This document shows, one piece after another, positions 1 through 64,000 of a stretch of DNA of 64,000 nucleotides. This stretch comes from Xestospongia bergquistia (taxonomy: Eukaryota > Porifera > Demospongiae > Haplosclerida > Petrosiidae). The translations under genes and the position numbers were made by a program. The first letter of the stretch is position 1. Each line of letters opens with the position of its first letter. The stretch is from positions 6,429,821 to 6,493,820 of the forward strand of contig OZ014417.1 of NCBI GenBank assembly GCA_963965975.1, read 5' to 3'. The notes below the pieces were generated by a model. That model saw nothing but the letters and a program-made list of their open reading frames with translations. It was not told the origin of the DNA and searched no databases.

Positions 1-1218
1 AGTTTATTATGTAGTTCAATGTGAAAGTAATAAAGAATAGAGTTCTTAAGTAAATCATGTGTGACAAATGTTTATTTAATTAAATCTAGTATACCTAGAC
101 AATGGATGCCATTAGTAGCAACGACAGTTGATGTGTCACAGGAACAGAAGTATGATCCATTGGTATTAGTACAGTGATGATGACATATGCTTTGTGAACA
201 CTCATTAATGTCTAATGTAACAATAAATATAATAATAAAATCATAATGAATATGTTATTACCTGATAAACAGTCACTACCTGTCCATCCACTGACACATG
301 TACAAGTATTAGGAGCTGAGCATTCCATGTTAGTGCCACATTGAGGATTACAAATTGCTACATATAAATTTTGCGATATTATATTTTGTGTACACCAATA
401 ACAAGTATAACTTACGTAGACAGTTTGGTTTAGGACCATAACCTGAACAACATTGGAGTTGAAGATTGTAAGTCAATGTATATTGTGTCTTAGAGTGAGT
501 TCTATATTATAATGTAAACATGTAGTTGTTTTGTTGTGATATTTACATTTTCTATCTGAGAAAATTAGTGTGTAGCATTTTTTCTGAGTAAATTGTCATA
601 ATTAATAACATACAATGCTTTCTGAGACATTAGTTTAATTTTAAACTTATTTCACAATGACCTTGCATGAAACACCTTAGTTAACATAAAGAAGATATCT
701 TTATCTAATTTTGTATTGTAATATACTACATTTTACATGTAATTAAAACTTTGTAAAAAAAGATGATATAGGGACAGAAATGTCAAAAAGAAGATAGAGA
801 TAAATAAATACATCTTCACAAAATATTTACATATGTGACAAATTAGTACTAAACATAACAAGATTTTAATCAAACTTGATAGTATAAGATTCTAACTAGC
901 ATCATTATTTTCATTATTGTGCTATATGCTTTTATACATTCATACTAAAAGATCATTGATACTGTAGTACTAAACATTGAATTTGCAGTTAACAGTTCTC
1001 CCTTTGAATTAAAAACTTAATGATATATTTGTATAGAGATTATCGCATAGATTTGGGTATTCATTAATACCTGCCTTAAGTTCTTTTCTTTTTTGACACT
1101 GTATGTATTTTATTTTACTTTTTATTTACTATTTATTGCTCCTCATTTGACCAAGTGCATCATATCAACCAACCTTTTGCTAGTTACAGGCTAAAAACTC
1201 TCTCAAAAATATTTTATA

Positions 1219-1258
<40 letters not shown>

Positions 1259-1864
1259 TATATATATATATATATAATATATATATATAATATTGTATAT
1301 ACCATAGATCCAGAAATGTTCTGTGCTGGCTTATAACAACAAAAAAGTACTACTTGATGACTAAGATTATGATAAACTTGACTTAAGCAAGGGTCAAACA
1401 CTAGATAGTCTTAAACAACAAAGAGGAAACTAAATTATAAACATTACAGCATAAATGTATTTAATTTGTCTTGGAGTATTCACTTCCTGTTCCATATTTA
1501 TAGCCACTACACACATAATAAGTTGAATTATTTTATTCTGGCCCATTCCTACATATTGATTATAGACACCACCATATTACATAATATTATATAAGAAGAC
1601 CATGCAAATGTAAAAAGATGTTATGTATCATTCTAACCCATCTCGACAACGATCCCAACCCCAGATGCCACATGAAGTATAAGTAGCACGATATCCAACA
1701 TATGATGTTACAGAAGACACAGATACATAGTGTGAACAAGATGATACAGCATGACAACTGTATATGATAAGACAGATTACAATAATAATATTATAGTGTC
1801 ACAATAAAGCTTACCTATCCATCAAAACTATATACCAAAACAAAAAAGTCAAGAGCCTCACCAT
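1..1864 (-). CDS. Receptor G0, 5' part: signal peptide, EMI, two EGF domains (gene runs off left edge)
   Basis: This is the N-terminal part of a kinase-less transmembrane receptor. Exons by my reading, in coding order: 1864-1815 (signal peptide, starts [10 protein letters not shown]), 1757-1638 (EMI first half, ending near RCRDG), 501-416 (EMI second half with the CCSGYG motif), 357-262 (EGF with six Cys, ending [10 protein letters not shown]) and 211-95 (calcium-binding EGF starting DINEC). Exon sizes 50, 120, 86, 96 and 117 match G2 apart from exon 2. All junctions have GT/AG and keep phase. The fibronectin exons and transmembrane part lie to the left of the window, so integrity of the whole gene cannot be judged. 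No break is seen in the visible exons. An extracellular ligand or matrix-binding role is inferred from the domains. Confidence 0.85.
1220..1290. repeat. AT-dinucleotide microsatellite in G0 intron
   Basis: Runs of alternating t and a fill this stretch, in the long intron between the two EMI exons of G0. The same intron in G1 (about 9898-9942) and G2 (about 20737-20760) carries shorter or longer runs, and G3 has only a stub near 29525. It is a length-variable simple repeat. Confidence 0.95.
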
Positions 1865-3439
1865 TTTGAGTTTGACACTGACTGCAACTGAAACATAATT
1901 CACTTTAAAACTGATTGATTTAATAATGTATACCTGTAGCAAATCACTTAATACACAATATAAGCTTAATATTATCTGAATTAAAAATGTACTATGAACA
2001 TTGATTGTTAATATGGATTAGTACAGTAACTGTTAAAAAAGATTGTCATCCATCCTTTATATAAAATACATTTGAAAGGATATATGCAGTTTTCATTGTA
2101 ATTACTACGGAATTGCATAGTTTATTTAGCTCAACAAACAACTTCTTAACAAAAAAAGTATGAAGTCTAAAGTTGATTGGTTCCATTATAATTGTTGTAG
2201 TGACACCCAAAGGCTTATAGCATCCATAGGACTGTCAACTAGTGCATGCATTACAGATCAAACTGATATAATGTTTATTATTTTAGCAAATCATCTTACA
2301 TCATATGAAACCTAATTGATCATGCATGGATTAGTTGATATGGATTATACCTGTTGTGTTCTCAGCTATAAAGCAACTATGCTTAATTGTAGCAACATTG
2401 TACTAGCTTGTGAAAATTGGAATAAGGGATAAAAAATAATATTAAAATCCATGAGAGAATAGGTATAGTTTTTCTTTAATCACTGAAAATGACACATACT
2501 ATTTCCTCTATTTGATTTTGTAAGATCAAGGGAAAATACTTAAGTCTGACTATTTCTTTTATTATGTTTGTTGATTCAGCTTTACTCATTTCTACAAAGT
2601 AGCTTCAATACAAGTCACATTTTAAATAACATGTCATCATTTTAACTTAAGTCTTTAATAACATAGCTTATGAAAGTGATGTAAACCCTCGCAATACTGT
2701 GTTACCACAAAGCTAAACCTAGCTTAAGTCATTAATATAGGCAATGCCAACTAGAAGAAAAAAATATTGTTGTAGTTGTTGCCCAATAATCGAAAACTTG
2801 AGGAAGACATATACAATATTTTAAATGAACTGACTAGATTAGTTTGGTTGTAATAGTATCTGATCATAGCATCAATGGAAGCCATGAGCAAGTGATTATT
2901 ATTTGGCTTCTAGTTGGTGTTATAAACATTGTGTAGTACATTCAGCTTTGTGGTGGCTTTGAGTTGTGCCTTCATAATATTGATGACACTATGGTAACAA
3001 GGATCTACTTGAAATAACAAGTGTTTCTTTAATTATATGATTTCACACTCAAGGAATGTCATTGATGTTATTAAATAACAGAAAGTGAAAATTGTTAACA
3101 TATAAATAATCCATCTTGAATAATAAGCTTAATGTCATTGGATTAAATGAATGAATGAACAGAATATTAGTTAAAATTTTTGGGAATAATTTTCTCAACA
3201 ATCTAAATTTTACAAATACAGTTTAGCAATAATTTTTGCTCCTATTTGATTTCAAAGTTGTAGTCATAATATAGGAAAATTGTAGTTAAGCAATGTTCAA
3301 GAAAACCATGAAACAAAATGCTAACCTTTTAGATATAGCTTAACTCTTTATTACAATCTCTCTTCAGTATGTATTTACATATATCTTGAAAACAATATAT
3401 GGTATACTAACTTACTACTAGTATCAAAAGATAAAAGTT
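1865..3439. other. Upstream flank of G0, no gene seen
   Basis: This stretch is repeated upstream of G1 (10497-11783), G2 (21302-22915) and in part G3 (30107-31059). Reading frames of about 68 codons at 10800-11006 and 21604-21810 are broken in the other copies, so I see no conserved protein. Splice-donor-like sites facing the receptor gene (minus strand, around 1931 and 2350) could belong to non-coding first exons. Confidence 0.6.
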
Positions 3440-3640
3440 ACTTGCCAACGTAAGAATTGGCCTTACCAATAAGAGCGTACGGCGACAATACGATCAGCTT
3501 TAATCTAATAGACTCCTCTTGAAGAACTGAAAGTAGAACATCAATTACATCAAACGCCAGACACAAGGCCAGACTGATGACGTAAGCGGTTACACGTCGA
3601 GTAAGGCGCGGTCTTACTCACAACTCAATACTACAACCTG
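3440..3640 (-). promoter_or_regulatory. Candidate promoter / non-coding first exon island for G0
   Basis: A conserved, markedly GC-richer island in very AT-rich DNA. It contains a CRE-like TGACGTAA core and runs such as TTACACGTCGAGTAAGG. It recurs at about 14160-14350 upstream of G1 and 22915-23100 upstream of G2, always on the 5' side of a receptor gene. On the minus strand it ends in donor-like GTAAGG and GCAAGTAAC sites. It could instead serve the plus-strand Penelope/EGF relic or be part of an old transposon. Promoter activity is inference. Confidence 0.4.
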
Positions 3641-3953
3641 TCTATTAATTTCTCTCCCTGTTATACATAGGTATTATTTTGCTTATTGTAATGATTTTAT
3701 ATTATATCAGTGGCTTGTTATGAGCCACGACATATATTATTGGTATCTATTACAAAAATATTGGGATGTTATTACATTTAAGAATGGAAAGTAATATAAC
3801 ATTTTTCAAGATGCTGCATATAGTATAATAATTTATGCTATCATATGTGTGCATATCTAATTTGCAATAAGGGATCACTTCTATCAAAACCTTTGTCACC
3901 TGATTGGTGAAAAAACCACTGTTAAAACATTTCAAAAACAGTTTTGTATACAG

Positions 3954-4412
3954 TTGCTATATAAGCCAGCATCATTAAGGCACACAAAAATGAGTTCTCG
4001 AAGGATGTCAGCAACCGTACGCAGAAACCCGATAACTGCCGAAAAAGATCTCTGCCCCCTAAACGGCGAATGTCAGACCAAAAATATCATATATAAAGCA
4101 GAAGTTGAAAGCATGAACAGAAATGAACCAAAGGTGTACATAGGCCTAACAGAGCACCCTTTCAAGCAAAGATGTTCCAACCACATAGAATTACTCAAGC
4201 ACGAGAAATATGGAAACAGCACGAAATTATTGAAGCACATTTGACAACTGAAGAGAAAAGGTGATGAGTTCAGGTCAATAAACCAAAAAGCACGGGCCTA
4301 CACCAACAAAACACAAACGTGCAACCTTTTCCTAACTGAAAAGCTCTCGATTATCAATGCCGACAAGAATGACATCCTGAACAAAAGGTCTGAACTCGTA
4401 TCAAAGTGCTCA
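3954..4412 (+). pseudogene. Penelope-like element C-terminal fragment with GIY-YIG endonuclease (copy 1)
   Basis: The translation contains CPLNGEC, NIIYKAEV and KVYIGLTEHPFKQRCSNH, which is the GIY-YIG nuclease pattern found at the C-terminus of Penelope-like retroelements. It is followed by a region ending LTEKLSIINADK and NKRSELVSKCS. In the element this enzyme nicks DNA for target-primed reverse transcription. Only the last ~150 codons are present and no reverse transcriptase is seen upstream. A stop codon TGA at 4242-4244 sits where the family usually has Trp. The same stop is in copies 2 and 3, so the element was already dead before the array expanded. Confidence 0.85.
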
Positions 4413-4792
4413 TCTCCTAAATATGTCAGCAGATGGACAGGCCGTGATTGTTTGACAGGTATGTCATATATACAATATTGAACTCATTATACAGACTTAA
4501 AAAAACACAAGAATATGTACTACACTATGTGGCACTAATATGGAGTGCTCATATGCATTTTCCAACAATTGTACATGTGTCAGTGAATGGACAGGTTGTG
4601 ATTGTTTGACAGGTATGTCTATATATACAATATTAAACTCATTATACAGACTTATAAAAACACAGCAATATATACTACACCATATGGCACTAATAAACAG
4701 TGTACAAGTCCTAACAATTGTACATGTGTCAGTGGATGGACTGGCCGTATATATGTTTCAAGACATACTATGGTCTAACACTTTCCTGTAAA
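4413..4792 (+). pseudogene. EGF mini-exon array (copy 1), fused to Penelope end
   Basis: Immediately after the Penelope fragment the frame continues into the tail of an EGF domain (VSRWTGRDCLTG) and a GT donor at 4459. A second EGF exon follows (CGTNMECSY to EWTGCDCLTG) with a donor at 4613, then a third, decayed unit. The repeat period is 154 bases, exon plus intron together. The exons resemble the EGF exons of the neighbouring receptor genes but face the opposite way. Phase is preserved for two units; the last unit lost its final Cys residues and donor. Most likely a relic of an EGF-repeat receptor. Confidence 0.65.
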
Positions 4793-4799
4793 TACTAAT

Positions 4800-5727
4800 A
4801 TATATTTGTTAATTCCACATAGTATGTTGATAGATCATGTGATTAAAGAAATGATTGATGAATATATAATAATAATGAAATGCTAGAAAAGGGAATTGGA
4901 AAGAAGAAATAGATATCTGCTTTTGGCTTCTAGTCATTTAATAACTTAACTATCTTGGTATTATCTCATTATTCTTTATGTTACTGTTAGATGTGATAGA
5001 TTAAAGTAGAAAGTTGCTTTGGTTAGAGTGGGATAGCTTGTAAAAACAAATTTAAAATTAATACAATCATTTATATATCAATATACTGTAACTTGTCAAT
5101 TATATTTCAATATAGTATTATTTTACTTAATTACACTTTATAGTTGCTGATCAACTTACAGCTGCTAACAGAACAATGACTACATACTCCTTACAATTTA
5201 CAGTCAGTAGAGATTTATAGCTAATAGTTCTGAACCTTTTTTGAGAAGGAAGAAGCAGGAAAATATTTAGTCGTGTATCATTATGTCTTACCACAGACAC
5301 ATTCAAAAGAGACGAGCAAACAACCCTCTTTATTAGGGACTTCGATGTGGTTATGCACGATCACGTGTCAAAACTACAAAGTGCCTTTTTCTAAACATTT
5401 TAGAAAGGATGCCAGCCTACGCTCAATGGTTAAGGTTTGTTTAGAGGGATGTTACAAAAAGTACAATATCTTCATGTCGTTATAAGTAGTAATTGTTGTC
5501 TATTCATACATAACTAAGTCATGTACATACATATATTATGTACATTCCACTGTACTACTACGTTGAACATTGATTGCTAGAGTACTTAAAAAGGAGAGTC
5601 TATAGCTTGATAATATCAATAGACTAACTAGTTTGTATAAAAAAAAAACATCATTACAATTCACACTTTTACTTAAAAGTATTACTACTTTAATTGTACA
5701 TTCAGTCTTATAAGAAAAAAAATTAGT
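4800..5727. other. Conserved intergenic segment downstream of G1
   Basis: This segment repeats at 15670-16374 and 24290-25215; the middle copy has lost roughly 230 bases. A slightly GC-richer patch near 5310-5450 (centred on GATCACGTGTCAAAAC) is well conserved, but frames across it differ between copies and I recognise no protein. It lies 3' of the receptor genes and may include their 3' UTR. Confidence 0.5.
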
Positions 5728-6949
5728 TTAAATGTTTTTGTGTCCAAACGATTGTATGGTTATAAAATTTTCATTTTTCCTTTTCACAATTCCTAGAGTT
5801 TTGAATAAAATCAAGAGTTCATTTTAGTACATTTACCTTTTTTTGAAGGAAGTGAAGGAGGCCCTTGCTTTTGTGTAGTCATTCCTTTGCCACAATCATT
5901 ATAGTAGGTCATTTCAAAATGTTTTTCATCTGAGGCTCCATTTTTACTATGGTATATATTTAGAGTATGTATCATCATTGTATATGACTGGTTTACCTTG
6001 CTTTCTTAGGAGGGGGAACAGGAGGAATTGGTTTCTTCTTGACATTCTTAAGTGCACTATAATTACATTATTTAAGGACAACATGAGAGTTATTTACTTT
6101 CCTTGTAACAGTAACAGTAGGAGAGTCATTAACACTAGTACTTGTGCTTACACAACTGCTTTCTTTCATTTTCTCTTGACCTAATTTTGCAGATGTTGGT
6201 GCCCTATCATTTAAATGACAATATAGAGCTAATTGTAGTAATTAATATTACTCATAATATTGAGGAACATCCATCATATCATAGTTCATATCATCCATTA
6301 CTTCATAAATCATTTCATCTATTTCTTCATAGATCATCTCAGAAATATCATGTGTATTTCTTTGGAAAAGACACAAAACAATAACTCATATTACATGAAA
6401 AATTTACAAACTTTAGTTTATTTGTAGTTTTTGTAGTGAATGTGATGTCCTTTGGATACTCATAACAATAGTCTTGAGATATTACAACACTAAAAAATTT
6501 TATATTATACAATTATTGTTGATGAATAATATATAATTACCTATTAGGAGAAATACTATTCTTATTACATACAAGATCCAGCTCATTATTAAGTTTTGTT
6601 TCAGTTTGTGAATAGTAATGATACTCATCATCACCTTGCTTTTCACAACCTCTGTATATAAATAATAATGACATCATAAGTATTTGAAATATTATTTATA
6701 TAACAAACCTTGGTTTTAAATGGTGTTTTCTTTTTGATTTAAATTTCTTGAAAATACAAACTGATATTATTATACAACAAATACAAAGAAACATTGACAA
6801 GCTAACAGCAGAACCAATTGCACTGAATAAAACCACATTTATTTGGGTTTTAGTTTTATCTTTTGAAGTTTGATTTGGATTAACACTAACAAGTACAGGA
6901 GTTGTGTCATTTGACAGAAAATAAACTGATGTCACTGTTAACACCTGTC

Positions 6950-7190
6950 CATCAACTATTATTTCTGAAGTATGTTTTATCCAATTTTGTAATATAGTCA
7001 GTCAATAGTTGTGATGTTGTGAAATTGGATATAGCAGATAATCTTCCTCTTATTTGTATTGTACGTTCATTGTCAAATTGTAAAGTGTTATCTGATATAT
7101 AGTCTGAAGTTATTGAACAATAACAAATTTTATTCAACACTTTAATTATGACTTGAGTAATCTCATTGAGTTTACTTTCAGTTTTATTTA
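6950..7190 (-). other. Frameshifting 4-base duplication in G1 membrane-proximal exon
   Basis: The plus strand reads atagtcagtcaatag here and in G3 (26508-26522), but atagtcaatag in G2 (17642). In the coding direction the extra 4 bases send the frame to a stop after NNS, about 50 codons before the transmembrane helix. Confidence 0.85.
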
Positions 7191-9892
7191 GCTATTATAA
7201 TAAGAAATTGTATTATAGTATTTGTCATTGTTATATGACTTACTATCCACAGATAACAGTTATCCAATCCATTGATATAAATAACAATCAGTTTGTTTTC
7301 ATATACTTTAAATTATTTAATACTTGCTATCATGATTATAATAAACTAACAGGAAATAGTATATTTTGAGATTCCAAACCATGTCCTTCTTTAGTTTGTG
7401 CTGACACTGACAAACAATACTTTGAGAGTGGATCCAAATTTCCTACTTTAATTGAAGTATTAAGAGTATGTATTAATAATTTGTTCGTGTCAACCACAAC
7501 ACAATCATCTATTGATTTGGTCAGATTAAAGGAATATCCTGTCACAATTCCTCTCCCCTCTTCTAGTGTTAGTGGCTTTATTTTTATGATTACTTCAGTT
7601 AAAGAAACTCTCAATGCTAGCTTGATGTTTGGAGCCACTCTGGGAACTATATAGAAAGCAAAGCTCTTGTAAATTTGTTATAAGATTATACCTGTTTCAT
7701 GAGTAAAAAATACTTCATGTAAACCTTTTCCTGCACCAGCAATAGTAACTGCATAAACAGTAACTTCATATGGAATATAAGGATCTAAAGAATGTAGGTT
7801 TAATTCATAAAAATAGATTTTAAGGTGTCACTGACTTAATTTTTTTATTAAATAATGTAAATTTTTGGTAGGTTCAACTGAGACAGAATGATTAAATGTT
7901 TCGATTACTGTTAATTGCAAACTCCTAATATTGATGTCATAGTATAAAATAATTCCATTTGGTAGTAATGGTGGCTTCCATGAAACGTTGACTGAATTAT
8001 TTGAAAGTACAGTGACAGTCAATTGATGTATAATATCAGGCTCTAATTGATCATAAAAGAATGTAATGCATAATATTGTAAAAAGTTATTTTAGAAAATC
8101 TATTTATTTATCTGTATTTACATCCATCCATCAATCTAACCTGTCTGATCAGTTGTATTGTAGACATAGTCTGACTGAGGTCCTTCTCCTGCACTAGTTG
8201 TAGATGAGATACTAATTCCTACTTGTTGATAGGGTATCAGTCCCTCCAGAAGATACAGTGTGAACTGACTATCTACAATTCTAGTAGATATCTCACTACC
8301 ATTAGTGTAGTTGATGTACAGAGTATAGTGAGTAATGATACCATTAGGTATCAATGGAGAATTCCATTGAATTAGAAGAGAGAAAGTATCATTAACATTG
8401 ATTGAAACATTAACTGGAGAGTCATCAGGAACTAAATTATAAGATTATGGATGAAAAGATTTTGTTCACACTTTTAATTGTTTACTCACCATCTTCTAAT
8501 GTGGTAAAGGTAATGCAATGACTTTTTCCTATTCCATTAGTTGTCCATTGAGGAGTGACACAGCAGATGTAGGAAGTGAATGGTTTCAGAAATATTACAG
8601 AAACATTTAATTTCTGAGTGATGTCTGATGTTATTATAGTGTTAGTATTTGATATATTACACTCCACTATGTAATCATCAAAGCTTCCATATTGCATGTA
8701 TGGAAATGGAGGATTCCATTTTATTATACAAAACGTACTTGAAAGGCCTGATACAGTCATATTTAGAATAAGTCCTGTGTAAAAATGATTATAAATAGAT
8801 GTGCTACAATGTTTACAGTTAAGAGAGTTTATTATGTAGTTCAATGTGAAAGTAATAAAGAATAGAGTTCTTAAGTAAATCATGTGTGATATCAAATGTT
8901 TATTTAATTAAATCTAGTATACCTAGACAATGAATGCCATTAGTAGCAACGACAGTTGATGTATCACAAGAACAGAAGTATGATCCATTAGTATTAGTAC
9001 AGTTATGATGACATATGCTTTGTGAACACTCATTAATGTCTAATGTAACAATAAATATGATAATAAAATCATAACGAATGTGTTATTACCTGATAAACAG
9101 TCACTACCAGTCCATCCACTGACACATGTACAAGTATTAGGAGCTGAGCATTCCATGTTAGTGCCACATTGGGGATTGCAAATTGCTACATATAAATTTT
9201 GTGATATAATATTTCGTGTACATCAATAACAAGTATAACTTACGTAGACAGTTTGGTTTAGGACCATAACCTGAACAACATTGCAGTTCAAGATTATAAG
9301 TCAATGTATATTGTGTCATAGTGATGATATTTTTATCTAATTTTGTATTGTAATATACTACATTTTACATGTAATTAAAACTTTGTAAATATAAAGATGA
9401 TAGGGATAGAAATGTCAAAAAAAGATAGAGATAAATAAATAAATCTTTAAAAAATCTTTACATAAGTGACAAATTATTACTAAATCTAACAAGATTTTAC
9501 CAAATATGCCCAGTATACGATTCTAACCAGCATCATGCATTATTTTCATTATTGTGCTATATGCTTTTATTCAAACCTTGATACATGCCACTGAAAGATC
9601 ATAGATACTGTAGTATAAAACAGTGAAATTGTAGTTCACAGTTCTCCCCTTGAATTTAAAACTTAATGATACTTTTATATAGAGATTATTGCATAGATTT
9701 GAGTACCTACCTAAAGTTCATTTCTTTTTGACACTGCATGTCATCTCTTATTTTTTTAAATGTTTTTTTACTTGTTTGTATATATAATTGGTACAACCAA
9801 TTTTGTTTTACTTAGCAGATCATGATGACTAACTCTTCAATACATCACGTCAACCAATTTTTTGCTAGTGGCAGGCTGAAAACTGTCCCATA

Positions 9893-9897
<5 letters not shown>

Positions 9898-9942
<45 letters not shown>
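9898..9942. repeat. AT-dinucleotide microsatellite in G1 intron
   Basis: An uninterrupted run of alternating t and a, at the place equivalent to the G0 microsatellite. Confidence 0.95.
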
Positions 9943-9945
<3 letters not shown>

Positions 9946-10496
9946 TATTGTTCTGTGCTGGCTTATAACAACATAAAAGTATTACCTGATGAACTAAAAT
10001 TATGATAAACTTGACTTAAGCAAGAGTCAAACACTAGATACTCTCAAACAACAAAGACGAAACTAAATTATAAACATTACAACATAAATGCATTTAATTT
10101 GCATTGAAGTATTCACTTCCTCTTTCATATGTATAGCCACTACACACATAATAGGTTGTGGTTATTTTTATCTGGCCCATTCCTACATATTGATTATAAA
10201 CACTACCATGTTAAATAATATTATATAAGAAGATCATGCATGCAAATGTACAAAGGTGTTATGTATCATTCTAACCCATCTCGACAACGCCTACGTCCCC
10301 ACCAGCCACATGAGGTGTAAGTAGCAAGATATCCAACATATGATATTACAGAAGACACAGATACATGCTGTGAGCAAGATGATATAGCGTGACAACTGTA
10401 TATGATAACACAGATTACAATAATACAGTGGCACAATAAAACTTACCTATCCATCAAAACTGTATAACAAAACAAGACAATCAAGAACCTCACCAT

Positions 10497-11783
10497 TTTA
10501 GAGTGAGAACGCTGTATGTAAATGAAACATAAGTCACTTTAGACTGATTGATTTAATAATATATACCTGTAGCAATATTACTTAATATGCAATATAAGCA
10601 TGATACTGTCTAAATTAAAAATGTACTATGGAAATGATAGTTCACATACTTAATAATTGAACTTATTATAATTAGTTAAAATACAATACTAGCTGGGTCT
10701 ATATTGTTAATATGGATTAGTACTGTTAAAAAATATTGTCATCCATCCTTTATATGAAATACATTTGAAAGGATATATGTTGTTTTAATTCTAAATACTA
10801 TGGAATTACATAGTTTATTTAGCTCAACAAACAACTTCTTAACAAAAAGTATGCAGTCTAAAGTTGGTTGGTTCCATTATAAATGTTGTAGTAACACTCA
10901 AAGGTTTATAAAATCCTTGGTACTGTCAATTAGTGCATGTATTACAAATCAAACTGATATAATGTCTATTATTTTAGCAAATCATCTTATATCATATGAA
11001 GCCTAATTGATCATGCATGGAATAGTTGATACGGATTATACCTGCTGTGTTTTCAGCTAAAAAGTTAGTAAGCTTAAATGTATCTACAGCTTCTGAAAAT
11101 TGTTCCTGGAATAAGGGATAAAAAGTAATATTAAATTCCATGAGAGAATATATATTGTTTTTCTTTAATCACAGAAAATAACATATACTATTCCCTCTAT
11201 TTGATTTTAGAAGATCAAGGGAAAATGCTTAAGTCTGACTATTTTTTTTATTATGTTTGTTGATTTAGCTTTACTCGTTTCTACTGGGTAGCTTCAATAC
11301 AAGTTACATTTAAATAACATTTGATCATTTTAACTGAAGTCTTTAATAACATAACTTATGAAAGTGATGTAAACCTTCGCAATACTGTGTTAGCACAAAG
11401 CCAAACCTAGCTTAAGTCATTAATATAGGTAATGCCAACTAGAAGAAAAGAATATTGTTGTAGTTGTTGCCCAATAATCGAAAACTTGAGGAAGACATGT
11501 ACAGTATTTTAAATGAACTGACTAGATTAGTTTGGTTGTAATAGTATCTGATCATAGCATCAATGGAAGCCATGAGCAAGTGATTATTATTTGGCTTCTA
11601 GTTGGCATTATAAACATTGTGTAGTAGATTCAGCTTTGTGGTGACTTTTGAGTTGTGCCTTCATAATATTGATGAAACTATGGTAACAAGGATCTGCTTG
11701 AAATATCGAGTGTTTCTTTAATTATATGATTTCACACTCAAGGAGTGTCATTGATGTTATTAAATAACAGAAAGTGAAAATTG
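10497..11783. other. Upstream flank of G1, no gene seen
   Basis: Paralogous to 1865-3100 and 21302-22560. A 68-codon frame at 10800 is matched at 21604 but broken at about 2110 and 30410 and, in mirror image, near 59880. I therefore treat it as chance. Confidence 0.6.
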
Positions 11784-11992
11784 TTAAAGGGTAACTGAAA
11801 TGCGTATTTTGAAATTTTTGAAACTTATTTATTCGTTAAATAATAATATGATAACATGTAAACCTTACTTCTTTTCTTGAAATGAAACTTTCTTTTGAAA
11901 TAAAACGAAGTCAAACCTTGCTCAATCATAAGTCAGCCATTTTTTTCCTGTTTAAGCAGCAAAATCGGTGAAACGCATTATGATATCACAAG

Positions 11993-12534
11993 ATGTACGA
12001 TGAACACATGCAAATCGATAGTTTCGCACCTGTTATGGAGATGGATGTACTTGCTAATGAAGAAACTAGTGGATCTGAACAATATTCAAGTCCACAATGC
12101 AGGATGATTATAGTGAAGATGAAGATTCTTTTGCTGGTATTGTTTACCTTATTTATATGAACCAAGTGATAGCCAAGCAAGTAGTAATAGTAGTAGTAGT
12201 GAAGACTCGGAACTGTCCTCAGAAAGACTTTTAAACTTTAATTGGTATGAACATAAATGAGGAATAACGTTTGTAATATATATTATATGTTGATTATAGG
12301 TGTGCATGTAGCCACTGTGTAAGTATGAGTACTTCAAAGGAGTGGATTTGCTGCCAAGAAATTATGAAAATGAATGAGAAAATGGAAGAAGCTGAGATAC
12401 CTGAACTCCTATGTATTACTGACCATCGAGGATTTCATGCTGTTTGCTTGAATGTGTGGACATTACAAACTGCATATTACCAATACCGACGAGAATATGG
12501 GTCTGCAACTTTACCATCAACTATTAATGAGTGA
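11993..12534 (+). pseudogene. Cys-rich P2X7-tail-like protein gene inside the transposon
   Basis: An acidic, Ser-rich stretch (LYEPSDSQASSNSSSSED, from about 12154) splices at 12244/12300 (intron 12245-12299, GT/AG) into a Cys-rich segment: WCACSHCVSM, then KEWICCQEI, then LCITDHRGFHAVCLN. This Cys/His spacing is that of the zinc-binding ballast domain at the C-terminus of P2X7 receptors, which also occurs as a stand-alone domain in many invertebrate, transposon-linked genes. The frame ends at 12534; a GTGAGT donor overlaps the stop, so another exon may have followed. The first exon from ATG 11993 is out of frame with the acidic stretch, so a small indel or unseen intron is present. Role in the transposon unknown. 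Confidence 0.6.
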
Positions 12535-12647
12535 GTGTTCACTAACCTGGACTTTGTGCTAGCTCCTATTGATATCTCTGTCTTCAGTGTCAGAACTTCT
12601 GTAAGAGAAAAACAAGTTTACTCTACATACAAGCATTTATATTATAC

Positions 12648-12842
12648 TTACTCTTCATTTGATGGATGATATAATGATTCATCTGATTTTGAATTTATAA
12701 GTGTATTGAGTGATTCTGATTCAGTACTGTTCTTATCATCAATTAAAAGGTGACATTGTACAGATACATGACGGTACATAGACAATGTTTGTGTTTCAGT
12801 AGATTGACATTGTATAGTTGTCTGACAGCCTAATATTAACAT
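12648..12842 (-). other. Open frame between THAP gene and P2X7-like gene; possible THAP-gene exon
   Basis: A 64-codon minus-strand frame rich in Ser, Gln and acidic residues, with no recognised domain. It lies downstream of the THAP exons on the same strand and could be their continuation; I cannot confirm a splice. Confidence 0.3.
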
Positions 12843-13026
12843 GTCATGACAGCTTTAACACAACTGAAATTACATACCTTTTGATTTCATTTTTTGCTTT
12901 TCTTTACTGATTGATAGTACTATTGCAATGGAAGTACAATATGAACAAAATCAGTAGAAGTATACACTTCAAAACATGCCTGGTAGAGGATCTGATACAA
13001 ATGAACATGATTCATATCCAGCCTCT

Positions 13027-13565
13027 TTAGGTAAATTCGAATGTCCCACTCTTAGCTGAGCTATCTGTAACCATACTGGACTCACTCTCATCATCTACCA
13101 AATTGGACTCTTCATCTGATACATCTACTAGCATTTTCACAACCTAAATCAATTCAAACAGTTATAATTTAGTAGTGATAGCTCTATATATACCTTCAAA
13201 TTCCTTCTTCTTTTGTAACGTTCATGTCTACTTATTGATTTTGACTTTTTTAAATGTGATGCCTCCTTAGTTTGATATTCGCTAACTGGTCTCTTGAAAA
13301 CTGTCGGGATAGCATCAGATTTCAGTTTCATTCTTCTAGATAACCCTAGACTAGCAGCAACAACTACATCAGGCTGGAAACAATCTTCAGTAAAGTGGCA
13401 ACTACACAAAAATGAGTACTTGGTTAGTCCTAACCACTTGTCCTTTGTTCTCTATACTTGCTCAGTCCATTTTTTACTTAGTACTGGATCTTTAGGGTAT
13501 GAAAATAGACTCACTCCATCCTTGTTAGTATTACCACAACCGAAATCAACGCATCTCTTAGGCAT
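13027..13565 (-). pseudogene. THAP-domain protein of the transposon, with an internal stop
   Basis: From ATG 13565 the frame starts MPKRCVDFGCGN and continues through SLFSYPKDPVLSKKW to LCSCHFTEDCF, giving the THAP C-x4-C ... C-x2-H zinc ligands, then a basic stretch (RRMKLKSDAIPTVFKRP). THAP domains bind DNA and in transposons recognise the element ends. The first exon ends at 13194 with a GT donor; a second exon 13143-13027, in phase, encodes an acidic Ser-rich tail. A TAG stop at 13454-13452 interrupts the THAP domain, at a codon one change from CAG. No catalytic transposase domain is visible. Confidence 0.75.
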
Positions 13566-14159
13566 TTTCCAATAGTTCACCAGGTGTTGACTAGTGTTAG
13601 TCGTTCATCTAGCGATGTCATATTAATACGTTTCACCGATTTTGCTGCTTAAACAGGAAGAAGATGGCTGACTTGTGATTGAACAAGGTTTGACTTCGTT
13701 TTATTTCAAAAGAAAGTTCCATTTCAAGAAAAGGAGTAACGTTTACATGTTATCATATTATTATTTAACGAATAGGCAAGTTTCAAAAATTTCAAAATAC
13801 GCATTTCAGTTACCTTTAACATATAAATAATCCATCCTGAATAATAAGCTTAATCTCATTGGATTAAATGAACGAATGAACAGAATATTGGTTAAAATTT
13901 TTGGGAATAATTTCCTCAACAATCTAAATCTTACAAATACAGTTTAGCAAAAAATTTTGCTCGTATATGATTTCAAAGTTGTAGTCATAATATGGAAAAT
14001 TGTAGTTAAGCGATATTCAATGAAAACCATGAAACAAAATACTAACCTTTTAGATATAGCTTAACTCTTTATTACAATTTCTCTTCAGTATGTATTTACA
14101 TATATCTTGAAAACAATATATGGCCATCTACTTACTACTAGTATCAAAAGATAAAAGTT

Positions 14160-14350
14160 ACTTGCCAACGTAAGAATTGGCCTTACCAATAAGAGCGTAC
14201 GACGACAATACGATCAGCTTTAATCTAATAGACTCCTCTTGAAGAACTGAAAGTAGAACATCAATTACATCAAACGCCAGACACAAAGGCCAGACTGATG
14301 ACGTAAGCGATTACACGTCGAGTAAGGCGCGGTCTTACTCACAACTCAAT
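14160..14350 (-). promoter_or_regulatory. Candidate promoter island for G1
   Basis: Second copy of the GC-richer island with the TGACGTAA core and an AGTAAGGCGCGGTC run. It lies 3.7 kb upstream of the G1 start, of which 2 kb is the inserted transposon. Very similar to 3440-3640. Confidence 0.4.
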
Positions 14351-14680
14351 ACTACAACCTGTCTATTAACATTTCTCCCTGTTACACATAGGTATTATTT
14401 TGCTTATTGTAATGATTATACATTATATTAGTAGCTGACTATAAATGATGACATATATTATTGGTATCTATTACAAAAATAATGGGATGTTATTACATTT
14501 AAGAATAGAAAATAATATAACATTTTTCAAGATGCTGCATATAGTATAATAATTTATGCTATGATATGTGTGCATATTTGATCTAATTTGCAATAAAGGA
14601 TCAATTCTATCAAAACTTTTGTCACCTGATTGCTGAAAAAACCACTGTTAAAACATTTCAAAAACAGTTTTGTATACAGT

Positions 14681-15137
14681 TGCTATATAAGCCAGCATCA
14701 TTAAGGCACAAATAATGAGGTCTCGAAGGATATCAACAACTGTACGCAGAAACCTGATAACTGCCCAAACTAGATCTCTGCCCCTAAACGGCGAATACCA
14801 GACCAACATTATCATCTATAAAGCAGAAGTTGAAAGCATAAACAGAAATGAACCAAAGGTGTACATAGGCCTAACAAAGCACCCCTTCAAGCAAAGATGT
14901 TCCAACCACATAGAATTACTCAAGCACGAGCAATATGGAAACACCACGAAATTATTGAAGCACATTTGACAACTGAAGAGAAAACGTGAGGAGTTTAGGT
15001 CAATAAACCAAAAAGCACAGACCTACACCAACAAAACACAATCGTGCAACCCTTTCCTAACTGAAAATCTCTCGATTATCAATGACGACAAGAATGCCAT
15101 CCTGAACAAAAGGTCTGAACTCGTATCAAAGTGTTCA
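14681..15137 (+). pseudogene. Penelope-like GIY-YIG fragment (copy 2)
   Basis: Paralogue of 3954-4412, with KVYIGLTKHPFKQRCSNH and the same TGA stop (14967-14969) in place of the usual Trp. The frame otherwise stays open to NKRSELVSKCSSP, then runs into the EGF array. Confidence 0.85.
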
Positions 15138-15664
15138 TCTCCTACATGTGTCAGCAGATGGACAGGCCGTGATTGTTTGACAGGTATGTCATATATACAA
15201 TATTGACCTCATTATACAGACTTATAAAAACACAAGAATATGTACTACACCATGTGACACTAATATGGAGTGTTCATATGCATCTCCCAACAATTGTACA
15301 TGTGTCAGTGAATGGACAGGTTGTGATTGTTTGACAGGTATGTCTATATATACAATATTAAACTCATTATACAGACTTATAAAAACACAGCAATATGTAC
15401 TACACCATGTGGCACTAATAAACAATGTACAGGTCCCAACAATTGTACATGTCTCAGTAGATGGACAGGCTGTGATTGTTTGACAATTATGTCTATATAT
15501 ACAATATTAAACTCATTGTACAGACTTATAAAAACACAGCACTATATACTACACCATATGGCACTAATAAACAGTGTACAAGTCCTAACAATTGTACATG
15601 TGTCAGCGGATAGACTGACCGTATATATGTTTCAAGACATACTATGGTCTAACACTTTCCTGTA
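15138..15664 (+). pseudogene. EGF mini-exon array (copy 2), one unit longer
   Basis: Units end at donors 15184 and 15338 (154-base period). The third unit (CGTNKQCTGPNNCTCLS to GCDCLT) has lost its donor (GT to TT near 15487), and a fourth degenerate unit follows. Copy 1 has one unit fewer, so units have been gained or lost by unequal exchange. Similar to receptor EGF exons but on the opposite strand to G1 and G2. Confidence 0.65.
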
Positions 15665-15669
15665 AATAT

Positions 15670-16374
15670 TAATATATATTTGTTAATTCCACATAGTATG
15701 TTGATAGATCATGTGATTAAAGAAATGATTGATGAATATATAATAATAATTAAATCCTAGAAAAGAGAATTGGAAAGAAGTAATAGATATCTGCTTTTGG
15801 CTTCTAGTCATTTAATAACTTAACTATCTTGGTATTATCTCATTATTCTTTATGTTACTGTTAGATGTGATAGATTAAAGTAGAAAGTTGCTTTGGTTAG
15901 AGTGCTATAGCTTGTAAAAACAAATATATAATTAATAAATCATTAATATATCAATATACTGTAACTTGTCAATAATATTTCTTTATTAGCGACTCCGATG
16001 CGGTTATGCGTAATCACGTGTCAAAACTACAAATTGCCTTTTTCTAAACATTTTAGAAAGGATGCCAGCCTACGCTCTATAGTTAAGGTTTGTTTAGAGA
16101 GATGTTACAAAAAAAGACAATATCTTTATGTCATTATATGTAGTAATTGTTGTCCATTCATACATAACTAAGTCATGTACATACATATATGTACATTCCA
16201 CTGTACTACTATGTTGAACATTGATTGCTAGAGTACTTAAAGAGGAGAGTCTATAGCTTGATAATATCAATAGACTAACTAGTTTGTATAAAAAAACATC
16301 ATTACAATTCACACTTTTACTTAAATGTATTACTACTTTGATTGTACATTCAGTCTTATAAGAAAAAAAATAGT
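15670..16374. other. Intergenic segment downstream of G2
   Basis: Paralogue of 4800-5727 with a deletion of about 230 bases near 15975. No gene recognised. Confidence 0.55.
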
Positions 16375-19300
16375 TTAAATGTTTTTGTGTCCAAACGATT
16401 GTATGGCTATAAAATTTTCACTTTTCCTTTTCACAATTCCTAGAGTATAGAATAATATCAAGAGTTCGTTTTAGTACATTTACCTTTTTTTTGAAGGAAG
16501 TGAAGGAGGCCCTTGCTTTTGTGTAGTCATTCCTTTGCCACAATCATTATAGTAGGTCATTTCAAAATGTTTTTCATCTGAGGCAACATGTTTACTATGG
16601 TATATATTTAGAGTATGTATCATCATTGTATATGACTGGTTTACCTTGCTTTCTTAGGAGGGGGAACAGGAGGAATTGGTTTCTTCTTGACATTCTTAAG
16701 TGCACTATAATTACATTATCTAAGGACAACATGAGAGTATATTTACTTGCCTTGTAACAGTAACAGTAGGAGAGTTATCAACACTAGTACTTGTACTTAC
16801 ACAACTGCTTTCTTTCAATTTCTCTTGACCTAATTTTGCAGATGTTGGTGCCCTATCATTAAAATGACAATATAGAGCTAATTGTAGTAATTAATATTAC
16901 TCATAATATTGAGGAACATCCATCATATCATAGTTCATATCATCCATTACTTCATAAATCATTTCATCTATTTCTTCATAGATCATCTCAGGCATATTAT
17001 GTGTATTTCTTTGAAAAAGACACAAAACAATTACTCATATTACATGAAAAATTTACAAACTTTAGTTTATTAGTAGTTTTTGTAGTGAATGTGATGTCAC
17101 TTGGATACTCATAACAATAGTCTTGAGATATTACAACACTAAAAAATTTTATATTAAACAATTATTGTTGATGAATAATATATAATTACCTATTAGGAGA
17201 AATACTATTCTTATTACGTACAAGATCTAGCTCATTATTAAATTTTGTTCCAGTTTGTGAATAGTAATGATACTCATCATCACCTTGCTTTTCACAACCT
17301 CTGTATATAGATAATAATGATGTCATAAGTATTTGAAATATTATTTATATAACAAACCTTGGTTTTAAATGGTGTTTTCTTTTTGATTTAAATTTCTTGA
17401 AAATACAAACTGATATTATTATACAACAAATACAAAGAAACAATGACAAGCTAACAGCAGAACCAATTGCACTGAATAAAATCACATTTATTTGGGTTTT
17501 ATTTTTATTTTTTGAAGTTTGATTTGGATTAACACTAACAAGTACTGGAGTTGTGTCATTTGACGGAAAATAAACTGATGTCACTGTTAACACCTGTCCA
17601 TCAACTATTATTTCTGAAGTATGTTTTATCCAATTTTGTAATATAGTCAATAGTTGTGATGTTGTGAAATTAGATATAGCAGATAATCTTGCTCTCATTT
17701 GTATTGTATGTTCATTGTCACATTGTAAAGTGTTATCTGATATATAGTCTGAAGTTATTGAACAATAACAGACTTTATTCAAAGCTCTAATTATGACTTG
17801 AGTTATTTCATTGAGTTTACTTTCAGTTTTATTTAGCTATTATAATAAAAAATTGTATTATAATATTTGTTATTGTTATATGACTTACTATCCACAGATA
17901 ACAGTTATCCAATCCATTGATATACATAACAAACAGTTTGTTGTCATATACTTTAAATTATTTAAAACTTGCTATCATAGCTAAAATAAACTAACCAGGA
18001 ATTAGTATATTTTGAGATTCCAAACCATGTCCTTCTTTAGTTTGTGCTGACACTGACAAACAATATTTTGAGAGTGGATCCAGATTTCCTACTTTAATTG
18101 AAATATTAAGAGTATGTAATAATAATTTGTTCATGTCAACCACAACACAATCATCTATTGATTTGGTCAGTTTAAAGGAATATCCTGTCACAATTCCTCT
18201 CCCCTCTTCTAGTGTTAGTGGCTTTATTTTTATGATTATTTCAGTTGAAGAAACTCTCAATGCTAGCTTGATGTTTGGAGCCACTCTGGGAACTATATAG
18301 AAAGCGAAGCTCTTGTAAATTTGTTATAAGATTATACCTGTTTCATGAGTAAAAAATACTTCATGTAAACCTTTTCCTGCACCAGCAATAGTAACTGCAT
18401 AAACAGTAACTTCATATGGAATATAAGGATCTAAAGAATGTAGGTTTAATTCATAAAAATAGATTTTAAGGTGTCACTAACTTAATTTTTTTATTAAATA
18501 ATGTAAATTTTTAGTAGGTTCAACTGAGACAGAATGATTAAATGTTTCAATTATTGTTAATTGCAAACTCCTAATATTGATGTCATAGTATAAAATAATT
18601 CCATTTGGTAGTAATGGTGGCTCCCATGAAATGTTGACTGAAGTATTTGAAAGTACAGTGACAGTCAATTGATGTATAATATCAGGCTCTAATTGATCAT
18701 AGAAGAATGTAATGCATAATATTGTAAAAAGTTATTTTAGAAAATCTATTTATTTATCTGTATTTACATCCATCCATCAATCTAACCTGTCTGATCAGTT
18801 GTATTGTAGACATAGCCTGACTGAGGTCCTTCTCCTGCACTAGTTGTAGATGAGATACTAATTCCTACTTGTTGATATGGTATCAGTCCCTCCAGAAGAT
18901 ATAGTGTGAACTGACTATCTACAATTCTAGTAGATATCTCACTACCATTAGTGTAGTTGATGTACAGAGTATAGTGAGTAATGATACCATTAGGTATCAA
19001 TGGAGAATTCCATTGAATTAGAAGAGAGAAAGCATCATTAACATTGACTGAAACATTAACTGGAGAGTCATCAGGAACTAAATTATAAGATTATGGATGA
19101 AAAGATTTTGTTCACACTTTTAATTGTTTACTCACCATCTTCTAATGTGGTAAAGGTAATGCAATGACTTTTTCCTATTCCATTAGTTGTCCATTGAGGA
19201 GTAACACAGCAGATGTAGGAAGTGAATGGTTTCAAAAATATTACAGAGACATTTAATTTCTGAGTGGTGTCTGATGTTATTATAGTGTTAGTATTTGATA

Positions 19301-21301
19301 TATTACACTCCACTATGTAACCATCAACGTTTCCATATTGCATGTATTGAAATGGAGGATTCCATTTTATTATACATAACATACTTGAAAGGCCTGAAAT
19401 AGTCATATTTAGAATAGGTCCTGTGTAAAAATGATTATAAATAGATGTGCTACAATGTTTACAGTTAAGAGAGTTTATTATGTAGTTCAATGTGAAAGTA
19501 ATAAAGAATAGATTCTTAAGTAAATCATATGTGATATCAAATGTTTATTTAATTAAATCTAGTATACCTAGACAATGAATGCCATTAGTAGCAAGGACAG
19601 TTGATGTATCACAGGAACAGAAGTATGATCCATTAGTATTAGTACAGTTATGATGACATATGCTTTGTGAACACTCATTAATGTCTAATGTAACAATAAA
19701 TATAATAATAAAATCATAAAGAATGTGTTATTACCTGATAAACAGTCACTACCTGTCCATCCACTGACACATGTACAAGTATTAGGAGCTGAGCATTCCA
19801 TGTTAGCGCCACATTGGGGATTGCAAATTGCTACATATAAATTTTGTGATATAATATTATGTGTACATCAATAACAAATATAACTTACGTAAACAGTTTG
19901 GTTTAGGACCATAACCTGAACAACATTGCAGTTCAAGATTATAAGTCAATGTATATTGTGTCATAGAGTGAGTTCTATATTATAATATAAACATGTAGTT
20001 GTTTTGTTGTGATATTTACATTTTCTATCTGAGAAAATGAGTGTGTAGCATTTATTCTGAATAGATTGTCATAATTAATAACATACAATGCTGTCAGATA
20101 CATTAGTTTAATTTTAAACTCATTCACAATGACCTTGAATCAAAAACCTTAGTTAACATAAAGATGATATTTTTATCTAATTTTGTATTGTAATATACTA
20201 CATTTTACATGTAATTAAAACTTTGTAAATATAAAGATAATAGGGATAGAAATGTCAAAAAAAGATAAAGATAAATAAATAAATCTTTTAAAAATCTTTA
20301 CATAAGTGACAAATTATTACTAAATCTAACAAGATTTTACTCAATATGGCCAGTATACTACTCTAACCAGCATCATGCATTATTTTCATTATTGTGCTAT
20401 ATGCTTTTATTCAAACCTCGATTCATGCCACTAAAAGATCATAGATACTGTAGTATTGAACAGTGAAATTGTAGTTCACAGTTCTCCCCTTGAATTTAAG
20501 ACTTAATGATACTTTTATATAGAGATTATTGCATAGATTTGAGTACCTACCTAAAGCTCTTTTCTTTTTGACACTGCATGTCATCTCTCATTTTTTAAAA
20601 ATGTTTTTACTTGTTTGTATACATAATTGAAACAACCAATTTTATTTTACTTAGCAGATCATGATGACTAACTCCTCAGTACATCACGTCAACCAACCTT
20701 TTGCTAGTGATAGGCTGAAAACTGTCCCAAAAATATTATATATATATATATATATATATATTGTTCTGTGCTGGCTTATAACAACATAAAAGTATTACCT
20801 GATGAACTAAAATTATGATAAACTTGACTTAAGCAAGAGTCAAACACTAAATACTCTCAAACAACAAAGAGGAAAGTAAATTATAAACATTACAACATAA
20901 ATGTATTTAATTTGCATTAGAGTATTCACTTCTTGTTCCATATGTATAGCCACTACACACATAATGGTTATGGTTATTTTTTCTGGCCCATTCCTACATA
21001 TTGATTATAAACACCACCATATTAAATAATATTATATAGGAAGACAATGCATGCAAATGTACAAAGGTGTTATGTATCATTCTAACCCATCTCGACACCT
21101 TCCCCACCAGCCACATGAGGTGTAAGTAGCACGATATCCAACATATGATGTTACAGAAGACACAGATACATGCTGTGAGCAAGATGATACAGCATGACAA
21201 CTGTGTATGATAACACAGATTACAATAATGCAGTGTCATGATAAAACTTACCTATCCATAAAAACTGTATAACAAAACAAAACAATCAAGAGCCTCACCA
21301 T
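16375..21301 (-). CDS. Receptor G2: signal peptide-EMI-EGF-cbEGF-FN3x4-TM with phosphotyrosine/SH3 docking tail
   Basis: Best preserved of the array, about 922 residues. Exons: 21301-21252, 21200-21087, 19974-19889, 19830-19735, 19684-19568, 19420-19136, 19077-18787, 18688-18482, 18430-18338, 18292-17996, 17950-17889, 17836-17358, 17300-17190, 17138-17061, 17008-16901, 16852-16751, 16704-16645, 16594-16484, 16439-16375. All keep phase; the exon at 16751 uses a GC donor. Order: signal peptide; EMI (GRCRDG, CCSGYG); EGF; DINEC calcium-binding EGF; four FN3 domains; membrane-proximal domain with SEA-like look; transmembrane helix near residues 683-712. The tail has no kinase but has Tyr motifs YEEI (Tyr799, Src-family SH2 type), YEVM and YDMM (Tyr807 and 815, PI3K p85 type), YYND, and [10 protein letters not shown] (SH3 type). 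Eight A residues in exon 18, against seven in G1 and G3, change the last ~10 residues. Likely a surface receptor that recruits signalling proteins once a kinase phosphorylates it. Confidence 0.85.
16897..17008 (-). other. G2 docking exon with four tyrosine sites and a stop-or-splice end
   Basis: This exon encodes [17 protein letters not shown] followed by [13 protein letters not shown]. The donor GTAAT overlaps an in-frame TAA: if the intron is kept, the protein stops right after YYE; if spliced, the proline-rich exons are added. The same arrangement exists in G1 and G3. Confidence 0.75.
20737..20760. repeat. AT-dinucleotide microsatellite in G2 intron
   Basis: Short alternating t/a run, equivalent to the G0 and G1 microsatellites. 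Confidence 0.9.
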
Positions 21302-22914
21302 TTTAGAGTGTGAACACTGAGTGTAACTGAAACATAAGTCGCTTTAAAATGATTGATTTAATAATATATACCTGTAGCAATATTACTTAATATGCAATAT
21401 AAGCATAATACTGTCTGAATTAAAAATGTACCATGGAAATGATAGTTCACATACTTAATAATTGAACTTATTATAATTAGTTAAAATACAATACTAGCTG
21501 GGTCTATATTGTTAATATGGATTAGTACTGTTAAAAATATTGTCATCCATCCTTCATATAAAATACATTTGAAAGGATATCAGCTGTTTTAATTGTAATT
21601 ACTATGGAATTACATAGTTTATTTAGCTCAACAAACAACTTCTTAACAAAAAGTATGAAGTCTAAAGTTGGTTGGTTCCATTATAAATGTTGTAGTAACA
21701 CTCAGAGGTTTATAGCATCCATAGAACTATCAATTAGTGTATGCATTACAGATCAAAATGATATAATGTCTATTATTTTAGCCAATCGTCTTACATCATA
21801 TGAAGCCTAATTGATCATGCATGGATTAGTTGATATGGATTATACCTGTTGTGTTCTCAGCTAAAAAGTTAGTATGCTTAAATGTATCAACAGCTTGTGA
21901 AAAGTGTTCCTGGAATAAGGGATAAAAAGTAATATTAAATTCCATGAGAGAATAGATATAGTTTTCGTTTAATCAAGGAAAATAACACATACTATTTCTT
22001 CTATTTGATTTTAGAAGATCAAGGGAAAATGGCTAAGGCTGACTATTTCTTTTATTATGTTTGTTGATTCAGCTTTACTCATTTCTACAAAGTAGCTTCA
22101 ATACAAGTCACATTTTAAATAACATGTCATCATTTTAACTTAAGTCTTTAATAACAAAGCTTATGAAAGTGATGTAAACCCTCACAATACTGAGTTACCA
22201 CAAAGCCAAACCTAGCTTAAGTTATTAATATAGGTAATGTCAAATAGAAGAAAAATTTATTGTTGTAGTTGTTGCCCAATAGTTGAAAACTTGAGAAAGA
22301 CATATACAAAATTAACTGACTAGATTAGTTTGGTTGTAATAGTATCTGATCATGGCTTCAATGGAAGCCATGAGCAAGTGATTATTATTTGGCTTCTAGT
22401 TTGCATTATAAACATTGTATAGTAGATTCATTTTTGTGGTGACTTTGAGTTGTGCCTTCATAATATTGATGAAAGTATGGTAATAAGGATCTGCTTGAAA
22501 TGACAAGTGTTTTTTTAATTATATGATTTCACACTCAAGGAGTGTCATTGATGTTATTAAATAACAGAAAGTGAAAATTGTTAACATATAAATAATCCAT
22601 CTTGAATAATAAGCTTAATTTCTTTGGATTAAATGAACAAATGAACAGAATATAGGTTAAAATTTTTGGGAATAATTTCCTCAACAATCTAAATCATACA
22701 AATACAGTTTAGCAATAATTTTTACTCGTACTTGATTTTAAAGCTGTTGTCATAATATGGAAAATGGTAGTTAAGTGATATTCAATGAAAACCATGAAAC
22801 AAAATGCTAACCTTTTAGATATAGCTTAACTTTTTATTACAATCTCTCTTCAGTATGTATTTACATATATCTTGAAAACAATATATGGTCATCTACTTAC
22901 TACTAGTATCAAAA
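21302..22914. other. Upstream flank of G2, with the transposon-empty site
   Basis: Paralogous to 10497-11783 plus 13820-14160. Near 22580 it reads straight through the TTAA into which the 2 kb transposon inserted in the preceding unit. No gene recognised. Confidence 0.65.
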
Positions 22915-23100
22915 GATAAAAGTTACTTGCCAACGTAAGAATTATAAGAGCGTACGGCGACAATACGATCAGCTTTAATCTAATAGACTCCTCTTGAAGA
23001 ATTGAAAGTAGAACATGAATTACATCAAATGCCAGACACAAAGGCCAGACTGATGACGTAAACGGTTACACGTCGAGTAAGGCGCGGTCTTACACACAAC
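22915..23100 (-). promoter_or_regulatory. Candidate promoter island for G2, with small deletion
   Basis: Third copy of the TGACGTAA-containing island, about 1.6 kb upstream of the G2 start. It lacks about 13 bases (ggccttacc in the other copies) that include one donor-like site, and the sequence after 23106 is also shortened. Confidence 0.4.
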
Positions 23101-23315
23101 TCAATAAAATAATGGGATGCTATTACATTTAAGAATGGAAAATAATAAAACATTTTTCAAGATGCTGCATATAGTATAATAATTTATGCTATCATATGTG
23201 TGCATATTTGATCTAATTTGCAATAAGGGATCACTTCTATCAAAACTTTTGTCACCTGATTGGTGAAAAACCACTGTTAAAACATTTCAAAAACAGTTTT
23301 GTATACAGTTGCTAT

Positions 23316-23772
23316 ATAAGCCAGCATCATTAAGGCACACAAAAATGAGTTCTCGAAGGATATCAGCAACTGTACGCAGAAACTCGATAACTGCCGAAAA
23401 TAGACCTCTGCTCCCTAAACGGCGAATGTCAGACCAACAATATCATCTATAAAGCAGAAGTTGAAAGCATGAACAGAAATGAACCAAAGGTGTACATAGG
23501 CCTAACAGAGCACCCTTTCAAGCAAAGATGTTCCAACCACATCGAATCACTCAAGCACGAGAAATATGGAAACACCACGAAATTATTGAAGCACATTTGA
23601 CAACTAAAGAAAAAAGGTGAGGAGTTCAGGTCAATAAACCAAAAACCAAAGGCCTACACCAACAAAACAAAATTGTGCAACCTTTTCCTAACTGAAATAC
23701 TCTCAATTATCAATGCCGACAAGAATGCCATCCTGAACAAAAGGCCTGAACTCGTGTCAAAGTGCTCATCTT
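23316..23772 (+). pseudogene. Penelope-like GIY-YIG fragment (copy 3)
   Basis: Paralogue of copies 1 and 2, with KVYIGLTEHPFKQRCSNH, the shared TGA stop at 23598-23600 and an extra frameshift near 23400 before the GIY motif. Confidence 0.85.
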
Positions 23773-24290
23773 CTACATGTGTCAGCAGATGGCAGGCCGT
23801 GATTGTTTGACAGGTATGTCATATATACAATATTGAACTCATTATACAGACTTATTAAAACACAGCAATATATACTACACAATGTGACACTAATATGGAG
23901 TGCTCATCTCCCAACAATTGTACATGTGTCAGTAGATGGACAGGTTGTTATTGTTTGACAGGTATGTCTATATATACAATATTAAACTCATTATACAGAC
24001 TTATAAAAGCACAGCAATATGTACTACACCATGTGGTACTAATAAACAATGTACAGGTCCCAACAATTGTACATGTCTCAGTAGATGGACAGGCTGTGAT
24101 TGTTTGACAAGTATGGCTATATATACAATATTAAACTCATTATACAGACTTCTAAAAACACAGCACTATATACTACACCATATGACACTAATAAACAATG
24201 TACAAGTCCCAACAATTGTACATGTGTCAGCGGATAGAATGACCGTATATATGTTTCAAGACATACTATGGTCTAACACCTTCCTGTAAA
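23773..24290 (+). pseudogene. EGF mini-exon array (copy 3)
   Basis: Donors at 23814, 23962 and 24111 mark units of about 148-149 bases. The first has lost one base relative to the others, which breaks RWTGRD. Middle units keep the EGF Cys pattern (NNCTCVSRWTGC, NNCTCLSRWTGCDCLT); the last is degenerate. Confidence 0.65.
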
Positions 24291-25215
24291 TACTATTATA
24301 TATTTGTTAATTCCACATAGTATGTTGATAGATCGTGTGACTAAAGAAATGATTGATGAATATATAATAATAATTAAATCCTAGAAAAGAGAATTGGAAA
24401 GATGAAATAGATATCTGCTTTTGGCTTCTAGTCATTTAATAACTTAACTATCTTGGTATTATCTCATTATTCTTATGTTACTGTTAGATGTGATAGATTA
24501 AAGTAGAAAGTTCTTTGGTTAGAGTGCTATAGCTTGTAAAAACAAATTTATAATTAATACAATCATTAATATATCAATATACCGTAACTTGTCAATTATA
24601 TTTCAATATAGTATTATTTTACTTAATTGCACTTTATAGTTGCTGATCAACTTACAGCTGCTAAAAGAACAATGACTACATACTCCTTACAATTTACAGT
24701 CAGTAGAAATATATAGCTGATAGTTCTGAACCTTTTTTGAGAAGGAAGAAGCAGGAAAATATCTAGTCGTGTATCAGATAGTCTTAGCACAGACACATTT
24801 AAAAGAGACGAGCAAACAACCCTCTTTATTAGCGACTCCGATGCGGTTATGCGCGATCACGTGTCAAAACTACAAAGTGCCTTTTTGTAAACATTTTAGA
24901 AAGGATGCTAGCCTACGCTCTATAGTTAAAGTTTGTTTAAAGGGATGTTAAAAAAATACAATATCTTTATAAGTAGTAATTGTTTTCCATTCATACATAA
25001 TTATAACTAAGTCATGTACATACATATATGTACATTCCACTGTACTACTATGTTGAACATTGATTGCTAGAGTACTTAAAGAGGAGAGTCTATAGCTTGA
25101 TAATATCAATAGACTAACAAGTTTGTGTAAAAAAAACATCATTACAATTCACACTTTTACTTAAAAGTATTACTACTCTAATTGTACATTCAGTCTTATA
25201 AGAAAAGAAATTAGT
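24291..25215. other. Intergenic segment downstream of G3
   Basis: Paralogue of 4800-5727, including the conserved patch around GATCACGTGTCAAAAC at 24850. Frames across it differ from the other copies. No gene recognised. Confidence 0.55.
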
Positions 25216-28200
25216 TTAAATGTTTTTGTGTCCAAACAATTATATGGCTATAAAATTTTCACTTTTTCTTTTCGCAATTCCTAGAGTATATAATAAAAAC
25301 AAGAGTTCATTTTAGTACATTTACCTTTTTTTGAAGGAAGCGAAGGAGGTCCTTGCTTTTGTGCAGTCATTCCTCTGCCACAATCATTATAGTAGGTCAT
25401 TTCAAAATGTTTTTCATCTGAGGTTCCATGTTAACTATGGTATATATTTACAATATATATCATCATTATACATCTCGTAAAACTCTTTGTAGAAGTTGAT
25501 GAGTTTACCTTGCTTTCTTAGGAGGAAGAACAGGAGGAATTGGTTTCTTCTTGACATTCTTAAGTGCACTATAATTACATTATCTAAGGACAACATGAGA
25601 GTATATTTACTTGCCTTGTAACACTAACAGTAGGAGAGTCATTAACACTAGTACTTGTACTTACACAACTGCTTTCCTTCATTTTCTCTTGACCTAGTTT
25701 TGCAGATGTTGGTGCCCTATCATTTAAATGACAATATAGAGCTAATTGTAGTAATTAATATTACTCGTAATATTGAGGAACATCCATCATATCATAGTTC
25801 ATATCATCCATTACTTCACAAATCATTTCATCTATTTCGTCATAGATCATATCAGGCATATTATGTGTATTTCTTTGGAAAAGACACAAAACAATTACTC
25901 ATATTACATGAAAAATTTACAAACTTTAGTTTATTGGTAGGTTTTGTAGTGAATGTGATGTCACTTGGATACTCATAGCAATAGTCTTGAGATATTACAA
26001 CACTAAAAAATTTTATATTAAACAATTATTGTTGATGAATAATATATAATTACCTATTAGGAGAAATACTATTCTTATTACATACAAGATCCAGCTCATT
26101 ATTAAGTTTTGTTTCAGTTTGTGAATAGTAATGATACTCATCATCACCTTGCTTTTCACAACCTCTGTATATAAATAATAATGACATCATAAGTATTTGA
26201 AATATTATTTATATAACAAACCTTGGTTTTAAATGGTGTTTTCTTTTTGATTTAAATTTCTTGAAAATACAAACTGATATTATTATACAACAAATACAAA
26301 GAAACAATGACAAGCTAACAGCAGAACCAATTGCACTGAATAAAATCACATTTATTTGGGTTTTAGTTTTATCTTTTGAAGTTTGATTTGGATTAACACT
26401 AACAAGTACTGGAGTTGTGTCATTTGGCAGAAAATAAACTGATGTCACTGTTAACACCTGTCCATCAACTATTATTTCTGAAGTATGTTTTATCCAATTT
26501 TGTAATATAGTCAGTCAATAGTTGTGATGTTGTGAAATTAGATATAGCAGATAATCTTGCTCTCATTTGTATTGTATGTTCATTGTCACATTGTAAAGTG
26601 TTATCTGATATATAGTCTGAAGTTATTGAACAATAACAGACTTTATTCAACACTCTAATTATGACTTGAGTAATCTCATTGAGTTTACTTTCAGTTTTAT
26701 TTAGCTATTATAACAAGAAATTGTATTATAATATTTGTCATTGTTATATGACTTACTATCCACAGATAACAGTTATCCAATCCATTCATATATATAACAA
26801 TAAGTTTGTTTTCATATACTTTAAATTATTTAAAACTTACTATCATAATTAAAATAAACTAACCAGGAATTAGTATATTTTGAGATTCCAAACCATGTCC
26901 TTCTTTAGTTTGTGCTGACACTGAAAAACAATATTTTGAGAGTGGATCCAGATTTCCTACTTTAATTGAAATATTAAGAGTATGTAATAATAATTTGTTC
27001 ATGTCAACCACAACACAATCATCTATTGATTTGGTCAGATTAAAGAAATATCCTGTCACAATTCCTCTCCCCTCTTCTAGTGTTAGTGGCTTTATTTTTA
27101 TGATTACTTCAGTTGAAGAAACTCTCAATGCTAGCTTGATGTTTGGAGCCACTCTGGGAACTATATAGAAAGCAAAGCTCTTGTAATTTTGTTATAAGAT
27201 TATACCTGTTTCATGAGTAAAAAATACTTCATGTAAACCTTTTCCTGCACCAGCAATAGTAACTGCATAAACAGTAACTTCATATGGAATATAAGGATCT
27301 AAAGAATGTAGGTTTAATTCATAAAAATAGATTTTAAGGTGTCACTAACTTAATTTTTTTATTAAATAATGTAAATTTTTAGTAGGTTCAACTGAGACAG
27401 AATGATTAAATGTTTCAATTATTGTTAATTGCAAACTCCTAATATTGATGTCATAGTATAAAATAATTCCATTTGGTAGTAATGGAATGTTGACTGAAGT
27501 ATTTGAAAGTACAGTGACAGTCAATTGATGTATAATATCAGGCTCTAATTGATCATAGAAGAATGTAATGCATAATATTGTAAAAAGTTATTTTAGAAAA
27601 TCTATTTATTTATCTGTATTTACATCCATACATCAATCTAACCTGTCTGATCAGTTGTATTGTAGACATAGCCTGACTGAGGTCCTTCTCCTGCACTAGT
27701 TGTAGATGAGATACTAATTCCTACTTGTTGATATGGTATCAGTCCCTCCAGAAGATATAGTGTGAACTGACTATCTACAATTCTAGTAGATATCTCACTA
27801 CCATTAGTGTAGTTGATGTACAGAGTATAGTGAGTAATGATACCATTAGGTATCAATGGAGAATTCCATTGAATTAGAAGAGAGAAAGCATCATTAACAT
27901 TGACTGAAACATTAACTGGAGAGTCATCAGGAACTAAATTATAAGATTATGGATGAAAAGATTTTGTTCACACTTTTAATTGTTTACTCACCATCTTCTA
28001 ATGTGGTAAAGGTAATGCAATGACTTTTTCCTATTCCATTAGTTGTCCATTGAGGAGTAACACAGCAGATGTAGGAAGTGAATGGTTTCAAAAATATTAC
28101 AGAGACATTTAATTTCTGAGTGGTGTCTGATGTTATTATAGTGTTAGTATTTGATATATTACACTCCACTATGTAACCATCAACGTTTCCATATTGCATG

Positions 28201-30106
28201 TATTGAAATGGAGGATTCCATTTTATTATACATAACGTACTTGAAAGGCCTGAAATAGTCATATTTAGAATAGGTCCTGTGTAAAAATGATTATAAATAG
28301 ATGTGCTACAATGTTTACAGTTAAGAGAGTTTATTATGTAGTTCAATGTGAAAGTAATAAAGAATAGATTCTTAAGTAAATCATGTGTGACATCAAATGT
28401 TCATTTAATTAAATCTAGTATACCTAGACAATGAATGCCATTAGTAGCAAGGACAGTTGATGTATCACAGGAACAGAAGTATGATCCATTAGTATTAGTA
28501 CAGTTATGATGACATATGCTTTGTGAACACTCATTAATGTCTAATGTAACAATAAATATAATAATAAAATCATAAAGAATGTGTTATTACCTGATAAACA
28601 GTCACTACCTGTCCATCCACTGACACATGTACAAGTATTAGGAGCTGAGCATTCCATGTTAGCGCCACATTGGGAATTACAAATTGCTACAAATTAATTT
28701 TTTGATATAATATTTTGTGTACATCAATAACAAGTATAACTTACGTAGACAGTTTGGTTTAGGACCATAACCTGAATAACATTGCAGTTGAAGATTGTAA
28801 GTCAATGTATATTGTGTCATAGAGTGAGTTCTATATTATAATATAAACATGTAGTTGTTTTGTTGTGATATTTACATTTTCTATCTGAGAAAATGAGTGT
28901 GTAGCATTTTTCTGAGTAAATTGTCATAATTAATAACATACAATGCTACAGATACATTAGTTTAACTTTAAACTCATTTCACAATGGCCTTGCAATAAAA
29001 AACACAAAGATGATATTTTTATCTAAATTTGTATTGTAATATATTACATTTTACATGGAATTTAAAACTTTGTAAATATAAAGATGATATAGGGATAGAA
29101 ATGTCAAAAAGAAGATAGAGATGAATAAATAAATTTTTACAAAATCTTTACATAAGTGACAAATTAGTACTAAATCTAACAAGATTCTACTCAACATGGC
29201 CAGTATCATTATTTTCATTATTGTGCTATATGCTTTTATTCAAACCTTGATACATGCCACTAAAAGATCATAGATACTGTAGTATTAAACAATGAAGTTA
29301 TAATTCACAGTTCTCCCCTTGAATTTAAGACTTAATGATCAACTGTTCTTGCTACTAATAGCATTCATTGTCTAGGAATACTAGATTTAAAATGGTTTTT
29401 TACTTGTTTGTATACATAATTGGTACAATCAATTTCATTTTACTTAGCAGATCATGGTGACTAATTCCTCAGTGTATCACATCAACCAACTTTTTGCTAG
29501 TGGCTGAAAACTGTCCCAAAATATTATATATATGCATATTGTATATACCATAGATCCAGATATATTCTGTGCTGGATTACAACAACAAACAGTATTACCT
29601 GATGAAATAAGTTTATAATAAACTTGAAAGAGTCAAACACTAGATAGTCTCAAACAACAAAGACGAAACTATAAATTATAAACATTACAACATAAATGTA
29701 TTTAATTTGCATTGGAGTATTCACTTCCTGTTCCATATGTATAGCCACTACACACATAATGGGTTGTGGTTATTTTTTTCTGGCCCATTCCTACATATTG
29801 ATTATAAACACTACCATGTTAAATAATATTATATAAGAAGATCATGCATGCAAATGTACAAAGGTGTTATGTATCATTCTAACCCATCTTGACAACGCCT
29901 ACGTCCCCACCAGCCACATGAGGTGTAAGTAGCGCGATATCCAACATATGATGTTACAGAAGACACAGATACATAGTGTGACCAAGATGATACAGCATGA
30001 CAACTGTATATGATAAGACAGATTATAATAATACAGACTTACAATAAACTCACCTATCCATCAAAACTGTATAAGAAAACCATATAACAATCAAGAGCTT
30101 CACCAT
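25216..30106 (-). pseudogene. Receptor G3: EMI-EGF-FN3x4-TM docking receptor with several lesions
   Basis: Same exon order as G2, from ATG 30106 (MVKLLIVIWF) to the stop at 25216-25218. Differences that matter: the EMI CC pair is changed to CY near 28770; twelve bases are missing at 27486, deleting four residues with the core Trp of the third FN3 domain; the 4-base duplication seen in G1 recurs at 26508-26522, stopping the frame before the membrane segment; and the tail exon starting at 25434 opens with an in-frame TAA. The YEEI/YEVM/YDMM exon is still readable. The upstream GC-rich island found for G0-G2 is missing because the array ends at 31,060. Either a pseudogene or a gene for a secreted ectodomain. 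Confidence 0.8.
29338..29388 (+). repeat. Inverted scrap of the cbEGF exon inside a G3 intron
   Basis: About 50 bases here (centred on TAGCATTCATTGTCTAGG) are the reverse complement of the 3' end of the cbEGF exon and its donor at about 28411-28460 of the same gene. They replace the sequence found at this place in G0-G2. Confidence 0.75.
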
Positions 30107-31059
30107 TTTAGAGTTTGAACATTGACTGTAACTGAAACATAATTCACTTTAAAACTGATTGATTTAATAATATATACCTGTAGCATATTACTTAATACAC
30201 AATGTAAGCATGATACTGTCTGAATTAAATATGTACTATGGAAATGATAGTTCACATATTTTATAATTGAACTTATTATAATTAGTAAAAATACAATACT
30301 ATATGGGTCTATATTGTTAATATGGATTAGTACTGTTAAAAGAGATTGTCATCCATCCTTTATATAAAATACATTTGTAAGGCTATATGCTTTTTTAATT
30401 GTAAATACTATGGAATTACATAGTTTATTTAGCTCAACAAATAACTTCTTAGCAAAAAAAATTATGACGTCTAAAGTTGATTGGTTCCATTATAAATGTT
30501 GTAGTAACACCCAAAGGTTTATAACATCCATAGGACTGTCAAGTAGTGCATGCATTACAAATCAAACTGATATAATGTTTATTATTTAGCAAATCATCTT
30601 ACATCATAATTGATCATGCATGGAATAGTTGATATGGATTATACCTGTTGTGTTCTCAGCTATAAAGTAAGTATGCTTAATTGTAGCAACGTTGTACTAG
30701 CCTGTGAAAAGTGTTTCTGGAATAAGGGATAAAATGTAATATTAAAATCCATAAGAGAATATATATTGTTTTTCTTTAATCACGGAAAATGACACATAGT
30801 ATTCCCTCTATTTGACTTTTGAAGATCAAAGGAAAATACTTAAGTCTGACTATTTCTTTTATTATGTTTGTTGATTCAGCTTTACTCATTTCTACTAGGT
30901 AGCTTTAACACAAGTCACATTTAAATAATATATCATCATTTCAACTGAAGTCTTTAATAACATAACTTATGAAAGTCATTAATATAGGTAATGTCAACTA
31001 GAAGAAAAATTTATTGTCGTAGTTGTTGCCCAATAATCGAAAACTTGAGGAAGACATGT
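30107..31059. other. Upstream flank of G3 up to the array end
   Basis: Paralogous to the G0-G2 upstream flanks until about 31,059, where similarity stops abruptly. No gene recognised. Confidence 0.6.
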
Positions 31060-31553
31060 TATAGTTGAAAAAGTCATCCTACATTTGACTTTAAAGATAC
31101 TGACATTACAGATAAACACTAACTAGAGTTACAAGAATTGTGTAATTTGTAGCAGTGTTGAGCATTGTTAGTTGTACTCATTGCTATACCACAAGAGGCT
31201 TGAGTTAATGAAAGTATTTAATTTCACTTGTTGCTTATAAAAATCATAATGTATGAACCTATAAATGTGAAATACACGTATATTAAGCTAACAGATGGTT
31301 AATTATAGGACTGCCTGGCACTCTTGCAGAAAAATATATAAAAAACTGTGCTTATATTCCTAATGGTAGTTACTCTGATGTTAATTATGTAGGAATAATT
31401 ATTGTTACAATACTAAGTGACAAGTGAGTGTTACAGTATTTACTTTCAGTAAGTCAACTGACAACAGTTTTCTTTACATCTGGTCATTGCTACCATGTTC
31501 CATGTGTCTCTTAGATTATTGTTGCAAAAGTTTATTAAAATTAGTCAGAATTA
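31060..31553. repeat. Left part of inverted duplication, 3' flank of RTK4
   Basis: Reverse-complement match to about 58,970-59,390, the 3' flank of RTK5, including TTAATTATAGGACTGCCTGG. The right arm has an extra ~800 bases between the gene and this match. No gene recognised in it. Confidence 0.75.
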
Positions 31554-34500
31554 TTAAGAGAAGTTGCATACAGTGAAGTCCATATATTTAGCTAGTGGTT
31601 TTATCATGTATTCTACAGACTGTACTAAATCAGAAAATGATGGTCTCTCATCTGGATTAGATTTCCAACATGACATCATTAATTTGTATCTGAAGACAAT
31701 AATTATAATTATAATGTTGAAATTGATATATAGTTTCTTACAATTCCTCTGAACATGCTGCATTATTTGGAATTAAGAGTCTGCCTCCACTGTCTAGTAA
31801 TTCCACTACACTCGAAGGGTCTAGACCTGGATAGGGCATTTTACCAAGACTGAACACCTCCCAACATAACACACCATATGACCACTGTGTAATTGGATAA
31901 TAGTTTTAAAATATTGTAATCTACTGACCACATCTGTCTTCTCAGAGAATAGACCATCATGAAGGCTTTCTAATGCCATCCACTTAACCGGCAATTTGAT
32001 AACACTTTTATCAGATTCACTATTACTCCATTGTCTGTAATAGCTACGCATATAAACATCTTTTGAGAGTCCAAAATCACCAACTTTAATAATACCATTA
32101 TCATCAATCCTAAATGACAGACTGAATTGAGTAGAGTTAGGCATAACTTACATGCAGTTTCTAGCAGCAAGATCTCTGTGTACACATTTTTTTTCAGCTA
32201 AATATGACATTCCCTTAGCAACTTGTAAACACATTGAAAGAAGATGTTTCCTTGCATCAAGTACAATATCATCATCACTAGTTTTAGCAATTGTTAAATT
32301 TGGTCTCTCCTTTTTGAGATAAGACAACAGACTCCCTCTAGCCATAAATGGCATTACAATGCAAGGTGCCTGACCAAGATCAAGACAGATTCCAATGAGA
32401 GAAAGTATATTTGGATGATCAAAAGTTGACATCTTCACACTCTCTTCCATAATAGAATTCACATCTTCATTTGTGTAAAGACCTTAATTCCATTAATTGA
32501 GGAATTTCAAATGAATTTAGTGTTAATGATATTACTGACCTTTAAGTGTTTTAACAGCAACAGCTACTGGAGCACTATTAATGATGTCACTATCAGGAGT
32601 TAGTAGTCCTCGATAAACTATCCCAAATTCACCTTTAAACCATTTTATATAGTCTAAATTAAATATAACTAATAACAAATACCTTGACCAACAGTCTCTT
32701 GTAATTCCAATAATGATCCTGAAATAATTCTGCACTCAGATAACCATTTTGAATATAAAGATGAAACATCATATATACGTGTGTGATTTGGGATGACAGT
32801 GACAGCTTTGTTGCTCACAATGTCTACTACATAATTGTTAGCTACAGCAGTAGCTAACATTACGTTATTGGTATTTAGGGAATTGTCACTGTTAATACGA
32901 TATGTCATTTCCAATTCGTTGCTACAAAATAACAAGATTATATTGATTGTAATAACAATAATGACTATATAGGAAAATACATATAAATATGTGTATATTA
33001 AAGCTCACTATCTACATTACCTTGCTTGGATTCTCTTTCTTCTTTTTAAACAAACTACTATAATAGCCACTGATGATATAGACAGAAGTATTACAACAAT
33101 TACTACTACAATGATTATAGTCAAGTAAGTTGCCAGGCTAATTGAATTTGAGAATTGTAGTGATATAGGTGAGAATGATGAAAAATATGGCGTAGTTGAA
33201 GATGCTAGAACATATGGTATAGTGATATAGATGATGATGATGTAATATATATTGTTGTTGACAAAAAAGCAGATGTAGCTGAGGATGATGGAACATATGG
33301 TATAGTTGATATAGATGATGATGATGTAATATATATTATTGTTGACAAAAAAACAGATGAAGATGAAGATGATGGAACATACGGTATAACTGATTTGGAT
33401 GAAGTTGATGTAATATATGTTATTGTTAATAAAAGTCCTAATGTAGCTGAGGATAATGGATCATATGGTGTAGTTGATGTAGGTGATGATGTAACATATA
33501 TTGTTGTTGACAAAAAACCAAATGTGGATGAAGATGATGGAACATACGGTATAACTGATTTGGACGAGGTTGATGTAATATATGTTATTGTTAATAAAAG
33601 TCCTAATGTATCTGAGGATGATGGAATATATGGTGTAGTTGATGTAGGTGATGAAGCTGGAACATGGCTTGTAGTTGAACTTGTTAAAGAGTCAATGCTT
33701 TTCAAACTACTGACAGATCTACACGTGTCAGGAGCTATGCATTGTTCATTAGTGCCACATGGTGAGCTACAAATTGCTGTGTTGGGAGAAATCAATATGT
33801 TACATGATCAAATGACCTATGTACCATACGTGTTAAGCAGTCATTGCCTGTCCAACCACTAATGCATGTACAAGTATCAGGAGCTATGCATTGTTTGTTA
33901 GTGCCACATGGTGATGTACAAATTGCTGTGTTGGGAGAAATCAATATGTTACATGATCTAATGACCTATGTACCATACGTGTTAAGCAGTCATTGCCTGA
34001 CCAACCACTAATGCATGTACAAGTATTAGGAGCTGAACATTCCATATTTGTAGTACATGAGGAAGTGCAAATTGCTAAATTGATGTACAATATATTTAAT
34101 AATAATAGTAATAGTAATGTTCAGTAAATCAATAAGAAGTAACTTACGTGGACAGTAAGGTAAAGGACCATAACCTGAACAACATTGCTTTTGCTGACTA
34201 TAAATTAACTTGTAAACTGTTATACTCATCATTCTATTAAAAATATATGACATTTGTTATTGTGTAATTACATGCTATATTTTAAAAAATAACTAGTGTT
34301 TTTGTCTCTTGTAGCTAAATTAATTAAATTTTAATAATGCCACCACTTTTCATCATAACAGTAGATTAGTAGTATATGTGATAAAAAGATGAAGTGATAG
34401 AATCTCATGCTAAGTTACTAACCTTGTACAGTAATCATCATCAAAGCATGTGGTATAAATGACAGTATATGCAACAGATGTCATCATAGTAGATATGGTT

Positions 34501-34634
34501 ACATAGTTGGAACAATTTGAAGCTGCAGAACAACTAAATAAAATATATAATAATCATGAAAAACTTTTATTGAACAAGTCTTACTTATTCATCAGAACAT
34601 TTAAAAAAATTAAAAAAATGAAGAGTCTCTCCAT
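31554..34634 (-). CDS. RTK4: EMI-EGF receptor tyrosine kinase with Ser/Thr-rich stalk, one-base frameshift
   Basis: Exons: 34634-34585 (signal peptide, [12 protein letters not shown]), 34533-34423 and 34233-34148 (EMI, CCSGYG), 34074-33979 and 33925-33830 (EGF), 33776-33021 (decayed third EGF, Ser/Thr/Pro stalk, transmembrane helix), 32921-32683, 32632-32540, 32482-32152, 32109-31929, 31884-31742, 31689-31554 (juxtamembrane and kinase). Kinase landmarks: GEFGIVYRG loop, VAVK Lys, [11 protein letters not shown], activation-loop [14 protein letters not shown]. Exon lengths from exon 7 on equal those of RTK5. The third EGF has lost two Cys. A one-base deletion near 33222 in the stalk shifts the frame to a stop before the membrane helix; the frame downstream is otherwise clean. 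Either a young pseudogene, an allele, or a sequence error. If intact, it would phosphorylate tyrosines on itself and partners. Confidence 0.88.
33200..33700 (-). repeat. Ser/Thr/Pro stalk repeats of RTK4
   Basis: The coding strand repeats units of the kind [20 protein letters not shown], some as longer duplicated blocks (33395-33470 against 33545-33620). The RTK5 stalk has far fewer units, so the length varies between paralogues. Rich in likely O-glycosylation sites. Confidence 0.8.
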
Positions 34635-35118
34635 TTCAAACAGGACAGCAGTTTACACACAATTAACTATAAGAAGATAACAATAAAACTAGAAGGGTTT
34701 TAAAAATTATTTATACACAGAAAAAAAATTTATATTGAGGGATGTACTTTTAAAATCTTATTATGGGTTTTCCCTCTTAATAATCAGGGATTTTTCTGGA
34801 ACTTGGAAGTAATCACTCAGTGAAATGGCATTTTATTATAACACTTATTTCTTCTCTGATCACTTTAGTATATGCTATGGCTTCATTTTGGATTATTTTG
34901 AACCAACGATGTCCTTTGTTCTCTTACTGAATTTTCATCTTTTCACACTGTATGATAAACCAGTGAGTTCTGCTTGATAATTTCCTTCTGCAAATATGCC
35001 TTAATTAATTTTGTTTTGCCTAATATCTTGTTCCAGTGATCAATCTGATCTTTTTAGCATAATTATCTTTGATTGATTCTCATTCTTCATTTATTTCAAC
35101 TGAATACGAAAGCCAAAG
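34635..35118. repeat. 5' flank of RTK4, arm of inverted duplication
   Basis: Matches the reverse complement of about 55,080-55,550, the 5' flank of RTK5, for example AATCACTCAGTGAAATGG here against the mirrored CCATTTCACTGATTGGTT there. No gene recognised. Confidence 0.65.
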
Positions 35119-35501
35119 ATGGACATTCCAATTTCTATTTCCAATTTTAATGTAATAGTGTTATACAGACTTGGAATGTCTTTCCTCATCTTCCGAAATA
35201 ACAATACGAAGTTCAAATGTCTGTCCTCAATTTCCATACATGATAGATCTACAATAATAAGGAACCCAACTCAACTGGAAAAAGTGGAAATGCCTCACTG
35301 ATGCTCCATTCTAAGAGATAGCTCATTATACTCACACATTGTGTTTTATTAAATATCAAGAAAAGCCTAATAATAATTAGAAATGGAGTACGTGCCAAGA
35401 ATAAAAGGAAGAATAAAGACATCAATTTTATCATTAATTGGAATTTTCAAAACATGCAAAAGATCATGGAAGAAATAGGAAACAGGAATTGGAATGTCCA
35501 T
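35119..35501. mobile_element. Possible small inverted-repeat element
   Basis: ATGGACATTCCAATTTCTAT at 35119 is mirrored by GGAATTGGAATGTCCAT ending at 35501, about 24 bases of imperfect inverted repeat around a 380-base unit. No coding content or clear target duplication. Confidence 0.35.
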
Positions 35502-35695
35502 TATTAGTTTTCATAGTAGACATTTCAAAAACTTTAAAAATTAACAGATAATAACCTAATGCACGCAATACACCACTCAAACTAACTCTAACTCATAAGT
35601 TTATGTAGAGTTTATTTCTTTTAAAATGGATGTTTCTTTCTACATGTTAAAACAAAGATTCAAAACATTTCTGAAACATAGGAGATGGCTAATAC

Positions 35696-36687
35696 CAGGA
35701 GCACATGAGTGTCGCGAAGTGATGCGAAGGAGCGTCAAACTCCCATTACATTTGTATTCTAACCATTGTCGAAACACAGCCATGGATTATTTCATATAAG
35801 GAAAATACACTTAAGTAGCATAAGTATCATTAAGTATGTGACGGTGCAATGAATATTATTACAACTATCATTGTGAAAAAAACTAAAAAAGAAAGAAGTT
35901 ATGTACATTGAGAAACGTTTAAAAGAATTAGACTGATAGGTTATGGAGGCTTTTGTCATTAAAGAGGTGGAAACAGTTGAACAACATATATCTCTATTTA
36001 CTTGTGTTATTAAAACCTCCTTTTTGCTATGATGGATAATATTATCTGATATTATAACATTATTAATAGAATGAACATTTACTACTTGTATGGTTTATGT
36101 TTCAAATCATGTTTTTATATAAAGAGTGGTGCATTTCTATAGTCTCCATGGTGATGCCTCAGCTTGTCATGAACACTCCCTCTAGTTATTACTCCACCTC
36201 TGGCAATAGCATAGTTCAGTGATGATAATTGGCCTGAGGTGGCATGCTTGACCTGGCTAAAGAAAGTCTCAGCTGCAATACCATTGAGATGTACTGGATA
36301 TATTGTGTACCCAGGGTGAGCAGAAGTGAAATCAGCACATGAGTTCTTAAAGCCATAATACATGAGCCTGAGTAAGTCCCAGGTTTGCCAACATTAAGCC
36401 TGAAATGTCCCACTTATTCAGCCATTCTTGGGTCCATTGACAGAGTAAGCCGCTGTTTTCGTGTAGCAGGGACTTCCATGTCTTCAGAAAGTCACTTCTT
36501 GACTTCTCTTAAATTTATCAATTTAAAGAACATTTTTTTTAATAAGAGGTTACAGCCCAGAAGCTATTAAAATGCAAAACACTTTGCAGTTATGTTCATA
36601 TATGGACATATGTTCTAAGTCGACAACAGTTGGTTAAGGGAGTTTGATGCTCCTTCTCGTCGCTTTGCGACGCTCATGCGCTCCTGC
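35696..36687 (-). mobile_element. ~1 kb DNA transposon relic with transposase C-terminal fragment
   Basis: Inverted repeats of about 50 bases bound it (35696-35744 and 36638-36687), sharing GGAGC..ATGAG.GTCGC and GTCAAACTCCC. They are GC-richer than the surroundings. Inside on the minus strand is a decayed transposase end containing HPGYTIYPVHLNGIAAETFF and HATSGQLSSLNYAIARG, ending YRNAPLFI. That pattern is familiar from the C-terminal region of THAP/P-element-like transposases in marine invertebrates; the family assignment is tentative. Frameshifts between 36200 and 36480 break it. The mirror region around RTK5 lacks it, so it inserted after the inverted duplication or was lost there. Confidence 0.6.
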
Positions 36688-36699
36688 TAGTACGATTTA

Positions 36700-37533
36700 A
36701 AGCCTAATCTATAAAAACACATTTATGTTCAAATCTAATAGAAGATAGAAATTTCAAAGTCTTGATCGAGAATCAATGTTCTTAGAAGATTTTGTCCTAT
36801 GCAAAAATGTTATAGTTATCCTAATAAGGCCGAATAGTTCATTATTGCTGGTATGATTGCAGGACACTGTTTGATTAAATTTCTTTCATGCTGTCTTATT
36901 GATATGAAACTCTTTTAGGTTAATTCTATTTTAATACAGCTTACTTATATATAGTTGACATTTTTCTTAAACTACTACTACTGAAAAACAAGTTTTACTT
37001 TAACAAAAGTCTCCAACCCATACATAATGTCTGATGTAATTATATCCAATATGTATTGGTTGATTTAATTAATACATAATAATACAATTATATATAAAAC
37101 ACATGTAAATATAAGTCTTAGAGCAACATACAATATGTATATGATGTGGCAATGGTATTATCCAATTTATGTCAGAATTAGAATTAGAATATCTCAAGAA
37201 ATAATTTTGTTATGTAATGGCATCATGCTAAAAATGGCAGTTTGATTTGGTTAAAATATACTGAATAACAGGTGTAAGTAATTGTCAGAACAAAGAAAAT
37301 TATCTCAGTAGTTAGACAGATGCTATAAGGGCGACTACTGTTTTTACTCCTGTCACTATATCTATTCTGTTGTACATTTGATGTATGTTATGTGAAAGGA
37401 ATGTTATTATATCATTTCCTGGTATCTTTGATGTGTATTATGTGTAAGGTTGACATCATCAATTACTGTCACTATATATATTATGTGGTAGCTTTGATGT
37501 ACATTATAATACACATCAAACTAACCACATAAT
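36700..37533. repeat. Arm of inverted duplication and minisatellite-like sequence
   Basis: 36760-37100 is the reverse complement of about 53,940-54,260. 37190-37500 resembles 49,630-49,860 in direct orientation and 53,500-53,720 in inverted orientation, with loosely repeated TGATGTGTATTATGTG-type units. No gene recognised. Confidence 0.6.
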
Positions 37534-37769
37534 CACTGTAAAAATTAAATTGTTATTTTAACAATTACTTTGTAGTTTACATCTGTGGATTACTATGACA
37601 TAGAATTTATGTGAATTACTCATTGTGTAATTTTTGGTATGTTGTACTTTTACATGCCAACAAATTGCACAGTGAGTAATTCACGTAAATTCTATATTCT
37701 ATAGTAACCCACTGATGTAAACTACAAAGTAATAATTATTGTTAAAATAACAATTTAATTTTTACAGTG
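37534..37769. mobile_element. MITE of 236 bp, near-perfect hairpin
   Basis: CACTGTAAAAATTAAATTG at the left is mirrored by CAATTTAATTTTTACAGTG at the right, and the inverted repeat extends for about 100 bases each side. CACTG-type ends suggest a hAT-related miniature element. It is absent from the related segments at 49.7 and 53.5 kb. Confidence 0.75.
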
Positions 37770-37788
37770 TATACAATGTTTCTCACTG

Positions 37789-37789
<1 letters not shown>

Positions 37790-37846
<57 letters not shown>

Positions 37847-37850
37847 TATG
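37790..37850. repeat. AT-dinucleotide microsatellite
   Basis: Alternating t/a for about 60 bases. Related positions at about 49,865 and 53,862 have shorter runs. Confidence 0.95.
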
Positions 37851-38979
37851 TAGTAGCTTTTCTCTTGTCATTGTGTATAATAACTGTAATTAAGGAAATA
37901 TTTGCACACTACACTTGTGCTCATTTTAGAAATTGAGAGTACACAAGCACATAATAATTACTAATTGAAAGCAGTGTAGCTAGCTTTAATGCTCATTTTA
38001 TAGGAAGTGGAAGTACACAATCACACAGTAATTAGTGAAGAAATCAAAATAACGTGTAATATGTGTAGGAGCTGTCACTATCAATTCCTCTGTCATTGTA
38101 TTAATTCTGTGATAGCTATGTATTATAATGTAATGGTTATTTCTATATTTTGTGTCAGCTTTACAATGTCATTGTGCTCTTTTTCATGAAATAGAAGTAC
38201 GCAAACTGAAGTTCTGGAGTAATTACCAATAATTATAAACTATATAATGCACTGTAAAAAGCATTTCGTCATTTTAACTAAGGTCTTCGTTACCACAGTC
38301 CCATCAATATGTAATAAACCCAATTCTAAGTTGCTACAAGGTCAATACTAGTATAATTCTATATGTATAAAGCCAACTAGTTGTATCTACAATCACATTG
38401 CTTTTACACCCACCTTGCTATAGTAACTGATCATGGCAGCAGATACTATTTCAAATCAGCTAACCCAGTTAAGTTGAAATAGTAACTGTCTCTCCCTCAT
38501 AGCTTCAGTTATTGGATATAAACTACAAAGAGTACTTTTTGGCTTCTAGTTGACTTTATATATACTGAGGTAGACCAGTTTTGGCTTTGTGGGTACTCAA
38601 TATTGGGCTTACATCATATTGATGAGATTATGGTAACGAAGACAATGGTTGAAATGACAAAATGCTATTTTAAGTGTGTTATACATTAAAACAACCAATC
38701 TCTTTTAACATTATATGCATGACTCACAATTCTCTAGAAAGGAGTATAAATAAGGCGTGTGATACTGTTACATCCAAATGGCATTATTATATCTAATATA
38801 TATTATAACATGGATTTGAGGTGTATAGTAGCAATATCAGACTTTTACGCCTTATGTTAGCCCAAGACAAACCAAGAATTGATGTCAAGGGGTGAAGATC
38901 TAATAGTTGTAGCTCTAGATCAATTCATCTAGCATCTTGAAATTAATAAGTAAAATCGTAAATGGCTAGTTACACTACA
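37851..38979. repeat. Segmental duplication shared with 49.87-50.65 kb and, inverted, 51.9-52.25 kb
   Basis: Blocks such as AATAATTACTAATTG and GATATTGCTGCTATACATC-type sequence recur in the three places. No coding potential found. Confidence 0.55.
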
Positions 38980-39300
38980 TGCATCCCTTGGTTGGCAAAG
39001 GTACTAAAGATAGTGTTAGAAATATACTTACAGTAAGAGTTTAACGAATGAAGAGACTGTGAGAAGTCTATCTGTAGTCACTGGACTGGATTACTGGTAC
39101 TGGACTAGTCTCGACCACCCAGATCTTCGACGAGGCGACGAGGGGAAAAAAAATATATCGAGTTGACGTTTCCACAATAATATGTTATTGTTATTTGTAA
39201 AATGTCAGTTATCAGTCGTGCTAATTTTAGGTACAGCTGTGTGTGCATAGTTAAGTTAACATCACATTCCTGTCTGTAGTACACAGTAAACTCCCCAAAT
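38980..39300 (-). promoter_or_regulatory. Candidate RTK4 promoter and non-coding first exon
   Basis: Read on the minus strand, a GC-richer block with CCCCTCGTCGCCTCGTCG is followed by about 100 conserved bases ending in AAACTCTTACT and a strong donor GTAAGTATATTT (GT at 39031-39030). The same block and donor occur at 50655-50925 (minus) and 51595-51835 (plus), each time upstream of, and pointing at, an RTK gene or pseudogene. This suggests a promoter with a 5' UTR exon spliced over ~4.4 kb to RTK4. It is inferred from position and conservation. Confidence 0.5.
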
Positions 39301-39339
39301 GCTTCGCAATAATATTTCATTCCACCTCGACATCTAATA

Positions 39340-39488
39340 TTTGATAGGAAGACTGTTAAACTGGAGTTGACTGAGGGTAAAGTTCCTGGTACAATGTATG
39401 GATTTAGTGTATGGATGGATAGTGAGACCAATGAATGCTACTTCACAAAACATTTTCTCATTTATTTGCCTCCATCAAAAACATTTTA
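39340..39488 (+). pseudogene. Pogo/Tigger-like (DDE_1) transposase fragment, copy 1
   Basis: About 47 codons reading IFDRKTVKLELTEGKVPGTM to LIYLPPSKTF, the pattern around the second catalytic strand of pogo-type DDE transposases. Nothing else of the gene is seen and the frame ends in stops. A second copy lies at 60490-60651. Confidence 0.55.
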
Positions 39489-39805
39489 ATTTTAATAAAT
39501 ATTATTAATGTTATTTTGATTTATTGTTGTAGTAGAAAAAACAAGTTATTGTTTTTCTTTGCCTCTTAACAACTCACACAAGACTTAAACTCTGGATAAG
39601 GGTATATTTGGACTGAACTAAGGGTATATTTGGACTTTGGTATATTTGAAAATTATTTACTTGTGGTGATGTATGGTTGTAGACTGAGGTAGATGGATGT
39701 GAGATAGAAGTAAGATATTCATTTGCTAAAAAATAAGAAAGACATGTTGCTATACTGGTATATACTAGATGTATATATCACTTTTTTATGTGAATGTATA
39801 TTTAC

Positions 39806-39965
39806 CTTCTTCATCATCCTCGTCAATATCTGACAAATCACTAAATTCGTCATCACTTCCCAGCATTACAGGTTCTTGTGGATCATCTAGGTCGAGAAAG
39901 TAGTCATCTCCATCAAGCTCTCGAATTACATCATCTGTTGTCAAAATTCTTGGTCTTTTTGCCAT
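39806..39965 (-). pseudogene. piggyBac-like transposase N-terminal exon
   Basis: From ATG 39965 the frame reads MAKRPRILTTDDVIRELDGD and continues with an acidic GSDDEFSDLSDIDEDDEE stretch to a GT donor at 39805. This acidic start is typical of piggyBac-derived (PGBD-like) proteins. No catalytic domain follows on the minus strand, so it is an isolated first exon or fragment. Confidence 0.5.
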
Positions 39966-40250
39966 GTTTATATTACTACATTGTAGATTGATGTTTATAT
40001 TATAAGATTTTTAATTTATGTTGTGTTTTTATACAGTATTCAAACTTATTAATTATCAAATAGTAAATATTTACCTGAATTCAAGTAAAAACTTTGTGGT
40101 CAAAAAACGAGACAAAAGTCTATAACAACCACTTGAAAAGACACTTGTCAAATGATGTGTGGTCACTCAAGATAAGTAAAACCTGTTCAAATAACCTCCA
40201 GCAATTTTATCTCCAGCTGCAAATGACTAGGTATAAGGTGAGGTCCAGCT

Positions 40251-40310
40251 GACGCAAAATTGCGTCTATCGCGGTTCAGTGATCGCCCACGCTTGACGCA
40301 AAATTGCGTC
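40251..40310. repeat. Paired 16-base near-palindromes
   Basis: GACGCAAAATTGCGTC occurs at 40251-40266 and again at 40295-40310, each followed by TATCGCG. Each has 7-base inverted arms around AA. Such sites look like transposase- or regulator-binding sites near an element end; the piggyBac-like exon is 290 bases away. Confidence 0.6.
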
Positions 40311-41455
40311 TATCGCGTTTAATCGGTTAATAAGAATTGGAGAGAAAAATACCATTCTTATTTACTAAAAAAACTTTCATAAAGGTATTACAAGGTACCG
40401 TAACAGGGCTATGACACCACACAACATAGTGAATTGGTACAGCATAACTGGTACAGTATATGGATTAGCTGGGCTTAGGTTTATTCCATTGTTCATGTTG
40501 CTATGTCAATTGAATTCCTAGCATTACATCTAGTAAATAAGCCTAATCAAGTTTGCAACGTAGTTGTAGAATTACTATTCAGAATTTTAAATTATCAACA
40601 TCATATGAATCCTTTGCATAAAGAAATTACTCACTATTGTTACTGCCATCATCACATACTGCTAGTGAACAAAACTCTTGAAGTGTACAAACTAGTAGTA
40701 GAATTTATGTTCTAGATTTAGTTTTACGACCGACATATGATTCATTCATTTAATGGTAAAGAAGAGGGCTACAATATCTCAACAGATAAGACATACAATC
40801 ATTGGCTGTCATTACAATCAATGACCGCTAGTAAAAAGAAGTGGTACTTCAACCTCCAGCAACAACTGTTCAGTCAACATTTTTTGCTCAAAGTCAACTA
40901 TCTGTGATGTATCCTGATGTTATAGCTAAATCATCAGCTAGTGTAATAAAAGATGAATAATGTTGCCATTAGCTTAATGAAAAACATTGTAAAACAGTTT
41001 TAAAAAAATGAAACAAAGAGATCAAGAAAGTGGAGTATAAAAAGTGAAAAAAGCTGAGTAGATAATAGAGGTTGAGAAATGTAAGTATTTGACAGAGGTT
41101 AATTATAATCATGAATTTAGTGTATAATGATTAAAATTATAGTAGTATTATTATTATCAACGTAAGATTTTATTGTACTAGAAGTACATATGTTATTTGT
41201 TATATGGTGTTAGAATAGTTAGTGAGCTTGATAAAGGTGAAAATAACAATTGTTTTACAATTTTTAGGAAATTTTATTTCCATCTTTTATTATAAAAAAT
41301 ATTGAGAGGCTGATTTATTCAAATGATCACTGTGATATACTAGGTAACTTGATAAGCCTTGAACCTACATGTATAATTATATATTCATTATTGTGTTATA
41401 TTACGTCATGTATCGATATACTGCATGCTTTTAGTATTTTGTCAGTTGTCATGAG
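40311..41455. other. No gene recognised
   Basis: AT-rich sequence with short chance frames. Nothing with family motifs was seen. Confidence 0.5.
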
Positions 41456-43470
41456 TTGTCATTAGTTGTCTTATTTGCTACAGTTGTTATAGTTAACATT
41501 ATTACATGTATTACTATTGTCATTGGGTCTGTTTTTGTCACTACATTGGTGATGAGGGTAATTTGGAAACTTCATCTTCTATTATTCTACTCTGCTGAAA
41601 TTACAACTCACAGTAAAATGTCTTTATTTGACCCAGACAAGGAACAATGGACTTCGTACGCCAAAAGATTAGATTTCTACTTTGAAGCTAATAATGTCAC
41701 CTTTGCAGAAACTAAAAGAGCAATCTTTCTAATTGTTTGCAGTCCCTCTATATTCCAACTATTGAAAAGTTTAGTACAAACAAATACTCCAAAAGAAAAG
41801 ACCTATACTGAACTAAAAGAGTTTCTTAAGAAACATTTCAATCCTAAGCCATCTTCGATAGTTCAACATTTCAAATTCAACACAAGAATAAGAAAATCAA
41901 GTGAATCTGTTGCCAATTATGTCGCTGAATTACGTGCTATCGGAGAACTGTGATTTTAGTGACACATTTGATTAATGCTTAGAGATAGACTCGTTTGTGG
42001 AATAAACGACACACGTATCCAAAGATTACTCCAAGAGCCTAACTTAACATATAAAGAGGCTTTCGAAACAGCCCAAACCATGGAAATCGCAGCTAAGGAT
42101 TTTAAGACATTACTCAGCAACAACATCAACAAAACATTAAGCCGATTGCTGTTCACCATTTGATGGACAAAACTGGTCGGAGCCCCACCACAGTAGCTGC
42201 TACGATCGAATGTTTTAGATGTGGTGGAAACCATATGCTAATAACTGTAATTTTCAAGAAAGGACATGCCATGCTTGTGGAAAGAAAGGTCACTTAGCTA
42301 GAGTTTGCCAAAGCAGCAAGAGAGCTCTAGCTTCAACTCAGGATGGAAGAAGGAAAAATTACAAACCACCTTCTAAGGATCCACCCCGCAAGCACACTAC
42401 TCATACTATAGACCAATTGGAGTCTTGCTTAGTGGAAGAAGACCAGGCCTCATCAGACAGATCCACTCCTTTTACTTCAAAGGACTATCCTATGTTTACA
42501 CTACCAGGGAAGACCAGACCTATTTTGGTCACAGTTCAAGTGCAGGGAGTTGACCTTCCCATAGAATTAGATACAGGGGCTTCCCTCTCACTTATTAGTG
42601 AAACAACTTACTCAAATTTGTCAAGTACTTTAGGCCCACTTACTCCATCTAATTTTACACTCACTACATATACAGGAGAAAAGATTTTCCTCTAGGATCT
42701 ATTAATGTCCAAGTCAACTACCAGTCTCAATGTGCATCACTCTCACTATTAGTTGTTCCAGGAGATGGTCCAACTTTGCTAGGCCGTAACTGGCTTGAGG
42801 GAATTAAGATAAATTGGTCAGACATAAAATTACTTAACACTTTTTCTACCTTAGAACGGGTTCTAGATCAAGATTCAGCAGTTTTTATTTGAAGCATTGG
42901 CCAGCTGAAAGAAATTACAGCAAAGATCCTAGTTAATCCAGAAGCTCGCCCCCGTTTTTTTAAGGCCAGACTGGTTCCTTATTCTCTGAAAGAAAAGGTT
43001 ATCAAGGAACTACAGCACCTATAGGACTTACAAGTCATTACTCCAGTCAAACACTCTCACTGGGCAGCTCCAATAGTGCACATTGTAAAAACAGATGGAT
43101 CAATTCCCTTATGCGGAGATTATAAGGTCACCATAAATCCAGCTCTTATTCCTGATACATACCCACTCCCTTGTGTGAATGATTTTTTCACTGCTCTCTC
43201 TGGAGGCAAGATTTTCACTAAACTAGATCTTAGTCATGCCTACCTTCAAGTACCTTTGGATGACTCCTTCAAGAAATACACTACCATAACCAAAAGGACT
43301 ATTCCAGTGTGAACAACTACCTTTTGGCATCTCTTCTACTCTGTCAATTTTCCAAAGAATCATGAAACCCTTCTAAGTGACTTACCTCATGTCTATGTTT
43401 ATTTGGATGATATTCTTATTTCAGGTGCAAGTGAAGCAGACCACCTCCAAAATTTACACCTTGTCCTACA
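41456..43470 (+). mobile_element. Truncated Ty3/Gypsy-type LTR retrotransposon
   Basis: TTGGTGATGAGGG at 41546 resembles the primer-binding site of Mag-type Gypsy elements. Gag starts at ATG 41618 (MSLFDPDKEQWTSYAKRLDF) and shifts frame near 41950. A CCHC knuckle (CHACGKKGHLARVC) follows near 42270. A protease motif (ELDTGASLSLIS) lies near 42570, then reverse transcriptase blocks (KIFTKLDLSHAYLQVPL near 43210, YVYLDDILIS near 43400). Several stops and shifts break the polyprotein. It ends abruptly at 43470, where the Copia LTR begins; RNase H, integrase and 3' LTR are absent from the window. Confidence 0.85.
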
Positions 43471-43792
43471 TGTTGGTATATGAGTGCAATTAGGCAGTTG
43501 TGTGTCATGTGTTCACTACTGTATATGTGTTGATAGGTTTAATTAATATGTCTCATCCTAGCTCTTCCTTCTTGTCCTTCTTTTAGCCATCTCTTTGTTT
43601 ACTGTGTTTTTTTGTTATGATTTTGTTTGGGTCTTTGTCCTTATGACTTTAGGCTCTGCTCTTTTCAGTTGTGTATTTAAGTAGGTCCTTATCTGATTTG
43701 TGTATTCTATATTTTGATCCTTAAAAATAATTGATTTCCTATGAGTCTATTGAGATATCTCTCTGATGGATTTACAAATGCACCTGCGAACA
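43471..43792 (+). repeat. 5' LTR of the Copia element
   Basis: A 322-base block with TG...CA ends abutting the primer-binding site. It lies directly against the Gypsy reverse-transcriptase sequence on its left, showing insertion into the Gypsy element. Confidence 0.75.
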
Positions 43793-46700
43793 GGTTTTGA
43801 GCCCAGACTCGAAGTAAATCTGTCAAAAAGGAGAAACTTATTTCTGCCAAAAGTGCAGGAAGAACTGTGTTGTCACAAAACAAACCTTTCTGGATTCACT
43901 GCAGTTGTGAAGAATGGCTGGAACTGTGGATAAAAAAAGTGGTCAATTGACAAGCTGGACAGTTCAAACTGGATTACGTGAAAGTTCCAGATGCATCACT
44001 TGTTGCTGGCAAAAGGACTCTGGGGATTCATAGATGGTACAGAGGTACTTGCAGAAGATGCAAACGCTCAGGCACAGGTGAAATTTCAAAGGAGATCACA
44101 GAAAACATTTTTTACTATCATTATAGCCATTAGTACTCCACAGCTGTACATAGTAACTTCATGTCAACAACCAAAGGAAGCCTGGGATTCTCTACGCAAC
44201 CATTTTGAGTGAGATACTCTAGCTAACAAACTCTTCCTGAAGGAGCAGTACTTTCGAACTGAAATGAAATAAGGATCATTAATGGAAGCACACTTGAAAC
44301 ACATGAAGGAAATCACTGATAGGTTAGCAGCAATTGGAGCTCCTATTTCAGAGGAGGACCAGGTAGTTACATTGCTGGGAAGTCTACCTCAGAGCTATTC
44401 TACCCTGGTGACAGCTCTGGAGGCTCGTGTTGATGATAAGAGATTAAATTTTGTCCAACAAGCCCTAATTCATGAGAAACAGAAGATAAACAGACACTCA
44501 AGTAGAACTAGTACGTTGTCTAGTGTCAATTGTGGCGCGGCCTCAGAGCTAGTGAAGCTCATCAGAAGAGAACAAAGCAAGCAAGTAGGCTCAAGTGTTT
44601 TGATTGTGGTGAGGAAGGTCACTTTCGTCGTAACTGCCCAAGAAAGAAAGAACAAGAATGACCAAGACCTATGCATAGAGCCAAACCTGCAGAAGAAAAA
44701 TACTTGGACATGGATTCAGCCAGTCCAGGAGTGTTTGCAGTGTCATTTGGCTCAGAGGAGTCCTTTCAAAAGGACAAATGGCTTGTGGACTCTGGAGCAT
44801 CAAGTCATATGACATGGCATAAAGAACTGTTGTCAGATAACCGTGAATTTGAGAAGCCAGAGAAGGTTGGGTTGGGCGATGGTCATGTGGTCAATGCTGT
44901 TGGCATTGGAAAAGTTAGCATTAACATGCTATTCAAAATGAGTGAGCCAAAGGAGTCTATCATTCATGAAGTACTATACGTTCCCAAGCTGACCTGCAAT
45001 TTGTTTTCTGTGAGAGCAGCAGCTGCAAGGGGAAACATTGTAAAATTTGGTCAATTCAGATGCTGGATCAGAGACAGGAAAGGAAAGCTATCTGGTATGG
45101 GTTCGTTAATAGGAAAGATGTATCACTTGGACTGTGAACCTGCCATCTCTCAAGAACAAGCCTCAGTTGCAACAGCATCAAAAGAAACAAATGAGATGGA
45201 TCTGTGGGATCAAAGGCTAGGGCATGTGAATGGACAACAACTCCAAGAAATTGTTCAGCAGAAATTGGCAACTGGAATGAGATTCTCAAAAGCATCGAAG
45301 TTGTCGTTTTGTGAAGGATGTGTGGAAGGAAAAATGCATCAAGCACCGTTTAAGCCAGTGGGAGAAATACGTTTGACCCGAAAGCTTCAATTGGTACATA
45401 GTGATGTTAGTGGACCAATGCCTACAGAATCAATTGGTGGACGACGATATTTTGTAACCTTTATCGATGATTATTCACGTTACTGTGCTGTTTACTTCAT
45501 TAAATACAAGTCAGAAGTGTTCGAAAAATTCAGAGTTCGAGGCACTCACTACAAATGATCGTCGCCAAAGAATTGGAGCCATACGAACAGACAATGGTGG
45601 AGAGTATTTGTCGGGAGAATTCAAGACTTATCTAAAGTCAAAGGGGATACGTCATGAGCTGACTGTACCTCACACACCAGAACAAAATGGAGTAGCTGAA
45701 TGTATGAACCAACACTAATGGAATCAGTTTGATCCATGATAGCTCATGCTGGACTACCTGACAAGTATTGGGCAGAAGCAGTTGCCACAGCAGCATATAT
45801 TCAAAATAGAACACCAACAACAGCTGTTAAGAACAATACAACACCACATGAACAATGGTATGGAAGGAAACCAAATATTGGTCACCTGAAAGTGTTTGGG
45901 TGTATTGCCTATGCTCATATTCCAGATAATAAGCAACAGAAATTAGACAAGAAGTCAGAAAAACTTCGTTTCATTGGGTACTGTAAAGAGTCAAAAGGGT
46001 ACAGGCTGTTGAATAAAATGACTTCACAAGTGGTCATAAGACATGATGTGATATTCAATGAAGCAGACTTTGGACTCAGAGAAGTAACCAAGTCAAAGTA
46101 CACAGTGGAAGTGAATACTGACTCGAATGAAGAGAAAGACAAACAACTAAAAGAGAAGCAACAACAACAGAATGAAGATCAGTATCGTACAGAACGCCAG
46201 AGGAGACCACCTGTGAGATATGGTCAAGACGAGTATGCAGATGTGGCATCAGTGGATGATGAAGTTCATCATGTTGTGTATCATGTGTGTCAAATCAATG
46301 AACCTAGAAGCATAGAAGAAGCTCTTACTGGTGATTATGCCAAAGAATGGAAAGCAGCTGCTGATGAGGAGTACAAATCACTCATGGAAAATGAAACATG
46401 GGACCTGGTAGAACTACCTAGTGGTCGCAAACCTATTGGATGCAGGTGGGTATTCTAGGTCAAACATGGAAGTGATGGTAAAGTGGAACGGTTCAAAGGT
46501 TGCTTGGTTGCTAAGGGTTATGCTCAAAAGTATGGGATTGACTATGAGGAAACTTTCTCACCTGTGGTGCGATTCTCATCAATCAGGGCACTACTAGCTT
46601 TTGTAGTTGAAAACAATATGTTGATTCATCAAATGGATGTGGTGACAGCATTTCTTTATGGGAGTCTAGAAGAGGAGATATACATGGAGCAGCCAGAAGG

Positions 46701-47214
46701 TTATGTCTAACCTGGAAAAAGGCACCTGGTATGCAAGCTGAAAAAATCATCGTATGGTCTCAAGCAATCACCACGATGCTGGAACACAGCATTTAGGCAG
46801 TACATGGAGTCCATTGGATTCACACAGAGTACTGCTGACCCGTGTGTCTACATCCAAATAGCTGACACAATTACTATCGTTGCAGTCTATGTGGATGATC
46901 TCATTGTAATCACCAAAACTCCAGAGGAAATGACGAAAATATAAAAAACCCTGGCAACACAATTCAAGATAAATGACATGAGACCTCTCTATTACTGTCT
47001 TGGAATTAGTATTGAGCAAGGCAAAGATCAGAAGTGCATCTGGGTACACCAGAAACAGTACATTTTAAAGATGCTTGAGAAGTATGGATTTGCTGACTCT
47101 AAAGTTGTTTCAACTCCAGCTGATGTCAATAATGAGCTGAATAAGGATGATGGTGTTAGCAAAGCAGTTGATCCAAACAAGTATCAATCAATGGTTGGAA
47201 GTCTGTTATATGCT
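43471..47214 (+). mobile_element. Ty1/Copia-type LTR retrotransposon, 3' truncated
   Basis: The 5' LTR is 43471-43792 (begins TGTTGG, ends CA). It is followed by a primer-binding site (GGTTTTGAGCCCAG) of the initiator-tRNA half type used by animal Copia elements. Gag-like sequence runs from about 43960 with stop codons at 43979 and near 44212 and 44270. Pol then shows a protease (WLVDSGASSHMT), integrase zinc region and core (LVHSDVSGPM, DNGGEYLSGEF), and reverse transcriptase (YGIDYEETFSPVV, VYVDDLIVI). Stops or shifts occur near 44600, 45540, 45716, 46457, 46709 and 46943. The element stops at SLLYA, where the hAT end begins. The 3' LTR is missing. Not capable of movement as seen. Confidence 0.9.
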
Positions 47215-48632
47215 CAGGGGCGTACCAGGAAAAATATTGATGGCAGGGCCCCGGAAGTGGGCGTGTCGGTTTATTAATAATTATCATTTTTAAATTTAAT
47301 TAGACTAAAACAACATAATTGTTCTGTTTTTGTCTTTTCCTTCGAATTCTGTAACTACATCATCTAAAGAAATACTACCACTTAGATCAGTCTCAATTGA
47401 TAAAAGAGCAATATCTGTGAGTCTCTTCTCAGTCATTGTTGTTCTTAAATAACTTTTGATTCTTTTTAAGGCGTAAAACGATCGCTCACATTGAGCAGTA
47501 TTTACAGCTAACGTCAATCCTATTTGTAGGATCTTCTTAATTGTTGGGAAAGCTGTTTGAAGTGGAAGAATGTGGTGGTATACGTCGGCAACTGACTTCA
47601 AATCCTTATCCTGTAAAGTTCTTTTTGCCAGCAGCACTCAGTGGCAAGCAGATCAGTGCTCAAACCGTACAAGGACACCATGTGATGTAACTGAGATGGT
47701 TCTAAGAAGTTAGAAGACGACGGATGACAAGCTTGTAAGGATTTCATAAGATCCAAATTGGTTTGAGTGAATCTACGATCCATCTCAGAAAGTATATGAT
47801 CTAAAACAGGAAAGTAAATGTTAGTCTTCAAAGATTCACTGCTGTTGAGAGACTCTCTATGACCAGTACTGGCTGTACATTCAAAAGAAATGAAATCATC
47901 TACCCTATGAGGCCTCCTATGCCGTCTGGGTTCCTGAACTTCAATGTTGTGAATAGTAGCCACCTCTCTAATGTACTTATACGTCTGATCCCAAGTGTCA
48001 TCGTTCCTTAGTGTCTTTAAGGTATCTGATGTGGAGATAACTAAATGAGCAGCTGAGGCCAGATCTATCTCTCTACTTTGGAGCTGATCAGATAATGATT
48101 TGGTGATTCCCATTATACGTAGGAAGATGACTAGACAGGAGATGAACTTAAAACTGTGAATTTGGTGCAGTAAACCAGTAGCCTCAATTGCTTTGGGTTT
48201 ATCATTGCCTTCAGCAATAGAATCAAGTGTGGCTAAGATGGAATCGAAGGTAGTGGCAATAACATCTAGTGACAAGTATCTACATGCCCACCTAGTATCA
48301 GATAGTCTTTGCAATTGTCTGGTTTGTTTATCTGGATGAAGCTGATTTTGCATCTCCAAGTAAATGACATGAGCTTTGCTGGATGACATAAAGACATAGA
48401 GAGATTGTACTAAGGAGAAGAATTCAAAAGCATGAGAGTTGTTTTTGACGCAGTCGACAAGAACTAAATTGAGACAATGGGCATGACAGTGAACATAGAT
48501 AGCTTGTGGAACCAACTCTCTAATGCGCTGCTGAACACCACTACAACAACCATTCATTACTGAAGCACCATCATACCCCTGAGAGACAATCATATTAACA
48601 TCCAAGTTGTAGAGTGTTAAAGTGTCCAAGTG
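47215..48632 (-). mobile_element. hAT-type transposon, 3' half (zinc-finger MYM/hAT transposase)
   Basis: The terminus at 47215 reads CAGGGGCGTACCAGG, a typical hAT end. The minus-strand frame encodes a hAT transposase: IVSQGYDGASVMNGCCSGVQ, YVHCHAHCLNLVLVDC, LSDTRWACRY, and, after a frameshift near 47635, the C-terminal dimerisation region (NTAQCERSFYALKRIKSYLR). The N-terminal zinc finger and first catalytic part are missing, and the left half is replaced by a kinase exon at about 48632. Confidence 0.88.
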
Positions 48633-48761
48633 TCTCTCCTTTTTAAGATAAGACAACAGACTACCTCTAGTCATAAATGGCATTACAATGCAAGGTGCCT
48701 GACCAAGATCAAGACAGACTCCAATGAGAGAAAGTATATTTGAATGATCAAAAAAGGACAT
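47598..48761 (-). pseudogene. Chimeric open frame: RTK kinase N-lobe joined to hAT transposase
   Basis: One uninterrupted 387-codon frame begins with kinase exon sequence (MSFFDHSNILSLIGVCLDLG to [11 protein letters not shown]) and passes without a stop into hAT transposase. The breakpoint is near 48632. The kinase part lacks the P-loop Lys segment in the same exon and everything after the hinge, so no kinase activity is possible. A product could only arise if the RTK pseudogene is transcribed. Confidence 0.85.
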
Positions 48762-49620
48762 CTTTACACTCTCCTTAATAATAGAGTTAACATCTTTATT
48801 TGTGTAAAGACCTTAACATGACATTAATTGAAAAATTTCAAATGAATCTAGAGCTAACGAATGTACTGACTTTGAGTGTTTTATAAGCAACAGGTACTGG
48901 ACCACTATTAATGATGTCACTATCAAGAGTTAGTAATCCACAATAAACTACCTCAAAATCACCTTTAATTATTTCATATCTTGTAAATTAAATATAAATA
49001 TTAACAATACCTTGACCAATAGTCTCTTATAATTGTAACAATGATCATGAAATAATTCGGCATTCAGATAACAATTTCAAATATAAATATGGAACTTCAT
49101 ATGTTTGCTTCACTGTGTACTGTATAATGTTTGGTTGTTGTAGCAACTAACTTTTTGGTATTTAGGGAATACTCATGACATGACATCTCCATTTCTACAA
49201 AATAATGAAGTTATATTGCTTGTAATAGCAATAATCACTATATTGTAGATCACATGAAAACATGAAAACTTGCTTGCATTAAAATTCACTTCTTCATTAC
49301 GTAGCTTGTATTCTATTTCTTTTTTTACACAAACTATTATAATAATCACTGATGATATAGACAGCAATAGAATGACAATTACTCCTGCAATAATTATAAT
49401 TAAATAAGTTGTCAAGTTAACTGAGGTATTTACTGATGTAGGTGAGAATGACAAAAAATATAGTATAATTGAGGATGCTGGAACATATGATATAGTTGAT
49501 GTAGGTGAGGATGATGTAACATGTATTGTTGCCAAAAAACCCAGATGTAGCTAAAGACGATGAAAAATATAGTTCAGTTGATGTAAGTTAAGGATGCTGG
49601 AACATGGAGTGTTGAATAGT
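48633..49620 (-). pseudogene. RTK pseudogene A: stalk, transmembrane and start of kinase
   Basis: Reading on the minus strand: Ser/Thr-rich stalk and transmembrane helix (TTYLIIIIAGVIVILLLSIS, 49535-49330), juxtamembrane segment near 49190-49010 with stops, glycine-loop exon near 48965-48870 in which the VAVK motif is changed to VAYK, and the next kinase exon down to the hAT junction. Upstream EMI and EGF exons are missing; the stalk runs into the duplicated segment at 49,620. Clearly non-functional. Confidence 0.85.
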
Positions 49621-50654
49621 TCAAGGAATAATTTTGTTATGTAGTGACAAGCATCATGGTATAATTAGCAGTTTGATATGGTTAAAATGTACTGAATGAC
49701 AGGTGTAAGTAATGATCAGAGCAATGAAAATTATCTCAGTAGTCAGACAGATGATGTAAGGGCCATTACTATATTTATTCCTGTCACTATATTTATTCTG
49801 TGGTACATGTGACATGTGTTATGTGAAAGGAATGTTATTATATTATTTCCTATCACTGTATATATTATATATATAATGGTGGTAGTTTTACTCGTGTCAT
49901 TGTGTCTAATAACTGTGATTATGGAATTCTTAATAGGAAATATATGCACACTACACTTGTGCTCATTTTATAGGAAATGGAAGTAGACAAATCCATAGTA
50001 ATCATTGATCTAAACATTTATTCTTGTTACTATATGTATTCTGTGGTAGCTTTCCTTTGTCATTGTGAGTAAGAGCTGTGACTATGGAATTTATAATAGA
50101 AAATCTATACACACTACACATGAGGTCATTTTGGAAATTGGACGTACACAATCATATAATAATTAGTGACAAAAAACAGTATAGTGTGTATTATGTGTAA
50201 GAGCTGTCATTATCAATTCCTCTGTCACTATATCACTTTAATAATAGCTATGTATTACAATGTAAGGGTTGTCACTATATTTTGTGTCAGCTTTCTAGTG
50301 GGCAATAGAAGTACACAAACTGTGCAGTTCTAGAGTATCTAACAATAATTACAACTATATCATGGTATATATTAAAACAACAAATCTCTTTTAACATTGT
50401 ATACATGACTTTAAATTTTCTAGAAAGACGTATAAATAGTGTGTGATACTGATACATCTAAATGCCATTATTATATGCAATATATATTATATTATGGTTT
50501 TGAGGTATATAGCAGCAATATCAAACCTATACTCCTTATGTAAGCCAAGAATTGATATCAAGGGTTGAAGGTCTAATATTTGTAGTTGTAGATCAATTCA
50601 TCCAGTACCTTGAAATTAATAAGTAAAATTGTAAATTAAATACTAGTCACACTA
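49621..50654. repeat. Segmental duplication copy of ~37.2-38.9 kb
   Basis: Direct-orientation match to the RTK4 upstream region (for example AATTATCTCAGTAGT and the TATTATGTGTAAGAGCTGTC segment) without the MITE and with a shorter AT run. No gene recognised. Confidence 0.6.
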
Positions 50655-50925
50655 CTTATATCCTTTGGTTAGCAAAGGTTCTAAAGATAGTGTTAGAAAT
50701 ATACTTACAGTAAGAGTTTAACGAATAAAGAGACTGTGAAAAGTCTATCTGTAGTCACGGGACTGGATTACTGGTACTGGACTGGTCTCGTACCCACCCA
50801 GATCTACGACGAGGCGACGAGGGGAAAAATTATCTGCTAAGTCAGGAATACGTTACTGTTGTTGGTAGAGTAAAATGTCAATTATCAGTCCGCGTCATTT
50901 CCCGTACGTCTGTGTGTAGGCAAGA
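50655..50925 (-). promoter_or_regulatory. Candidate promoter/first exon pointing at RTK pseudogene A
   Basis: Minus-strand copy of the island at 38980-39300, with the same donor GTAAGTATATTT (GT at 50708-50707) and the TCGTCGCCTCGTCG run. It is head-to-head with 51595-51835. Confidence 0.5.
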
Positions 50926-51594
50926 GTGTAGATGTAGAAAACTTTTAAAAAATAAAATAAAACATCGACAACAATATTACTAATAAAAGATACAGATGGG
51001 ACAATATTTTGAAAAGACAACAGTTCCAAAACACGACATGATCTGTTAAACAACCAAAAAAGATTAAAAATTGATTTAATTATGAGACTGTTGCATTGAC
51101 TTGTCAATCTAATTTCATGGCAACAATGGCCTTTCCTTCTACCTGTAGTGGAAGCAAGACAATTATGGGATTTGTCTTACAGACTTTAATTTGTTAGTCA
51201 TAATATTGCTCAGTTGTTATCCCATTGTTGTTATGTTAAAAATAGTGTTTACTGCATGAATTCTTAAAATCTTATAATCTAAGTTTATAATTTGGATGTT
51301 GGTTTCAAATCACGTTAGAATTGTTTACTGTGAGTTTCTATATATTGTTTAAGTGACTCTTGCACAGATCCAGTAGATAGAAAATGCCGTTGTAATCATG
51401 AAATTAGATTGGCAGGTCAATGCAGTAGCCCCATAGTTGGATCAATATTGTACTTTCTATTAGTAATATTGTCTATGTTTTTATTCTATTTCTTTTAAAG
51501 TTTTGTACACCTAAGTATCTTGTCGAATGAAATATTATTGCTTAGCGTTGTGGGGGTCACTCTGTGGAACACATAGAAATGTGATTTTAACTTC
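50926..51594. other. Spacer between divergent promoter-like islands
   Basis: AT-rich sequence with no gene recognised. The islands on each side form a large inverted repeat around this spacer. Confidence 0.5.
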
Positions 51595-51835
51595 AACTAT
51601 GTGACGTCCGGGAAATAGGCGCGACTGAAATTGAGGTTTTACTCTACCATATTCTTGACTTGACACAGAAACATCAACTCGATTCACCAGTCACCAGACA
51701 TTTTTTTTTCCCCTCGTCGCCGACCTAGATCTGGGTGGTACGAGACTAGTCCAGTACCAGTAATCCAGTCCAGTGAATACAAATAGACTTTTCACAGTCT
51801 CTTCATTCGTTAAACTCTTACTGTAAGTATATTTC
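51595..51835 (+). promoter_or_regulatory. Candidate RTK5 promoter and non-coding first exon
   Basis: Plus-strand copy of the island: CCCCTCGTCGCC, AGATCTGGGTGG, then CATTCGTTAAACTCTTACT and donor GTAAGTATATTT (GT at 51823). It lies 3.7 kb upstream of the RTK5 start codon in the same orientation. Promoter function is inferred. Confidence 0.5.
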
Positions 51836-52267
51836 TAACACTATCTTTAATACCTTTGCCAACCAAGGGATGTATGTAGTGTGACTAGTAATTTAATTTG
51901 AAGGTTCTAGATGAATTGATCTAGTGCTACAACCTTCATCCAGTGATATCAATTCCTGGTTTGTTTTGGGCTAATATAAGGAGTAAAGGTCTGATATTGC
52001 TGCTATACATCTCAAATCCATGGTATAATATATAACTCTAGAACTGCACAGTTTGTGTACTTTTATTTCCCAAAAAGAGCACAATGACACTGGAAGGCTG
52101 ACACAAAATATAGTGATAACCCTTACATTGTAATACATAGCTACCACAGAATTAATACAGTGACAGAGGGATAACGCTATATTGATTTCACCACTAATTA
52201 CTATGTGCGTGTTTCCTATTGGAAATCATGTAAGAGCTAAAGAATTTAATTATTGTTAATTGCCTGT
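51836..52267. other. Duplicated flank, no gene seen
   Basis: Reverse complement of parts of 38.1-38.95 and 50.2-50.6 kb. No coding potential. Confidence 0.55.
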
Positions 52268-53362
52268 ACGTCATATCCGGTTGCTGTGGTTGCTGAAATA
52301 AATGCATTGAACTCAATGAAGAGCAGCTCAGTTGAATATTTGAAACTTGCGCCAAGCAAAAAAATATACCGTATATTTTTATATAGCGTAGCTAGAGTAA
52401 AACTATAATACTACATGTATTACTTAAGGAAGTTACAACTTGTTTTTTGAGCTCTGCGAAATTCAATTTGAATAACAACTTCAACAACTTTTGTTATAAT
52501 AACAAGTTTTTTGGCTTAGTAATAACTCAGTTTCATTACAAAGTTAGTAGTATATCACAATAATTTTACATTTCAAAATCAGATTCTTCTGAACTAAAGT
52601 CCAACTCAATTTGTTCAAAATAAGACTCTACATCACTGTCATTAAGGTCATCTGAAGGGCGGACTAACGCCAGCTGAAAGTTGGTCAAGAATGCACATAC
52701 ATTAACAATATGGTTGGTAATCTGAGTCATCGAGATTGGTATTGTACCTTTTAAAATGTGGAAATACTTCAGCCTCCCAATAGCTTTTTCCAATATGTAA
52801 AGAAGCTATCTTTCTACCTGCTTGTACATCTTCAGGAGAAAGTTGAGATCTACCTTCAAGGAATGGAAGAATGTTCAAGTCAACTTGTAGTTCTTTCAGC
52901 ATATCTTTTATAGTAAAGCCACGGTCTGCCATGACAGAAACTCCAGGTTATTCCTTCAAGGTTGTCAAAAATCCACTAATCCTAGTGAGCTCAACATCAG
53001 ATATCGATCCTACATAAACAGGAGAAATAAAGCTCCATTGGGGGTGCATGCAACTAAGAACTTGACAATGTTATGGTGCTTATATTGTCTTCTTCTACCA
53101 AAGTCAAAACATTTAATCCAGAGTGCTCTTTTTTCTGGCTCCTTTGGAATTCCGTGAAAAGTAACAGTTGGATCTTTGGCTTTAGTATTTCCACACATAC
53201 AGCAATGATGACCGGTCATAATTCTTTATTAATTATAGTTTTACTCTAGCTACGCTATATAAAAATATACGGTATACTTTTTGCTTCGCGCAAGTTTCAA
53301 ATCTTCAGCTGAGCTGTTCTCATTATCTTCAATGTATTTATTTCAGCAACTGGATATGACGT
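52268..53362 (-). mobile_element. Internally deleted THAP/DDE_4 transposon (ISL2EU/Harbinger-like group)
   Basis: Inverted repeats of about 130-140 bases (52268-52409 and 53232-53362, outer end ACGTCATATCC/GGATATGACGT) enclose minus-strand remnants. A THAP start lies at 53219 (HHCCMCGNTKAKDPTVTFHG, ending near ALWIKCFDFG). It is joined directly to DDE_4-type transposase (VACTPNGA, ISPVYVGSISDVELTRISGF, VMADRGFTIKDML, and ERAIGRLKYF-like KAIGRLKYFHILKG, CAFLTNFQ). The middle of the gene is missing and there are shifts near 53025, 52925 and 52750. Non-autonomous. Confidence 0.75.
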
Positions 53363-55550
53363 CACGGTGTAATCAATTTTTTTCTAATCAAAATACTTTA
53401 CCTTACATGCAAATGGTCTATTCCATAGTCATGGTTCTTGTACACAATGACGCAGGAAAGCTACTACCTCATAATTATATATTGTGACAAATATTGTATA
53501 ATACACATCAAAGCTACCACACAATAAATATAATAACAGTAATTGATGATATCAACTTTACACATAATCCACATTAAAGCCACCACAGAATATATACAGT
53601 GACAGGAAATAATATAATAACAAACACATTATACACACATCAAATGTATCACATAGTAAATATAGTGGCATCAATATATATAGTGATTGCCCTTACTGTA
53701 TCTGTCTAACTACTGAGATAATTTTTATTCCTCAAACAATTAATTACACTTGTCACTCAATATATTTTGATTTTAGCACAATGAATATTATTATATAACA
53801 GAATTTTTACTATAAATATTTTAATTCCAGCATAAATTCGACAATATCATTGCCACACTCTATATATATATATATATATAGTTTTGCTCTTACATTTACA
53901 TGTGTTTTATATGTAACTGTATAATTATGTATTAGTTAATCAACCAGTCAACTGTTACATATTGGATTTAATTACATCTGACATGATGTATGAGTTGGAG
54001 ACTTTTCTAAAGTAAGATTTTTTTTTCAATAGTAATAGTTAAAGGAAATGTCAACTATGATAAAAAAGCTGTATAAAAATAAAATTAACCTAAAAGAATT
54101 TCACATCAATAGAACAGCATGAAAGAATTTTAATCAAACAGTCGCCTGCAATCATAACAGAACAATTAGCTATTCTGCTACATTAGGATAATTAGAGCAT
54201 TTTTACATAGGGCAAAATACACTGCTTATTCAACAAGACTTTGAAATTTCTGAGTTATATTTGAAATGAACCTAAACATGTGTGTTCAGAAGTTAGGGTT
54301 TAGGGCTATAAAACATGCCAACCATCATCCTCTATATTCTAGGAATGTTTTGAATCTGTGTGATTTTTCAAGTAAAAAGAAACAACAATTTTTAAAGAAG
54401 TAAACCTTATATAATTTCTAAGCTATAGTCAGTGTACAACATCTAAATTGTAGTGACATCTTTACATGTTTATTTCTATTCAATCTCTGCCATATGAATA
54501 ATTGTTAATACTGAGACCAACAACATCTATTTGAAGTTTCTTTTAATTTTTACAGAAAGTTCTTTGTTTATATTATTACTATAGGTACAATTCATATACT
54601 GTCTTGAGTAGTTTTGACAACCGAGTGGAGTATTGATGGCATTAAGTTATTATCTGTTGGTTTAATTTAAAGTGCTAGTTTTATAGATCTATATATAACA
54701 GCAAATATGACACCTTCACCTCTCTAAATCAGCTCTAGGATTCTAAAATATTTGTCTAACTACTGAGATAGATTTCATTTCTTTGACAACTAGCTATACT
54801 CATTCAGTACAATCAACCAAATCGAAATTACATTTAGTATAATGCATACCACAACATAACAGAAACTTATTTTTCCTTCAGTATTCTAATTTTGGCATCA
54901 ACTCAATGTTATTATTGCACATCCCATATATCTTTGTGTATTGTGTCACTCTTTTATTTTCACGGGTTCTGTATAGAATGCCAATAATCTGCTGTCCTGC
55001 TACATCAAATAGGTGTCACATCCACGTATAGAAATTATTGAGCAGAACTACAGCATGAAAAGATTCAGTAAGAGAGTAAAGGTTTTTGTTGTTCAAAATG
55101 GTCCAAAAGGAAGCCACAGCATATATTAAAGTGTGTAAGGAAGAAATAACTTGAGATATTTGCTGTTATTACAGAAAAGCGGAAAGGTGTATCAATCACT
55201 GTGACTTAAGTAAAATTTTAATGACATTCTTAATTAAGCCTGACAGGATCATACACATAGATATATACGTCAAAACTAGCTATGATGAGATTTTTATCCA
55301 CTGTTTAGATTGCTTGCCTAGTACTAAGCCACTCAACATTAACATAATAAAATCCATTTCACTGATTGGTTACTTCTAAGTTCCATAAAAAATGCTAACT
55401 ATTAAGAGAGAACATTCATAATAAGACCTTTAAAAGTGAACACCTCATATTAAAACATATTTTTCTGTGTAAAAATAATTTTTAAAATGCTTCTAGTTTT
55501 ATGGTTATCATTTTATAGTTAATTGTGTGTAAACTGCTGTCCTGTTCAAA
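53363..55550. repeat. Inverted copy of the RTK4 upstream region; no gene
   Basis: 53,500-53,720, 53,940-54,260 and 55,080-55,550 are reverse complements of segments between 34.7 and 37.5 kb. An AT run lies at 53,862-53,882. I see no coding sequence. Confidence 0.6.
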
Positions 55551-58127
55551 ATGGAGAAACTCTTTATTGTTTTGTTTTTTATTAACATTCTGATGAATAA
55601 GTAAGAATTATTCAATGAAATTGTACATAATTATGATCTATTTTATTTAGTTGTTCAGCAATTTCAAATTGTTCCAACCTTGTAAATGTATCTATCACAA
55701 TATCATCTGTTAAATATCGCATCGGTTATGTAAAATGCAAGCACCTTGGTCGCTGTTCAATGTTAGTAACTTAGCATGAGTTTTTATTACTTATATACTG
55801 CTAATGTACCGTTATGATGAAAAGTGGTAGCATTGGTGCAATTTAATAAATTTAGTTACAAGAGGACAGAAGTACTAGTTATTTTCTAAAATAGTGCATG
55901 GAATTATGCAATAATATATGCTATATGTTTTTCAACAGAATAAAAAGTAAAATTCGATATAAGTTAGCTTACAGACAACAATGGCAATGTTGTTCAGGTT
56001 ATGGTCCTTTACCTAACTGTCCACGTAAGTTATTTCTTATTGATTTACTGAACATTACTATTATTATTAAATATATGGTACATCAATTTAGCTATTTGCA
56101 ATTCCACATGTGGTACAAATATGGAATGCTCAGCTCCTAATACTTGTACATGTATTAGTGGTTGGTCAGGCAATGACTGCTTAACACGTATGATGCACGG
56201 ATCATGTGATCAGATAAAATATTTATTTCTCCCAAACATAGCAATTTGCAGTTCACCATGTGGCACTAACAAACAATGCATAGCTCCTGATACTTGTAGA
56301 TGTGTCAGTGGATGGACAAGCAGTGACTGTTTAACAAGTTCAACTACATCCCATGTTCCAGCTTCATCACCTATACCAACTACACCATATGTTCCATCAT
56401 CCTCAGCTACATCAGGATTTTTGTTAACAATAACATACGTTATATCATCATTACCTAAATCAACTATACCATATGTTCTAGCATCTTCAACTACACCATA
56501 TTTTCCATCATTCTCACCTACATCACCACAATCCTCAAAATCAATTAGTGTTGCAACTTACTTGATTATAATCATTGTAGTAGTAATTGTCATACTACTC
56601 CTGTGTATATCATCAATGGCTATTATAATAGTTTGTTTAAAAAGAAGAAAGAGAATCCAAGCTAGGTAATGAAGATAGTGAGTTTTAATATACACATATT
56701 TTAATCTATTTTCAAATATAGTGATTATTGTTATTACAATCAATATAATATCTTATTTTGTAGCATTGAATTGGAAATGACATATCGTGTTAACAGTGAC
56801 AATTCCCTAAATACAAATAACATAACATCAGTTACTGCAGTAGATAACAATTATGCAGTACACAGTGCAAGCAACAAAGCGGTCACTGTCATCCCAAATC
56901 ACACAGATATATATGATGTTTCATCTTTATACTCAAAATGGTTATCTGAGTGCAGAATTATTTCAGGGTCTTTATTAGAATTACAAGAGACTATTGGTCA
57001 AGGTATTGTTAATAGTTATAATTAATTTACAAGATATCAAATGATTTGAAGGTGAATTTGGGATAGTTTATCGAGGATTATTAACTCTTGATATTGACAT
57101 CATTAATAGTGCTCCAATACCTGTTGCTGTTAAAACACTCAAAGGTCAGTAATATTATTAACTCTAAATTCATTTCAAATTACTCAATTAATGGAATTAA
57201 GGTTTTTACACAAATGAAGATGTGAACTCCATTTTGGAAGAGAGTGTGAAGATGGCCTCTTTTGATCATCCAAATATACTTTCTCTCATTGGAGTCTGTC
57301 TTGATCTTGGTCAGGCACCTTGCATTGTAATGCCATTTATGACTAGAGGTAGTCTGTTGTTTTATCTCAAAAAGGAAAGACCAAAGTTAACAATTGGTGA
57401 AACTAGTGATGATGATATTGTACTTGATGCAAGGAAGCAGCTTCTTTCCATGTGTTCACAAGTTGCTAAAGGAATGTTATATCTAGCTGAAAAAAGATTT
57501 GTACACAGAGATCTTGCTGCTAGAAACTGCATGTAAGTTATGTCTAATTCTCTTCAATTCACTCTGTCATTTAGGATTGATGATAATGGTATTATTAAAG
57601 TTGGTGATTTTGGACTCTCAAAAGATGTTTATATGCGTAGCTATTACAGACAATGGAGTAATACTGAATCTGATAAAACTGTTATCAAATTGCCAGTTAA
57701 ATGGATGGCATTAGAAAGCCTTCATGATGGTCTATTCTCTGAGAAGACAGATGTGGTCAGTACATTACATTTTTATTAACTATTATCCAATTACACAGTG
57801 GTCATATGGTGTGTTATGTTGGGAGGTGTTCAGTCTTGGTAAAATTCCCTATCCTGGTCTAGACCCTTCAAGTGTAGTGGAATTACTAGACAGTGGAGGT
57901 AGACTCTTAATTCCAAATAATGCAGCATGTTCAGAGGAAATGTAAGAAACTATATCAATTTCAGCATTATAATTATAATTATTGTTTCCAGATACAAATT
58001 AATGATGTCATGTTGGAAAAGTAATCCAGAAGAAAGACCACCATTTTCTAATTTAGTTCAGTCTGTAGAAGATATTATAAAACCACTAGCTGAATATATG
58101 GATTTCACTGTATGCAGCTTCTCTTAA
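55551..58127 (+). CDS. RTK5: intact EMI-EGF receptor tyrosine kinase
   Basis: Exons 55551-55600, 55651-55761, 55939-56024, 56092-56187, 56242-56665, 56764-57002, 57052-57144, 57202-57532, 57575-57755, 57799-57941, 57992-58127. They sum to 1,890 bases, an open frame of 629 residues with every phase matching. Signal peptide (MEKLFIVLFFINILM); EMI ending [14 protein letters not shown]; two EGF domains (EGF 2 keeps CRCVSGW but has SSD for the usual GSD); short Ser/Thr/Pro stalk; transmembrane helix about 221-247; basic KRRKR stop-transfer; juxtamembrane tyrosines; kinase about 330-620 with Lys363 (VAVK), catalytic Asp470 (HRDLAARN), Asp488 (DFG), paired activation-loop Tyr (MRSYYRQ) and PYPG. Short C-terminal end. 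A plasma-membrane receptor that phosphorylates tyrosines on ligand binding; ligand unknown. It mirrors RTK4 but with one EGF fewer and a shorter stalk. Confidence 0.95.
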
Positions 58128-58960
58128 TAATTCTGATTAAATTTAATTAATTTTAATTAATTTTTTAAAACTTTTGCTACAATACACCAAAGAGACGCAT
58201 GAAACCTGCTGATGTACCTACTATGTAAAGTATATACTATAACGGGGATAAAAACAGTCCGTGATTTGATACACCATTACTGACACTAGTAGTGTTACTG
58301 GTGAGTATTAATTAACCTATGAATCTAGACTAAAAGTAATTATTAATTTTAAGATATTTTGAGCATTTTTAAACTTCTGCAACAATATAGCTAACAGTAG
58401 TAAGGAACCTGCCGATGTAGCTGTCATATAAATATAAAATATGAAGGATGAAACTAGTATAGGTTTTGATACACAGTTATTGAAAATATTAGTGTTACTG
58501 AAACTTTGTGGTTATTAATAACCTGCTTCATTATAACTAAGTGGTAAGAGTAAGTGGAATTGTCATTTAGAAAACGTCTGATTTTCATTCATTTTTAAAT
58601 GAGAATTAAGTATTTAATAATGTTGCTATAGTGATATATACTGTATATTGTTACTATAGTAATGTTATAATAATGATGATGTATACAGTATATACATAGA
58701 TGTATATAAAGGTAATTACTTGGACTTTACATTTACTGCATATTTCATCTGAACTAAATACAGCAATTTGTGATACTCAATGTGACACTAATGAGGAATG
58801 TAGCTCCAAACACCTGTACTTTTGTGACTAGATGTAATAGTAAGTGATTGTCTAACTAGTATATTGAATTAGCTATACATTGTGTGTGGCATTAACAATG
58901 AGTGTAATACACCAACCAATTATAGTTTAATGGAGTGCATGACAGCAATGAGCAGATGTG
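58128..58960. repeat. 3' flank of RTK5, mirrored at 61.76-62.55 kb
   Basis: Reverse-complement match to the 3' flank of RTK6, with two internally related blocks (58150-58330 and 58370-58530, each with CCTGCTGATGTA or CCTGCCGATGTA). No long frame. Confidence 0.65.
58760..58830 (+). pseudogene. EGF exon scrap
   Basis: AICDTQ-like start (gcaatttgtgatactcaatg) with CDTNEECS, then the frame is lost. A mirrored scrap on the minus strand lies at about 61836-61915 (ATCDTQYDTNKECIAPNTCT). Both lie downstream of kinase genes and look like leftovers of a further receptor copy. Confidence 0.55.
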
Positions 58961-58969
58961 AAGAAAACT

Positions 58970-60480
58970 GTTGTCAGTTGACTTACTGAAACTAAATACT
59001 GTAACACTCACTTGTCACTTAGTATTGTAACAATATGTAGACATAATTAACATCAGAATAACCCATTAGGAATACAAGCACAACTTTTAATCTATTTTTC
59101 TGCCAGAGTGCCAGGTAGGCAGTCCTATAATTAACCATCGTTAACTTAATATACGAGCATTTTGCTTTCATAGTTTCATTACATTATGATTTTTATAAGC
59201 AACAACTGAAATTAAACACTTTCATTAACTCAAACCTCCTGTGGTATAGCAATGGGTACAACTAACAATGCTCAACACTGCTACAAATTACACAATTCTT
59301 GTAACTCTAGTTAGTGTTTATCTGTAATGTCAGTATCTTCAAAATCAAATGTAGGATGACTTTTCAACTATAGTTTTGTTGAAACTGAAATTTATGTTTC
59401 ATCTTAGTAGTAAAAACCATTAGCCCCACTTACAATAACATAAAGAAAGCCAAATAATTTAGATATAATTAATATAACAATGATAATATATTTTGACCAT
59501 ATCATACTTTAATATTTTCTTTTTATTATACATATTTGAGAATTTATAAACTCATTTAGCAGCTAGTGCAAGCACTTACAAGCCTTATCTATTCTTCATT
59601 GAATTTTAATATTACCAGTTTTTCTTTATTCCAGGAATAATTTTGACAAGCTAGTACAAGATTACTAGAAGCATACTTGCCTTATAGCTGAAAACAATAG
59701 GTATAATACATATTAAATAGTCCATGCATGATTAATAAAGTTTTTATATGATGTAAGGTGATTTGTTAAAATAGTAAACATCATATCACTTTGAGTTGTA
59801 ATGCATACACTAATTGACAGTCCTATATAATAGATGCTATAAAACTTTGAGTGTTACTGCAACATTTATAATGGAACTAACTCTAGACTTCTTACATTCT
59901 TGTTTAACAAATTGTTTGGTAAGCTAAAGAAATAGCATGATTTCATAGTAATTAGGAATTGAAACAGCATTTGTCCTTTCAAATGTATTTAATATGAAGG
60001 ATGTATGGCAATCTCTTTTTTAGTATTAATCGATAATAACACTATTGACCCAGCTAACATTTTATTTTAACTAATATTGAAAACATAAATCATTATATAA
60101 GTTCAATTATTAGGTAAGTGAACAATCATTTCCCAATTACATTTGTCTTTTAACAGTATTATGCTTACATTGTGTATTAAGTAATTTTACCACAGGGCTA
60201 TATTATTTAATCATAAATTTTAAAGTGAATTATGATTATAGGTTATAGTCGGTGTTAAAACTCTAAAATGATTGTACCTGTAGTGCAAGCAAAAATTTTA
60301 AAAACATATTTTGAGGGACTAATTTATTCAAATGATCACTTGAGCCAACCTTTAATCTGAATATTTAATCTGAATTGTCTCGAGGAATAATGAAAACCAT
60401 TTCTTGTACATGATTGATAATATCCAAAAGTCTAATAACAGTTATTTCATGTTGTAATGTTGGTTGTTTTGTATTACTTC
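58970..60480. repeat. Inverted copy of RTK4 3' flank and of array upstream sequence
   Basis: 58,970-59,390 mirrors 31,060-31,475. 59,600-60,250 mirrors the upstream flank of the G genes (for example 10,600-11,100), showing that the inverted duplication took in the edge of the tandem array. No gene recognised. Confidence 0.7.
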
Positions 60481-60489
60481 CACATGTAA

Positions 60490-60651
60490 CATTTGATAGG
60501 AAGACTATTAAACTGGAGTTGACTGAGGGTAAAGTTCCTGGTACAATATATGGATTTAGTGATAGTGTGTGGGTGGATAGTGAGACCAATGAATGCTACT
60601 TCACAAATCATTCTCTCATTTATTTGCCTCCATCAAAACCATTTTACTTTT
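60490..60651 (+). pseudogene. Pogo/Tigger-like transposase fragment, copy 2
   Basis: Reads VTFDRKTIKLELTEGKVPGT then IYGFSDSVWVDSETNECYF and LIYLPPSKPF, closely matching 39340-39488 but retaining the FSDS residues missing there. The frame ends at once after PFYF. An isolated DDE_1 scrap. Confidence 0.55.
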
Positions 60652-60745
60652 AATAAATATCATTAATTTTTGTAAATAGAACAGCAGAAGAAACAAGTTA
60701 TTTTTTTTGCTTACCTCTTAACAACTCACACAAGACTCAAACTCT

Positions 60746-61450
60746 TTATAATTTCAACAATGGTCCTGAAATAATTCGGTATTCATATAACCATTTCAAA
60801 TATGAAGATGAAACTTTGTATGTTTGCATGTGGTTTAGCATGTCAGTAAAATCTTTATTGCTGTCACTGTGTACTGTATAATGTTTGGTTGCTGTAGCAA
60901 CTAATGTTAACTTATTGGTATTTAGGGAATACTCATGACATGACATCTCCATTTCTACAAAATAATGAAGTTATATTGTTTGTAATAACAATAATCACTA
61001 TATTGTAGATTACATGAAAATTTATTTGCATTAAAATTCAATTCTTCATTACCTAGCTTGCATTATATTTCTTTTTTTACTCAAACTATTATAATAATCA
61101 TTGATGATATGGACAGGAATAGAATGACAATTACTCCTGCAATAATTATAATTAAATAAGTTGTCAAGTTAACCGAGGTATTTGCTGATGTAGGTGAGAA
61201 TGACAGAAAATATAGTGTAGTTGAGGATGCTGGAACATATGATATAGTTGATGTACGTGAGGATGATGTAATAATAATTGTTGCCAAAAACTCAGATGTA
61301 GCTAAAGATGATGAAAAATATGATACAGTTGATCTAAGTGAGGATACTTGAGCACGGAGTGTAGTTGAACCTGTTAAACAGTCACTGCATGTCTATCCAT
61401 TGACACATGTACAAATATGAGGAGGTGAGCATTCCATGTTAGTACCACAT
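60746..61450 (-). pseudogene. RTK pseudogene B: EGF scrap, stalk, transmembrane and juxtamembrane
   Basis: On the minus strand: EGF remnant with an in-frame stop (61450-61361, NMECSPPHICTCV), stalk and transmembrane helix (61287-61081, LTTYLIIIIAGVIVILFLSI), then a juxtamembrane exon (60952-60746, MEMSCHEYSLNTNKL) that stops at LLKL before the glycine loop. No kinase exons follow. Closely related to pseudogene A at 49.0-49.6 kb. Confidence 0.85.
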
Positions 61451-62545
61451 TGTGAATTGTATATACATATTATATATAGTATAGATACATCTATGTTGGA
61501 TTATAAAAACAAAAAGGTATTACCTGATGAACTAAGATTATTTTGTATATAAAACAGTAAAAACACAAAAATTAATGTTTATTTAAATTTTAAAAGATGA
61601 ATTTAAAACAGTTTCCAATTTACAGCATATATCACCTATGATAAAATTAACTTAAGCAACTTTTAGACCAACAACAGTCAAACACTAGATAGTGGAAACT
61701 AAATCATAAACATTACAACATAAATGTATTAATTTTGCATTGGAGTATTCACTTCCTGTTCGTTATGAATAACCACTACATGCATAACAGCTGGTAGATA
61801 TTTTTTCCTGCCCCATTCCTAACATTGACTTTAAATATCTAGTCATAAAAGTACAGGTGTTTGGAGCTATACATTCCTTATTAGTGTCATATTGAGTATC
61901 ACAAGTTGCTGTGTTTAGTTCATATGAAATATGCAGTAAATGTAAAGTTCGAGTAATATATATCCATGTATACATGGAAAACATCATCATTATTATAATA
62001 TAAGGTCTGTACAACATTACTATAGTAACAACATCCAGCATATATCACTATAGCAACATTATTAAATACTTAATTCTCATTTAAAAATGAATGAAAATCA
62101 GAAGTTTTCTAAATGATAATTTATACCACTTAGTTATAATGAAGCAGGTTATTAATAGCCACACAGTTTCAGTAACACTAATATTTTCAATAACTGTGTA
62201 TCAAAGCTGTACTGGTTTCATCCTTCACATTTTATATTTTATATGAGAGCCATATCAGCAGGTTCCTTACATTCCTTAGTTATATTGTTGTTGAAATTTG
62301 AAAAATGCTCAAAATATCTTAAAATTAATAATTATTATTAGTCTTGATTCATAGGTTAATTAATAAACACTAATAATTTCAGTAACTATAGTAATGTCAG
62401 TAATGGTGTATCAAATCATGGACTGGTTTTATTCTTTATAGTTCATATTTACATAGTAGGCACATCAGCAGGTTCCATGTGTCTCTTAGATATATTGTTG
62501 CAAATGTTTTAAAAAATTAAAGTTAATTAAAATTAATCAGAATTA
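61451..62545. other. RTK6 3' flank, with array-like and mirrored sequence
   Basis: 61,500-61,800 resembles the long EMI intron of the G genes (CACTTCCTGTTC, CACTACATGCATAA). 61,980-62,530 is the reverse complement of 58,140-58,700. Contains the minus-strand EGF scrap at 61836-61915. Confidence 0.6.
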
Positions 62546-64000
62546 CTAAGAGAAGCTACATACAGTGAAATCCATATATTTAGCTAGTGGTTTTATCATG
62601 TCTTCTATAGACTGAACTAAATCAGAAAATGGTGGTCTCTCCTCTGGATTACTTTTCCAACAGGACATCATTAATTTGTATCTGGAGACAATAATTATAA
62701 TTATAATGTTGAAATTGATATCTAGTTTCTTACATTTCCTCTGAACATGCTGCATTATTTGGAATTAAGAGTCTACCTCCACTGTCCAGTAATTGAACTA
62801 CACTCAAAAAGTCTAGACCTGGATAGGGAATTTTACCAAGACTGAACACCTCCCAACATAACACACCATATGACCACTGTGTAATTGGATAAACGTTTTA
62901 AAAAATATAATTAATCCACTGACCACATCTGTCTTCTCAGAGAATAGACCATCATGAAGGCTTTCTAATGCCATCCATTTAACTGGCAATTTGATAACAG
63001 TTTTATCAGATTCAGTATTACTCCATTGTCTGTAATAGCTACGCATATAAAGATCTTTTGAGAGCCCAAAGTCACCAACTTTAATAATACCATTATCATC
63101 AATCCTAAATGACTGACTGAATTGAGTAGAGTTAGAAAAAACTTACATGCAGTTTCTAGCAGCAAGATCTCTATGTACAAATCTTTTTTCAGCTAGATAT
63201 GACATTCCCTTAGCAACTTGTAAACACATGGAAAGAAGCTGTTTCCTTGCATTGAGTACAATATCATTATCGCTGGTTTCAATAATTGTTAAATTTGGTC
63301 TCTCCTTTTTGAGATAAGACAACAGACTACCTCTAGTCATAAATGGCATTACAATGTAAGGTGCCTGACCAAGGTCAAGACAGACTCCAATGAGAGAAAG
63401 TATATTTGGATGATCAAAAGAGGACATTTTCGCACTCTCTTCCATAATAGAGTTCACATCTTCATTTGTGTAAAGACCTTAATTGCATTAATTGAGGATT
63501 TTGAATTAAATTTAGAGTTAATGATATTACTGACCTTTGAGAGTTTTAACAGCAACAGGTACTGGAGCACTATTAATGATGTCAATATCAAGAGTTAATA
63601 ATCCTCGATAAACTATCCCAAATTCACCTTCAAATCATTTGATATCTTGTAAACTAAATATAACTATTAACAATACCTTGACCAATAGTCTCTTGTAATT
63701 CTAATAAAGAGCCTGAAATAATTCTGCACTCAGATAACCATTTTGAATATGAAGATGAAACATCATATATAGATGTGTGATTTAGTATGTCAGTGACATT
63801 TTTGTTGCTGTCACTGTGTATTGCATAATTGTTGTCTACTGCAGTAACTAGCGTTAAGTTATTTGTAGTTAGGGAATTCTCACTGTTAACATGATAAGTC
63901 ATTTCCAATTCGATGCTACAAAATAAGAAATAATAGTGCTCTTAATAACAATGATCACTATATAGGAAATTACATGAAAATTCATACATTTAAAACTCAT
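62546..64000 (-). CDS. RTK6: kinase half of a third receptor tyrosine kinase (runs off right edge)
   Basis: Exons 63915-63677 (juxtamembrane, MEMTYHVNSENS), 63627-63535 (GEFGIVYRG to VAVK), 63477-63147 (alpha-C to HRDLAARN), 63104-62924 (DFG, activation loop), 62876-62734, 62681-62546. Sizes 239, 93, 331, 181, 143 and 136 equal those of RTK5 and all phases hold, with no stop. All catalytic landmarks are present. The activation loop begins KDLYMRSYY, where RTK4 and RTK5 have KDVYMRSYY. The transmembrane, stalk, EGF and EMI exons must lie just beyond 64,000. A membrane receptor kinase of the same family. Confidence 0.9.

Follow-up and report, generated by a model that had tools for sequence, protein, structure and literature searches.

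The R-type receptor genes in the window (the whole 64-kb stretch of DNA analysed) are probably chimeras, in which a phase-1 stalk-transmembrane (TM)-kinase cassette captured a G-type head once and was then duplicated. The 5' end of a kinase-less G-type gene, with its signal, EMI-like and EGF exons, would have come to lie, in frame, before an already existing cassette of stalk, TM, juxtamembrane region and tyrosine kinase, and the chimera would then have multiplied as direct and inverted copies. The window is a slice of a single-chromosome birth-and-death cluster of single-pass receptors, the ancestral form of which was probably the kinase-less G type. We infer the direction of the capture; ligand binding by the heads, kinase activity of the R proteins and a role in recognition are likewise putative. 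Capture explains the pattern better than a co-located pair in which R phosphorylates G.

The front shared by G-type and R-type genes

The predicted exon order of the G type runs from signal, two EMI-like exons, EGF and calcium-binding EGF (cbEGF) to four FN3 domains, TM and a Tyr/Pro tail, while the predicted R type has the same first four exons followed by another EGF, a Ser/Thr stalk, TM and a tyrosine kinase (Table 1). Exon lengths, phases and sequence of the front are common to both types, which confirms the proposal of a sequence-only reading that one exon series serves both groups. The lengths it gave for exons 1-4 (50/111-120/86/96 bases) hold for G2 (50/114/86/96), G0 (50/120/86/96) and both R4 and R5 (50/111/86/96), but exon 1 has 53 bases in G3 (53/120/86/96), exon 2 has 108 in R6 and R7 (50/108/86/96, both fronts lying right of the window), and exon 3 is shortened in G1. 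Exon-end phases are 2/2/1/1 in the fronts of G2, R5 and R4, 64 of the 114 residues aligned between the G2 and R5 front proteins are the same, and the EGF exons of R and G genes share 79-83% DNA identity. The division after the front into FN3 domains in one group and a tyrosine kinase in the other was borne out by Pfam, with four FN3 domains in G2 (3.4e-31) and PF07714 in R5 (281 bits; cut-off 23.1).

Open frames were found in G0, G2, R5, R6 and R7, and frameshifts in G1, G3 and R4; four extra bases in exon 12 and one missing base in exon 18 are common to G1 and G3. R4 and R5 are oppositely oriented, with 81-91% DNA identity by block, and the stalk-bearing exon measures 424 bases in R5, 424 in R6, 499 in R7 and 756 in R4. 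The lesion-bearing copies, mirrored copies and variable stalks that had been read from the window are thus all real.

Table 1. Genes, exons and gene remnants in the window
Feature	Position	Strand	Remarks
G0, 5' part	1..1864	-	exons 1-5, other exons left of window; continued leftward past window, frame stays open for 924 aa
G1, broken	5771..10496	-	5' part of exon 3 lost; exon 10 end one base fewer; +4 in exon 12; -1 in exon 18
G2, open	16418..21301	-	19 exons, 922 aa: signal, EMI-like, EGF, cbEGF, 4 FN3, juxtamembrane domain, TM, Tyr/Pro tail
G2 exon 1	21252..21301	-	signal, 50 b
G2 exon 2	21087..21200	-	EMI-like first half, 114 b
G2 exon 3	19889..19974	-	EMI-like second half, CCSGYG, 86 b
G2 exon 4	19735..19830	-	EGF, 96 b
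G2 exon 12	17358..17836	-	conserved juxtamembrane region and TM
G2 exons 13-19	16418..17300	-	cytoplasmic tail: 13 tyrosines, PxxP motifs
G3, broken	25259..30106	-	same lesions as G1 in exons 12 (+4) and 18 (-1); CYSGYG in place of CCSGYG
R4	31554..34634	-	shared front, three EGF (cysteines lost from third), long stalk, TM, kinase
R4 stalk exon	33021-33776	-	frameshift
R fragment	48632..49612	-	stalk/TM with start of kinase; kinase exon truncated next to hAT-like element; front not found
R5, open	55551..58127	+	11 exons, 629 aa: signal, EMI-like, 2 EGF, stalk, TM, juxtamembrane, tyrosine kinase
R5 exons 1-4	55551..56187	+	front, 50/111/86/96 b
R5 exon 5	56242..56665	+	second EGF, Ser/Thr stalk and TM in single exon
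R5 exons 7-11	57052..58127	+	kinase
R-gene relic	60746..61465	-	EGF, stalk, TM, juxtamembrane; no kinase matched
R6, 3' part	62546..64000	-	open frame; front right of window

R5 carries catalytic motifs in an open frame with a signal peptide and one TM (both assigned by eye), as do R6 and R7, and the nearest solved chains to the R5 kinase are EGFR, UFO/Axl and MET. Judged by sequence, R5, and likewise R6 and R7, has the features of a receptor tyrosine kinase with putative ligand-dependent activity. The kinase is under purifying selection (dN/dS 0.25-0.27 in 3/3 pairs).

The identity of the head is less firmly drawn than had been read, as none of six spliced fronts matched the Pfam EMI domain (PF07546) at E<=10. 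EMI as a confirmed Pfam domain was rejected, and 'EMI-like' is the safer label. A genome scan for EMI also found none, in an exon-by-exon reading that gave no signal even in its controls. CCSGYG followed by EGF is present in the front sequence; a profile of the fronts gave only weak EGF matches among solved structures, and the EGF_PEAR1L model matched 6/6 fronts (best 2.9e-6) with scores below its cut-off of 37.5 (27.5 for member 1, 36.0 for the whole of R5). The EGF1 core is well conserved (dN/dS 0.22-0.27). Positive selection in the EMI-like first half was considered and dropped, the omega of 1.1 across six R fronts not being significant (95% bootstrap 0.53-2.33). An AlphaFold structure of G2 exon 12 was of too low confidence for use (mean pLDDT 38.4).

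Ancestry of the R fronts and extent of the cluster

In a tree of 29 fronts, the six R fronts formed one clade (97.1/100), which was nested among the G fronts when the tree was rooted on the 3.5-4.0 Mb group. Their sister was a G-type gene at 5.846 Mb, 0.6 Mb away (95.7/97), in which cbEGF, FN3, the G-type TM exon and tail frames are present. A smaller tree of 24 sequences gave the same picture; these trees took 24-29 of some 52 fronts and 276 aligned bases, and their rooting rests on the 3.5-4.0 Mb group. Grouping of the R fronts with the local G0-G2 was rejected (AU p = 1.2e-5). The R fronts are 66-73% identical to the 5.846-Mb front, as against 53-63% to the neighbouring G0 and G2 fronts, and in raw identity R4 and R5 are slightly closer to a 6.397-Mb front, aligned without its exon 2, at 67 and 72% versus 66 and 67% for the 5.846-Mb front. 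An unrooted tree of 22 kinases split off five cluster kinases at 99.5/100, with C7:6941k nearest to them.

The claim of a single locus held as to place and fell short as to size. A search of the whole 146-Mb genome, which appears to be that of a sponge, placed all EMI-like exon matches (79/79) on one contig, C7, together with 36/36 matches to the G-type TM exon of at least 150 residues and 61% identity, so that at least 36 full-length G-type TM exons lie there. Rather than 64 kb, the locus takes up about 0.9 Mb in one cluster and includes a second group as well, both on C7. Some 52 second-half EMI-like matches and seven cluster kinases were found there; G genes are more numerous than R genes and reach regions of C7 without any listed R kinase. 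Birth-and-death evolution with broken copies was upheld.

The kinase cassette and its other heads

The front exons were matched in all seven larger cluster loci, and the same search gave no match at E<=0.1 in any of 14 off-cluster kinase loci (L013-L026). In the seven of these 14 loci that were scanned for other heads, relatives of the R kinase have Ig, SRCR (9e-21), FN3, weak Frizzled-like and other Cys-rich heads upstream, assigned to the kinases by position and strand; the Ig-like exons lie upstream in C4 kinase members and, weakly, in C6 members. The R5 stalk-TM sequence matches six off-cluster stalk-TM exons (3e-35 to 1e-5), to which the G2 TM, used as a control, gave no match. In C6, C4 and C10 the stalk exons read as phase-1 starts. 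This phase, shared with the EGF and FN3 exons here, is probably what enables the cassette to take on heads. Since the last EGF and the stalk lie in one exon of the R genes, the joint between head and cassette is more complex than the splicing of one exon to another.

Three of the four heads tested were also found on receptors without this kinase cassette, and one Cys-rich head was seen in three settings, on a receptor with a short tail, on one with a Ser/Thr kinase and upstream of the Tyr cassette. The idea that every cassette head has a cassette-free relative fails for the Frizzled-like head, all copies of which (11 full-length and two partial) lie in the C10 kinase array. Tentatively, the stalk-TM-tyrosine-kinase cassette may be a general head-capturing back end, which through its phase-1 stalk exon repeatedly took heads: EMI-like/EGF from the docking family that has no kinase, Ig from a kinase-less receptor with a Tyr tail, and a Cys-rich head found elsewhere in front of an activin-type-II-like Ser/Thr kinase. 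If so, one ligand would be readable by kinase-less, Ser/Thr-kinase and tyrosine-kinase receptors within the same animal. No description of EMI-like/EGF receptor kinases or of this kinase family was found among the open-access titles and abstract openings listed.

Alternative readings and known receptor systems

An unrooted tree alone would be compatible with a front that arose with the kinase and was later borrowed by the G type, yet this is very improbable, given the nesting of the R fronts under the rooting used, the presence on C7 of only 7 cluster kinases as compared with some 52 second-half EMI-like matches and no fewer than 36 G-type TM exons, and the absence of the front exon from 14/14 off-cluster kinase loci (E<=0.1). 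It is also very improbable that the gene models are accidents of duplicated DNA in a dying, functionless repeat family. Several copies are indeed broken (G1, G3, R4, R8 and the fragment at 48.6 kb), but the 11 or 19 exons of R5, R6, R7, G0 and G2 have splice sites and remain open, and the kinase dN/dS is about 0.26.

The proposal that R and G form a co-located pair, co-assembling through the common front so that R phosphorylates the tail of the adjacent G in trans, found no support and appears improbable. Open-frame G and R genes do stand side by side, the EGF1 core is conserved, and the G2 tail, besides its 13 tyrosines, has YEEI, two YxxM and four PxxP matches. Neighbouring R and G fronts are not sisters, however, and two YxxM are ordinary for the composition of this tail (538/5000 shuffles). 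Tail tyrosines are not specially conserved (20/34 kept, against 205/435 for other residues; p = 0.21, not significant), and G genes outnumber R genes and extend into parts of C7 without a listed R kinase. Nothing in common was detected between the upstream 400 bases of four R and seven G genes (291 bases for the 5.846-Mb gene; R3 not included), and a shared R-G promoter was therefore rejected. Somewhat less improbable, though still unlikely, is that the heads of R and G share a ligand class and act separately as competitors, in which case broken G copies such as G3 might yield soluble heads as decoys. The four-base insertion in exon 12 of G3 ends the frame before the TM and leaves the ectodomain frame open, and the Cys-rich head found with three different continuations fits such competition; against it, the broken genes may just be dead, and part of exon 3 is also gone in G1. 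Under the capture of a G-type head, the heads through which G and R bind would be of one rapidly evolving kind, G would need phosphorylation by some kinase to recruit SH2/SH3 partners, and R would have a kinase of its own.

The KIR/LILR paired receptors also combine, within a cluster, ectodomains that resemble one another with signalling tails that differ. The R and G0/G2 fronts have the same exon series and are 53-63% identical; here one partner (R) has the kinase itself, and any opposite signalling would be putative. The alr complex of Hydractinia, in which single-pass receptors likewise evolve fast and some copies are broken, has other domains, and from the one assembly analysed here a recognition role of that type is a putative parallel. 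CED-1/Draper/MEGF10 are also single-pass, with an N-terminal Cys-rich EMI-like region with CCxGY followed by EGF, and tail tyrosines, and the best Pfam EGF model of the fronts is EGF_PEAR1L, below its cut-off; the genes here differ in lacking a Pfam EMI match, in their four FN3 domains and in a subfamily with its own tyrosine kinase. Neither NPxY nor ITAM-like motifs were found in the G2 tail, the only tail scanned. The Draper tail is phosphorylated by Src42A (PMC8092387). In the sponge Geodia cydonium, a receptor tyrosine kinase with Ig-like domains has been reported (Schacke 1994, cited in PMC12018476). Compared by description, it resembles the C4 and, weakly, C6 kinases here with their upstream Ig-like exons, whereas the R genes have an EMI-like/EGF head. 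GSAM is a kinase-less Geodia relative sharing the Ig domains. Shuffling of extracellular domains among receptor kinases has been proposed as a general process in holozoans (PMC8662651). Unlike those cases, one genome here shows a close kinase-less relative of the head donor, the cassette phase and a single kinase family bearing several heads.

On the usual view, a new receptor kinase originates when a kinase gains a new extracellular part, and the steps are usually erased. In the present genome the recipient kinase family is visible alongside a close relative of the donor of the head, as is the intron phase of the cassette, and several unrelated heads precede relatives of this kinase back end. 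The cluster offers a testable natural experiment in the rewiring of recognition to tyrosine signalling, in an apparently early-branching animal.

Gene models in the window

The window spans C7:6429821-6493820 in a 146.46-Mb genome of 21 contigs. Complete models of one kinase-less receptor gene (G2) and one receptor kinase gene (R5) were built by hand using splice-aware reading. By Pfam, G2 carries four FN3 domains (3.4e-31) and R5 a tyrosine kinase (7.8e-84), in agreement with the sequence-only reading, which had divided the genes into an FN3-bearing G group and a kinase-bearing R group; in each protein the top EGF model was EGF_PEAR1L, under its cut-off. That both groups begin with a common exon series was also borne out: exons 1-4 measure 50/114/86/96 bases for G2, against 50/111/86/96 for both R5 and R4, with end phases 2/2/1/1, and the R5 and G2 front proteins (signal, two EMI-like exons and EGF) share 64 identical residues over 114 aligned positions.

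The state of the other copies was determined by mapping G2- and R5-type exons onto them. The frames of G0, R6 and R7 are open, with the R7 stop one residue later than that of R5. Copies bearing lesions, as had been proposed, are indeed present: G1 and G3 share two breaks, one of +4 in exon 12 and another of -1 in exon 18, R4 has a frameshift within its stalk exon, and in G1 the 5' portion of exon 3 is missing too, as is a single base where exon 10 ends. Exon 16 has a GC donor in G2, G0 and G3, giving a GC-AG intron, and GA in G1. Plus-strand EGF-like exons sit between the minus-strand G genes and are repeated along with the G units; they may be relics or may belong to another EGF gene family. 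The hAT remnant adjoins the kinase exon of an R copy, and is apparently inserted in that exon.

Features of the window and of related loci (C7 is contig OZ014417.1; C15 is another contig)
Feature	Location	Strand	Description
G2		minus	19 exons, 922 aa; hand splice-aware model
R5		plus	11 exons, 629 aa; hand splice-aware model
G2 exon 16	window 16751-16852	minus
EGF-like exons	window 15396-15479, 24020-24103	plus	related copies near 4418-4745
Second retroelement	window 41435-42692	plus	weak gag and aspartyl-protease matches
Copia-like LTR retrotransposon pieces	window 44662-47274	plus	Pol_BBD, gag_pre-integrs, RVT_2; several frames
hAT-type transposase remnant	window 47308-48812	minus	Dimer_Tnp_hAT, 1.4e-7
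EGF-rich stretch	C7:5889622-5897067		EMI-like exon, then many EGF matches in open frames of ~2400 residues; G-type TM exon at C7:5887247
L052	C15:1449000-1458800		three related Cys-rich heads: two seemingly short-tailed (pseudoreceptor-like), one before an activin-type-II-like Ser/Thr kinase

Extent and history of the C7 cluster

A whole-genome search with a 66-residue composite of both EMI-like exons (E<=1) gave at least 79 matches, about 52 of them second-half (CCSGYG-type) exons. Every one of the 79 lies on C7: most fall in 5.66-6.55 Mb, others make up a second group at 3.47-4.01 Mb, and a lone weak match sits at 1.97 Mb. With the G-type TM exon and tail as query, at least 121 matches were obtained; the 36 that span at least 150 residues of the TM exon with at least 61% identity are likewise all on C7, and four weak matches on C5 and C12 have identities of 29% or less. 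The proposal of a single locus is supported, and that locus far exceeds the window. EGF number differs among G genes, from one EGF and one calcium-binding EGF (G0-G3) to 4 (L027) and 12 (L028), and the EGF-rich stretch with its nearby TM exon seems to be a G gene whose EGF exon is giant.

Fetched fronts fitting the exon patterns, 29 in all, were placed in a tree over 276 aligned bases; G3, with an altered CCSGYG, was left out. The six R fronts make up a single clade (97.1/100), which lies within the G fronts when the 3.5-4.0 Mb group is taken as root, and its sister (95.7/97) is a gene at C7:5.846 Mb with cbEGF, FN3, a G-type TM exon and tail frames. The same result was obtained without the five fronts whose exon 2 escaped the search pattern. 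By raw identity, four of the six R fronts have the 5.846-Mb front as their closest G front; R4 and R5 are marginally closer to the 6.397-Mb front, which was aligned lacking exon 2. Placing the R fronts in a clade with their G0-G2 neighbours was rejected (AU p = 1.2e-5); constraining all G fronts together was uninformative, being an unrooted split already in the best tree. Twenty-two kinase domains were put into an unrooted tree, where five cluster kinases are set off from all others (99.5/100), with C7:6941k nearest; two more cluster kinases, a fragment at window 48.6-49.6 kb and a degenerate copy at 6.510 Mb, were excluded because their main kinase exon is incomplete.

Pairwise dN/dS among R5, R6 and R7 was 0.25-0.27 in all three comparisons of kinase exons, 0.56, 0.55 and 0.97 for fronts, and 0.61-1.09 for stalk exons; G0 versus G2 gave 0.52 overall. 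The EMI-like first half gave 1.1 (0.53-2.33) in the R set and 0.70 in the G set, and EGF1 0.22 (0.03-1.10) and 0.27, respectively. These values fit a fast head on a constrained kinase, with positive selection unproven.

It had also been suggested that an R kinase phosphorylates the tail of its neighbouring G receptor. Open frames of both kinds do lie side by side, and Draper provides a precedent for a docking tail dependent on a separate kinase (PMC8092387). However, adjacent R and G fronts are divergent (53-63% identity), no common sequence was found between R and G upstream regions, and tail tyrosines are not specially conserved (20/34 versus 205/435, p = 0.21). The two YxxM motifs of the G2 tail were matched by 538 of 5000 shuffled tails, and its four PxxP by 59 of 5000. 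With the front divergence, the upstream regions, the tyrosines and YxxM all counted against it, we consider such a pair improbable.

One kinase family behind different heads

Among the matches listed, R5-like kinases occupy seven positions within the C7 cluster (6.337-6.510 Mb); others are at C7:6941k and on C6, C4, C2 and C10, with more distant ones on C1. Front-exon peptides gave 3-42 matches per locus in the seven larger cluster loci (L009-L012, L027-L029) and none at E<=0.1 in 14 off-cluster kinase loci (L013-L026). In seven of these 14, same-strand reading frames lying upstream of the kinase were scanned, revealing exons matching Ig on C4 (Ig_3, 4.6e-9), with weak ones on C6; SRCR (9.1e-21) and Ig (1.4e-7) at C2:7391k; FN3 (5.2e-6) and weak Ig at C2:3173k; a Frizzled-like exon in two C10 copies (0.001, under the Pfam cut-off); and no recognised domain at C7:6941k. 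The R5 stalk-TM exon matched those of other kinases at 3e-35 to 1e-5, E-values that flatter the stalk part as the low-complexity filter was off, and the G2 TM exon, used as a control, matched none of the off-cluster stalk-TM exons. In the genes on C6, C4 and C10 the stalk exon reads as a phase-1 start. The putative joins of these heads to the cassette (stalk, TM, juxtamembrane and tyrosine kinase) are read from position, strand and, on C10, repetition.

If the cassette captures the heads of existing receptors, each head would be expected without it as well. Four classes were searched (Frizzled-like, C7:6941k, C6 Ig and EMI-like). The EMI-like head occurs without the cassette in at least 36 G-type genes, as judged by the TM exon. 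The C7:6941k head has three more copies, all on C15: two are followed by a TM and short tail, as read from reading frames, and one precedes a kinase whose nearest relatives among solved structures are the activin and TGF-beta type II receptors (1.3e-35, activin receptor type-2A). Since Pfam does not recognise the C7:6941k/C15 head itself, the label "activin-receptor-like" for it rests on the neighbouring kinase; no C15-type TM exon was found between head and stalk at C7:6941k. Relatives of the C6 Ig head were found at C2:2.078 Mb and C6:1.785 Mb. In the former (L051:260-3132) the head is followed by a TM and tyrosine-rich frame, with no R5 kinase exon within the 5.9 kb examined. The gene there apparently encodes an Ig receptor that lacks a kinase and has a tyrosine-rich frame as its tail, its head being akin to that of the C6 receptor kinases. 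Behind the Ig head at C6:1.785 Mb no back end was found. The Frizzled-like head was not found away from the cassette, its 11 full-length and two partial copies all lying in the C10 kinase array. As judged from sequence, three of the four classes searched are thus common to receptors without the tyrosine-kinase cassette.

For the sponge Halichondria panicea, one study counts more than 600 SRCR genes as well as putative cytokine receptors that carry tyrosine kinase, Ig and FN3 domains (PMC8242945); in Amphimedon, 158 of 296 SRCR genes are in tandem arrays (PMC10855680). Shuffling of receptor-kinase extracellular domains is itself already a recognised proposal (PMC8662651); the present genome offers a probable case of head capture that can be dissected, in which a single kinase family stands behind many heads.
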